Positions 1-64,000 of a DNA stretch of 64,000 bases are shown here, one piece after another; the stretch's first letter is position 1, and every line of letters starts with the position of its first letter. A model generated the notes under the pieces. The model was not told the origin of the DNA. It worked only from the letters and a program-made list of their open reading frames with translations, and ran no database searches. Origin of the DNA: Plectrocnemia conspersa (Eukaryota > Arthropoda > Insecta > Trichoptera > Polycentropodidae); the NCBI GenBank assembly GCA_009617715.1, contig VTFK01000063.1:1054001-1118000 (forward strand), in the 5' to 3' direction. The position numbers and the translations under genes are program-made.

Positions 1-530
1 TCAAAAAGCTCGCTGTTTACGGAGGCTAATAGAAAATTTATAAAAATATCCTTTAAGATTTAATTCAACTATAGAGTATATTTGTCGTTATATTACTTTC
101 TCTATAAACTTTTATTGTTCTTTATCATTTTTAATTCCGTATATTCATCGTAACTGATGTGCTTCTTAAAGATAGCTATGATAAAAAATGATAAAAACGT
201 ATACAATACTAATTATGCAATAATGTTAATAACAATGCAAATTCAACTTATGTTAGTTTTATTTACAATATATTAAATTTCAACATTGAGAATTAATTTA
301 AAAACTTTTAGTATAACAAGTCTGTGAGTAAATATTAAGCAGCCAAAAAATGTAAAAACATACATAACAAGTAACCCAATGAATTGTTGATGGTTCACCT
401 TTCTACTGAAAAATATTAAAATATAAGTAAATAGGAAGCTTTTAAAAGCTAAAATAAATATCATATTATTATTATTAATTTAAAAACTTTAGAATATATA
501 TCATATTCAATTCCACGAAACTTTTGTATT
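1..530. other. AT-rich stretch, no supported feature
   Basis: Very AT-rich sequence with only short chance reading frames. I see no splice-bounded exon, repeat or terminal inverted repeat here. Confidence 0.5.
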
Positions 531-539
531 TCCGAACAA

Positions 540-960
540 AGAAACCACGACTGAACACGTCGAACAACCCTTTTCCGCTCTCGCCTTTAAACTTTTCCGA
601 CTTTCCATTAATTTCCTCCGTCCGACGACGTGACGTCATCGCGGCGCTCTCTTTCTCCTTTCATCCGCTGCATACGCAGATCAGGTGCGGCAATTTGTAT
701 TTTTATAAAGAGCGGTTTTCATCGGGGAACCCTTGAATGATTGATGACCGTGATCTGACCCTCGCCGGGGAGTATCAGGGACGTGAGGTCAATTTGGTAA
801 CGGGACCGTGACAAGGCCCCGGCGTCGCATGATGAATGACCTCGGACGTAGTACGAACGTGACCAAACAAAAAATTAAATCTGATCTCATGGATCTCGGG
901 ACCGATATCCTAATAATCTTGGCGTATCATCAGAGTTGAAGATCGTGGTGCTCCAAGTTT
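540..960. promoter_or_regulatory. GC-richer island, candidate conserved non-coding block
   Basis: A sharply GC-richer island in an AT-rich background. Frames are open by composition but show no domain or exon borders, so I do not call a gene. The segment 783-925 recurs in diverged form at 3135-3275 in the same orientation, sharing blocks such as GTGAGGTCAATTTGG, CCGTGACAAGG and a TCTGATCTC segment. A regulatory role is inferred from isolation and composition only. Confidence 0.3.
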
Positions 961-1244
961 TGACTCGAAAAACGTTGGTTAAAAAATGCTAACATAATTT
1001 GTTTAAATACTCCTATAGTATATGATACTTTAATTTGACGCAATACTTTTTTTTTTAAAACCAGCGAATGAGATAAATTTTCTGCTTAAAAAAATCCTGT
1101 CGCTCCATGAACTGCTTCAAAATCTAAGCGTCCGTAAATCAGACAGCCAGAGGAACCCTCCTCAGATGTTATGTCTAATGCAGCAAGTGCGTCAGTAAAA
1201 TGGAAATCTCCCTGATGATCATTCAATACTTGGATGTCCTCTTC

Positions 1245-1700
1245 TAAACATGGAATTAACATGGAATTCTCGTGAAATCCGATGTAAAAGTAGAGAACAA
1301 GAACTACTGATTAGTAAGAACAATATTAATATTATCGTAATCACCGAAGCTTATTTAAAACCGTACGTTAACATTTACAGCCTCAAAGTTGCCTGTATCT
1401 GGAGGGCCGTCTCTCAAGACAAAGCGGAGGAGTTGCGGTATTTGTAAATACATTTATAAGACATGCGTGTATGAACACTAACCAAATTCAACTAGAAACC
1501 GTTGCGATGCAAATTAAACATAAAAACAAAATAATAATGGCGCTCAATGTAATTTTTGGTTTTGGAATTTCAGAGATCTCAATGCTGGCACGTGCATTGG
1601 AATTGTTGCGGCGTGAATTGATCCGGGACCACGCTTTTCAACTACTACACTGTAATTTTTATACTAGAAAATATTATTAAAATATATCAGGAAACCACAC
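1245..1700 (+). pseudogene. Jockey-type LINE endonuclease fragment, frame-broken
   Basis: Remnant of the apurinic-type endonuclease domain of a non-LTR retrotransposon. One frame reads NSREIRCKSREQELLISKN followed by IVITEAYLKP, the typical start of Jockey/CR1-like endonucleases. After a frameshift near 1405 another frame gives SGGVAVFVNTFIRHA, matching the GGVAVFV block of these enzymes, then QLETVAMQIK. A further shift gives a DLNA segment in the place of the usual GDFNA. Several frame changes show it is dead. It resembles the second LINE fragment at 18020-19170. Confidence 0.65.
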
Positions 1701-1769
1701 TAACCCATTGATCTCGTATATCTGTGAGTGCGATAAAACAACATTTAATTTAAATATACGCAAAACATG

Positions 1770-2380
1770 CCAAAGCACATATTGTTATGCCTGTACTACA
1801 CTCTCTAGAAGTTGTCCGAACCGAAGTTACAACTGAAGCGACCACACTGCCGCAAATTTTCCGTCCAGACGGCGGCCGTGAATGACGTCCAGTCACGTAC
1901 AGCTGGCATATTTGCGCGCGATCGAAAAATGTGCCAAATAATCGCAATTTTAAATTGTCATATTATTAAAATTACGCTACTGATAATTATAAAAGTTTGT
2001 GTGAGCACTCACCAATCCAATATCAGTGAAAACTTTTCGGTCGTAAATATTCAATTTACGCAAAATCTTTGTCGGCTTTTGCAAAATGCCATAAGGCATA
2101 AAAATGATACTTCAGAATACGAACACCACATCTGTGACTATCCTAGAATTTGTCGCCATCGATTCTAAATAAGAATTCGTTATGGTGTGACATTTATATA
2201 AACCGATCTAGGAAAATACATAAGGATATTCGAAACGATTTTTTTTTATCAAAATCAAGTACCACTAATTATTTAATTTTATATAAAAAAATATAATAAC
2301 GATATCTGTTAGTAGAATATACTATCAAAAATATATTTAATGCCTTTTATTGCCCTAAAATATTCAAAGATGTCAGTAAG
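1770..2380. other. Unassigned stretch downstream of LINE fragment
   Basis: A 118-codon open frame (1812-2168, + strand) crosses this stretch but has no recognisable domain, no clear exon borders and ordinary composition. It could be more of the adjacent decayed LINE. I do not call a gene. Confidence 0.3.
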
Positions 2381-2389
2381 AGTCTGTTG

Positions 2390-2820
2390 AAGTCCCCGAT
2401 AAGCAAGTGGTATTATAATTTGCCCACGTGACCAAGATGCAGCGCTCGACATGCGTGTTGACCATAGGACGCCTACGCGCTTACTGAAATTGAACCGAGT
2501 TACTCGTTCTATCTCAGTTTGCGAAAAACCATATCATTATCTCTCTCACTGTCGTCACTTAACACGCGAGAGAGCGAAAGTGGAAGTATCTCACCGCTCG
2601 CGCTCGAAAGAGCAGCTCTGACTTCGGTCCGTTTGCCGACAATGTTCGGAATCGCTCGAAGCTGGCAAAGACGACTGAACCCCCCACTTTACCTCCCGTT
2701 CTCGGTAACCTCGGACAACTTTCGAGAGATTTTAGAGCGGGCAGAACCGAACTCGACCGAAGTAACACACTATATTCTCCGTCCTTGGCCAACCTTGGCT
2801 AACTTCCAGAGAGTGTAGTG
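2390..2820. promoter_or_regulatory. GC-richer island with E-box and GAGA-like runs
   Basis: Contains a CACGTG E-box near 2426, an initiator-like CTCAGTTT near 2514 and GAGAGAG-type runs around 2565-2580, all typical of insect promoters or enhancers. No TATA box stands at a suitable distance and no exon can be followed downstream. Candidate regulatory block, low confidence. Confidence 0.3.
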
Positions 2821-3134
2821 CAGGTATTAAGAGACAACATAATTACGGTTCTAGATTTTCAATGAAATATACTAAAATTATTGCTTATTTCATCGTTTTT
2901 TCTCCTATATTTATCTTTTTCTTCTGCTTAAATTGTAATATATTTTTTACTTTTTTTCCTTAAAATATAACCATGAACGATTATATTAAATTCTTATTTT
3001 TTTTATAAAATTCTAGCTAATAATGGTTATAAACCAGTAAAATTAACGTATAAAAAAAATATTTTGTTAGTCCAGGTGTCTAGAAAGTATCACACGCCGA
3101 ATTTTCGATAGGATGCCGATCTTTGTTAGGAATG

Positions 3135-3275
3135 GAGGTGAGGTCAATTTGGAAAGAGGTCCGTGACAAGGTTCCAGCGTCACATGATGAACGACTTCGG
3201 ACTCAGTAGGTACGTGACCGTACGAAAAATTTAATCTGATCTCGTAGAGCTCTGCTCTGATATTAATGAGCGCCT
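3135..3275 (+). repeat. Diverged direct copy of 783-925
   Basis: About 140 bp aligning with 783-925 in the same orientation, 2.35 kb away. Shared blocks in the same order include GTGAGGTCAATTTGG, CCGTGACAAGG, CATGATGAA, ACGTGACC and TCTGATCTC. Either an old local duplication of a regulatory block or two copies of an unrecognised dispersed repeat. Confidence 0.55.
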
Positions 3276-3540
3276 TAATGTCGGCTACATAATTTGGGCG
3301 CCCCTTTGTGAGTCGGGGGCCGCAGAATAATGGTGCCCGGGGCTTTTCGTCGGCAATAAGCCAGACCCGATAACAATTGGCTCATGTGGGACCTTCGAGC
3401 AAACGGGGTCCCGTTTAAATTAACTCCAGAAAACAATGTGAATGATGGACGTACCGATGTCGTGCAAAGCCGGCGGAGACAAAAGCGGAAAACGTAGGTG
3501 TCTTGTGTGCAAGAAAATTGTAAAGGCACGTGTCAGAATT

Positions 3541-5300
3541 AATTACACGCGTGTAATCTAAGATAACGAAACTTTTAATACATCAAAATTTTAAAATCTA
3601 AAATATTTTTGAAATAACATAATATAAAACGCGTGTGAAATTTTTTTATAAGTGCTTTGTTCTCATCTACAATACTGACAGTTTTAATCTATTTTTTTGC
3701 TTATCTTAAAAATAATAAATATTTAATTTAATTTCGTCGTATATTAATCATCTTAGATCAATAATATTTATTAATTAAGTTTTTAGTTTGGATTAAAAAA
3801 TACGAATAGGAATTGTAATAAAATGAAAAAAATATTAATGTTGCTATAATTTTTTTTTAATTAGTTTATTTAAAATAATAAAGATTCTATATTGTTTCAT
3901 TATTGTAGCAAGGCTTATTTTATTGTAAAGTCAACAAAATAAAATTACTATATTACACAAATTAATGATTATGCAGAAAAACTTAGTTGTGCTATGAATT
4001 ATTTAATTCAGTTTGTATGATAAAATCCTATTGAATTACATACGCTTACAATAAATACTTATTCTAAGAATTCTGAAAACCTGTCTTTGTATAGAGAATA
4101 CTAAGATAGATTATGATCAAAGAAATGCAAAATTAATATGATGTAGCCTTCTAATACCTAAATAATGAAGCGTATTGAATTAGCAAAATATTTATAACAT
4201 ATATAATTTGGATATTAAGTCAGCCCCAAGTTAAGCCCTACATTTTTAACTCCTAATAACAAACTTCAAGTTTTCCAACAAAGCCTTTCTTTGTGTTTAA
4301 AATATATTATTTACGAATTAATGTGTGTATGCTTAAATGAGATTCTTATTACTCTTGAAAATCTTAAACAATTTTGCAGTAAAATATATTTTACTAGACA
4401 TTTTAAAAAGTGATTCAACATACATATAAAAAATAAATAATAATCATCATATGAATACAGACGCCTTATTAATTAACTTAGTATTAGAAATTGCCTGATT
4501 TTTAAAATTTTATAGAAATCACGCAGCATTTTTTAATCAAAAAAATAGTAATTATTTTTGTATAAATTATTATGTTGTTTGTAACACAAAAGCAATATAT
4601 TTGTATTCTTCGAACGCGTGTTTATGATTTCAATACTATTGTTACTCATGAAACAGAGATCACTGTTTTTAATTAAATAGGTTTGTATCCCATATGGACC
4701 TTACTGATGTCTGTGAGATTATAATTGGTGAATATTATATAATTGTATTTTGACTGATTAGATTTTCATAATTTCATAGATTAATTTATGCAGAGTAACA
4801 TCTATTAATTGTAAGCTGTAATAATTATTTTTAAGTAATAAAAAATATGTCACCATTTACTTAATAGTTGTTGATTGTATTATATTTACATTAACGCTTG
4901 TTTTGTTGCATGAAAGGCTTATAATATACTAATATAATAGTATATTAAATAAATAAAGCTACCAGATATTATTTTTATTATCTTGAAGGAATATATACGC
5001 GTTAAATATACAGAGGCGTACCTTAAGAGGTGATAATTGACCATAAAGTCTAATTAGACATAATAAATCGGCAAAGCCTCTCGCATCGCAAAATATTGAT
5101 AATACTAGTATTATTAAAATTGCATTTTAAATAAAGTATCTGCATGTATGTATTATGTAAAAATATGCAGTTAATTTTTTTAGTGAATATTATTAAATGA
5201 TTTTTTGCTTTATAAGCAAAAAAATTTACCATTTATAATAAAACATAATATTGTCAGATTTTCGTGGCCGTTATAAAAAAAAAGTTTAAGAAGATCTAGA
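3541..5300. other. AT-rich stretch, no supported feature
   Basis: Long AT-rich sequence with only short chance frames. Nothing recognisable was seen on either strand. Confidence 0.5.
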
Positions 5301-5309
5301 TTTATATTT

Positions 5310-5850
5310 AGCTTTCTCGCGTGTGTGATTTTCCACAAACGAGTTTTTCCAGCGTTGTCTCGTAGTCATGACTCAAGACTACGCGAAAATAGCCATAAAG
5401 TATGTCCCTTTGGCCGTAAAGATATTTTCATCTGGACACGTCTCTCTTACCTCGATTGCGAATCACCGCCAATGCCTCCCTCACGTATTGCCCGGCGGGA
5501 AACCGACATCCCTTTAAGTGTTAACCCTGAAAAGGGCGTCTGGGGTATCAGCGGGCGAGAGAGAGAGAGAGTCAGTTCAATTTATGTTCGCGACAGATAA
5601 AGTCTATCGGGTGTAACGAAGCGAGCGAAGACGATAACAAGAGCTTGGCGTAAGGGGTGTGTGTGAAGCTGCCCTAACGTACGAGGGTCTTTCTTTAAAA
5701 CGAGGAACGCTCCACTATATGGGAGGGTTGAAGCGAAGAAAATGAAATCGCGGATAAGTTATGTCTCAGAATATTGCTGATAATGTCTTGGATTGTGTGC
5801 ATAAACATGGGCCGCCCTATTTATACAATGCGGTTAGAAAGTTGTGCAAG
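5310..5850. promoter_or_regulatory. GC-richer island with GA microsatellite
   Basis: An isolated GC-rich block with a GA dinucleotide run at about 5558-5573 and open frames of up to 91 codons. No domain, signal peptide or splice borders support coding. Treated as a candidate conserved non-coding block. Confidence 0.3.
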
Positions 5851-6243
5851 TATTTGGGTGGTCGATAATGACGCGTTAACATAAAACTACATCTTTGTTA
5901 CTATATTTTTATTAAATTCGTACGTATTATTTATTGAAAACGATGATGCCTATATTGCTTGAAAGCAAAAGCGTAGAATAAAATTATTGTAGGGGATTAG
6001 CCCAAGTAGTTTTATTGTGGTAGGATATCAAAGTAGAATATTACTATTCTTTTGATTCAAGAAGGACGAAATATCGGCCCATCCAACAATGCAAAAATCC
6101 CATTGGACGATATTTCAGGACAAATTTTTAAGTGTAAATATAAATAAGTTCGACTTTTTTTATTTTTGTATATGAGCGACGTGTCAACATAAAAATAATA
6201 CACTTGCCTTATATTAGGCTAATTTAATAGTACTGTGATTATG

Positions 6244-6722
6244 TTACCTAACAGAAATAACCGCGTCTTTTTTATGATAGGGATGGCTGGCGAAGTGAAA
6301 ACTTAAGCAGGTCCAACACGAAAACACCAAGTTCCTTCTATTATTTTTACACTTTTATCTCTATTTAGACATATTTTGGAATTTGTTTTAATAAACATTG
6401 CTATTAAATATTAGCAATAAGTAAATCTCAATTATTTTAATTAAATAAAAAACGTATTTTAAAAAAATGCGCAAAATGTACCTATTTTTCAGTAATTCTG
6501 TTATGTAACAGAGAAATTCCCGCTTTTTTTGTGATAGGGATGGCTGGCGAAATGAAAACAAAAGGAGGTATTGCATTCATTAAATTCTTTCTACTATTTG
6601 TACATTTTTTTCTAACATTTTTTTACCGAAATAGTCTACGAATGTTTTAGTAAACATTGCTGTTAAATCTCAATAATTATATTTTATTAAGAACGTTTTA
6701 AAAAAAATGCGTGAGATGTAAT
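6244..6722 (+). repeat. Diverged tandem duplication, unit about 256 bp
   Basis: Two direct copies (about 6244-6478 and 6500-6722). Both carry GATAGGGATGGCTGGCGAA followed by GTGAAAAC or ATGAAAAC, and both later contain AAACATTGCT, a TAAATCTCAAT-type block and a TTTTAAAAAAATGCG-type block. Spacing between the shared GATAGGG blocks is 256 bp. Origin unknown. Confidence 0.65.
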
Positions 6723-7599
6723 AAAAAAAACATTATGATTGGAAAATATTGCATTGTAATTTTTTTTGTTACCTACTCAAAATAGGCTGTACTAAGCGAT
6801 ATAATTAAAGCATAAAAAATTAGGAGGCATCTAGAAGCGGTTGATCAGAGACGATATTGTCCTAGATTGTTCTAAAAAATAAAAATTCGAAAATATTTTT
6901 TTTTATTGTTAGATAAAGTTTAATCAAAATAATCTGTAATTAAAATATTTAATATATTGAATAGTTGCTGGAGTAATGGATTATTTTTTCAGTCAGTTAA
7001 ATAAAATTAAAATAATAATATCAATAAATAGTCGATAATGTAATTGACTATTTTTTCTCTTGGTTATACCGAGATTGAAAATTCCAGTATTATTGAAATG
7101 CCTAGTGAGAAAAATGAACAGTTTATGAATAACTCTCTGCAACAAATCTGGAGAATTGGATTATTTTTTTTTTTCAAAGAATAAATCCGAAGATTTATTT
7201 TATATAAATGCATAAACAATTCGTTTCATACAACAAAGTACATATTTTAACGCAAATATTTTCCAAATTAATTCATTGTGTAATGTGACTCTTATGATAA
7301 TTATCCTTAAGATAAGAAAAAAAGCTGTAATTATATATATATAAATACAAAAAAATACAATTAGGTTATTATGGGATTCGAATTACTGTATTTGTCACTG
7401 AATATCGATCTATCGTGTTTGGAAGCTAATGTTTAATTATATTTACTACTCGTGTGCTTTCCAGATACAATACTAGTAAATCCATATTGAAAGGCGTCGA
7501 TACAGTAAAGAAAATCATTTCATGTATATTCTGGGAAATCGACTATTGAGTTTAACTGTTAATCGAATCATTCCTTACTATAGACTAACTGTCAAAACC

Positions 7600-7960
7600 C
7601 CATACATATTGTTACCTTGGTCACGCAGCAAAAATTGATATAAATTTGGCAATGACTGTGACCCATTGGATTGGGCCCGGAGCCAAAACGAGTATAGGGG
7701 CATTATCGGTGTATTTGGCCTCGTTTTGTCCGAATCAGGTGCAAGCAAATGCGCAATACTAGTATAGTGAGTGGAGTATTGCCTACATTGAAAATGTACA
7801 AGTTGCGAAACGGTTCGGTCGGTTCTGCGGTACGCGAGAGGTGATAAGGGCGCTTAGTTTTGCTAGTGAGTTTCACACACGGTTCTAGTTACTAATAACA
7901 TAATTCGCTTATCTCGCGACACGCGACGGCCGTGTATCGTTGCTTTAACTACTATAAATG
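7600..7960. promoter_or_regulatory. GC-richer island with imperfect hairpin
   Basis: Around 7676-7735 the segment CGGAGCCAAAACGAG is followed about 25 bp later by CTCGTTTTGTCCG, an imperfect inverted repeat. The block continues to 7960 with CG-rich sequence. No exon is supported. Confidence 0.25.
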
Positions 7961-8684
7961 ATATTTAACTATGGAATTTACGAGGTAGCAATGGAATGGC
8001 TAATTTTTTCTCGAGTAGGCTCGCGAAGGGTTTAAAAAAAGCAGTTGTTTGGCTATAAACATATGATGAATGATCTATAAATTTTATATTTAAAACACAT
8101 ACTATTAACAAAATTTATATTTGAACATGTATCATTTTTTAAAAAAAGCTAAACGTAAGAAAAAGTCTGTTATTATAATCGATTTTGCTTGACTTGTTTA
8201 TATCTAGAGATATAAAATATATTATTTTATGATACGCTTATTCATTTATAGTACTGATTTTTTTAATCTCTAATCTATAATAAAATATGATAAAGATCAC
8301 GTGAGAGTGAAATTAAATTTTTTAATAAATAAAATGCCAAAATAATTAATAGAAAAAATCGTAGAATATGTTATAACATAACATTTATTAATGCTGAATG
8401 TAAAACGATTAATCAAAACCCATTTTTACAATAAATCTGAATAATCGTATAGAGACGAAATAAACAAAATCACTAATTGTTATAATAGCATAACATCAGC
8501 ATATAAATAATATAAAGTTCAATTAAAAACTGTCTAAATAAATATCATTTATAAATACACTAAACAGCAGTTTAATTAACTTTAATAGTATTGTACTAAT
8601 CTTGCGGTATAAAGTATAATTAAATGTTTATGTATTATTGTATACGTCTCGTATCGTTCATAAAAGTCGGGTTGAATTCTGGAT

Positions 8685-8795
8685 TTCGGGCCATGTTGAC
8701 GTGAAGTGGGAAGCAGCTGCTTTGTATTGGTCAATGTTAAGATCCGTTTAGTACGATTTTAAAAAAACTCTCGCATGTCTCAAGTCGAAAGTATT
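8685..8795 (+). repeat. Conserved block, copy 1 (GACGTGAAGTGGGAAGC)
   Basis: TGACGTGAAGTGGGAAGC at 8697-8714 recurs exactly at 20963-20980. Both are followed by a G(C/T)TGCTT segment and, further on, a diverged CAAGT-containing stretch, so roughly 110 bp are related. No coding potential. Confidence 0.5.
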
Positions 8796-8799
8796 TGAT

Positions 8800-11270
8800 A
8801 TTCATATGCTTACATACATTTTTATGCTCTGCCTTGCAACAGTTTAGATGTGGAATTAGTTTTTTTTTTTTTTAAAAAAAATTTGATTTAGGTAATTAAT
8901 ATAGTTTTGAAAAGTAGAGATTTGGCAATACTGCACTTCTCAACCTGAATTCAAATTTTTGTTTTAGATGCTATTTCCATAAAACCCCATATCACAACGT
9001 CAATCATAATAACAAATGCAAGCATTTTGGTTTATTGCGCTTATAACGCATGCTTGCGACAAGTTCTTTTTCAAGGTTAATGCGTATTTGCAAGATTTTT
9101 TTTATTTGATCGCAACAGAATTAAATTCATACATTAAACATAAAATTTGAAATGTAAAATATAATGTTCTTATACATTTGTAGACATGGTAAAACATCTG
9201 TATGTTAAAACATATTGTTTTAAATTACATATGTATTACCATATAAAATATATTATTTTAATATATAGATGTATAACAATCAATAATTTGCAAGTTTGCT
9301 CTTAGAAATGGATTAAATTACATATTGTATTTAACCTATAAATTAATATGTATTACCTAAATTCATTTACTTTTAAGATTCATAAAAATATAGATTTTTA
9401 TTTTAAAGGAAAAAATAAGCAAACTCACTTTTTGTACTTAAACGTTGCAACATTGCTTATAATAAACTTGCTTTATTAATTATAATAAATTTGAATATTC
9501 CTGTTTTACAAATTTATTTTAATACTTTACTAATTATTATATTTTTAGTTTTTTGTCTTGACGCTTTGCAGTAGCACGTAATAGGTCGTCAGCACGTCAT
9601 TGTTCTGCGTAACTTTCAACTATGATATGACATGTGAAAATGTCACGTTTGAGAGGAGAATTTTCGTTTTATTATAGATTAGGTCGACAATCGTTTTGAG
9701 GTAACACAAGTTTATTTTAATGTCGCAGAGTAGCAATTTAATATGACTATCAGAAAAAGTTTTAAATATTCATTAAAAATGTAAAATACATACTTACATT
9801 TACATTTTTCTTTATTTGCAATATATTTGTAAGGAATTTAAATATTTTTTAATGTGGGTCAAAATGATTCATCTTATTATTGAAAAGATTTTTATTAACA
9901 TTTCCTCTAAAATTAAGGTTAAAGACAGGAAACTTTTATATATTTTACAATAATACAAAAACAAACAGATCTGTTTGAAAAATATATTTAAAATTATGTC
10001 AAATAAATAGATTGTGATGATAAAAAAAGAATATTTCTGCAATACATTAGTGAAAATATTTTTACGTCAATAAATACGTTAGACAATTATATATATTTTG
10101 ATATTTAAATATGTTTATTTATTTATCAATTAAATATCACTTTTATTCAAGTTTATCTTAGGGGTTGAATTTAAAATATATATATATTATAACTCAAGTT
10201 AAATATTTTAGGCATACAATTAAATTTAATAGTTAGTTGTCATACGTTTAGTAATAAAAAATATATTATATAGTAAAACTTATGTTTTAATTTAAATGGT
10301 AGTTATATTTTAGCAAAATTATGATAAAAGTAATGTTCATGAACAACATTATATAAAAAAATTACTGGCCATTTATAAATATCAGCTGACCAGTTATTAA
10401 TATTACTATTGGCGATTTCATTAAAAAAGAATAGGGAGATTTAATTTATTTAAGGGAATCACAGTTTTAATTTATTTTATTTATATTGTTGATTAATGAT
10501 AACTATCTATATATTATAATCATTTATAGAATAAAAATATTTCTTATAATGTAAATTGTACGTTTAATAAAAATATTAAGAAATATTATTATTGATATAT
10601 AATAAACCAATGCGAATTTTAATTATAATGTATTAATTATAACGCAATATAATTACAATATTTGATGATGATCTAATATAAATATTAACCTCACCATAAA
10701 TATGTATTTAACATATTATAATAATACTTTTTTAATAAAATGATGCATAGTATTTTTTCGTCCATAAAAATATAAAAAAAATCAGGTGAATCACCTATAT
10801 TTATTTACTAACGAGTACGATATTTTTAATAATTAAATAATAAAGTCGATCATATAAAAATAATCAAGTTAAAAAAATCTGACGATAGTAGATCTTCATC
10901 CATGTGCTAATTTGCACATATTAAAAAACGTGTATTGAATATATCCATATATTCCGCATATTGTGAAAAGCGTTATTTGACGCCGACACTAAATTTACAA
11001 AGCATTCTTAAATTATTTATAGATTCTATTATATTAAATAAAAAAAATCGACCATAGAAATTATGGTTAATTACAAGAGTATTTGTATATGCAGCAACGT
11101 GAAATATATGATAATATTCAGTAAAATTTGCAGCGCACTTCTCCATACTTTGAGCTGCTATATTTCTGTAATTATATTAATGCCATTACAGAGATTATTA
11201 TACCGTAAACGTTCTATAGCACACGTGAATACGTTTAAATTACACCCAAGTACACATCCACTATCATAAG
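8800..11270. other. AT-rich stretch, no supported feature
   Basis: Very AT-rich, with homopolymer and TA-repeat runs. Short chance frames only. A slightly GC-richer patch at 9560-9710 shows no exon. Confidence 0.45.
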
Positions 11271-11720
11271 GACGATAATTCGCCGTTGAATTGCATTAGT
11301 GCGCCATCGAAACCGTTGGAGACTGGATATTATAATACTACGTATCAAAGGATATCGCGAAACTACTAGTATACGCTCCAGGGGGCCTCTAGAGTTTGTT
11401 AACTATTCATTTGACACACACTCGTTAAGGGTTACTGTATTGTGTGCATAAAAGGGTCGTTTGGGCCTGAGCAAGATCGTACGTCAGTTTTAAATTCCTA
11501 CATACAACAACATAACCGGTGCTATGTGCGATCTAAAATAAGATCGCTTTGTCGGATCTCTGCGCGTGACAGATCCGTAATTAACTCGGATTGCCCAGGC
11601 TAATCGACTTGCTGACAAGTAATTCACTCGCTCAGCAGCCAGATGCGATACGAAGAGCTGCTTACTGCCTTGCTCTCTAACTTTTACTTTAGAACCGTAA
11701 ATTCTGACAATCGTACGTAT
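11270..11720 (+). promoter_or_regulatory. GC-richer island with promoter-like elements
   Basis: Contains ATAAAAGG at 11448-11455 and an insect-type initiator CGTCAGTTT at 11482-11490, about 38 bp apart, which is longer than the usual 30. No reading frame or splice site follows convincingly. It could be the start of a non-coding transcript or an enhancer. Confidence 0.25.
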
Positions 11721-12171
11721 TTAATTATCGCAGAATCGTCGTATAATAGGTAGAAGATTATATATTCAATAGATTATTATCAATTGCCGAGTACAAAAAT
11801 TGTATAACTTTTCTATTAAAAATAAAAATAATTTACCTATGCTATCAAATCAGTTTGGCTCATAATGTGATAAAGCGTTTTTACAATGGATTTCTTTGTT
11901 AAAAAGGGACGCCACAGGGAGAAAGCATTAAAGATCTAAGATCATAAAGTACATGGCCTAAATCTGAAAGGATTATATATATCAAAATATTACAAATGAA
12001 ATCGGGATCGCCCTCAAAACAGCCGTTCTTAATATGCTCTAGCGACTAACAGCGATTTGTTATAATCGATAGTCTTACAAAAATGCAAATAAAAAAATCT
12101 CCCATGTATGGAACTAGGCATTCTGTTTTCTCGATGATTTTCATTTCGCGAAAAATGAGAATTCTCGACTC

Positions 12172-12199
12172 AAATTTCTCGAGAATTCTCGAGAAATTT
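12172..12199. repeat. Perfect 28-bp palindrome
   Basis: The arm AAATTTCTCGAGAA is followed directly by its exact reverse complement. Nearby related GAATTCTCGA segments (12160-12170) suggest the subterminal repeat block of a decayed hAT-like element. Confidence 0.7.
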
Positions 12200-12259
12200 G
12201 ATGTTTTGGCAATGTTGAACATTTTTGGATTATCGAAAAATAAATATTCTTAAATCGTT

Positions 12260-13600
12260 TTGCATTCTGCAGATTCCCATGCGTAATTTCTCCTTATCGA
12301 AGCTGGTTCTTAGATGACCAAAACCCGTTAGAGTAAAAAAAAAATTGCGAAAAAAAGTCATTCAAATACTTTCGATCTTCCGAGAAAGTATAAATATTTT
12401 CAAACATCTGGCACGAGTACCTTCGGAAAGGTTTCTTATCTGAGTGGCTTCTTTTATTACTTAACATACTTAAGTAGACCCATATTAAAACCTTTCAAGA
12501 AATATGCATATTAGGCTTGAACCCGCCTTTATTTATACAACGTTATAAAAAGAGCAGTGGTTGTAAACCTTCTAAAAATATTCGTACAAATTTAAAAATT
12601 CTCTATAAAAATTTTTTTTTTGAGAAATAAGAATACTTAATTTGAAATTTTTCTAGAAGAAACACTAGATAGATATAAATACGGGAACGCGGAAAAACAG
12701 AAATAATTTTCTTTTAGATACATTGTCTCATGGCTTACTTTTAGACTTTTAATCTGAAAATTCATTTAAGACTTTCTCATAGATTTATTCTACAGGCGTC
12801 CGCAATCCAGAATGAACTTTCTTCAAAGACGCCTGGAGCTTACAAACGTACCCACTGGAAACATTCCTTAAACGTATCATAAATAAATAAATATTAACAG
12901 TAACTTTGTTTTAACAATAATAATTTTTTTGATACGAAGATCAGGAAAGTAATTTTTTTTCTTAAAAATAAAAACTACAATAATTGTTGCGTTTTATTTT
13001 AAAGTAATATTGCTACAGTCAGGCTCTAAAAACTCTTAAAGCAAAACACATATAAGTGAGTGTTTTGAAGGAGCGATTAATATATATTTATAAATCAGGA
13101 TGACTTAAAAAAAATATTGTTATTTGCTCTCCCGTATTTATACATGAATCGTAGAGAAACTTATTGTATCGCTACGGATCGCTGGATTATTAAAAAAACG
13201 ATATTTAAGTTCACCGAACGTCAAATTTTATAGCGTAATTGTAGAAAGCTCTCATACATTTTTGCAATCTGCCAATTTTCACGCGGTTTCTTCTGAGTAT
13301 TAATGTAGTTTTTCAAATACAAAAGCAAATATGTGACCAATTAAATCAATTAAATGGATTACAAACAAATTTTTGTATTCCATTCAAATATTTACGACCT
13401 TCTTAATTAAAATCTAGCAAGAAAGCATGCATATTTTCAAACATACGGCACAGACACACCCTCTCTCATGCAGCTGTTGTAAAGCAGTTCAAAATATTTC
13501 TACAACTTTTTAAAAAAAATATTTTTGAAAAATAAGAATATTTTTCTAGCATTGAACCTTTTCTATTTTGCATTTTGAAAAATTCGTAGTAAAGCAAATT
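12260..13600 (+). repeat. Diverged direct repeat pair, about 1 kb apart
   Basis: Segments of 12260-12660 recur in order at 13250-13600. Examples: TTTGCATTCTGC versus TTTGCAATCTGC, CATTCAAATACTTTCGA versus CATTCAAATATTTACGA, TATTTTCAAACATCTGGCAC versus TATTTTCAAACATACGGCAC, and GAAATAAGAATA versus AAAATAAGAATA. Likely an old duplicated mobile element without a visible coding part. Confidence 0.55.
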
Positions 13601-14879
13601 TGAAAAATTTTGTTCAAATAATTGTATATAATATATATTTCTTTTAATTTCTAAATTTCTAAATTTATTTAAATCATAATATCATATCATAAAATTTTCA
13701 GTGTCAGCTATTATTTAATTTCATAAAATATATATAAATAATTTATTGAATAAATAATGTGTATATACAATATATACATATATACATTGTTTATAACAAA
13801 CACACATAAATATGTAATTAATATTAATTATATATTAAATTGAATAATGCTTTTTCTCCCTCTAACAATTTTTCATAAACAATTCGAAGTTCAATGAAAT
13901 AATAAACACGAGATGTATTTTTAAAATAACAGCAATGATAAATTACTATTTTAAAAAAATTGACTGGAATTAAAAAAATATATATATTTAAAGTTTTATA
14001 CAATGTATGTAGTAAAATATAAATGTATTATATGCTTGTTTACTATATTTATCATTATCTATTCTTTATTTCAACGATATGTGTACATGCATATTTTCAT
14101 TAAATAAAATATTAGCAATTATACATCGGTTTTAATTTTCATTAATGAAACATGTTTTTATTTTTATTATTGAATAATATTTAAGCAAAATACGAAAAAA
14201 AAATATTTTGAATAATACACATATATAATATTGTGTCGGAATTGAATCAGGCACTTGATTAATTTAGGAAAAAATACCCAAGAACCGGGTAATTCATTCA
14301 TAAATACATATTATTACTGTTGTTAAGATTATATGTTATTTTCGCACCCAATTTTTTTTCAGTCTTTAATCTACTGATATAACTTTATTTTTAATTGTGG
14401 GGAACATGAAGTGTAAATTAGTTTACAATAGTCTCACGGAAGAACTACACCAATTTAAACTTAAGAAATATATATTAACAAGTTCGTAATATATAATAAT
14501 ATACATTGTTAAAAGCAGTTGTTTAAAAGTACTTAATTTTTAACACGGGTTTTGAAAGTGTGGTGTTTTGTTATAAAGAGCGGATGTTAAAAAATCCAAG
14601 AATTCACTTATCGTTATATTTTGCCAAAGCAAACCAGTAGGGGGTATACATTTTTTATACATATTTGTATATTTTAAACATGTAAAGGAATATTACTTTT
14701 AAAATTTACAATCATAATCAAGATCGACAAATTATGCTTTGCGAACAAAGTAAAGCAAACTAAAATATAATATGTTGTCGACCATTCTACTACATACTGT
14801 TGTACGCCACATGGCTCTGTTAAAACCGTTATTGATTCATTTACATCGTGTTTTTTTTTCACATCATCACTTTTATCTA

Positions 14880-15920
14880 AATCGAACCATCAACTACTCG
14901 AGTATCGAATAATAAAATTTTAAAATACTCGAGTACTCGAGTACTTTCGAGTATTTACCAAATGTACCAAAATAGCTATTATTCAAATTCGTGCACATAT
15001 AAATAAATAAATAAAATACTTAGTATGTTTATTTTTTACAATTATTTTAACTTCACGAACATACTTTTTTAAAACAATAATGCAAAAGTGTCTCGAATTT
15101 AATATTACTGCTAACCTTTGGTTTTATTATTCCCGTTATGGAAAAACTCTTTCCGTTGCTGTTGATGTTGGTCTTATTGTCACTAACGCGTTGGATAAGG
15201 CTTCTAATTTATATCTGTTCGCTTTTTATAGATATAAAATTTTTTGAACTCTCTTTTTATGTTCTCTTCTTTCATTCCCTACTCTGCTTTTCTCTTATTT
15301 CCTTTGACTATTGACAAAATAGTATTTTGTAATTCTTCTTGAATAGATTTTTTTTCTTAACAATATACAATATTCTACTCCTTCTGATTGATGCGAAAGA
15401 ATTTAAATCTATATCCTTCGAAAATGTATTTGGGTGAATCCCTTTCACTCTAGAGCTAAACGGTTCACAAAGAACTGACTTTACTTTAAATGCCTTTAAA
15501 ACACACAATTGTTTTGATTTATATTTTAAGCTGAGGAATCAGTATAAACAATTGACAACACTTTGCATAGTCATAAAATAAAAAAAATTTTTTTGTTGAT
15601 ATTTCATATTGTTCATTGCCATAAATTAGATAAGTCGGGACTGTCGAACAGAAAACACAAAAGAAGATTTCTCCGTCGTACACTAACATAGCCGACGACC
15701 GGAACTATGCAACTATGGAACTATGAAAAAATTATACCTGATAATAACCGCTCTAACTCGGGACTTCGGGCATAAATGCCAAATTCAAGATGTTAACCTT
15801 TACCGGACCGAGTTAAAGTTATTTTTTGTTTCAAATTAATCAGTAATTTTCATAATACTCGATTAACTTGAAAAATACTCAAGTATCGAGTACTCGATTA
15901 CTCGAATTGGAGACTCTAAT
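14880..15920. mobile_element. Possible hAT-like remnant with CGAGTA-rich ends
   Basis: Both ends carry clusters of ACTCGAGTA-type repeats in opposite orientation (14896-14956 and 15860-15906), as in the subterminal zones of some hAT elements. The interior has no intact transposase; the longest minus-strand frame (15308-15508) is unrecognised. No clean target duplication is visible. Confidence 0.35.
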
Positions 15921-16289
15921 TATTACTATAATACGGATATGTCTTAGGGATGTTTCAAAACACGTGTAACATCTGTAAGCATATATGACATTTTAATTTC
16001 ATCGTAAAATGCACTGTATATCACTGCTTATTTAATTTTTTTATGACATGAGTCTTTATTTGATATAATCAATTAAAAAGTATTTTTTAGCTGTAATAAA
16101 ACGTTATAAAATTGCTGGTCACGTGTCTCAAAACTATACTCTGATCTGGGTTTAATATATTTTTGAAGTAATGTACACTTAAAAAATCCTATTTTTTCTG
16201 ATTTTAAAATGTTGTTATTATTATAAATGCACATTTTTGCATACCAAAGAAATATACATTCCTGATATTATTCTAAGCGTCACGTGTAT

Positions 16290-16680
16290 TTTTGGTGAAC
16301 CGTGCGCATATGCGACATCATTCGGCAAAGTGCATCCGATGCATAATCAGTTGTAAGTAGTGACCACGTAATAAATCGCACGGGCGCCGCTCGGATGTCT
16401 ATTTCGGGAGGATAAACGCAGATTCCCATACGACAATAACAATAATTTATTCTAAAACAACCGCGTCATTTGTGTCCATTATTCAGGTCGACGCGACCGT
16501 TTGGCATTTGTCCGGTTAATGCGTTCCGGATTCAGAGTTTAAAACGAATCGCGCTCATTGAAATTACCGCCGAGTCCGTTGAAATCGATTACGCCGCTGA
16601 AAAGGGATAAAATAGGGATTGTGGGATTCCAGCGGTTGCCTAGAGGGATTGTGTCTGTGTGTGCGATTAGACAAAATGAT
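16290..16680. promoter_or_regulatory. GC-richer island, candidate regulatory block
   Basis: Isolated GC-rich block with a GGGATTCC segment near 16622 that resembles a Rel/Dorsal site. No exon borders or signal peptide are visible. Assigned only as a candidate non-coding block. Confidence 0.25.
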
Positions 16681-16989
16681 TGTATAGAACATCATTAAAA
16701 CTAGCGCTATGATGAACTATGAAAAAATGCCAAGTTGAACATATGTTTAAAAAATATTTAGAAAGAAAATGTATAAATGGTTAAATATATCTATGTACCA
16801 TAAGAGTGCAAATGTATGTGAAATTTATCGGTTTTGGTGTATGGCGTCATTCATTATTTGCTGTTGTACTTTCTTTTAATATACAATAAATATATTAAAA
16901 ATGTACTTTCCTTAAATAAAGAGTGTTTAAATAATATTAATTAATATTAAATAAACACTTTTAATTTTTTTTTTATATATATATATATT

Positions 16990-17190
16990 TATGATTAACA
17001 CGACACCGGGCATGGAAAAATTGGTTTTGTGATGTTCAGTATCTGTAGACTGCCGTGTATTTGGCTGTATTTTTTAGTGGTATTGTTGCAACCTTGAGGT
17101 GCTCAGAGGAGCGTATGCTAGAGTCGACTAAAGGGCGAAGCCCTGACGGTAGTTTGTCGCATTTGACATGTGTCCGGAAATGGTATGTAT
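16990..17190. other. GC-richer unassigned patch
   Basis: Patch containing a short open stretch (ESTKGRSPDGSLSHL in one + frame) that suggests a decayed transposon, but no family can be named. Confidence 0.2.
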
Positions 17191-17718
17191 TAGTATTTTA
17201 TCAGGCAATGTAAAATTTTGTTAAGATTAAGCCAAAAAAGTAGTTCTCTTTCCAGTCAACTACTATCTGTGTGAAGTTTATGGTTTATTTACCTTACTTT
17301 CCTGGTAAGCTATAACTTTCATATATGTATAAAAACTTTTTAAATAAATTATTGTTCTTTTAATTAAGATTTTATTAAACTCGAATCGTTTCAATTTTGA
17401 TTGTCGATATTCTATATTTATTATTTATGAAAAATGCAGATCCTTGATTTCTTTTTTTACTTTTTAAATATATGGTTATCGCAGAATGTTTTAAGAAATG
17501 CTCAAACTCTTATTTTATAACATGAATAATTACAAAAAAAATTAAGTGCCCTATCAGGTATTTAACGTTTGCAATGAATTCGAAATTAAAATGTAGTGTT
17601 TTTTTAAAACTACTGCCGGAATTTTTTTAGCCAAGATGTTATTATTCTTCTTGGTTCTCTTGCTTTGTATGATTAGGTGTAAGAGTTGCTATTTTTCAAG
17701 ACGACTAAACACGTGATT

Positions 17719-17790
17719 GGGGATGACAATACCGGTAATACCGGTATTGAGTCAAAAATCGACTTTCGATACTACCGGTATTACAAAATG
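17719..17790 (+). mobile_element. hAT-like terminus with ACCGGTATT repeats
   Basis: GGGGATGACAATACCGGTAA begins a block with arms CAATACCGGTA and TACCGGTATTG separated by one base (17727-17749), then ACTACCGGTATT near 17772. Such ACCGGTATT-rich starts are known from hAT elements. The opposite end was not found. Confidence 0.4.
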
Positions 17791-18019
17791 AAATATTGTT
17801 ATATTTTTTTGCACCAGAAAAATAAAGATCGGCATTATTGCTGTCCTTTTCTAAATTGGATATAAATATAATGACGTGGAATCCAAAACAAAATCAACGT
17901 AACTTTTCATAAACTTCACATTACTATGTATATATCTAACTTCACCTGCTGGAGGAATTGATTTTCATGGTGAGGTGGATATGTCGCGATATTTGTTAAA
18001 ATATCTATTAAGCACATCT

Positions 18020-19170
18020 ATTAAACCCTAACACAATTTACATAAAACCGTAGCGATACAAATTAAAAATAATAATGCTCACCGCCGGGTGTAAATCTCC
18101 TAGAGACGAATTGTTTCGGAGCGATCTCGATGCTGTGTTTGGACTTGAGAATTCCATGCCAGGGACTCGCATTGAAATAACTCTTCTGGTCCCGACCACA
18201 GTTTTAATTACTTAAATAATTCAAACTCACCAACGCATCATCCGACTAATAATTCAATATCGCATTGATCAAATATAAAAAAATGCACTATATCTAGGCT
18301 CTACCTATGGATCAATTTCTGATATTTTTTACACTAGAGATATTATTTAATCATGCAAAAGCTAAATGGAAAGGTTTTAAAAATACTATTAAAAGACGCA
18401 TTCCGTCAACGCGCGATAAATATCAAAGACTAAAATAATATACTATAATAATAACATTTTATTCATAATCAAGCAGAAAAAAAAATTTATGAGCCAACGC
18501 GTGAATATATATTAAATAAAAATAAACATAGACTGTAAATATTAAAATTTATTAAATTAAAAATAAAATATCAAAAAACTGCAATTAATTAATTTAACTT
18601 ACAATATTCGCGTAAAAATTAAAAACAAAATAATCAATTATACGCTTAAATTAAAAATAATATTTTTTTTGGAATATAAGTAAATTAATTTAAAATAAAT
18701 ATTAAAAGAATTCCATAGTAAAGAACCATAAACAACACTGACAATACCAGCCAGGAGAAAGCGGATATGTTGGCGAGTGCTTTTTCATTTCTGGCAAACA
18801 CACAGAAAAAAGTTAAGAATTAAATTAAAAAAAAATAAAAATCAGTTTTAGATGTAAGTTAATTCCACAAGGTTACTCAATAGAAATTTCAAATAACACT
18901 AAGGAGTTCAAAAGCTAATAAAGTCCGGGACTAGATTGATTAGATAAACAACTCACACTTAAGTGCTTACACTTCTTATCGAATTATTTTAAGCCGCAAA
19001 AAGTCATCTTATTAATAAACCAGGGAATGATCCAAATATTCTATTTAATTATCGTCCGATAAGTTTACTTTCATCGATTGGTAAAATTTAAAAAAAAAAA
19101 TAATTATATTAAAAGGTTCAAAGAATCTCTGAATAACTTGTTTATTTAGATTATTATCAATAAAGTCTAT
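18020..19170 (+). pseudogene. Jockey-type LINE, broken endonuclease and RT
   Basis: A decayed non-LTR retrotransposon read across several frames. In order: endonuclease pieces SPRDELFRSDLDA (about 18100-18140); NSPTHHPTNNS (about 18225-18255), the PTHxP block of the endonuclease; KAKWKGFKNTIKRRIP (about 18358-18410), the linker before RT; NTSQEKADMLASAFSFLANT (about 18726-18790), the EKAxxLAxxF block; and KPGNDPNILFNYRPISLLSS (about 19018-19080), the RT motif YRPISLL. Frame changes and stops separate the pieces. Reverse-strand open frames here (around 18085-18205 and 18660-18805) are shadows, although they look protein-like. Confidence 0.85.
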
Positions 19171-19219
19171 AAGTAGTATTTAAAAAAATAAAAACATGCT
19201 GTAACCACGAACTGTAATA

Positions 19220-19480
19220 GAGCAGTGACCCGGTAATATTGGCACGTGTTTCAAAAACAAGCATATACACATGCATAAGCAATATATCCCTTACTGTCCC
19301 CGCGAGACACCCTAATCAGGATACGCCTCGAGGTATGTATTGTATGTAAGCTGCGATTGCAATTTTTTAAAAAAACAAACAGACAATATTGTGTTTGCTT
19401 GTTGGCGATTATTCTCGGACTTCTGACGAGTTTTTTGCATCGCACTCTTGCCTATTCGCAGTTATTCTTACTAGGGTAAA
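19220..19480. other. GC-richer patch, unassigned
   Basis: Contains a good-looking + donor (GAG/GTATGT near 19333) and a minus-strand 64-codon open frame, but no pair of splice sites and frame that agree. No call. Confidence 0.2.
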
Positions 19481-20321
19481 TATTCCTCCTGATTTTTTTC
19501 ACTAAAATATATTAAAGGCTTTTTAAACGAGTATTAAATTTTTTATTTATTTAATATAAATATATTTTCTTAGTTTAAACAAACTTTTTTTAAAGGTATT
19601 AAAATAAAATTATATTAAGAAAAAAAATATATTTTGACCTATTTTTTATATAAGCACAAAAGCTTATATAAAAATTAAGTCAAGATCATAAGTGAAGTCT
19701 ACAATTATTTAAAAATAAATTTCGTGAAAAAAATATTGTACTTTAGTATAATGCAGTAAGAATTTATGCATATTTTATATTTTTTCGAAATATTCTTGGC
19801 AAAAACTCAAAGTCACACCCCATAGTTTCAGAAGCACTAGTTTTTAAACTTGAAAGTTTAAATATTATTAATTATGTATTGTTTAAATTTCGTTTAATTA
19901 TTAAAACTATTTTTTTCTTAATAATCTAAATTTAATTTTGTTAAGAATAAAGAAAAATTTGTATTTGTATTTATGGTATATTTTTACATAAATATTATTT
20001 AATATTGTAATAAACATTTTAAACAACAAAACCAATACAAATACATAGAGAGAAGAAACTTAGCTTTCTCCTATATTTATAAAGAAAATATGGTCATCCA
20101 ACCATAATAATATAAAATAACATTATACAAAGTGTATGCGCGTGTCCTTTAAACCACTTAAATATCCCGATCCTACTTACAAGACATAACAAACTAATTG
20201 TGCCTATATGGAAATTCCACATTAAATCTCGGATTACTTAACCCTTACACTCCACTCTCATCCTCAAAAACTGCTTATGGAATTATAAAAGTGTAACACG
20301 CCCAACAACCCCAATACTCAC

Positions 20322-20501
20322 ACATACACGAGGATGTCGGGCTTGAACTTTGGAATTAGCAGCGCCCCCATTTTGCGATAACGAGATCCCGTATTTAGCG
20401 AAGCCTCCATCCGACGCCTTCTGCATTACTTCATGCATAAATCCGTCTCCGGGGACAAACATGAGTAAACAGGTTAATAGGATTATGTAAAGCGCAACCC
20501 T
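20322..20501 (-). CDS. Weak candidate exon with signal-peptide-like segment
   Basis: On the minus strand, 60 codons lie between a possible acceptor (TTTCAAG before 20501) and a strong donor GTGAGT (20316-20321). The frame starts with a hydrophobic run, RVALYIILLTCLLMFVPGDG, that looks like the core of a signal peptide, followed by GFMHEVMQKASDGGFAKYG. No ATG lies upstream in frame before a stop, so the start would have to be in another exon. The other frames here are also open because the island is GC-rich, so this could be chance. The protein is not recognised. Confidence 0.25.
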
Positions 20502-20949
20502 CTTGAAATTTGTTAACAGTGTTACAATTTATCACGGATACAATCAAATATTACAGTACACACATATCGGACTGGCACCGCGGCGTTGGCACATCAATTA
20601 TGCATACACAACTATTGAGGACACAGGAACAAGCAGCACACGCTGTAAGTGTTTGATTTGGTTGTTTTGAAAGCTCGTCGGTTATCTTTGAAGAGAAAGA
20701 GAGAGAGAGATCCATGTGAATGTGTCTAGAATAGTGACTTATTTTACTAAATGCCTTGGGGTGATTACAATGGTTATTCAATCGTGGTACAAACTAGTAT
20801 TATTATACAATCAAGGATTTGCAAACTTGTTAAGTGTGAACTTTTTTAAGTCAGAGATATGTGTATATTGTATATTAATATTATATGTGCAACAATTTTG
20901 AATTCTATACAATTTTTGTAATTATTTGGAGAAATGACGTCTGCGTCTG

Positions 20950-21060
20950 GAAAGATCCAACGTGACGTGAAGTGGGAAGCGGTTGCTTCTTCGGTCTTGG
21001 CCGATGCTCAAGGTTGTTTGTATGAGCTCTTGTGTATCCCAAGTTCTTGAAAGAACTGTA
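20950..21060 (+). repeat. Conserved block, copy 2 (GACGTGAAGTGGGAAGC)
   Basis: Diverged copy of 8685-8795, with an exact shared core at 20963-20980. See that entry. Confidence 0.5.
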
Positions 21061-21289
21061 TATCGAATAAAAGTAAATCACGTTGACTGTATGTACATAT
21101 GAGTATTCTTTGATATTAATTTAAATATTATTTTACATTTATTCTAAATCAGTTGTGTTTATATTACTAATAGAACACATTAATATCAAAAAACCCGAAT
21201 CATTTTACATTTTTCATTGAAAAAATATTGTTTTTTATAATTACAGACCCCATAAGTGGATCATTCCATTCGCTGAACCACATTAGTTA

Positions 21290-21480
21290 GATTTAAAGCG
21301 TATTAATTTCGATGGCGTTAATTAACTATGCGCCCCGTACAAACGAGTCCCCCAATAATATAATCGTCGGGGTTACACGCCTCGCCTATTAAGGCCTTAT
21401 TAGGGGCTACAAATCAAAGTATTCGATTTAGGTCATTGTGACCGTTGGCTGCGGTTTTGAATGGTCTTTAAAGCAGTTAT
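21290..21480. promoter_or_regulatory. GC-richer island with palindromic nuclear-receptor-like site
   Basis: Holds GGTCATTGTGACC (21431-21443), an inverted repeat of GGTCA with a 3-bp spacer, as bound by ERR/estrogen-receptor-type nuclear receptors. Also present are the near-palindrome CCTATTAAGGCCTTATTAGG and several TTAATTA/TTATTA homeodomain-like cores. No coding evidence. Candidate enhancer. Confidence 0.4.
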
Positions 21481-22444
21481 TATTTGAAAGCATCAAAAAT
21501 AACACTCTGAAAATAATTTAATCACTTTGAAAGCATTACTTAAGCGAAAAGGAATTAAAGCTAAAAGATTATTATATTTATATTAAAAACTACTTATCTA
21601 GAATTTTTACAAATAATTTTTCTCTATCGTCTCTGACCCATTTTCCGTTATTATGTCTAATTAGGGGAATGAATTTTTAGGTCTTTTTTATTGTCTTTGT
21701 TACATTTTAAAGTAGGGGTCTAATCATTTACAGTTTTAAACTATTCTAAAATTGAATAAAAAATGGTTAGGGATAAATATTAGTATTTTTTTTCTTAGTT
21801 TATACTGATATTAATATATTACATTATTTATTTATTTATTAAACAAAACCACTAAATTACCTGTAAAATATTATTTAACTAAAAAATAGTTATTTGTCAA
21901 TGATAAATATTTTAGTTAATCTTAAATAACTTTCATACTTGTAAACCTTTTTTAATTTGATAAAATATGCATAATAAAATTCTGTATGAATTCCTGATCA
22001 GTGGGGGCGTCAAAAAATGCATAATTTATTATTTTACATACTTTTTGATCAGCGACATATTTCCGAGGATGTCAAAAGTAAATTTATAGCGGATAAAGAA
22101 ATGACTTTCGACAATTATAAAGAATGCCGCTTTTATTGCTTTCTATGTTGTGACTGTTTGTTGGTCAACTACAATATTATCAAATAAATAATAAATATAG
22201 ATAAAAACACAATTTTTGCGAAGCAAAATCTTGGTGCATAAATTACCATTTATTTTATTGCCGCAGTAGTTACTCTAGTATATTGATTTAATAAACAACT
22301 ACCTGTGTAACTTAAGTACACAAATTGTATTAATCTTTTTTTTAAATTTTATTTAAAATGGTATACACAAATATTTTACTAATATTTGTAACAATTATTA
22401 GAATATTCATATAGTTAAAAATTAGGCGAATAATTCGAATAATC

Positions 22445-23116
22445 TGTGGCGACCACACAAATAGGTTCAGATTTAAAGTGTAATTGTCTCATTGTTGATG
22501 ACCGTGACCAAAAACGTTCATTCATTAACAATGAGACAGATATCATGGCACAAGAGGGATTTCTTTTGACGACACAACACGAGTCGTTAATAGAATCCAT
22601 TTTGTAACAAAACCACCATATCGAAAACCCTTTCCGAAGAATTCGAAAGCCTGGACAAGCAAAAAACTTGCTTTCGAAAATGCAACATCTGATTTTTCGA
22701 GTTTCAAGAAGCGACTGCCGCGATTGGTTATGAGATCGATGCACAATCGCGATTGGCCAGCTAGCATGCATCCCCCAAAGGATATAAGCTCGGATTCCGA
22801 TGAGAAGAGGGCAGACGGTCTGTGATACGAGACGGCTGAGGCACCAGACAAGAGACGGCCGGAGACAGCAGAGAGCCAGCGACGCAGTCGATCTACCAGC
22901 AGGCATCTGGAAGAAACCAGCTACGCGCCCTCACCGACAGATCTGAAGATCACATTTGACACTCGCCGCACGCAGCCGCAAGAACCCTGAGAATCATCTA
23001 CCGGCATCACCACCTGCGCCACTTTCACCTTTATCGCGAGAAATATCACGTTAAATATCACTTAATAAAAAAGTCCATTTTGATTCGCACAAGAGTTTCA
23101 TTTATTTAGATAACCA
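22445..23116 (+). mobile_element. Solo LTR of an LTR retrotransposon
   Basis: Starts with TGTGGCGACCACAC, a typical LTR start, has a TATA-like GATATAAGC at 22781-22789 and a polyadenylation signal AATAAA at 23064-23069, and ends about 50 bp later near 23116 (end approximate). No gag or pol sequence is adjacent, so it is a solo LTR. The same start is found at 52681. The minus-strand 163-codon open frame across it is a compositional shadow. Confidence 0.65.
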
Positions 23117-23119
23117 ATT

Positions 23120-26100
23120 AAATTTTATGTATTTTAAGGGGCATTTTAATTTAAAGAACTTAAGAAAATAAATATTATGTGCTAATAAATAAATAGACAA
23201 ACATAGTATCGATTTAAATGTTGAATGTTGTCGCTGCTGTTTTTAATTTGAACACGAAGCTAATTAATTAATAATGTGCTAAATGGAACACTTATAAGTA
23301 GGGTATTTTTAATTAAAATTTTCAATATATAAAAAATAAATTAAAAGCATTTTTTATGTGAAATATATTATTATCATAATATTGAGAATAGTACAATAAT
23401 ATAAAAAAAAATAGGTACGAGACAAAACTGCGATTTTAAAATAATTTTAAAAATAAAATAAATTAAAAAATATTTCACGTTTTTTTTTTAAATATGAATT
23501 ATATTAGTAGATTAATAATAAAAATATATTGGTTAATGTAAATTATTTACTCACAATTAACTAGTTGATAGAAGTCATTTTTTTAAGTAGCAACTATTTA
23601 AAAAATCTTCTACAATTTGCTGTAGATTAAATGATTATGAATGTCCCTACAATATTATTTAGTTTTATTAAAAACTGTTGTAAAAATAACATTATTTGTT
23701 TATTTATTTGCAGTATGTCCAAATATTATCTATGTTCTAAATTATTTTATAATAGTATTTAAAAATTAAATTTGTCGACTTATCCAAATAGGTATTTAAT
23801 GCTTTATACGATTATCTGTAGATGACCCATTTTTTATATTTTTAATTAGAAGCAAGAAATTTTATTAAGAAGTAGCACATAATAGTTATGAATTATTAAA
23901 AATATATTTTAAAAAATATGTAGAATCTATCATACAATAAAAATAATTTAATCATAATTAAATTAATAATAAAAAGCGAAAACGACACTTTTCCTTTTTT
24001 GTTATTTACTATATTAATTCAAAGTACTAGTTTATATTAATTTATTCAGATGTAAACTTTTATAATATATTGTAAATTTATTTTAAATAAATTATTTTAG
24101 AAATTGTCATATTATTTAATAATATAATAAATATATTGTATTCAAGGTTTTGCTTTCTATCGTATTTTTAATACCAAACAATATAATAGTATTCATATTG
24201 ATTTTTTTTATACATTATGCAGATTAGTCGACAAACATTATATAATTCTAAGCAGTCTTAAAGCAACAATATTTTATCTTGTATTACATTTTTAATACCA
24301 TATATTTTTTTTATAAGTCAAATAATAAATAATATATAACTAATACAAACAAGTATGAATATAAAATATATACTCTAATGTTAGTTAATAAAGATGATTT
24401 TAACATAAAATATGAAATAGTATAAATTGGACCACAGTACGAAATAATACAAATTCTTAGTTAATCAAAGAGTTAAAAACTGGATTTCGTCAAGTTTAGA
24501 TTTACAATGCGTTTTTTAGGACGTTTCAAAAAAACATTTTTTAGAGCTCAGTGAGTCACAAAAGTGTCTCTATGGTAAACCTGTTATGATGTGTATAAAT
24601 TGATAGACTAAAGATGTTAAACCGTTTTTTATTTTCGTTCTGATATCAAATAATATTTTATTTTTTAATGTTGAATTATAATATAATATGATGTATATTT
24701 TTAAATTAGATTATATTACGATATGCACAGAAAAGCTATAAAAAGTGTAACAAATTATTGAACTGGCTCATATTTAATTAACCTATTGATCATGTGAGAG
24801 TTAAGATATTTAAAAAATAACACTTGAAAACTAGCAAGGGCTTGTATCTAATATAAAATAAATTTAATCTAAAAAATACAGAAAAAAATACTATTTATTT
24901 GTGAATCTCATTTAGCAGTATTGATTTTACTAATTGTAATATTTTTTATTATTACTTTTTTCTATTTTGTAAATGTTTATTTAACCAAAAAAAGCATTTT
25001 AAATAAAGCTTAAACCAAATTTAGGTATTAATTTTTTTATAAATTTAAAAATATAATACAGATATTGTTTATTAATACGGTAATATTACTAACAATATTA
25101 ATATCTAAAAAAAATAATGCAATCAGAAAATAAAAAAATATATTATTTCAATCATCTATCGTTTCATTAAATTTAATAAAATATTTAAGAAATAACCTGA
25201 TTGTGATAAAAAGTTGGTAGTGAAATTATGAATGAGTCATTTAATATATGTAAATAAAAAAAACACATGATTAATAATGCTAGGATAAAAATAGCATTTG
25301 ATACAATGTGGCACGAAATCTCAACCTATAAATAATCTAAATTTAAAACATGCTAATAAATATACAGATTATAAGCTTATACTTTAAAAGTAAAAGTTAT
25401 ATTGTTTTGCTAATTATTGAACTTTAGATACTGCGTAAAATTACAGTCAAGTCCATTTTATTGTTTAAACTAATACAATTTATATATGAAATGATACGGA
25501 CTAAGCTACGATTTGACCAAATTTTTATGGTCTTAAATCAGATGCAATTAAGTAACTAAAGTCTTTACAAAACCTAAGAAATTGTTACATTAAAAATAAA
25601 GTAAGAGAAAACTAAAGCAATATTTATTATAATTTACAGATAATCCTTTGCCATTACTTCTCAAAATAAATATGGTAACTGTATATAAATAAAAGATGAG
25701 CCAAAAATGTCTGGTGTAAAATTTATTAAAAATATCGCGAAACTCGGGTGCAAAATCTGCCATGAAAAACAGTATTTAACAAAATAAGTAGATATTTTAA
25801 TTTATATTTTATAAACAACTAAAAATACAAATAAAAACATAAGCTTGCTCGGTGTGGAGTTTTGTAGTAACACTAGTAATTAAAATCTGTTTATTCTTAT
25901 AGTCACTTAAAAGAGTTATATATTATATAAGACACCTTTTTGTACGCGAGAGCATATCAATCCATTCTTGTTAAGATCGGATTGATATGGCTTATTAATT
26001 CATAATATATTGATGTTATTTTAATTAATGTATATTATTTTTGTATAAATATATACATGATTTAATAATAAAGACTATTGTAGTGAAAATGAAATATTAA

Positions 26101-26320
26101 CTTTAACATTTTTTTATAGATTTTAGATATTTTATCATCAATAATATTGTATTTTAAATAAATATTTTATTGGCGTTTTAAAATATTTACATATAATTTT
26201 AATATCATCTCATAAACATACTAGCAGATATTATATCAACAGCTAATATATACATACTTCTTCCACAACTAATATGTATTGGTGAATTTCCTATTCGGAT
26301 CTTTAAAAGTCGGTTATGTC
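23120..26320. other. AT-rich stretch, no supported feature
   Basis: About 3.2 kb of very AT-rich DNA between the solo LTR and the first array promoter. No coding region, inverted-repeat element or exon was recognised. Confidence 0.5.
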
Positions 26321-26331
26321 ATGTTGTTCCT

Positions 26332-26400
26332 CACCGATCACTATATAAAGTTTCCTTCCGCAAAAGAAAGTCATACCTCAACCGACCGTTCCATGGTCAA
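26332..26400 (+). promoter_or_regulatory. Core promoter of array gene 1
   Basis: CACCGATCACTATATAAAG ends at 26350, with TATAAA starting at 26344. An initiator TCATAC has its A at 26373, 29 bp downstream, then ACCGACCGTTC in the 5' UTR. The same block precedes genes 2, 4, 5 and 6 with the same spacing. Further upstream GGTTATGTCAT (about 26313) matches GATTATGTCATTA before genes 5 and 6. Confidence 0.85.
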
Positions 26401-26442
26401 TATCACTTTAGAAAATATATCTAAATATACATACATACAAAA

Positions 26443-26871
26443 ATGTTCAGTAAATTGATTGTGAGTGATTGATGCTTTATTTATATTTTTATAATAAGTT
26501 TATTTATTCCTACGCATTTTATTTATAGTTTTTGGTAGTGGCGTTATTTATCGTTGCTGAGGCTGGACATTCATAGTGAGTTCATTTTTTAAGTTTATTA
26601 TAGTTCTGTCTATTATTTGAAATATATTTTTTTAAACAGTTCACATTACTTACCGCTTCGGATATACCATCACCGTGTGTACCATTACCCAGTGAAAATC
26701 CAACAAGTATCCAGTATTAAAACAGTGCCTGTGATCAAACATATACCTGTCATTAAAAAAGTGCCTGTGATCAAACACGTTTCCATAATCAAAGAAGTGC
26801 CCGTGGTCAAACACGTGCCTATTGTAAAAGTATGGCCAGTGATCCAAAAACAACATAGTTCTTCATGGTAG
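26443..26871 (+). CDS. Array gene 1: small secreted protein with KHVPVI repeats
   Basis: Spliced coding region: exon 1 26443-26460 (MFSKLI), exon 2 26529-26575, exon 3 26640-26871. It totals 297 nt, 98 residues, and stays in frame across both junctions. Exon 2 encodes FLVVALFIVAEAG, a signal-peptide core with likely cleavage after AEA, so the product should be secreted. The mature part starts SHYLPLRIYHHRVY, a motif shared with genes 2, 5 and 6, followed by about six hexads of the type VP(V/I)(I/V)K(H/K/E), then HSSSW at the C terminus. The stop is followed 13 nt later by a donor (26885); a non-coding exon 4 begins at 26952. Function is not recognised. The regular V-P-x-x-K hexads suggest an extended structural or cuticle-type peptide, which is inference. 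Confidence is high for the gene and low for its role. Confidence 0.85.
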
Positions 26872-26951
26872 TAAAAAGTCAATGGTAAGTTTTTAATTAT
26901 TGTATTTTATTTTTATATTATTTATAGTTTAAAATATTTATATTTTTACAG

Positions 26952-27060
26952 AATAACGAAGATGTGGCATCATCAAAGCATAATAATTAATTTATTTGCA
27001 TGTACATATGTGATCTAATAATATTATTTATATTTAATAAATACATTTTAATAATTTAAA
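26952..27060 (+). other. Gene 1 3' UTR exon with Pumilio-type site
   Basis: Follows acceptor TTTTTACAG (ending 26951). Carries TGTACATA at 27001-27008, which fits the Pumilio element UGUANAUA, and polyadenylation signal AATAAA at 27036-27041. Confidence 0.7.
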
Positions 27061-27064
27061 TGTT

Positions 27065-28920
27065 TTTAATTTATTCCAAATATATTGTATGAACTAATAT
27101 GAAAATAATAAAAAATGATTATGAAAGTAAAAGCAAATTTAATAATATATAATTATATGCAACATCTCTTTCTATTTTACATATTTGTGAAAAATTATAC
27201 TAAATCGCTTCGAATACATGTAAATTATATTGAATTAGTTTTATTTATTTAAATCATCATTATTATAGAATTTCTGCAATTAATTAAAAAATATAAAAGA
27301 TTTTTTATTTATTTATCTAAGATAAAATATTATTTAAAAGGTGGATCGCGGATTTTTTTATAGTCACTGAGTTATTTAAAAAAAAAAAAAAAATTACTAT
27401 TTTATTTATATTGATTAATTGTGTTCTAGCTAATCTTTGATTAATTTTTGACACCTTGATCTTATCCTAAATGATGAGATTTTTTCTGTATCACAATGTT
27501 TCATTTTTTTATTTGGTAATATCAATAATTTATCAATTATCTATGATATCCTCAATAAAAACATCGGATTAGCGAATAAGAATTGGGTACGACTTCAAAG
27601 ATCTGTGGAATTATTACTGATAATTTAAAGAAAATTGACTTGAAACAAAGACATGAAACGCAATTAAATCTATTAAAAAATCTAAAAAATTGATGCTCGA
27701 TAAACAGGTGCCAAATAGAATAAAGTCAGAAATCGTCCTTTGACAAAGCTACACTTTTTAGTACTATACTTATAATACTATAAAAAAACATGTTAACGGA
27801 TTTTAAAATTCAAGGTTGATCACTGGATATAAAACTAAAGAAACAGTATTGAATAATGGAATATTTTAAACGAAAAATTTTCATTGATATTACAATTGTT
27901 ATTTACTTATTAAACAATGCGAGAAGAAGATATGCGGGATTCTGCTTTTCTTTCATAAGCATTAGATACTATAAATAATTCTATATTAGACAATAAGTTA
28001 CAGTTGAGAAATTGAATTCAGAAGATTAGCAAGACAATATAACAAATAAGTACAGATCTTTAGGTAATAAACTCAAATCTTGAGATGACTTTCAACTCAA
28101 GTGAACCATTTAAAAAATAATATTTTGGCACATTTTTGTACATATTATATTAACATATGTATAAAAATGTGCCAATATAATAAATCTATGAAACGGTTTC
28201 TAAATATATTATTTCTTTTAAATGGCAAGTTTTAAGTTTAAACACAAACTAATATTAATTTTTATATTTAACTTTAAGAAAAATATTTTTAAAATATTTT
28301 AGCCCAAAATTTATAATATTACAATGCTTCATAATAAATATTTTGTGAAAAAATATTAAAAGTAAATTTTAAAAAACACTGTATATAAAAAACTTATGAA
28401 CAGTTTTTCATGCCAATATAAATTTTCAATATTCCAGAAAGCATTGATTTTTCAGTCTGTAGATTTCAATTTTACTGGACTTTGTCGAATGCCTATTTAA
28501 AAGCAAATAAATACTTAATTGTAAATGGTTTATGGTTCATATTGACATACCCTTTTGTAAAATAAAAATAAAAATTTAATTCATTTAACAAAAACTTACC
28601 ATCAGAGTTAATGTTCATGGTGTATATATATATATATATACTATTGTAATTAAAAATTATATATTTAGTTTGACTCATGTAATAAAATCTGAACAAATAA
28701 TTTGCGTTATTTAATTTAAAAATCATCTGAAACATAAATATTAATTAAGAAAAAAATATAGCAACAACAAAATATGTCGCTTAAAAAAGTTTTATCAATA
28801 ACACATCCGTAATAAAATAAAAAAAAGACTTAGCTTTAAACACAAATTTCTCAAGAATTTCTATGGGAATGTATCGGCATACCATTGGCGTCAAATAGTA
28901 TTCTAAGTAAACGAGGAAAA
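27065..28920. other. AT-rich stretch, no supported feature
   Basis: Between gene 1 and the inverted promoter copy. It includes a 15-bp poly-A run near 27380. No exon homologous to the array was found, although the minus strand downstream of the 29022 promoter runs into it. Confidence 0.45.
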
Positions 28921-28929
28921 ATATTATAA

Positions 28930-29150
28930 AGAAGAAGAACGTGTTTGTAAATTCATAAAATGATAGTGATAGTGGAACAGCCAGTCGTCGAATGAGATTA
29001 TTTTGCGGAAGAAAAGTTTATATACTGATCAGTGAAAAACTCTTAATGATTGCAATAAATAATTAATTTTTCTATTATTTTAATTTTCACAAAAAATGCA
29101 CATCGTTAGTAGTTTTTTTATGCATACATTATGCAAATTATATGATCTTT
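28930..29150 (-). promoter_or_regulatory. Inverted copy of the array promoter, coding part lost or unrecognised
   Basis: Read on the minus strand: GATCAGTATATAAAC, then CTTCCGCAAAATAA, then initiator TCATTC and ACTGGCTGTTCCACTATCAC. This matches the promoter and 5' UTR of genes 1 and 5. TATAAA starts at 29022 and the initiator A is at 28993, exactly 29 bp as in the intact genes. Upstream sequence on the same strand (ATAATTTGCATA, CTACTAACGA) also matches the region before genes 5 and 6. No MF-type exon 1 or AEAG exon follows, only short chance frames. Probably a promoter-bearing pseudogene in inverted orientation. Confidence 0.65.
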
Positions 29151-30329
29151 TTAATGGGCCAATTGATTATTTATATAAAATACATTTATTTAGGCATGCA
29201 AACATTATAAAAATATAAAATGTAAAAGTTTATTCTGTATTTTAATTACAAGAGTCGTCAATATGTATTTTTGCAAATATTGTTTTTTTTTATTTTAATA
29301 GAAACCAAATAAATAATTTTTTAGGTTATCAATACTGATTTTTTAAATCACATTAACTTGAATAAAGGATCTACAGTTATGGGAAAATATTTTAAAATCA
29401 ATATATAAATGTGTTATTTGTAAAGCATATTTTATAATTTTACACGTTGAAATTCATGAGATTAAAAAAGTAATTTTAAAATAAAGTTATGGAGTAACTA
29501 AAATATTTATTGAATTTTAGAACTTTATTTTTTATAAAACGTTGAAAAGCAATGTGTGTTTACTATTGTCTATTTTAAAACCACTGCCTTAGGAACTAGT
29601 CTTTACTTGGATGATAAGACTAAAGAATATATTTTTATTTTGAAATTACGTAATTAAATTAAGGGGGTCTTCGTTTTTATTGAAAATAAAATAAAATTCT
29701 TAATCGTTCTTTATAAACATTATTTTCACAAATTTTTAGTTTTCAAATTTTGTGAATGCTTTCTTCGATTATTTTTTTATAACCAGAAACCTTTTGTATG
29801 CAATTTTCATTCTATAAATTTGAAGTTGGTTTCTATTGTAGTTAGTTTTTTAGTAAAATCAAATATAAATTACTTGATCTTTTTCCAGGTTTTTCGTGTC
29901 ATGCGGATTTTTATTGACATAATTTTATTATATTACTGCAATAGGAAATGGGTACTGGAAACGATAAAATCATTTCGTGGAATCGAATGGACAATAGTTG
30001 ACTGAATGTTGTGTATATTCCAGGACATGCACATAAACTGTCTTTGGATTAAAATAATTATGGTAACTATATGGCGGAAAAGCAAAGAAAGTGTTTATCA
30101 TATTTTTTTTTATACAAAAATACTAGCCGATGAAAGTCAATTAGTAAAACACATGTATTAGCATACAAAATATTTATAAAAAAAACTTTATCGATTAACT
30201 AAAAACTTACATTTGATTTGCATGGTGCATAATATAACTACTAATGGTATTCATTTCCCGTGAAAATTATTAATATTGATGAATCGAAACTATTCTAAAA
30301 CATACTTTCCTATTTGATCTCTGAGATCT

Positions 30330-30400
30330 CTGAGTTACTATATAAAGTTTTCTTTTTGCAAAACTAACTCATATCACAACTGATCGTTCCAACGTCTCTA
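30330..30400 (+). promoter_or_regulatory. Core promoter of array gene 2
   Basis: ACTATATAAAG with TATAAA from 30341. The initiator in ACTCATATC has its A at 30371, 30 bp downstream, followed by ACTGATCGTTC, which matches the 5' UTR block of the other copies. Confidence 0.85.
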
Positions 30401-30434
30401 TCGTTTTATAATATATAAATTTAAAACATACAAA

Positions 30435-31054
30435 ATGTTTACAAAATTAATAGTGAGTTTTAGTTTTATTTATTATTTCAAGATCAAGTGTTATTTATTA
30501 TTTCAAGATCAATATTCTTAACAATTTTTTTTTAGTTTTCTATTGTTGCGCTATTTGTTGTTGCTGAGGCTGGTACTGGATGGAACGGAGGGTGAGTTAA
30601 GATTATATATTTGTCAAAGTTCATCTTTGTATTTAATTAATATTTTATTATAATTTTTTTTTTATAATAATGTAGACACCGTTACATAACGCAACGCATA
30701 TACCACCATACTGTGCATCCAAGACCAGTGATCCATGAGCAGCTACCTCACTTTCATGAACATCAACCTCACTTCGATGAACATCTAACTCACTTTAACG
30801 AACACCCATCACATTTCCATGAACACCAACATCACTTCGATGAGCATCAACCGCAATTCCATGTACATCAACCTCACATCCTTGAACATCAGCCACACAT
30901 CCATGAACATCAACCTCATTTCCTTGAACACCAGCCACACATTCATGAACACCAACCTCACTACTTTGAACCACGACCTCACTACATTGAACAACGACCT
31001 CACTACATTGAACACCGACCTCACTTCAATGAACACCATCATTCTTCGTGGTAG
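30435..31054 (+). CDS. Array gene 2: secreted His-rich heptad-repeat protein
   Basis: Exon 1 30435-30452 (MFTKLI), exon 2 30536-30591, exon 3 30676-31054. It totals 453 nt, 150 residues, in frame throughout. The signal peptide core is FSIVALFVVAEAG. The mature part opens with HRYITQRIYHHTVH, then about fourteen heptads of the form H-(F/I/Y)-x-E-H-Q-P from about residue 48 to 143, encoded by 21-bp DNA repeats, and ends HHHSSW. Histidine makes up a large share of the repeat, so divalent-metal binding or pH-dependent assembly in the extracellular space is plausible but not shown. A donor GTAAGT (31068) lies 13 nt past the stop; exon 4 starts at 31138. Reverse-strand frames over the repeat are shadows. 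Confidence 0.85.
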
Positions 31055-31137
31055 TAAAAATCTAACGGTAAGTTGCTGCTAATTAATATGTTTAAATTAT
31101 ATATTATTAAATTAATCATTTTTATTTATATTTTTAG

Positions 31138-31240
31138 CTGCTATAAAATAATTTACACAACATAATCATAATAAATTATTCTATATAACATGTACATATG
31201 TGATTTAAAAAATATTATTTATATTAAATAAATTAATGTT
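31138..31240 (+). other. Gene 2 3' UTR exon with Pumilio-type site
   Basis: Acceptor ATTTTTAG ends at 31137. TGTACATA lies at 31191-31198 and AATAAA at 31227-31232, the same layout as gene 1. Confidence 0.7.
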
Positions 31241-31880
31241 TACCATATTATTTGTCTTTTTTTATTCTTATTTATTTAATAAACATAAACATAAAATCAT
31301 ATATATTGAACTAATAAATCTATAATAATAATAATTAAAATAAATAAAGGTATTGTTTTAATATAAAATATAACTAATAGAAATAAATAAAGCCTAAGCC
31401 TAGATTATAAATAAAAATAAGCAAACCAGAATATAAAAAAATATTTATAAATGCAATTTGATTTTTTTTATAAAGTGATTTTTAAAATATCCTTAAATGT
31501 CTTAGACTTACTCGTTTTACAATAATTTTGTAAAAATATTTTGAACAACATCTTTATTAAAGAAAAATTTATAATTGACAAAATTAATACCTGAATTAAT
31601 AATTCTATATAGAAATTTATAAATCTATGTGGTTCTTGCAAAAAAAAATTACGTGCAAGCCCACCAAAAAATATATTAAAATATATTTATTCTTCATAGT
31701 AAATAATGTATAATACTAACGGAGTTCATATCTTATAAAAATGATTAATGTTTAAAAATAATTACTATGTATTATCTCCGAGAGTCAAACAGTTTAATTT
31801 TAACCAAATAAACTCACACCACTATTGACCGTTCTACCGTCGCTATCGTCATATAAAATATAATAACATTTAAAGCAAAA

Positions 31881-32163
31881 ATGTTCAGAAAATTACTAGT
31901 GAGTTTCAATTAAAATAATATATTTTAATGATTAGTTACTTTATTAATACGTATGTATATTTTATAGTATATTTTTAGTATAATTATCATTGTGTTATTT
32001 GTCATTGCTGAGGCTCACAATGCAACGGGAGGACAGTGAGTTAACATGTTATTTGTGTCAAATATTTTAAGAGAGTAATGATTATTTTTAAATGTTCTAT
32101 TTTTTAAATAGAGTACATAACATATCGGTACGCATATTCCATGAGCACGTGAACCCAATATGA
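31881..32163 (+). pseudogene. Array gene 3: truncated paralog, probably dying
   Basis: Exon 1 31881-31898 (MFRKLL), exon 2 31968-32035, exon 3 32112-32163. With these borders the 138 nt (45 residues) stay in frame, giving a signal core IIIIVLFVIAEA and then ISVRIFHEHV, a remnant of the RIYHHR motif, before a TGA at 32161. The acceptor in the position used by siblings (ending 31978) would shift the frame; the open frame requires the upstream acceptor ending at 31967. The repeat core, Ser-Trp end and post-stop donor are missing. The TATA box has decayed (CTATGTATTA near 31765), while the UTR block TTGACCGTTC survives. The 3' region keeps TGTACATA (32300-32307) and AATAAA (32339-32344). It may still yield a 45-residue secreted peptide if transcribed, but pseudogene is more likely. 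Confidence 0.7.
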
Positions 32164-32349
32164 GACCATTCTCCATTGAAGAAAATAATATGGTTACTTT
32201 TTACTTTAATATTTTTTGCTTATTTTTTAGACTTAAATGAATAAGAGATACATTTAAAATATATTATTCAATATATTAGTAGCTTTTTAATTGAATGCAT
32301 GTACATATGTATGAAACGCAAAAATATTAGGGGTATGAAATAAATGAGT

Positions 32350-34380
32350 ACTAACTGTTAATCAGCTATTTTATTTGTTCCCCAATTCATTATTAAGCAT
32401 ATAAAAAATAAAGTATATATAATTTATGTTTTGGATGTGCTTTTGCTATTCCAGTAGTTATTAAGAAGTTTGATAAAGATAACATTTATTTTTGGTAGGC
32501 TGATTTAGTCAACATGTAATGTTCATTTGCCAATCTACCAAAAAAATAAGATCTAGAAAGTTTGTATCTAGGAATGACATTTCATGATTTTTTTTATATC
32601 ATATAAAACATTCTTACAATATATATTTTTATTAAAAATCATTATTTATTAGAAAAATTTGTTTAAAATAATTAAAAAAATTAAAAATATAATAAATGCA
32701 ATGCGAAATATTTCTATTAAAATGTACTTAAAAATATCACATTCTAAGAGACTGTAAAACTACAGTACAAAGCAAATAATTCTTAATTTTACATATCGAA
32801 GCGTTTTTAAAAATAGCTGTGTATGTCAGAGCTATATTAAAATTATAAATGGGAGCAACAAATAAATCGTTATAAATGATAACTGTCAGTTAAAAGTCGA
32901 AGGGGTTATCTATGTAATTTTTTTTAATGTTTAAAAAAATGGTAAACATACATATGCTATCTATCGAAAAAAATCATAATATTTGTTGACTGACGAACAA
33001 GCGTTTTTACGAAACTAAGGTCTTTATTAATCTGAAAAATCAGTTTTATAGTTTCCATTGATTTTTATACAGAAAGATAATAATCTCGTTTACTAGTTGT
33101 GTATTTTGATAAAAGTTTTTGGCTATTACTTGATCTGCATTAAAGAATTACAGGTACTAAATGCATTATATTAAATTATATTTAGTCGGTTATATCTTAT
33201 CTTTTTTTTCATTAAAAAGTCTGACTTTTGTCCTATTATTTATAGTATTTTTTAACACAAAATAATACAGAATTCTTGATGATATAATGCAAATATTATA
33301 AAAATATGCAATCATATAAACACTATTTTTAAAACACAATATTAAAAATCGTACTTTAGAACTAAACCAAAATATACTTTATATTTTTGGATGTGAATAT
33401 GTTGCCATGATTAAAGAAAAAATAATTAATTCAGGTAAGATAGGGTGCAATAAGCGTGTCATTATGGTGGAGAAAGATGCAGCTAAACTGTGTTATGTTA
33501 AAATTCAGGGAGTTAATTATTATGAGGATGCTTCTAATATTACTGAATGAAGGATATACACTTCATCAATAAAAAAGTAGATTTTAAATAAAAAAAAAAT
33601 AAATTGTATATATATAATAGAATTAAAATATTATATGTTACATAAAATATTTACACACTTAGTCTACCAAATTTTTTCCAGACGTATTTTTTTTAATTTA
33701 CGAATCAAAATGAATAAAAAATTTTTTTCTTTATTTAATGTATGCAATACTATTTTATTTTCATATATTGTTTACAACTACCCCTAATTAAATTGAAAAT
33801 ATTCGATTTTTCGACTTTTACGATAACATTTAGAAGCAATTAATCACGCAACTCGATTTTGTGAACTAAATTTATTATTAGTTAATTTGATTTTTGTACA
33901 CTATTACTTTTTTTTAAAGTAACTATTAATAACCATTTTATTAAATAATACAAAAATCGCGTGTATTTTATATATACTTTTATTTTGCATTGGGTTAGAT
34001 CAGATGTTGCTGTATATTATACATGTTTTATCTTTTATTTTATTTTTAAGTACGAGTAATATTATCTTATAAGGACTATAAAACTAAAATTATATATATT
34101 ACATAAAACTGTCTCAAATAGCAACTGTTAGGCAAACTATTTAATAATACCAAAATATCCTTGTTAGAGAAAAAAAACTGGTTCCCAAAATTTTATTTAT
34201 ATATAGATCTAATTAAAATGTTGAATATACCTTGACATTTTCCAATACATTTTATACAATCATAATGTTTGCATTTTATTGCGAAAACTGTAGAATTTTA
34301 TAAAATTTATAGGTATTAAAAAAGACTAAAATCTACATAATGAATATCTTTACTAAATAGAAAAAATCTAATAGCGACAT
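32350..34380. other. AT-rich spacer between genes 3 and 4
   Basis: Apart from the small open frame at 33407-33550, nothing is supported. From about 34205 the sequence (TCTAATTAAAATG, TTGAATATACCTTGACATTTT) resembles the upstream blocks of genes 5 and 6, so the duplicated unit probably begins here. Confidence 0.4.
33407..33550 (+). CDS. Unrecognised 47-codon open frame in AT-rich DNA
   Basis: ATG to TGA with 47 residues. It includes GCNKRVIMVEKDAAKLCYVK and then GVNYYEDASNITE. It is GC-richer than its surroundings and has a protein-like composition, but no splice sites, domain or signal peptide. It may be a leftover of a mobile-element gene. Low confidence. Confidence 0.25.
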   Translation: MIKEKIINSGKIGCNKRVIMVEKDAAKLCYVKIQGVNYYEDASNITE

Positions 34381-34399
34381 GTAATTTTAAAATATTTTT

Positions 34400-34463
34400 C
34401 CTCACCGATCACTATATATAGTATCCTGCAAAACATGTCTTCATACTACAACTGACCGTTTTA
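34400..34463 (+). promoter_or_regulatory. Core promoter of array gene 4, separated from its gene
   Basis: CTCACCGATCACTATATATAG, then TCATACTAC (A at 34443) and ACTGACCGTT, matching the sibling promoters. A transposon follows directly at 34464. The TATA box is therefore about 2.47 kb from the ATG instead of 94-102 bp; removing the element and one TTA would restore about 101 bp. Confidence 0.8.
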
Positions 34464-34608
34464 TAGTCCAGTCAAATAAGGCGAAATAAAGGCTAAACCT
34501 CGGAATGAAAGATACCAAGCTGAAATTTTGCACAGACCTTCGTTTTGATGTTCTAAGGACAGGGTGAAAAGTCTCATAAAATATCGTGTCTGCTAATCAA
34601 GATATCAA

Positions 34609-34628
34609 AGGTCAAAGGTCAAAGGTCA
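34609..34628 (+). promoter_or_regulatory. Triple AGGTCA direct repeat (DR1) in the transposon TIR
   Basis: AGGTCA occurs at 34609-34614, 34616-34621 and 34623-34628 with one base between each, giving two overlapping DR1 elements, the preferred target of HNF4 and RXR/USP-type nuclear receptors. The right TIR has two half-sites in mirrored orientation. Confidence 0.7.
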
Positions 34629-34934
34629 CAAAATTTGATTTTTTGCAAATATCTCGCGTTTTATGCGTTGCACGTCATTAGATGCTTCACAAAACTTGTA
34701 AAGCATAAAATTATCTACAAGTTTAGTTATAATATTTGTTTTGTATCATTAACCGTTTTTGAGATATAGCGCGAAGAGTGGGAGGCGTACATCCGTTTAT
34801 AGAATCCAGCGAGTATTTCTACCTACTTAACTTGGTATAAGCTTTGAAAAAGTAAACAATCGTGAAAAAAGTGGTCTCGGCAAGTCGTTTGAACCATAAT
34901 TTTATTACTTTCTTCATTGTATTATTAGGAATTA

Positions 34935-36590
34935 AAAATGAAATATTGCTCGATAAGAAATTTGTGCGAAAAAATTGAAAGAGTTGAGAGATGTCCTTAC
35001 GGATTATGTACCAGATGATAAGAAGATCATTTCCAAATTAAGAGAAAAATATTTAACTGATATTATAGTTATAACGAAGATTGGATCATTCCCTATTTTT
35101 TCTTTTCGCGATGCTCAAGCTTAAGTTTTATCCATAGCTTGGTATGAAAATAAAAAAGGCACTTCGGAAGAAGAACACTTGCGCGTAATGGAAGCTGCTG
35201 CGGCGATTATTAGAGAAGATATTCGATCTTCTGTTGTTGAGACCAAGTCTTATCCGCCCCCGAGTAAAATATTAATGAAGAAATTCCGAAAACTTTATTA
35301 CATTTTCTGCAAGAAGTTATTATAAAGAACAGAAAAGGAAAGACGGGGCATTTTAAAACGAAATACACAGCTATAAGACTTCCATACGAAAACGGCCCTT
35401 TTCTTCGCAGTTATTAATAGGCCTATCTGTATTTCTTCATAGATAAAATACAGATAGGCCAAACATCCAAAAATACTTTTGGATGTTTTGTCAAGTTTAG
35501 GTTTTTTCGCTTCATATAGTGATACTGTAAAATGTTAAATTTCAGCTGTTTATCACCCACAGCCTCGTAATCAACCATCATAGTCAAGTGCCTTAGTACA
35601 GTATGCAGCAGATAATGCAGAAAAATATTTATACTCTTGATGGCTATAATACTGTTCATATAATGGGAATGATAAAAATAATAACTCCAAAATCTGAAGT
35701 TATATCTGATGACCGCATAAAGAAATTTACAACATAACCAAGTGCAAAAGAGTTAGCAGCACTATCACATATACCCCTTCTAGTGTATGAAAATCATGTC
35801 GTACCCGGATTGAGCAAGAGATTCAAGTTCAAAATTTTAATGATGTAGAAGAACTAACCGAACAAATATTTAATGTAGTTGATTAGTTGTGGAAGTACGG
35901 AAAGTGGAAAAAGATCTCACCGTTGCCAGGGTGGAATGGATTTATTGAACAACTTACAAAAAACAATGAGAACTTTGTAACTTCTCGGATTCTGTTTCTT
36001 ACTTTTATTCATCATCCTGTGAGTAATATGGACACAATTTACACTACATTACAGTGTGCTATAAACACTGCCAAGAAACATGAACAAAGAACATGCTTAA
36101 TAACTTTTGATCAGCCGTTGTACATAAAAGCACGTGAAATCGTAGCAGCTTCAGATGCTAGCTCAGACTTGTCCAGAGTAGTTGTGAAACTAGGAGGCTT
36201 TCATATGCTTATGTCTTTTATTGGATGCATAGGGTATATAATGAATGGAAGCGGAATCAAGGAAGCTCTCAGTACAATTTATGCATCGAATTCTGTCGAC
36301 AAAATGTTGGATGGTCCCGCTTTTGCAAGAAGTATCAGAGGCCATACGTATTACTTTTGGCATTATCGATGATGATTTTTGAAGATATGGAGATTGAAAG
36401 TTATAATGCTTTAGATGGGTTCATTCAGCAGATAACAATTTGCGATGTTTTCTACGAAACTGTGGAAGAATGTACAGGTAACTCTGGCTCCGTAGTTTAC
36501 ATAGCGTTATCCTATAAACGGATGCGCGCTTCCCACTCCCCCCGCGCTATATCTCGAAAACCATTAACCATACGAAGAAATAAATTATAA
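34935..36590 (+). pseudogene. Decayed protein gene of the transposon
   Basis: Pieces of one protein read in order: KELRDVLTDYVPDDKKIIS and YLTDIIVITKIG (about 34977-35100), EEEHLRVMEAAAAIIREDIR (about 35170-35235) with SYPPPSK, and the longest intact part 35887-36372, containing TCLITFDQPLYIKAREIV, VVVKLGGFHMLMSFIGCIGY and GSGIKEALSTIYASNSVD. I have seen this ITFDQPLY / KLGGFHxLMSF / IYASN pattern in repeated uncharacterised invertebrate proteins but cannot name the domain. Stops and frameshifts (for example near 35124, 35320 and 36370) show it is inactive. Confidence 0.65.
35420..35488. repeat. Two adjacent perfect hairpins inside the transposon
   Basis: Stem 1: GGCCTATCTGTATTT (35420-35434) and its exact complement (35446-35460), with an 11-nt loop. 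Stem 2 directly follows: AAACATCCAAAA (35461-35472) and its exact complement (35477-35488), with a 4-nt loop. They interrupt the transposon reading frame. Confidence 0.8.
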
Positions 36591-36888
36591 CAAACTTGTA
36601 GAAAATTTTATTTTCTATAAGTTTTGTTAAACATTTAATGACATGCGACGCAAAAGAGGCGAGATATTAAAAAAAAAACGATTTTTATGACCTTTGACCT
36701 TTAATATCTTGATTAGCAGACACGATATCTTTTGAGACTTTTCACCATATATTTAGAACGCCAAAACAAAGGTCTGTGCAAAATTTCAGCTTGTTATCTT
36801 TCATTCCAAGGTTAAACCCTTATTTGACTGGACTATTAGTGTTACTATCGTTTTATAACACGCTGCTTTATAGGTGATAGCATACAAA

Positions 36889-37436
36889 ATGCTTGGTAAA
36901 ATAATAGTGAGTTTGCGTCTAATTAACTATTTTTAAGATAAATAGATTTTTATTTATTCTTATTTTTTTAGTTTTTTATTGTTGCGTTGTTTGTCGTTGC
37001 TGAGGGTCATTCCTTAGGGTTACCGTAAGTCAACAATTTTTTTTTTAATATCTAACATTATTTAAAAAAAAATCTTTTTAGTACCATACCCCAAGATGTA
37101 TACAACGATGATCATCATCACTGGCATCCGACAAATTTGGGGCCTGTGGTAAACACATGGCCTGCTGGAAGAATATATCCTGAGCCAGGATGGCCTGTGT
37201 CAAAAGTGCCTTACATTCCTGATTATCCTCGAGTATTGACAGGAGGATGGCCTGTCGTGCCCAACAATAATGATTGGCCTATAATAAGAACAATACCAAC
37301 GTCAGCAGGATGGCCTGATGTAACACATCACCCCACTTACAATGGATGGCCTGAAGTGAAAGTAAATGAATGGCCTGGAATAGATTTGAATCCAATTCAC
37401 AGCCATCCTGATGTTCCAAGAATTGCGATAAACTAA
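36889..37436 (+). CDS. Array gene 4: secreted WP-repeat protein, 5' UTR split by transposon
   Basis: Exon 1 36889-36906 (MLGKII), exon 2 36972-37024, exon 3 37082-37436. It totals 426 nt, 141 residues, in frame. Signal core FFIVALFVVAEG. The mature part differs from the siblings: instead of the RIYHHR block it has a DDHHHWH segment, then repeated (G)WP modules (for example GGWPVVPNNN, AGWPDV, NGWPEV, EWPG) rich in Pro, Trp and Asn. It ends RIAIN without the Ser-Trp tail. A donor GTGAGT (37439) follows the stop by 2 nt, as in the siblings; the acceptor of exon 4 is not clear. The coding part is intact despite the transposon in the 5' UTR, so it is either still transcribed (from the original TATA or from the element) or only recently separated. 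Confidence 0.8.
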
Positions 37437-37499
37437 TGGTGAGTTTTTAATTTGTATGTATTATTTTGTAATAAACAATTATACATTATTATTTAAATT

Positions 37500-40400
37500 T
37501 TACATATTTTGCTAAAAATATGTAATTTAAAAAAAATTGGGTAGTACATACAATGTAAAATATCCTAATTTTATGGCAAAAATTGGGATTAAAAAAGCGT
37601 TTCACAATATAATCAAATGTCTGTATGTACATTAACTAATTTTGTTTATATATAAACATTTTATTAAGCAAATATTTAATCTATTCTTTACCTTTCAACT
37701 CACAAAATAAAGCAAATAATAAAATATTTATGATTGAATATAATTTGTAAGAATATTATGCAAACATCTGTTTCTTAAAATAGCAAAAATTTACTATTCG
37801 GAATATAATTTTTACATTTTCATTAAAATCTGATTAGGTTCAGTAAATGTTTATTCATCGCCATGTCTCATTTGATTTATTTTAATATATAAGTAAAATT
37901 ATATGTTAGGGTAATTATGACAGTCGCTATGAATAATATTAATCAAAATTAACTAGATTCATATATCGTAATTATCGAAGGTTAAATTTAGATAATTTCG
38001 TAATTTTACTGTCATGTCACAGTAAACATAATATTTTAACGAATATAGTACAGCTGATTCACTATCTAAGCTAAATTTAATTTTTTGTTTGTTGGAAAAA
38101 ATTGATATTATAAAATTTATGGATATTGGTTATTTTTAAAACTTAAAATTCACTCATTTGGCATAACTAAAAAATACACTAAATTACAATGCGTACAGTT
38201 TTTTACTCTTTAAAAAGTTTCATAAAAATATAAGTCAAAATACAGGTCAAGGAAAAATCAACTTGTAGCGAAACTTACGTTAGTAGGTATATGGGTTTTC
38301 GAAAAGTATTGCCTTTTCTAAAACTTTTCCCTTCTATTAAATACAAAAAAAAAATATACACTCTTTCAGTGGGTTTCTTATGATATAAAGATAGGCATTG
38401 GTGCAAAGAAATAGTTATGCTACTTTAATTTAATACTACAATTATGGTGTCTACTTGATCAATGATACACTTATGAGATAAAAGGAGGCATCGGTTCTAA
38501 AGATCTCACGTACAGTATAAATTGAGAAAAAACACAATCAGATCATTTTATTTAAATTTAAATGTATGATGCTTCTAAAAGAAGCTTTATAATGTAAAAA
38601 ATATGTATTTGTAGTTATTAGTGAAAATATGTATCGATGTGCCAGAAGATTTAATCCTCTTTCTATAGTTAGAAATTAGTTCGTGAGCGAGTCTTTTGGA
38701 AATCTATTAATGATTTATATAGAGCAAGCATAAACAGTATAGTAAATCAGCTTCTAGTGATTATTACGTTAGAAAGATTTTACTGTCAAATAAAAAGAGG
38801 TAATAGTACTAAAAAATATTGCATATAGTACACGCAAACTTTTTTATTCATCATAAAAATGCTAGAAACTTTTGGTGTCAAGATATTGGGTTCTAAACAA
38901 TGCAGATTATAATATGCATTAAATTACAATATACATAAGTGACAAAAGATTGCATCTAAATCATCAAATTGCCATTTAAAAAAATGTCTAAAAATTAGTT
39001 AGTGAGTAATTCTTTCTTAGAGAAAACCCAACAATATATTCTATTTTTAGATTTATAAATGTTAAAGTAACTTTGATATGAACCATAAAAATATATTAGA
39101 CTTAGAGATTTTTAAAACAAAAAAAAAGAACAAAACACGTGACAAAAATTACCAAAAAATAAGAAGGTTCATTTCAAAATAATTTTGATGCCTTGAAATG
39201 AGATCCTGAATACCATGTATGAAAAATCATATAATGAAAAGAAAAGACCGTGTTTATTTTTTGAGGATGCCTTGGTTAAGGATCAAGGAACTATTTACTG
39301 ACTTATATTAAAATAAATGTAACAAGATTATCTATCTAATACAATTCTCGAAGATCTTAAAATTTCAAAAGAGCATTATTGCAATAAATAAATAAAAAAA
39401 AATATTAGCACAATATTCTACCCTCTTCTGAGAATTTTAAGTTATTAATAACTTGACTGATGGAATAACTATATATTTTTATTTAAATTTCATTAAATTT
39501 ATTTATTAATCTGCTATTCTTGAATATCTTACTGTTTTATTTATTATAAAACACACAATCAGGACCAAACATAAAAAAATTATTTGAATATAATATACAA
39601 TTATACATTGAATTTTTGTGTTATTTAATTAGAAGACAAATAAGTTCAATTAAAATACATTTTAATGCTTTTATTGACACAAAAGTTTGTGAAGTTATTT
39701 AAATCTTATTGAGACGATGGCTTAACTATGAATTTGTAATAGTTACTTTTTAATATAGACTGAATCGAATATGCCGTAATACAAAATCTCTCATTGAAGG
39801 TCAATGAATATAAGTACAGGAGTTAATTCCTCACAGACATGTCAGCAGACATTCTGAGACATTTTTTCTACTAGCATTCATACTTGAATTTACACATCGG
39901 ATCTTAAAGCAAGAGCCCTATAACTTGGACTGCAACTAAAAGAAGGCTGACTCAATTTTGGAGCAGCGAAGATCGCAGAAGCCGCCGCTTCTCTCTTCGC
40001 ATCGAGTCTAGTACACATAAAATTTGTAGACGCACGCAGAAAAACATTTCTAAGCATTAAATTTCTTTGGCCAGGTGAATTATGTAAAGATGTATGAATT
40101 TATATAAGAATAAGAAATAAATTACAATTATAAAAAATCCTTTTTTATTTTCTGTTTATGATAAAATTATGTATTAAATTATGTCTTCATAAAAATAAAC
40201 ACTATTTCGAACGATTCTAAAGCCAGAACAAGACATAAAAACTCTTTCTAAAGTTACAGAAGAAAAGTAGAAGTTTATTGTACACTCAAATTTTATAAAA
40301 TTTTCTTAGTTAATATATAATTCTAATAGTCAAAATAAGAATAATAAACGACATATTTTAGTCCATTAAAACAAGTTTATTTTTTTCAGTGGTGTGAATT

Positions 40401-41920
40401 TACGAGTACTGGAGTTGATATGGTTATTGAATATCTTAAACTGTTAAAATGCTAAGTATTTTTTTTTTTGTATAAAACGCTCATTTCAATATTAAAATAC
40501 TTTTTTAAACATACAATACATGTTACTGGTTTATAATCATTTTCATATATCAAATGTTGCTATAAGCTTCAATATAATAAAATAAAGTAATTAGGGGAAA
40601 AACTTAAAAACCTTTTGTTTTCTAATTAAAAGAAAAAAAATAGTAAGAAATGTAGAACAATCGATGAAATGATAATTTCTGTATATTTAGCTAAAGATCT
40701 GATTTATTAGGTCTCTAAAGCATCACATGTCTTGAAATTTTGTGGTAATAAATTTAAATTTCAAGTTGTTTTAATCGTAATCTCTAATAAATTAAATAAG
40801 TGGGTTAGTGTTGTTACGCAAAATATTTTTGTAATATTTTCTGATATATTATAGTCTATCCACAAAATGCTTGGTGAGTGTAACGAATTAGACAATTTTC
40901 ATTGTCTAACCTGTTCAATTTTTGGAGGGTCAATCAAGAGGTGCGATGTGTTAATGAGTAATGTCGTGCAAGAGAATTGAACCTTTTCGATTGACCATAC
41001 GTCTCAGTCTATCTAATATATCTATGGCTCTGTTGCGTAAAATAAGCATATCAAACTTTGTCACAATGAAATATTTGGTTTTCATTTAGTTTGTGCCGCA
41101 TTCATGAGCTTATTTTTATTTTCATTGTCATTTTAAGTAGTTAAAAATCATATATTTTCTAAAGCCTAAATTCTATATAAACATGTTATGCGTGGTTCTA
41201 ATCCGACTAACACTTTTAGCTGGTCATAATAAATTCGAAATCGAAGGACGCCCACGACCTTCTATGAGGTTTATGATTACAAAGCGAAATTTTTAGAACA
41301 ACCTTTGCACCGGTCATTTTTTAACAGTAACCATAACAAAAACATTTTTTAAGATTAAGTGCAGTTTATGCTGCTCTACTTTCCGGGCTAAACATTCTTT
41401 AAATATGATAAAATTACATTTTTATTGAGCACAAAATGATTTTTCGTACAATTAGTTCGTTTTTATAGATATATAATAGTCTGACGTACGTTCTACTATA
41501 CTAAATTTAAATATGATTCTAATAAAAATATACTGTATAAAATAAAAATTAACTATATAATCAGTTTTATTATGTTGAATATGAATTCAATTCATGGCTT
41601 ATTGTCCCGTAAGTAAGATCAAAGATACGAATTTTATATGTTAAAGGCAATTAGTTTTTTTATCATATTATTTATTTTTATAATTCTGTGATTTCGTAAA
41701 AATAATTTTATTGCAATTTTATTAATCTAAAGCAAAGAAAGTTAAAATTTTCTTGAGACTATCAGCTTATCCTCGATCATTTGCCAAAATGTCTCATTTT
41801 ACTTTACGTATACTATAATAAAAATACATCGTTATGATGTTAAAATATTTATGTAATTTAAAAATATTACCAGTTTAATAATTTTTATATATTTTGTGAG
41901 ATATTGAATAATGCATATTA
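37500..41920. other. AT-rich spacer between genes 4 and 5
   Basis: Mostly featureless. A GC-richer patch at 39940-40030 has no exon. ATGCTTG/GTGAGT at 40867 resembles a cut-down exon 1 of gene 4 but has no promoter or exon 2. From about 41925 the sequence matches the upstream blocks of genes 4 and 6. Confidence 0.4.
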
Positions 41921-41997
41921 GAGAATAATCTAATTAAAATGATGAATATACATTAACATTTTATATTTTCATAACGTTCGCACTCTATCATATACAC

Positions 41998-44087
41998 CAG
42001 TGTTTCCCACGGTGGGGCGTACGCCCCACCGGTGGGGCACCACGCCTCAGAGGTGGGGCACCACGCTTCAGAGATGGGACACCACGCTTCAGAGATGATA
42101 CACGTCGGAAATTATCAAATATTCCACATATAAATATAATTTGCTCGTTCACGACTAAATATACCTACGTGCGTAGGATTTCTTAAAATTTGATTTATAC
42201 CTGCTGGGCATGACGAATGCCTACTTTTTGTCTTCTGTGTGAAAAATCCTTTACCAATGAAACAATGAAACGAGGTCGTCTTGAAGCACATTTTAAGGCG
42301 AAACATAGTACTCATATTAATTCAGATATTATTTTCTTTCAAAATCTTAAAAGAAAAATTTGGAAAACAAACAACATTAACAAATCTATTTTGTGCACAA
42401 ACTGCAAGTATTGATCGTAGTCTTGAGGCTAGTTACCAAATTTCATTGCTCATCGCTAAATGTGGAAAAAAAAACCATACTATAGGAGAGGATCTAATCA
42501 AGCCATCAATATCAGCATTTTTTTAAAACAGTTCTACAACAAGATGACAAACTCGTGAAGGCTATGCCCTCCGCAACACTACTGTTTTCAGAAGAATATA
42601 CGAATTGAGTGAAAACGTTGAAATCCAACTTGTTGAAAAGCTGAAAACAAGAAAATTTTCACTACAAACGGATGAATCAACTTTGAGAGACAGTGAAGCC
42701 GTGTTGCTAGCTACGTAAGATATATTGATAAAAGAGAATTTGCAGAAGAAATGTTTTTCTGCAAATCATTAGAAAGCACCACTACCTCCAAAGATATATT
42801 TAATAAGCTAAAAGAATATTTAGATGTTAAAAATATACCAATAAAAAATATAATATCTTGTGCTGCAAATGGTGCCCCCAATATGATGGAAAAGAAAAAT
42901 GGCTGCTTAAAATTAATGAAAGACGAGAATCCAGATATGACTGTGGTGTTTTGTGTTATTCACAGGGAAAACTTGGTGGCTAAATACATTTCACCTGTTC
43001 TAAATGAGGTATTAAATTCCGTTATAAAGTGTATCAATATGATTAAAACTAGTGCTAAATCTGATCTTATTTATTTTGTGAAGAACAAAATGCGAAACAC
43101 GTAAGACTGTTACTTCACACTGAAGTAAGATTCAAAAGTAAATTCCTTTAAAAAAGATTTATGGAATTATTCGATACCATTTGTGATTTTTTTAAGCAAC
43201 CGATCTGATATGAAGTTTTTTTGATGACGGTCGACGGTAAAAAGCATTTGTAAGCTATTTAACTGATATATTTGAAAAAATTAAATATTTTAAATAGCCA
43301 ATTTCAAGGATCGGAGAAAACACTTGTCGATGCAAAAGCAAAGATATTTGCATTTACCACTTTTATCGAATTATCTAAAAAAAATATTTTTAATAACAAT
43401 TTTGAAAAATTTTACTGGCTCCAAAAATGTGAAGTGACTGATAATGCTAAACGTGTTATTTTGACCATCTGCAAACTTTATCAACTGATTTTAAAGAACG
43501 ATTTGCTGATTTAAAAGGGATACATTTTCCAGCTTGGTTGACACAACCAATGCTGGTAGATATTTTAAATGAAAATTTGTATGAAGAAGAACTTTCGGAA
43601 ATACAAAATGATAATTCGATTACAAATTTATTCAATATAAAAGGAATAATGGCATGGATGTGCGAAGAAACTAACACAAAATATCCTAATATTACTTTTG
43701 CATGCTAGAAATTTATTATTACCCCTTTCATCATCTTATTTAGTGGAATGTCGTTTTAGCGCCATAAGCGATTTACTCATAAAAAAAAAAAGAAATCGAT
43801 TGAATATTACAAATAGAGGGGACTTAAGACAGAAATTAACCAAGTTAGATCCAGACATAAAATTTCTTTGTAGCAAGCGTAAGTGAATTTAATAATTTAA
43901 AAATGGATTAGGCATTACCATTTTATTCTATTTTACTTACATTTTTAATTTGTATTTTGTAATTATTTCAATTATAATATACGTTTTGAAAATTTAACTA
44001 CTGTTTTATTAAAAAAATGCCGGTGGGGCATATGACTTTTGAAAAGACTACGGTGGGGCATGGCATAAAGAAGGCTGGGAAACACTG
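41998..44087 (+). mobile_element. hAT element, Buster-like, 2090 bp
   Basis: Terminal inverted repeats begin CAGTGTTTCCCA and end TGGGAAACACTG. The 8-bp target duplication ATATACAC is exact (41990-41997 and 44088-44095) and fits the nnnTAnnn pattern of Buster-type hATs. Subterminal features are a perfect 20-bp palindrome (42011-42030, arm GGTGGGGCGT) and three 21-bp direct repeats starting at 42031, 42052 and 42073. The perfect target duplication suggests a fairly recent insertion, yet the transposase is broken. It lies about 160 bp upstream of the gene 5 TATA box, inside the duplicated upstream block. Confidence 0.9.
42217..43886 (+). pseudogene. Broken hAT transposase (ZBED5-like)
   Basis: Pieces in order: a BED-type zinc finger (CLLCEKSFTNETMKRGRLEA then HFKAKH, from 42217); FSLQTDEST (about 42658), holding the first catalytic Asp of the hAT RNase-H fold; ISCAANGAPNMM and VVFCVIHRENLVAKY (42751-43104); a middle part with several shifts; and a C-terminal part (43698-43886) with YLVECRFSAISDLLIKKKR, the hAT dimerisation region. 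At least five frame interruptions separate the pieces, so no active transposase is made. Confidence 0.85.
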
Positions 44088-44234
44088 ATATACACTGTTA
44101 AATAATTTGCATAGTGCATAATATATCTACTAATAACATGCAAAATTCGTGTTAATAATTAATATTGATGAATTAATTCCACTCTGAAAAAAATATATTG
44201 GAATTTCTAAGAATCGATTATGTCATTACGCTTT

Positions 44235-44300
44235 TCCTTTCCGATTACTATATAAAGTTTCCTTCCGCAAAATAAATTCATATTGCGACTGACCGTTCAA
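44235..44300 (+). promoter_or_regulatory. Core promoter of array gene 5
   Basis: CCGATTACTATATAAAG with TATAAA from 44251. Initiator TTCATATT has its A at 44280, 29 bp downstream, then GACTGACCGTTC. GATTATGTCATTA (about 44217) precedes it, as before gene 6. Confidence 0.85.
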
Positions 44301-44352
44301 CTATAACTATCGTTTTATTAAATATAAAATTTAATATACCGAAAACATAAAA

Positions 44353-44919
44353 ATGTTACAAAAAGTAATTGTAAGTAAAAATTTTTTTTATTTATTTTAT
44401 ATTAAACATAAGTTTAGTTTTACTTATCAATTAAATATTTTTTAGTTTTCTATTGTTGCGTTATTTGTCGTCGCTGAGGCTGGCGGTTTATGGGATGGAC
44501 CGTAAGTATTTTGGATAGTAGTAATATCATTAAAATTGATTGACATGACATAATATTTTTTATGTATTTATAGCTCACATTACATACAACGCATATATCA
44601 TCATCGTGTGCACGAAGCGCCCTTGATTAAGCATGTACCCATCATTAAAGAAGTGCCTGTGATTAAATATGTGCCTATTGTGAGAGAATATCCAGTTATT
44701 CATCAGCATCAACATCACGTCCATGAACATTTACCTCACATTCAGGAGCACCAACCTCACTTTATTGAACACGAACCACACATCCATGAGCACGAACCTC
44801 ATTTCAACGAGTTCCAGCCTCACTTCGTTAAACATCAACCTCTTATCCATGAACACCAACCTCACTTCCATGAACCCCAACTTAACTTCCAAGGTCACCA
44901 TCATTCTCCATGGTGGTAA
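44353..44919 (+). CDS. Array gene 5: secreted protein with both VP hexads and His heptads
   Basis: Exon 1 44353-44370 (MLQKVI), exon 2 44446-44501, exon 3 44574-44919. It totals 420 nt, 139 residues, in frame. Signal core FSIVALFVVAEAG, then SHYIQRIYHHRVH. The core starts with hexads like gene 1 (KHVPIIKEVPVIKYVPIV, about residues 40-60) and continues with about eight H-x-x-E-H-Q-P heptads like gene 2 (about residues 66-125), ending HHHSPWW. It is therefore a mosaic of genes 1 and 2, either the ancestral type or a recombinant. The donor (44927) lies 7 nt after the stop; exon 4 starts at 44989, with TGTACATA at 45093-45100 and AATAAA at 45123-45128. A secreted, possibly metal-binding product is inferred. 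Confidence 0.85.
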
Positions 44920-45258
44920 AACAATGGTAAGTTTTGAATAAATATATTTAATTCGATTATTTGATTTTAAATATTTGTATATTTACAGATTTAAATAAGT
45001 GATGCTTTAAAACCATCTTCTCAACATAATATTCATTTTTAAGACAATGAAATGTATTGTGCTATAAAATAGAAATGTATAAATTATATTGATGTACATA
45101 TGTTATCTAAAATATTATTTATAATAAAAAAAATGTTATTTACTTAAATATTTTTTTTTACCTTTTATAAAATATAAGTATTTAATACATTATCTAAGTT
45201 GAATGCAGTAATCAAAACTAACCTACTTTTTAAAAATATTTTTAAAAGATATCATGTA

Positions 45259-45756
45259 TAGTCCATCCAAGATGTTAGCGCTCATCATCGTTGTGTTGGA
45301 AATAAGGGTGTGTGTACGCATGCATGCATACATATACAGTTTTCCGCGAATTTGTTTATACCAATAAGAGAACGTTACCAATACTGAATCAGGGCTGTTT
45401 TAAGAGTAGGGTGACCATACTTTTGAAATTGAATTAAAAATTATAATGTGTTATATTTTAAATTGTAATTTTGTAATCAATGAAACAATTCCTGTAATAT
45501 TCTATTGGTATTTTTAAAAATATTAAATTAAACAGATATTCAACCTGGAGAGTAATTCCAAAACCACTATCATGTTTTTGAGTTAAATATGTATATTAAT
45601 AAACAAAATAAGTAAGAAAATGATATTTTACACTTTCCTCAACAAATTTAATTAAAAAAAGTAAAAAATTAATTGCACTTGTAATTTCACATGGTCACCA
45701 TATTATTTTTTCTCACAAATACTGTGACGATGAGCGTTCATATCTTAGATGGACTG
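45259..45756. mobile_element. Tc1/mariner-like MITE, 498 bp
   Basis: Ends are inverted: TAGTCCATCCAAGAT on the left and CAGTCCATCTAAGAT (reverse complement) on the right. The similarity continues through CGCTCATC(A/G)TC. TA dinucleotides flank both sides (45257-45258 and 45757-45758). No coding capacity. A second inner inverted pair (GGTGACCATA near 45411, GGTCACCATA mirrored near 45694) is present. Confidence 0.65.
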
Positions 45757-46735
45757 TATGTATGTTTGATTTTTCATATTTGTACTTACTGTGAAAGACT
45801 AACTTTAAAACAATTTTAAAAATTAGATTGACTAATCACATTAAAATAGCAGTAGTAGCTACCATGTTTACAAAAAAATATATTTTGTAAAATTCCCCAC
45901 CATGTTTTATCCACATACTTTTGCAGTAGGTTGTATTTTTTAATTAATATCTACCTAAAACTTCGTCAGAATTTTAGAAATTTTATTTTGTAACAATATT
46001 AAGGAATGATGAATATCGATGTTTACACCTTTCACTTTTATCGTATTTTTTTCCTATTATTTACAATAATAATCGGTTCTAAAATGTAAATCGTTATACA
46101 TACATATTATTTATTAAAATTACCGGGCGGCTATTAATAAAAAAAATTGATGTTACTTAAGAAAATAACACACATATGCTAATGAGTGTATATGTATAAT
46201 TTACGATAATCAGTCAAATATTTGACACACGAAAAATGGTTTGACACATGAAAAAAAGTTTGACACATGTAAAATAAAGCAGTGCTTTTCAAAATTATGT
46301 TCAAGAAACTGAAAAAAATTGTTTAAATTAAATCTTTGCTGCACTATGTAATGACATAGTGTAACAATTAGTCTAAAATACTTGACAGATTTTATTGCGT
46401 GCTGATATAGTCTATATTTTAGGATTTTTTAATTAGTTGACAAATTTCTGTACAAAAAAACAAAAAATTGGTCGAAACTATTTAGAAATGAAAATTTGAT
46501 GGCCAAGATGAATATTTTTGGAAAACTCAATAAATAATTAAAAAAAAATTATATGTATCTAATTTTGCGATTTTAAACCATGTAAGATATTTTATTATAA
46601 AATAGTTTAAACTAAAAATCATTTAGAATAGTTTTAACTAAAATTCACGCACATGCCACTTGGTTCGTATTTAATAATTTATTACTTATCGTCAGAAAAT
46701 AGCACCAAAAAAGCAATGTATCAACTTTAAATTAA

Positions 46736-47039
46736 CCCTTTATGTGCTAGGTGCAGATAAATTCGAATCACTGTGTACGGCTCTTAAGTGCAAAATTTGG
46801 ATTTATTTCACGATCTTATTGATTTATTTCACGATCAATAAAAAAATCATAAAAAATCACGAAATTAGGCAATTATACAGTAAAAAATAAAATTAAAGAT
46901 TTAATCCTAAAGGTACATAAATATAGATGCAGCATATAATAAATATAAACATATAGACAATAGTAATTAAATTTATTTTTAAATGTATAATTGACTAATT
47001 ACGTGACTTTTTATGAAAATTGATTCAGCACTTAAAGGG
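46736..47039. mobile_element. Possible piggyBac-type MITE
   Basis: TTAA (46732-46735) is followed by CCCTTTATGTGCT, and the right end at 47027-47039 reads AGCACTTAAAGGG, its near-exact inverse. The right flank is CTTG rather than TTAA, so the target site is only half supported. Confidence 0.3.
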
Positions 47040-47222
47040 CTTGTTTTTGAGAAAAAAGTAGTGTTATTCTGTGATTTTTTTTTTTTTAAAAAAGGGCGTA
47101 ACAAACAATTTAACTGAAATTTTCATTAAAAATCGAATGCAGTGATGTTGTATAAAGCTTTTGGTGAAAATCTTCTAACGGAGAGTTAATAAATAGTACA
47201 AAGGTTTTTAAGAGACTTGTGA

Positions 47223-47560
47223 AAATGTCAAGTATGTCAAAAGAAAATAGAGATTTAGATTTCTGGGTTTACATGCTAGACTCTAACATGTCAAACCGGA
47301 AAATTCGCAATTAGAAAGATCGCTAAAGAAGTTCACGTAAAGCAATTTAAACTGATATTTTTAGCTTAAAACGAGTAGCAATAACATTTGTTTAGAACCT
47401 GTTATATGTTAAAAAAACAGTACCATAAAAAAATACTGAGGAATTGTTGTGGCTGATGACACAGAGTTATTTTAAAAGTCATTTTTATGAAAGCAATACA
47501 ATATAAGCTTCTTTAAAAGCTAAGAGAATAAAAAAAGCACTTTAAGTTTGATCGAATGAC
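47223..47560 (+). pseudogene. Possible Tc1/mariner-type transposase remnant
   Basis: A frame beginning MSSMSKENRDLDFWVYMLDS continues, after a shift, with AIRKIAKEVHVK, which resembles the helix-turn-helix of Tc1/mariner transposases. Later pieces include EELLWLMTQSYFKSHF. No catalytic motif or ends were identified. Confidence 0.3.
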
Positions 47561-48129
47561 AATGTAAGCCTTGTTTTTTTCTTTAAATAAAACTTCTACA
47601 TAAGTAAGTTATACAAAGATACTAAGTACAACCTTATGGTTTTAATCCGTTTGCTTATTAAACTTTTTGGCAAATTAATCTACTTTTTTTTACAACGATA
47701 ACATACTGGCTTACGTTTTTTAAAATAAATTGATGAATTTTTGTCCAAAAATCGTGATATCGCAGCTACAGTATTTATCAGTTATACCTTAAGTTTTCGT
47801 AGATAAAGAGGACCTCATTTTGGGCCCATGGAGTCACTTTGTGAGCTTAAGACTAATAGACCAAATATTTACCTCCACAAATTTATGAATTGCTAGCATA
47901 AGTTTATTTTATTTGTAGGGACTATTTTCAGGATAAAATATAAAAATATGAAACAATATTTTTTGATTAAAAATATAATTTTATAACATTTATTTTCAAA
48001 CTTTGTACATATTTTGATATAATAAAGGTAAATAAGCTATGCTTTTTCGTGATTTATGTCATTATTTTTGCATTAAATTATCATAAAAACGTTTTATATA
48101 TTTGTTTAGAAACACTGAAAATAATAAAG

Positions 48130-48210
48130 AAATTGCAACGTGCATAATATATTTAGACGGAAAACAACTTTTGCCTAACCGATCATTATGTATTAATTTT
48201 TTTTCACCTT
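48130..48210 (+). promoter_or_regulatory. Decayed array promoter relic
   Basis: GTGCATAATATATTTAGACGG, then CCTAACCGATCATTATGTATT, resembles the upstream and TATA blocks of the array (CCTCACCGATCACTATATAAA), with the TATA broken as in gene 3. No exons follow. Probably a dead copy between genes 5 and 6. Confidence 0.4.
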
Positions 48211-48974
48211 TTTTGTATTTTATTTTTAGTTATATATGTACTTTTTAATTTCTATGTTTTAATAAGAAGCCCTTGAAAGTGTTTAGTATATAATCAATAA
48301 ATTTATGTAACAAGAAAACATATTTTAGAGACATAATAATGTGTGTTTAAGAACATTTTGAAGGCAATAATTTGTTTATAACTATAAATTATTATTTAAT
48401 TCCTTAAATTCATTTTAATTAACTGTTGTAAAAATAAAAAAAATCTAAATACTATATTATTTGCTGTGTCGGTAAGTTTTACTTTTTATTAAATTTTAAT
48501 CAGGTATAATGTCTTAATAAATAATTGTTATTAACTTATTAACACGACATATTGCTATCATACTTTTTTACCATAATATTTATCAAATTATGTCAGTTAT
48601 TACGTTTTTAAATTATACGGTATATAATAATATTAGATAATATTAAATCTAATATTTTTTCAATTTTGATAAAAAAAACTGATTATAAAAAATATAAAAT
48701 ATTGACGTATAGTGTTAATTAAGCGATGAATAAATTTTATATTTTCATAATGGTAGCATTATATCATATAAACACGAGATTCTTTTATAAATAATTTATG
48801 GGCACACTAAAGAAATTGGCATATAATTTGCATAGTTAATAAAATAAACCTTCTAACGACGCAATCTTTGTGGAGGTATTATATCAGCATTATTATCTTT
48901 AATTTATGAATCAATACCATTCTGAATTATTCAATTTATTTTTGCAATCTTTAAGAGTTGATTATGTCATTAAA

Positions 48975-49060
48975 TTGTTTCTCAACCATCACTATATAAA
49001 GTAATCTTCTGAAAACTAAACTCATACTACCACTGACCGTTCAACTGTCACTATCTTTAA
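48975..49060 (+). promoter_or_regulatory. Core promoter of array gene 6
   Basis: CAACCATCACTATATAAAG with TATAAA from 48995. Initiator CTCATACT has its A at 49024, 29 bp downstream, then ACTGACCGTTCAACTGTCAC. GATTATGTCATTA lies just upstream (about 48960). Confidence 0.85.
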
Positions 49061-49089
49061 AAAATACTTAAATATAAAAAACAATAAAA

Positions 49090-49454
49090 ATGTTCAAAAA
49101 AATAATTGTATGTCAATATCTTTTTAATAATTTTGGAAGTACGCTGAATTTTAATATTATTTTGTAATTTTTCAGATTTCTATTGTCGCGTTATTTGTCG
49201 TTGCTGAGGCTGGTACTTTATATGGTGGACAGTGAGTTAATATTTTATATGTTTTATTTTATAAAAATATAATGTGAATGTTATATTTTTTATTACTATA
49301 TAGTTCACATTACATACCGCAACGCATATATCACCATCGTATACAACCAGTGATAATACAATCCCATGGATTAAATGTGTGGCCTTCCGCAAATGCATGG
49401 CATGCATTACCAGGATATCATGCGCCTTACTCTTATTCCTCTCCATGGTGGTAA
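49090..49454 (+). CDS. Array gene 6: short secreted protein without tandem repeats
   Basis: Exon 1 49090-49107 (MFKKII), exon 2 49176-49231, exon 3 49304-49454. It totals 225 nt, 74 residues, in frame. Signal core ISIVALFVVAEAG. The mature part has SHYIPQRIYHHRI, then a short non-repetitive segment with VWPSANAWHALPGYHAPYS and the terminal SSPWW. It shows the conserved frame of the family (signal, RIYHHR, Ser-Trp end) without the expanded repeat, so it may be close to the ancestral form. Donor GTAAGT (49465) lies 10 nt after the stop; exon 4 starts near 49529, with AATAAA at 49646-49651. The Pumilio-type site has changed to TGTACGTG here. The W-P dipeptide recalls gene 4. Confidence 0.85.
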
Positions 49455-49659
49455 AGAATCAACAGTAAGTGTTCAATCAAATGATAAATATTTAAGTTTA
49501 ATAATATATTAATTAAATATTTAATTAGACAGAAAAGGTGATTCAAAAACTTTTTTTATAACATAATAACTAAACTCAAGAAAAAAATATGTTTTACAAT
49601 ATTGACGAATAAATTATATGCATGTACGTGATTTAATATTGTTAAAATAAAAAATATCA

Positions 49660-51780
49660 TAAACTATAATATTTCAATTTTTTAATTAAAAACTCTCGTA
49701 AAGTCCACAACTACCATTTTAAAATCCATCAGCGTACATCAGTAAATATAAAGCAAGGTGATTTAAAAAAATTATTAAAATTAAATCTTCTTGAATATTT
49801 TAAAGATTTTAATGACGCACTGAGCGTAAGATGCATTTCTATGCCGATCGGTACAGACCGTACGTGACAATAAACGGATTCAAATCACAATTGGATACTT
49901 TCTACAAATATTTTTTGAGCTAAAGTAGCTCATTATTTAATATTTAAGTGAATACTATTTGTATTATTCTGTATTTTAAAAGCACATAATTATTTAAAGG
50001 AAAAAATCATAAATTATATTCGTTCCTCACGGCTCATGTGTGAAAAGTAATTTATAATTTATAATCACTTTATAATTGTATCTTCCACCATAAATCATTT
50101 TTTTAATACAAATCTTGGTAATGACGCCCACTAATCGTGGCGCCTATTGTGTTGCCCCAATTTAAGCACTCTAATGCCACTTACATATATATTGAAGGTT
50201 ATAGCATATACATAAAAATAACAACAACCGCATAAAAGCTAACAATTCATAAGTGATACAAAGATAGAGATTTTAAATTACACCAATGACAATAAATTAA
50301 TTAACAACGAATCAATATTTAAATTATGCAATTTAATAAACATTTATTAAAATTGATAATTATGCAAATTATTTTAATTATTAGTAAGAAATATGAAATC
50401 TAATAGAAAGTTTTTAAAAGTGAGATCTTCGCCTAAAAATTTTGCATTCATCATTAGACTATACCAAAAATGTATATTCTCCATTAAGCGAATCACATAA
50501 TAAAATACCTTTATTATTCAAAAGTAGTATTACTATATTAGTATTACTAAACATATGCAAATTTGAAGGAAATCGAAAAATACGCTGCTAAAATTTATTA
50601 AAGTTTTTATTATATTATAGTAGTAGAAAGTAGAAATTTTAACAATATATGTAAATATATCGCATAACATGAATTTTAATTTGTTTATCCTGTTTTATTA
50701 TTGGCTACGTAATTTATGCATATATTAACAATGCGAATTTTCGCGGTAAATAAGTTGTATATTATGTATCAATCGACTTGTATTCATTTATATTTTATTT
50801 ATAAGTATACCCTAAATTAATTTATCACCTTTTATACGTCAATTTATATATTATTTGTATTGTTAATATACTAAAAAATGTGAATAAAGTAAAAATATAT
50901 ATTATACATATAAACGTATGTTAAGTGAATCATATGTATCAGTTCCCATCAATTTATCTTAATGGCGGACAAAACCGGTTTCACCAGAGTGTAAATGCTT
51001 AAGCAACAAATTTGTAAATCTTCCCACAATCTCACAAGCGGAAGAAGAAACGGAAATTCACAGAAAGTGTCGAATACAATTTAGTATAAACAATATCGTA
51101 ATGTATAGCAGTATTTATTTTAAGGATACTTATATTGCTATAAAAAAAATGTAAACATTTAGGTTGCTTTCATTTTTAATTAATATTTGTATTTTAAAAT
51201 ACAATACTTAAATCAAATAAATAAAAAATATATTAAAATAATAACCTCATTCCCGCATTAAGTATGCTAGTCAGGATCATTGTCTCAACCACATATATAT
51301 GTATGTGTGTATATGTAATATGCCTTGACAATTAACCGCGTTCAAATGCACAGTTTTGGTGAATCCCTAATCCTTAGCATATTATAATAATAAGCTACAA
51401 CTCTAAATGTTAGTTTGTGTTATATTTAGAGCTGTTGATACAAAAGCGTCATTTTAATAACATAGCTTCGATATTATATAAATTTAATACCAGTAGGAGA
51501 TAGAAAAATATTATGTTTTTGTGAAAAATAATAATCCTTGTGACTTAAAAAAATATGAACGATATAAATAGTAGTTTTTTTTTGTAACGTATGTGTATTG
51601 TTTTGCGATTGTCAGCTTTTTTTAAATCATATTGATATTAAGCATATGTATTATGATAAAACAGAGATAAAATGATATTTTGTTTTATTTTTTCGTTCTT
51701 ACAATTATATTATTTTAAAATTGATTTAATCTGGAAAATGTTCATATAAGATCTATGCGATTAAAAGGTCGTAATTTTAA
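49660..51780. other. AT-rich stretch downstream of the array, no supported feature
   Basis: Only short chance frames. No further array promoter or exon was found to the right of gene 6. Confidence 0.45.
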
Positions 51781-51789
51781 ATCTAGTAC

Positions 51790-52150
51790 AAAATTATAAA
51801 ATAAAATAACATTAGGTACAATTGTCGTTTAAGTTAACCGTTTCACAGTTAACTGTGTTGTTATTACGGTCGGCACAAATACAATTTTCATTATTTGAGC
51901 TCGCGTGCTGTGTAGGGGACACTCGAAAGAGTATGCGGCAATGCTTTCCGATTTTATGTCCGTACACCCCTGCATTAATAATTATATTATGAGAAAAAAC
52001 TTTATAAAGCTGTATGTTGCAGTTGCAAACTTCCTGTGCGATTCTCGGTTGCATGCGCCATGGGATATGTGTTTCAATGATGGAAAAGTTTGCAAAATTT
52101 CACGTGGTGGAACGCGTGCGGATGAATTTTTTACGTGATGTTATTATTAC
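51790..52150. other. GC-richer patch with overlapping open frames
   Basis: Frames of 77 and 80 codons overlap on opposite strands, a sign of composition rather than coding. A possible + acceptor ATGTTGCAG ends near 52022 but no matching donor or domain is seen. Confidence 0.25.
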
Positions 52151-52680
52151 ATACAATATTGTATATTTTAACTTTGAAAAACTTGCTGTAACTAGCATTT
52201 TAATACGTATATATTAAATATACTTGAAATCTGGTTCTAACCACATTGTTAAGATTCATCAGAATAATCCTTTTCGTGGACAGATTAAAATCAATTGTTA
52301 ATCAATTGTAAAACGCATAAAACTTGAAGAACCAATGCCAACTTTTAACTACTGATTCGTGGAGGTGTACTTAAGTTACTTTGATTCACAAAAATTGTAA
52401 TTAATCATTGAACAACCAAACCTTAGTATTCTGGTTATTTTTAAACATCAAAATACCAGAATTAAATCAATTTGGAATGACAGTTTTTTGGTTTAAAAAA
52501 ATATATAATATTTTATGTTTTTTATAAATAATATTATTAGCATGTTTTTTATTACTAAAATATTTTTTTTATAGCAAAATAATTCCGAAATGCAAAATGA
52601 TTTAAAAATATGCAACATTTTTCCTGTCTATAAAGTTTTTGCTGTATTATTAGTGACACAAAAAAAATGTTTTAAACTTT

Positions 52681-53330
52681 TGTGGCGACCACACACGTTT
52701 GAAAGGGTCTTATTCGCAAAACTTGCGTTTTTACTGTGACCAAAATTATCATCCATGAACAATGATCATCAAACCACACAAAAGCCCTCGTTACGACCAG
52801 AAAAAATAACACGCAAGTGTTCTTACTGTAAATATTCTCCATCATTGAGAGAATTTTACCTTGTTGCGAAAAGATCACGGATAAAATAGATCACCAGGTC
52901 CACAAGATTTCCGTTGCAATGCAAAACGACCTTTGACAATGCCCATCAAGCGAATGTTGCTTTCTGAAAGCGTATACATATTTCGTTGTTCTATGAAATA
53001 AGCACACCTATTGACTGGATTATCGCGGCATGAGTGTGATTGGTTAAAAAGCGTTGCAGTCCTGGATACGTAAGCCTAGATTTATATTAAGAAAAGGCAG
53101 TCAGACAACATACTGTCATGGACGTTCACATCTCGAGAGGTACTCCTCTATACAAGCACCACCGTAGCAGAGAGGGTTCATCCTCTGCTATACTGTCGCT
53201 GCCACGCCACCTACAGGACATTTGGGGACCTACCACGGACATTATCCCTGCGCCAGCTTCTCCACCACCGCTTGGAGAAAACATAGATGATATGATATAC
53301 ATGTATGGTTTATTATTATTTTAATATTGT
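52681..53330 (+). mobile_element. LTR fragment, related start to the LTR at 22445
   Basis: Starts TGTGGCGACCACAC exactly like the solo LTR at 22445 and shares a GTGACCAAAA block further in, but is otherwise diverged. A TATA-like segment lies near 53081-53090. The right end is not certain. No retrotransposon genes flank it. Confidence 0.55.
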
Positions 53331-53339
53331 CTTAAAAAA

Positions 53340-54030
53340 TATATTCTTTTAAAATAGTATTAAAAGTTTTAGTAATTTAAATGTGCTTAAAAATCAGCAT
53401 AATTTATTTAGCAGAGTTAATTAACTATCGAAATCACATTAGACGTAGGTCGTGGTGATAGTGACAGTCGATCTGTATATATCAACATGTAAACAACACG
53501 CTACCTTATTTTGTTTATGCAATCCTTTTTCGAACATGTAGTAAAATATGCATACTATGATGAAACTACAAAAGTACTAGCGTAATGGAATGTCAATAAT
53601 TTATTGTAAATTAAAGGTCGTGGGTTAAACCTTCACTATAAACAACGATGTTTTAAATTTTCCGTCGTATTTGGAGGATTAAAATTAATGATTAAAAATA
53701 ATTACAATTCGTATCAATTATTTAAAATTAGATTTAACGAATTGTTTTTCATCTCTTGAATACATATTATTGTGATTTATATTTTGATATTTTTTTGATA
53801 AGTCTTTTGAAAAAAAACAAGAATTTGTCACAATAAACCGCAATAAACCATTATTGATTTAACTGGCTTATTATTGATTAAAACCTGGCTTATTCACTAA
53901 ATATTTAATGAAAAAAGCTCGCTAATCACTAAATTTATATTAATTAAAAATAAGTTAATTTCTTAACAAGATTTTTTGCCATAAAATATTAAAAATGTGA
54001 AGATTTGAACATGATTTTATTATTAATATA
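53340..54030. other. AT-rich stretch, no supported feature
   Basis: No exon, repeat boundary or RNA gene recognised. Confidence 0.4.
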
Positions 54031-54480
54031 CTAAGGTAATTAAGTCCTTTATGATACCAACGGAAACGATAAACCAAGGTTCTAGTATCGATTTGAAAGA
54101 AAGAACTTCTCTTAGCTAAAGGAAAGTTTGGCGATACAATCGAGATTTCGTTGTTACCAAAAGATCTCCCGTGGCTCCGAAGCAAGCAGCGTTTCTTAAC
54201 TTTTTATTGGCCCACAAAACAACAGGTGTTAACGCCATTGACGCAAACTGCGGAATAAAGCAAAAAGTTTGAGAATAACTTATTTTATTAGATATCACGC
54301 AAATAGTTCGTTACACTTTGGCCCCGAAAGTTATTAAAGTTTATCGTGCCTTTAATAAATTATTTATAAGGCGGCTCCGCGTGAAAAGAAATGTTTTCCT
54401 CGCTTTCTTCCTATTGCCGTTTTCTTTTTTTTGCTTTGGTGTTTCGACGAAGTGAATTTATACGGTGTTACGAAACGTAG
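54030..54480. promoter_or_regulatory. GC-richer island, candidate non-coding block
   Basis: At least three overlapping frames on both strands are open between 54060 and 54260, so openness has no weight here. No splice pair fits one of them with a known domain. Candidate conserved block. Confidence 0.25.
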
Positions 54481-54489
54481 TTTATTGCA

Positions 54490-56320
54490 TATGCATATAT
54501 AATTTCTTATTTATGAGGTTTTGTTTAATTTAAAATGCACGATGCCGGCAGACTACTAATGATGAGCTCATTTTAGTTGTTATGTGAAAAAAATAGTTAC
54601 TTAAGTAGAGTAAATTAAATTTAAAATACACAACAGCTCATTTTCAATATGAATTAATCACATGCCACGAAAATATAACTATGCATTGAAGCGTGCCTAT
54701 AATATTTATCTTGAATGGCGAATACTTTTTTTATTAAACCGGTTCCGTGAGAACTTATTTATTTTGTTATGTAAGACTTTTAATAGAAAAAAGTCGAGAG
54801 TTTTCTCATCAGATATTTGTTCTGTATAGATTATGCCCGCATAGATTATACAAAGTTCTAGATGAAATGGGGTACTAAAACAATATTATTAATTATATTT
54901 TGAAACCCTATATACAAAAGGGAAAGTAAAACCACTTCTTTTAAGTACATTAGGGGTAAAGTTTGCATCTTCGGTTTGTACAGAGAAAGATTATGCCTAA
55001 AAATAAAATTTATACTTTTTGAATATAGCAATTTATGAGAAGGTAGCACTATGAAGAATATGATATTTTACATACAAGAAGTGATGTTTGTTGTGGTTTT
55101 TAAAAAAAATCTGGCTTAATTGTAATAAGTTATTTTTTTTCCTTAAATTATAATTACCAATCATTTATTATATTGTAAAGATAATATTGGTTACAAACCA
55201 GTAACATGTATTTTATATATAATATAATTGGTATGTTTGTAAAATTATTTTAAAATATTGAAATAAATGTAATAAAAAAATAAAAAAAATACTACAAAAG
55301 AACTCATTAAGAGATCATATTTGGAACAAAAATAAACTACTTGGATTTAACTTTGCAGACTATACTTGCTTACTGGGAAATAAAATTATAATATATATTT
55401 ATATCGGTGTAAACCCTTAAAGTTTAGATTTGGGGTGTGATAACATTCATATCATATCAACATTCTTGAGAGATTCCAGAATAAATTCCTCAAGTTGATG
55501 GCCACTGCTTATTGATATGTACCAAGCAATTGTTTATATAGTAACTGCGTAAGAGTAAAATATTTTTTTTACAAACTCACATAAGCATTTAAAATGTAAC
55601 AAACATAATAACATAACTGGATCCCTGCCAAGAGGGAGGGAGGGAAGAGGTGACAAATTCTTAGGGTCTGTTCTTTTTGAGGGGCCTAACTATAGCAGGA
55701 ATATATTTATAAAAAAAGTAAAAACCGACCTCAAATAATGAATATAAATTACACTGCAGTTGATTGAGATGTACTTGTATACTAAAGTATTTCAGGTATA
55801 AGTTCCTTAGCCTTTTTTATGCATATTATATGATAAATAAAAGAAGCGGAACATTGCCTTCAAAAGCACCAAGTTTCTAGGTAGTACTTTCACAATGAAC
55901 ATTATTATGCAAAGGAACAGATTGTATTTTTTGACGCAGCTCCGTTTGTGTTAAATTTTGTGTGAAAAAATTATTGTTGACTTTATTGCTTTTTAAACGT
56001 TAAAAAAATTAGACATGAGAGGAAATATTCAACGAATGTAAATTAGTAGCAGTAAATTTAGGTATTCGATATGAAAATTCAGATCGAATACCTAAGAGAG
56101 AAGCAAAGAAATAACAGCACCAGCTGAACTACATTATTTTTATGTTTTTTAGACTGTTTTTTCAGTAATTTGTCAACTAGATTTAATGCAGAAAAATAAA
56201 TAAATAAGACAATTATTCATGTGATTATTCCTAAAAAAAAATTTAGAAAAATTAGTGTCGAATCTATCCCATAAATATTTTTTAAAATATGTTATTTCAA
56301 TAAAATCATATTGAACACAC
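54490..56320. other. AT-rich stretch, no supported feature
   Basis: Contains a short purine-rich GGGAGGGAGGG run near 55632. Nothing else recognised. Confidence 0.4.
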
Positions 56321-56327
56321 AATACAT

Positions 56328-56594
56328 TTTCACCAGTAGATATATATTTTTACCTGTGAAAATATAAATTATCTGGCAGTGGTTAACAAAATTATATGAT
56401 TTTAAATTTTTTATATGTAGTAATTTATATATTTACGTACTTATCATTATTTATTTACATCCGATATATGAATATTACAGCGAATGTGTATTTTTTGGAA
56501 TAGTTATATTCTCACTAGTCAAGTACAAATAAATTTTCACCGGTAGATATATATTTATACTAGCAAAAATATAATTTAGCTAATAGGCGTTAAT
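56328..56594 (+). repeat. Direct repeat pair, about 60 bp, 204 bp apart
   Basis: TTTTCACCAGTAGATATATA (from about 56329) recurs as TTTTCACCGGTAGATATATA (from about 56533), and both are followed by related AAAATATAA and GTTAA segments. Local duplication of unknown origin. Confidence 0.55.
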
Positions 56595-56949
56595 ATGCTG
56601 ATCTAAAATGTTTATGAAATTCATTTTGACAGTTGCGAAACGTCCATTTGTTGTTCAAACCTAAACCTAACCTTTTGGAACTTTTATTAGGTCAAGTCCA
56701 ATATACAAACTAAGCCAACTCATCTCTCAGGGAAGAATAAGCAGAAGAATAAGTACATACAGACATCGCATCTCACATATTGCTTCACAGTTTGTCTGCA
56801 TTTCGATATTGGACTATGTTTTAAAAATATGATAGCTATCCTAACTGATATTACTATGAACTTCTAATATAAAAGGGCTGATCAAAGCATTTTCAATCTG
56901 AATTTTGGTCAATAAGAGAGCGCAGAAGGCAAAAATTCACGTAAAAATC

Positions 56950-57125
56950 AATAAAATCGTGTCGGCGCCGTCGCAGTGGGAACGCTCGTAACGAAACTAT
57001 CAGTCTGGTGAATAATACTAATTTGTAGGTTTTCATTATATCTGATTGACTTACTCAGTTCGTACAGATTTACCCCGTTGTAACGCATTGGGCATACGCC
57101 TGTCAGGTTACAATGGAAGTTTTAA
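56950..57125 (+). repeat. Dispersed repeat, copy A, related to the SINE at 59654
   Basis: Shares CAGTCTGGTG, TATATCTGATTG, CAGATTTACCCCGTT, then ATTGGGC and ACGCCT, in the same order as the SINE at 59654-59900. The head (GTCGCAGTGGG) only weakly resembles a tRNA A box, so the copy is diverged or truncated. Confidence 0.6.
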
Positions 57126-57479
57126 GAAAAAAATAAAATTTTAAATTTAGATATTAAATATATATAGTAAAATAAAATATCAACAAGATAGTAATAATCA
57201 CACTGTAATTTTGTGATAATTGATTAAAGATACACGTTTTTTATTCATATTTTTTTTCAAGTAAAAGAACGAAATAAGATATATTTTTATGAATTGTTTT
57301 TATCCTTAGAGTGAATTAAAGTAGGAAAAAATCCTTTAGAAGCAAATAATACACATAGTAATATTTATTAGTCTCAGCGATTTTTGAAAAAAGACGTTAC
57401 TGTAACTTTTCGCAAAAAAAAATTATCTACGATTCTCCATATTTATTGTTGTTTAAGTTCAGTGATTTAATATATTTAT

Positions 57480-57910
57480 TCGATACGATACTTTTACAAG
57501 AGACTAAGAGTTTGCCTCTTCAGAGCTTTGTCAATAACTTTAAAGATCGAAATTAAAAATTGACGCAGGACATACGCCGGTCAAAAATTCCTACGCAGGG
57601 TTTTCTTTTGTGCGTTCGGGAATATGTAACGAGGTCTTTGCTGTTTTCTTCTGCAAATATATGGATATACATATCTATAATGCAAAAGTGGCGAGGGACC
57701 GTGTACATGGATTCGCATCACGTTTGGCGGAATTACGAAAAGCGCCTTAAGGAAAGGGGAGTAGGAAGTCTTTTGTAAAAAGTGCACTTTGCATGCAAAT
57801 GCACTTGTTTTGTCGTGCCACTTGAATGGTCCGTGTTTAGAAGAAAAGTCACCGAAAGAGGCGAGATGCGAAGAATTCTCCCTTGAGCCATAATTGACAC
57901 TGATTTCCTG
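57480..57910. promoter_or_regulatory. GC-richer island with palindromic POU-type site
   Basis: TTTGCATGCAAA at 57788-57799 is a perfect palindrome, overlaps the octamer ATGCAAAT and sits in a longer near-palindrome flanked by AGTGCA and TGCACT. Overlapping open frames of 72 (+) and 110 (-) codons have no domain and are treated as chance. Confidence 0.35.
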
Positions 57911-58885
57911 CATACACAGCTTAATGAAAACTCTACAAAATCTAACTATATTTAATGCTATTTATGAATTTTATATAATATTAGTTATTTTATAGCATGC
58001 TTATAGTTTGTGGTTATATATGTGATAATAGTCAAGTAATCCGTAAACTGCTTGCATGCATAAACCTGAAAGTTTAAGTTAATTCGCATGGGAAGTGAAG
58101 TATACAATGCATTAAGGATTATTATTTGTTAGACTATGTTTTAATAATGGTTTTCAATTAGCATAATTATTTAAGCTAATTATAGTATTTTTAAATAATC
58201 TCTTAATAAATGATATTGTTTTTAAACCTGAATTTTAACAGTCCGTTGATACTTTAGTACGATTTTTTAATATCTGTATTGGTACATCTCCACATTCCGA
58301 TATTTAAAAAAAGGGCCCCAAAATTAACGATGGTAAAATTTTTTCCATCTAAGAAAATTATATAAAATTGTATGTTAAAAATCAGCAACTACGGCCAATA
58401 AAATCATTTGTAAATTGTTTAGTGATTGATTACATATCCTTAAATGTCAAAGATAGATAAAAATAAATTCTAACAAAAAAACAAATTTCAATTTTTGACG
58501 TACATAAGATGTTTACATTTAGAATACCATTTGGTTTCTTACGCCACTCTGTAGTTTGTCTAGATAACATTAACAAGACGATAATCATAATCAACACGTA
58601 CACAACACATGCAATTATGATTTAACCAGAATTTGATTAAACTACATTGGTTGAAACTACAAATGTAATATGTATTATAGTTGCAATACCCACACATCTC
58701 TATATTCTACACTTATGTATTATACATCTCTCTATATATAGAGAGTAGACGTAATACAATATGTACTACGTACCGCAAGGTTTACACGCGTCCTTGCCTT
58801 ATTGGAATTTATTGCGTTGCGTTGTTGTAAACATGTTCATGGCACAATTAGCAAATATGTAAAGTTGCTTTTGGTGATTCTACAG

Positions 58886-58963
58886 GGAACCATAACATCC
58901 CCCGGTTACTCCCTTACGTCTCCGCTATATTTGTGCTTAATCAATTCTCGGCGGGATCTCGCG
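58886..58963 (+). CDS. Candidate internal exon with CUB-like motif
   Basis: A 78-nt segment bounded by a good acceptor (TTTTGGTGATTCTACAG, ending 58885) and a consensus donor GTGAGT (58964). The frame without stops begins GTITSPGYS and continues to CLINSRRDLA. GTITSPGY is the usual opening of a CUB domain, an extracellular beta-sandwich found in tolloid-, Neto- and cubilin-type proteins, and the Cys that follows is compatible. The length is a multiple of three. No neighbouring exon can be identified in this window, so the host gene would have very long introns. It could also be a chance match. Confidence 0.4.
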
Positions 58964-59653
58964 GTGAGTTATATCAGAAACGCCGCTTTTAGTTGTTCTT
59001 ATATACTCTACTAATGGAACAAGTTTTATTTAATTTTGTTTACGAGTTCAGAGGCAATGAATATTTTGAATATTTGCTAACATGGTAAACTTTATGCTTA
59101 TTTAGCTATTATGTTTTATTAATATAAAGGTGAGACTGGAATATATTATTTATATAGAGTTAAAAAACAGTTATTGTATCTAATGTTATTTACAAAAAAA
59201 TCTCATTAAATATAATTTCACACAAAAAGTTCTACTGCAAATTTTTAGATCAACGCAATTATAATTAAATAGCACTAGTTTATTAATAAATAAATTTAGA
59301 TAATAATTTCAAGTCTTTTAAAAAGTGTATAGGGCGTATAATTAATAATCGCTTGGAAAATAGAGCTTCATTTGCAATTATAATCATATCAAATATTTTT
59401 ATAATCAATTGCAGTGTTTATAAAAATATTTATATGAATTTTATTTTCAGAAAAATAAATATGGGAAAAAATAAAAAGGCATAATTTTGAATTTATCTTG
59501 TAAAAATCTCGAAAAATATTTTTTAAATATAAACAATCAACAAGTAAATAATAATGATAATTTTGTTTTAAATATAGATGAAAAAACGCATATTTAATAG
59601 CAATTTTGTCATCAACACAGTAATAATTGGTTCAATTTAACATAATAATTTAA

Positions 59654-59900
59654 GGACGGAATAGCGCAGTCCGTAACGTCTCAGACTAATAACTGCCGGA
59701 CAAGTTCGAGCCCCGGCAGCGGCACAAAAATGCGCTATCAATTAAAAACCGGCCCTAGTGACATCTATTGGTTATAAATTACAGTCTGGTGGTTAAAACT
59801 TATTTGTAGATATTCAGTATATCTGATTGGTTCAGATTTACCCCGTTATAACGAATTGGGCTAACGCCTCTTAGGTCACAACGAAAAAATGCTATTGTGC
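59654..59900 (+). repeat. tRNA-derived SINE
   Basis: The head has a Pol III A box TAGCGCAGTCCG (59662-59673) and B box GTTCGAGCC (59704-59712), spaced as in a tRNA. A body follows with CAGTCTGGTG, TATATCTGATTGG, CAGATTTACCCCGTT and ACGCCT, shared with 56950-57125, then an A-rich tail. A tRNA gene is excluded because the acceptor stem does not close and the body continues. Confidence 0.7.
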
Positions 59901-59904
59901 TAGT

Positions 59905-61250
59905 GTTATTGAAAATTCAATAAACATATATTTAAAATACTTTTAACCCATAATTGTAATAGTAATATTTTAAATAACTACAAAAAATGTCGATTTTAAT
60001 GGTTCACCAAAATATAATTCCCTACTTTTAATTGTGCAGTTTGAAGAAATACTAAAAATTCGTTATGGTATAAGCGGATTATTTTAAATTACCGTATTAA
60101 ATGATATGATAGTTATATATTTTTAAAACAAAGGATAAATGTACAAATGCTAGTATATAATCAAATATGATGGAGGAGTTGTGAAAGCCATTTAAAGATT
60201 TAATTATTTACAGCACCTAAAACAGCCATATAAAATATATTGTGTTGAAGATTATGATTTATATATTTATACATACATGCAGAAAACTAATTTTTTATAT
60301 TGTCAGTGACGTATTACAAATAGCTTAATAATAATAAATTAAAATGTTATAATAACCAATAAATCTTAGTTAAACTTTTAAGCTAATATAATATATGTTT
60401 TAATAATAACAAACTATAAAAGTCATAAAATATATATCGAAGTTTTTAGCTTTATAAACTAAGGATAAATATTACAAATCCGCGATTATTAGGATATATC
60501 GCCCTATAAGTGGTTTGGCACAAGCTTCGAGATTCGAACTTTTGTTTAAAATACATCCAAGCGTGTTTATCAATCTTTGAAAAATATTTTTATTGGAACA
60601 CTATCTGTACACAAAATATAAATTAACAAAGGCTGCAGAGGGGTGCAAAAAAAATCTAATTTAACGTCATGTAAATATATAATATTTAAAAAGTTCATAA
60701 ATCCGTTGTTTAAATATAAATCTTCATCACTTAAAAACAGCTACTAAATATTTTTTATAATGCAGAAATGGTTATGTGGTTTATTATGCCAAATGCGAGG
60801 CTCTTGTATAATTTAGTTTCATTTCGTATTTTATATAACAGAGCACATTATATACTAAATAATATAAAACATAAAGAATATAGTATTTCCTTATAAATTT
60901 TATATTATGAATTATGATCAATCTTGGTTATGATTTACCGAGTTTTAAGGCTAAGAAACTTTACGCTTTGTTCTTTCATACTTGCTAAACTATTTTTATT
61001 ATCTATTTTTTTATGGTATTATATATATGTGTGTATATAATACTATATATTTATATTATTTTATATTTGTATCTATACACTATATTGTTTATAAATATAT
61101 TTAAGGTGGTATCTAAAAAATTATTTAATATTAATAATGTAATATTGTGATAAATTAAAAAATATATGATCCGTTTTCGGTAACTTTGACTTCGATTTCC
61201 CAACTCTAATATAAACATATAAAATCTAATAAAAGCTTCGGAGCATAGCA
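59905..61250. other. AT-rich stretch, no supported feature
   Basis: No coding or repeat structure recognised. Confidence 0.4.
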
Positions 61251-61507
61251 CGTATTCAATTTCGATCTTGCATTTCGACAAAGCTGTTGCGAATTGCACT
61301 CGTTGCGTATTTTACCGCTCGGCTGGCGGTAAACAGACACGTATGAGATTTTCGCATAAAAATCGACACAATTCGCGACTTTGAGATTTCAGAAAAGAGC
61401 TTTCGTTCGCTGACGTGATTTTGCGAATCGGAGCTCACGTTTATCCCGGATAGTTATGACGCTTCAGTAAATTGAAGTAATAGTACAGTCAGTATATGTA
61501 CTACATA

Positions 61508-62398
61508 CAGTGGCGTAGCTATGGGGAGGCGGGCCGCACCGGGCGGCACTTGCTTGGGGGCGGCATATTCGCGATGAGATCATCTAGTGTGTCTCTTAAC
61601 CCTAAATGCAATAAAACATATATAAATCCACGAATAACAAGAGCTTAATAATAACCAATTTATTATTTTACGAAATGGTGATTTTATGATCCTGCAAAAA
61701 ATATAGGGGGGGGGGGGCAGTTTTAAGGATCGCCCTGGGCGGCATATACCACTGATTTAATGCAATGTTTTTCTAAGACTATTTTTCTTAAGCCAGTAAC
61801 AACAGCAAGTTTTTTTTAATTAACCCTTTCTGAAGGCAAAACCAACGTGCATATATTGCAGCGCCGGCGCATATAACGGGGGCACGCAGTAATTAAATGG
61901 TTGGATATGACGACGGTAGACTGATTTAATATTAAAAATTCGTTTTTCGGAACTCAGGAAGCGCTAATGTTATCTTACTGTCATCGTTAAAGTTTCATGG
62001 TTATGTCGCTGCACGTTTCAGTTGCATAATAAATCGCTCTTATGGTTATTTTACACATTTTGACTATAATAAATAGTCGAAATGACAAGAGTAATTGAAA
62101 AATTCTGATATTTAGTTGATTTTTATTAAGCTGCTTTAAGATATTTTCAGTAAGTTCAGCAGCGGTCTTAACGGATATCGGAAAAATATACCTTAAGCCG
62201 GCCCTGAAAAAATATATTATTGATAATAATATCTTTCCATTTAGCACCCGGTGCGAATCACCTCCTTCACCACCCTTTAGTCCTGCTGCAGCCATAGGCA
62301 ACTAACATAGATTTTATGACTTTGCAAAAACTGTATGGGGTGGGAGGCGGCAATTTTAAGGATCGCCCTGGGCAGCACATACCCTAGCTACGCCATTG
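61508..62398. mobile_element. Non-autonomous hAT element, 891 bp
   Basis: Starts CAGTGGCGTAGCTATGGGG and ends CCCTAGCTACGCCATTG, with an exact 8-bp target duplication ACTACATA (61500-61507 and 62399-62406). Inside, a second internal copy of the 3' subterminal block (GGATCGCCCTGGGCGGCATA at about 61730-61750) shows a nested or rearranged structure. A run of 13 G lies near 61706. No transposase. Confidence 0.85.
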
Positions 62399-63214
62399 AC
62401 TACATAGAAAAATAAATTGTGCAAAACTACAAACACAAATAAATAAAAGGCCGAATACAAAGTCTCAATTTTTTTTAAATATAATTTGCAATTCAAAATT
62501 ATGTTGATGAAACTTGATGGACTTCAAGCATAAAATTGATAAGCATATTTTGGAACTACGCTCTAAAAGGCTTGCTGCAATTGCGGCCCTTAAACTGATA
62601 TTTAATAGAAAGAGGTGCGTTAACTATAAAAAATAAAATTTTATTGTATAAACGAATATGACACATTTAACACATGTCTTCTCAGTGTAAAGTAACAGTA
62701 ATAAGCATTTATTATTAAATAGTATATTATATTATAATAAAAAATAATTTATAAAATGCAGATTAGTCTTCAAAAACCAACAATTAAAGAGCACTGTCAT
62801 TTTCAAACAAAAAAATACCACAATAACTCGTGCATTGGTGACTAGGATCAAAACAACGGTAAATTTAAATACAATCATAAAATTACAAAGCAGATATTCT
62901 TTAGAAGCTAAGGCCACAGATTAATGTTTAGAGAATTTTAGTCAATGTTCTCAAATTTTATCAAAGAACCCTAAACTAGAATTCCTCTACAATAGTTTTA
63001 CAACACTTTTTAATAGTTTGAATAAATGCTTAGTGACATACAATTTTTAGCAAGAACTTAGTGAATCGTATTAAAACGTTTATAAAATAAAGGCATCGGG
63101 ATACAGGATTAAATAATGACTAAATATCCTTTTTTATATATAACATTGGTATCTCAACAATCTTATATAAAACAATTCGATTAAGCAAGATTATTATTAT
63201 TTGGTAATGGCAAA

Positions 63215-63482
63215 CAGTGGCGTAGCTATGGGGATGGTGGCGGGCGGAGGCGCCCCGGCGGCAATAGCTTGGAGGCGGCATATTCGCTATGGAATCTAGT
63301 GTGGTTCTAACCCCTGAATAGATTAAAATTTATGTAAATCTAAGAATACCAAGATCTTAACAATAATCAATTTACTATTTTAAGAAATGCTGATTTTATG
63401 ACCTTGTAAAAAAAATGTATGGGGCGGGGGGCGGCAATTTTAAGGATTGCCCCAGGCGGCACATACCCTAACTACGCCACTG
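63215..63482. mobile_element. Non-autonomous hAT element (MITE), 268 bp
   Basis: Ends CAGTGGCGTAGCTATGGGG and CTACGCCACTG, flanked by ATGGCAAA (63207-63214) and ATTGCAAA (63483-63490), an 8-bp duplication with one mismatch. A shorter relative of the element at 61508-62398, with the same GGCGGCATATTCGC block. Confidence 0.85.
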
Positions 63483-63637
63483 ATTGCAAATTATACACCT
63501 AGATCCTGATTTAAGAATGCGTTTCCCATAATAAAGCCGAGTATCGTAGAAGATTTATCGAATACTTTATTTACTTGTGCAGAGAACATCTACTTGCTTG
63601 GAAAAGTGATTGTCTAGGCAAAATATATTGCTCTTCA

Positions 63638-63720
63638 AACTGTGTTCCGCAGAACCCTGGGGTTTCACGGAACCTCTGGGAGTTTCGCGAGTCAAAATAA
63701 ATATCCGCAAGTCAAAATAA
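63638..63720. mobile_element. Fragment of another hAT-like repeat
   Basis: AAACTGTGTTCCGCAGAACC followed by TGGGGTTTCACGGAACCTCT has the look of a hAT-type MITE end common in animal genomes. The other end is not seen. Confidence 0.35.
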
Positions 63721-63781
63721 AAATACATAACAGAAAAAAAAATATACAATAATAAAGACTTAATATTATAATATTTTATTT

Positions 63782-64000
63782 CTATATGTACGAAGGTGTT
63801 TTTTTTATTCCATTTATAAAACCCGTTATATTTTTTGCTGTTTCAGTTTCTCTTGGAAGACTATTATATAAATTAAAACCTCCGTACATAATTCCCCTAG
63901 CCGTACTCGTTTTCTTATACTTAATTATTTTTAAATTTTCTTTATTTCTAGTATTATATTTATGTACATCTTTATTTCTTATTAAATACTTATTAAAATA
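63782..64000 (-). CDS. C-terminal part of a LINE ORF2, cut by the window edge
   Basis: On the minus strand an uninterrupted frame of 72 codons enters from the window edge and stops at TAG (63782-63784). It contains VHKYNTRNKENLKIIK and GIMYGGFNLYNSLPRETETA, the Y-N-T-R-x-K ... G-x-x-L-Y-N-x-L-P pattern seen at the C terminus of Jockey/CR1-like reverse transcriptase ORFs. No defect is visible in this part. The 3' UTR would lie to the left of 63782. Confidence 0.7.
   Translation of the reverse strand, partial: YFNKYLIRNKDVHKYNTRNKENLKIIKYKKTSTARGIMYGGFNLYNSLPRETETAKNITGFINGIKKTPSYI

Follow-up and report, generated by a model that had tools for sequence, protein, structure and literature searches.

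A tandem array of putative cuticle-like secreted-protein genes with a shared frame and differing low-complexity cores in Plectrocnemia conspersa

Six predicted genes on the + strand (g1 to g6) stand in tandem between 26.3 and 49.7 kb of the window, by which we mean the whole 64,000-nucleotide stretch that was analysed. They form a single gene family, with differing low-complexity cores set within a shared and constrained part, and we give a probability of about one half to the reading that they encode secreted, insect cuticle-type structural proteins. Our best reading is thus an unnamed cuticle-like family with predicted cross-linking via His and Lys. If right, this would add an unnamed family that is perhaps confined to one insect lineage. 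The segments responsible for routing and anchoring a secreted protein would be fixed, and the material-forming core would be exchanged, lost or rebuilt among neighbours. The units g1, g2 and g5, with module A, module B and the two combined, would then constitute a natural experiment on the role of each core in a protein material. Statements credited below to PMC identifiers refer to excerpts of those papers.

A common layout in six predicted units

The sequence-only reading had described six + strand genes with a common layout, and much of that layout holds throughout. In every unit the coding part of exon 1 is 18 nt long and in phase 0, exon 2 encodes the putative signal peptide and has a length of 2 mod 3 (47, 56, 68, 53, 56 and 56 nt for g1 to g6), and the modelled junctions are GT-AG, the g3 acceptor having been chosen to keep the reading frame. 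The claim that promoter and post-stop intron are also common to all six was too broad: the promoter is intact and in place in four units, and in a comparison of donors the post-stop pattern was found in five of six, g3 being the exception. The shared phases are the evidence here. Coding lengths that are all multiples of three, which had been cited as support, carry none, since every open frame followed to its stop codon gives them. The exon-2 motif GTTGCTGAGGCTGG matched six times against 0.68 expected (at most three mismatches), and none of 100 shuffles reached six.

Four units are complete. Gene g1 comprises the exon 1 coding part (26443..26460), the signal-peptide exon 2 (26529..26575) and an exon 3 (26640..26871) with RIYHHR, VPVIKx hexads and an SSSW end. 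In g2 (30435..30452, 30536..30591 and 30676..31054), exon 3 carries RIYHHT, His heptads and an SSW end. The third exon of g5 (44353..44370, 44446..44501 and 44574..44919) has RIYHHR, hexads followed by heptads, and an SPWW end, and that of g6 (49090..49107, 49176..49231 and 49304..49454) has RIYHHR, a short core with one WP, and an SPWW end. Common to these four are RIYHH(R/T) and the Ser-Trp end, as had been claimed, together with a signal-like stretch that by eye ends in AEA|G and differs only slightly in g3 and g4. This stretch fits the earlier suggestion that the products are extracellular.

The losses noted for g3 and g4 were also borne out, and the sequence shows two damaged copies and one promoter relic inside the array. 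In g4 (36889..36906, 36972..37024 and 37082..37436), exon 3 encodes a Trp-Pro-rich core with neither RIYHHR nor the Ser-Trp end. In g3, exon 1 (31881..31898) is followed by an exon 2 (31968..32035) that is in frame only with an upstream acceptor and by a truncated exon 3 (32112..32163). Its product is 45 aa long, and a premature TGA directly precedes what remains of the C-terminal motif. Gene g3 is a decaying copy: its TATA box is gone, its stop is premature and a post-stop donor was not found. In a tree of whole units, the sole supported node joins g4 and g6 (94), the other nodes standing at 32 and 50, so the tree gives no order of module gain or loss.

This layout is less exotic than first suggested, since insect cuticle-type genes usually stand in tandem, have a signal-splitting intron and a TATA box, and encode Cys-free products with much His, Pro, Val and Lys, which leads to the cuticle-like reading. 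In most genes of the CPR family a single intron follows the opening codons of the signal peptide, and ∼75% of the Drosophila members lie in tandem arrays (PMC2793513). The intron behind the 18-nt first coding exon takes the same position in all six predicted models. An AAP-type, cuticle-like frame elsewhere in this genome likewise begins at what looks like a splice acceptor within its signal peptide; the first exon of that gene was not found within the 1.39 kb searched. Introns that split the signal peptide also occur outside cuticle genes, however, and this counts against the cuticle reading.

Repeat cores, composition and selection

The cores are of low complexity and rich in His, Pro, Val and Lys. 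The hexads of g1 and g5 and the heptads of g2 and g5 were each more periodic than all of 2000 shuffles, in agreement with the proposed VP hexads in g1, His heptads in g2 and both in g5; the best hexad period is 12, that is, two units. The 'WP module' proposed for g4 was rejected as a repeat: its seven WP dipeptides are irregularly spaced, and 292 of 2000 shuffles were equally periodic. Net charge is +11 for g1, −10 for g2 and −6 for g5, and the unusual feature of the array is the presence of a basic VP-Lys core in g1, an acidic His core in g2 and both in g5. His makes up 29% of the mature chain in g2 and 23% in g5. It reaches 12.5% in g6 and 7.3% in g4, which are thus not especially His-rich and count against the cuticle reading. 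A single-sequence prediction for g5 exon 3 gave no confident fold (pLDDT 62, pTM 0.14); the model contains a single short, low-confidence helix, a point against calling the chain unfolded.

In the cuticle-type reading, the genes would be transcribed from their TATA promoters in a secretory tissue resembling epidermis, and cleavage after AEA would remove the signal peptide. Once mature, the chains, predicted to be largely unfolded, would pack into an extracellular matrix, where laccase-oxidised catechols could cross-link them through His and Lys and the Trp or aromatic ends may add contacts. The array itself has been reshaped as genes were duplicated, lost or gained cores, received a transposon or decayed. 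A more elaborate version, which we think rather improbable, is a two-component material: the basic g1 and acidic g2 proteins would attract each other and condense in a pH-dependent manner, catechol cross-links would lock the condensate, and g5, with both modules, would act as a bridge. Exchange of core modules within a conserved secretion-and-end frame would then tune the material.

The shared frame is under purifying selection among these paralogs. Over 32 codons of g1, g2, g5 and g6, pN/pS was 0.35 (95% bootstrap interval 0.17-0.66), and it was at least 1 in a fraction of 0.0008 of 5000 bootstraps. For g1, g2 and g6, the true frame gave pS 0.45 and pN 0.16, against 0.24 and 0.22 or 0.18 and 0.25 in the shifted frames, stop-containing codons being excluded. 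Repeat units likewise had pS 0.54 and pN 0.26 (hexads) and pS 0.65 and pN 0.22 (heptads). Here the last, divergent unit was left out (six of seven g1 hexads, three of four g5 hexads and eight of nine g5 heptads were used), and all 14 g2 units were included. A fixed frame with swapped cores, as first proposed, fits these values, and 'rapidly evolving' suits the cores but not the frame.

Selection also bears on whether the array is mostly a decaying cluster of duplicates with no present function. Gene g3 is broken, the g4 promoter is interrupted and one inverted relic is present, as such decay would produce. However, g1, g2, g5 and g6 keep their promoters, splice sites and frames, and their pN/pS lies well below 1, making general decay very unlikely. 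The small, repetitive products with a signal-type start could also recall neuropeptide-like or hormone precursors that are cut into many short repeats. Dibasic sites between the repeats are nevertheless absent except for one KK across all six mature chains, and we regard such precursors as highly improbable. Both they and disulfide-rich secreted peptides were set aside by composition, the mature proteins having no Cys in any of the six and hence no Cys pattern.

Exon 2 is conserved (pN 0.08 in g1, g2, g5 and g6) and the cores are unlike one another, as would also be expected of a secreted non-cuticle material such as a silk, egg-covering, ovipositor or venom-gland protein, where tandem genes likewise combine a conserved signal peptide with divergent mature parts. 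Repeat cores are nonetheless more typical of structural proteins, and the lack of Cys and the single dibasic pair in six proteins set them apart from peptides that are held by disulfide bonds or released by proteolysis. For an ant, tandem venom-peptide genes have been reported (PMC10800049). We judge a non-cuticle material unlikely, while granting it appreciable weight.

Searches for relatives and comparison with known families

The family is so far without a match and hence apparently unnamed, as the earlier failure to recognise it had implied. Nothing scored above cut-off in Pfam for all six proteins, in NCBIfam for three (g1, g4 and g5) or in the PDB for g5. Neither PF00379 (chitin_bind_4), the CPR criterion, nor any other known cuticle domain was present in the six proteins in Pfam at E up to 1. 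The sole Pfam match at that threshold, LED_rpt in g1 (E 0.1), and SecM_small in g5 (E 0.005) both lie below cut-off and were taken as low-complexity noise. A protein-database search with g6 returned no candidate with three words in common. RIYHHR had no mention in the literature searched, where no cuticle papers matching the structure terms were found either.

Whole-genome searches returned only the query itself for g6 (one match, E up to 0.001) and g4 (two matches, E up to 10). With g5, six of seven matches at E up to 10 fell inside the array (g1, g2 and g5), and the seventh (C429, E 6.8) lies in a 66-aa frame distinct from the AAP-type frame there. An exact exon-2 14-mer occurs at four places in the genome, namely g1, g2, g6 and one unrelated GC-rich stretch. 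Since the g5 query missed g3, g4 and g6, these searches, which found no copies outside the array, are of limited sensitivity. Within 100 kb on each side, neither tblastn (non-array matches at E of at least 0.3) nor the exon-2 pattern revealed a further member. In the window, ARAGORN found no tRNA and no Rfam family reached its gathering score.

Several known families resemble parts of the array. The Vajk cuticular proteins carry repeats of a valine/proline type. High Pro, mostly in PV or PY pairs, is the compositional mark of CPLCP proteins (PMC7497268), for which three conserved sequence motifs are also mentioned (PMC8062583). Pro-rich g1 is alike, with six of eight Pro in PV pairs, but g2 (one PV among 15 Pro) and g5 (two among 15) are not; the counts are none of one Pro in g3, three PV and one PY among 22 in g4, and one PV and one PY among six in g6. 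The composition of g2 and g5 fits His cross-linked cuticle proteins. Among these, TcCP30 is of low complexity, has 21% His and undergoes laccase2-dependent cross-linking, but it is a single-exon protein rich in Glu, Arg and Gly, unlike g1 to g6 (PMC4440208). BmorCPR152, with 45% His and the same laccase2 dependence, is named a CPR protein, again unlike the present family, and His-rich silkworm scale proteins are described with laccase2 films (PMC8062583). The excerpts of these two papers make no mention of exchanged cores for TcCP30 or BmorCPR152. In PMC5395146, low-complexity proteins were confined to the unextracted pellet, CPLCX2 having 18.5% His, and soluble proteins had fewer His. Against the reading, one test there found solubility not significantly related to His content, and of the six His clusters recovered there as free peptides, four lie in CPLCX2 itself.

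By description, the hymenopteran hisnavicins are alike in their repetitive, clustered genes with His-rich members, but have a 62-aa motif in up to 19 copies per protein, compared with six- or seven-residue units in short proteins here (PMC10542623). Apidermins, a secreted hymenopteran cuticle family, are defined by a high Ala content and AAPA/V tetrapeptides (PMC7497268); mature Ala was 0-7.1% and AAP was absent in all six proteins here. Both families raise the prospect of histidine-rich antimicrobial or barrier peptides. Clustered His-rich genes in Hymenoptera are annotated as antimicrobial peptides (PMC10542623), and the cuticular protein apidermin 2 of the honeybee acts against both bacteria and fungi (PMC9604307). 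However, PMC10542623 itself asks for more data on that role and reports cuticle proteins of ants and bees as orthologues of its 10 clustered His-rich paralogs, the 62-aa hisnavicin motif is unlike the short repeats here, and g2 and g5 are net acidic. An antimicrobial function is thus doubtful.

Promoters, 3′ UTR motifs and transposons

The 26-nt TATA blocks of g1 (26340..26365, +; ACTATATAAAG...) and g5 (44247..44272, +) are identical, and the promoter core ACTATATAAAG aligns across g1, g2, g5 and g6. Alignment places the TATA boxes of g2 at 30337..30347, of g6 at 48991..49001 and of g4 at 34411..34421 (ACTATATATAG), all on the + strand, the last parted from its ATG by a transposon. A seventh copy is represented by an inverted promoter relic, absent from the sequence-only reading, at ∼29.0 kb (28956..29040, −). 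This relic has ACG at the start-codon position, and no coding exons were found there. Promoter queries against 100 kb on each side gave many short or low-identity matches, the best at E 2e-7 apart from transposon copies.

A 3′ UTR motif, ATGTACATATGTGAT, lies downstream of g1 (27000..27014, +) and recurs exactly at g2 (31190), with near matches at g5 (45092) and g3 (32299). As a pattern with up to three mismatches it stayed within the range of chance (10 found, 6.1 expected, 10 reached in 7 of 100 shuffles). For UGUANAUA the excess in the window is mild (44 found, 32.4 expected, 1 of 100 shuffles), which makes it no more than a lead towards a Pumilio-type element.

Upstream of g5 lies a hAT-like element (41998..44087) with the 8-bp duplication ATATACAC. 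The transposon between the g4 promoter and ATG is a 2.4-kb TIR element (34464..36835), whose outer ends and 3-bp TTA duplication were identified by eye and whose inner repeats (34494/36815) were located by script. Further matches to it occur in the array flanks.

Gene architecture and repeat cores

Six units (g1–g6, numbered 5′ to 3′) lie on the forward strand between 26.3 and 49.7 kb of the window. Every gene model opens with an 18-nt first coding exon in phase 0, followed by a second exon of 47–68 nt (2 mod 3 in 6/6) that contains most of a signal-type stretch and a third that carries the remaining coding sequence. The junctions are GT-AG and both introns span 57–84 nt. The exon-2 motif is not due to chance, with six matches against 0.68 expected, a count reached by none of 100 shuffles, and the exons of each unit are retrieved in tblastn searches by proteins of other units. 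The sequence-only reading had also cited spliced lengths divisible by three, but this is automatic when a frame is read to its stop and therefore proves nothing; common junction phases, unlike divisible lengths, do count as evidence. The proposed common frame holds for exons and phases in all six units, but the complete set of TATA box, signal-type start, RIYHH(R/T) and Ser-Trp end is confined to g1, g2, g5 and g6. The intron after the stop codon, claimed for every unit, has a putative donor 2–13 nt past the stop in five; none of their donor patterns occurs in g3.

The predicted proteins (98, 150, 45, 141, 139 and 74 aa for g1 to g6) all lack Cys and differ in their cores. VPVIKx hexads fill g1, H-F/I-x-E-H-Q-P heptads fill g2, and g5 carries hexads followed by His heptads; no shuffle among 2000 was equally periodic for any of these four stretches. 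The cores of g4 and g6 are not periodic (equalled by 292/2000 and 239/2000 shuffles); the WP module proposed for g4 is a Trp-Pro-rich stretch rather than a repeat. His makes up 29% of the mature chain in g2 and 23% in g5, and net charge, counting only K, R, D and E, is +11 in g1, −10 in g2 and −6 in g5. A basic core and an acidic, His-rich core in one frame, with one gene bearing both, is the unusual part for specialists. AlphaFold, run without an alignment on g5 exon 3 alone, gave no confident fold (pLDDT 62, pTM 0.14), modelling one short helix at residues 2–12.

An aligned ATGTACATATGT-like motif lies in the 3′UTRs of g1 (27001), g2 (31191), g3 (32300) and g5 (45093); it is altered in g4 and g6. 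It contains TGTACATA, a candidate Pumilio-type element. As a window-wide pattern, the motif does not exceed chance.

Constraint and decay among the copies

For 31–32 codons taken from the signal-type and RIYHHR blocks (g1, g2, g5 and g6; six pairs summed), pS was 0.40 and pN 0.14, a ratio of 0.35 (codon bootstrap 0.17–0.66), although pairwise values are not independent because pairs share genes. Change was lowest in exon 2 (pS 0.37, pN 0.08), with 0.40 and 0.17 in the RIYHHR block and 0.52 and 0.20 in exon 1. A frame test on g1, g2 and g6, which omitted g5 for a one-codon gap and set aside 7 and 5 stop-holding codon pairs in the shifted frames, gave pS/pN of 0.45/0.16 in the true frame against 0.24/0.22 and 0.18/0.25 in the shifted ones; the signal therefore belongs to the coding frame. 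Silent sites also change more within the hexads (0.54/0.26; 9/11 units used) and heptads (0.65/0.22; 22/23 units used).

The two incomplete units differ in condition. Lacking a TATA box, g3 has a frame that is intact only via an upstream acceptor and stops early, with remains of the C-terminal motif directly behind the premature stop. Against g6 it shows dS 0.12 and dN 0.17 over 14 codons, as would be expected of a relaxed copy; in its other three pairings, however, the ratio ranges from about 0.35 to 0.70, and the stretch compared is short. By comparison, g4 retains an intact frame and signal-type start, and its first 17 codons (pS 0.33–0.51, pN 0.13–0.16) are as constrained as those of other units. 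Its TATA/initiator block (34411) is separated from its ATG (36889) by a 2.4-kb terminal-inverted-repeat transposon (34464–36835) holding an interrupted frame at 35887–36372. Two flank stretches, window-relative +117.7 to +117.9 kb and +122.5 to +122.7 kb, carry the end sequence of this transposon (93% and 82% identity). Upstream of g5 lies a hAT-like element (41998–44087) with an 8-bp duplication, ATATACAC; its frame at 42697–43104 looks transposase-like by eye. An orphan, inverted promoter relic on the minus strand (29040–28956) is 75% identical to the g1 promoter along 85 nt and reads ACG where the start codon would be. No coding exons were found beside it, and it is probably a lost inverted seventh copy.

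Probable affinity with cuticle proteins

The array genes are most likely of insect cuticle type, because they combine a short exon 1, a signal-splitting intron, TATA promoters, tandem arrangement and small, predicted secreted, Cys-free repeat proteins. According to PMC2793513, the one intron of most CPR genes follows the first few codons of the signal peptide, and ∼75% of the CPR genes of Drosophila are arrayed. The main rival is that these are gland secretions (venom, silk or egg covering), which likewise combine a conserved signal with a variable mature part. Peptide-hormone precursors are unlikely, as the six chains hold only one dibasic pair.

For the cuticle-type reading, observed anatomy and constraint would be joined by a conjectural sequence of steps: the genes would be expressed from their TATA promoters in a secretory epithelium, the signal would be cut off behind AEA, and the mature chains, largely unfolded, would assemble and be cross-linked via His and Lys. 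PMC4440208 and PMC8062583 report laccase2- and N-acylcatechol-dependent cross-linking of His-rich cuticle proteins in beetle elytra and silkworm scales, respectively. In PMC5395146 soluble cuticle proteins are poorer in His, but another test there found no significant relation between His content and solubility, which speaks against a simple rule. An antimicrobial role is a further rival: His-rich hymenopteran hisnavicins carry that label, but PMC10542623 describes the His-rich paralogs as orthologues of cuticle proteins and the antimicrobial role as in need of confirming data. Apidermin 2 shows that the two roles can coexist (PMC9604307).

No named family could be assigned, in agreement with the sequence-only reading. 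The array proteins show no CPR domain above the Pfam cut-off and no apidermin composition, and a CPLCP composition is found in g1 but not in g2 or g5. We file the array as an unnamed member of the low-complexity cuticle-like protein arrays, with hisnavicins compared by description only.

Relatives and genomic surroundings

Whole-genome searches (393 Mb) with g6, g5, g4 and one 14-mer returned no relative beyond the array, and none was found in the 100 kb on either side of the window. These searches are weak on short exons, and dispersed members may therefore exist elsewhere. On another contig of the same genome, C429 (stretch L031, 1389–2069), an AAP-type cuticle-like frame with AHYAPA repeats starts at an apparent acceptor within its signal peptide; a search of 1.39 kb for its first exon found none.

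The mitochondrial contig C786 (stretches L023 and L024; 18,207 bp, 12% GC) has rearranged tRNAs, with trnI and trnM between trnS2 and ND1, and a COX1 in which TGA is read as an amino acid. Its extreme AT content and tRNA rearrangement would by themselves suggest Hymenoptera, although the assembly is that of the trichopteran Plectrocnemia conspersa. No ND4 or ND5 frame of at least 80 aa was seen in it, possibly through assembly indels. The 264 kb around the array have 28.9% GC. By eye, flanking frames appear Nischarin-like and FHIP-like (window-relative −99.7 kb and −82.5 kb) and LRR-like (624 aa, −47.2 kb), and Arg/Pro-rich open stretches at 22443–22987 of the window resemble frames at window-relative −75.7 kb.
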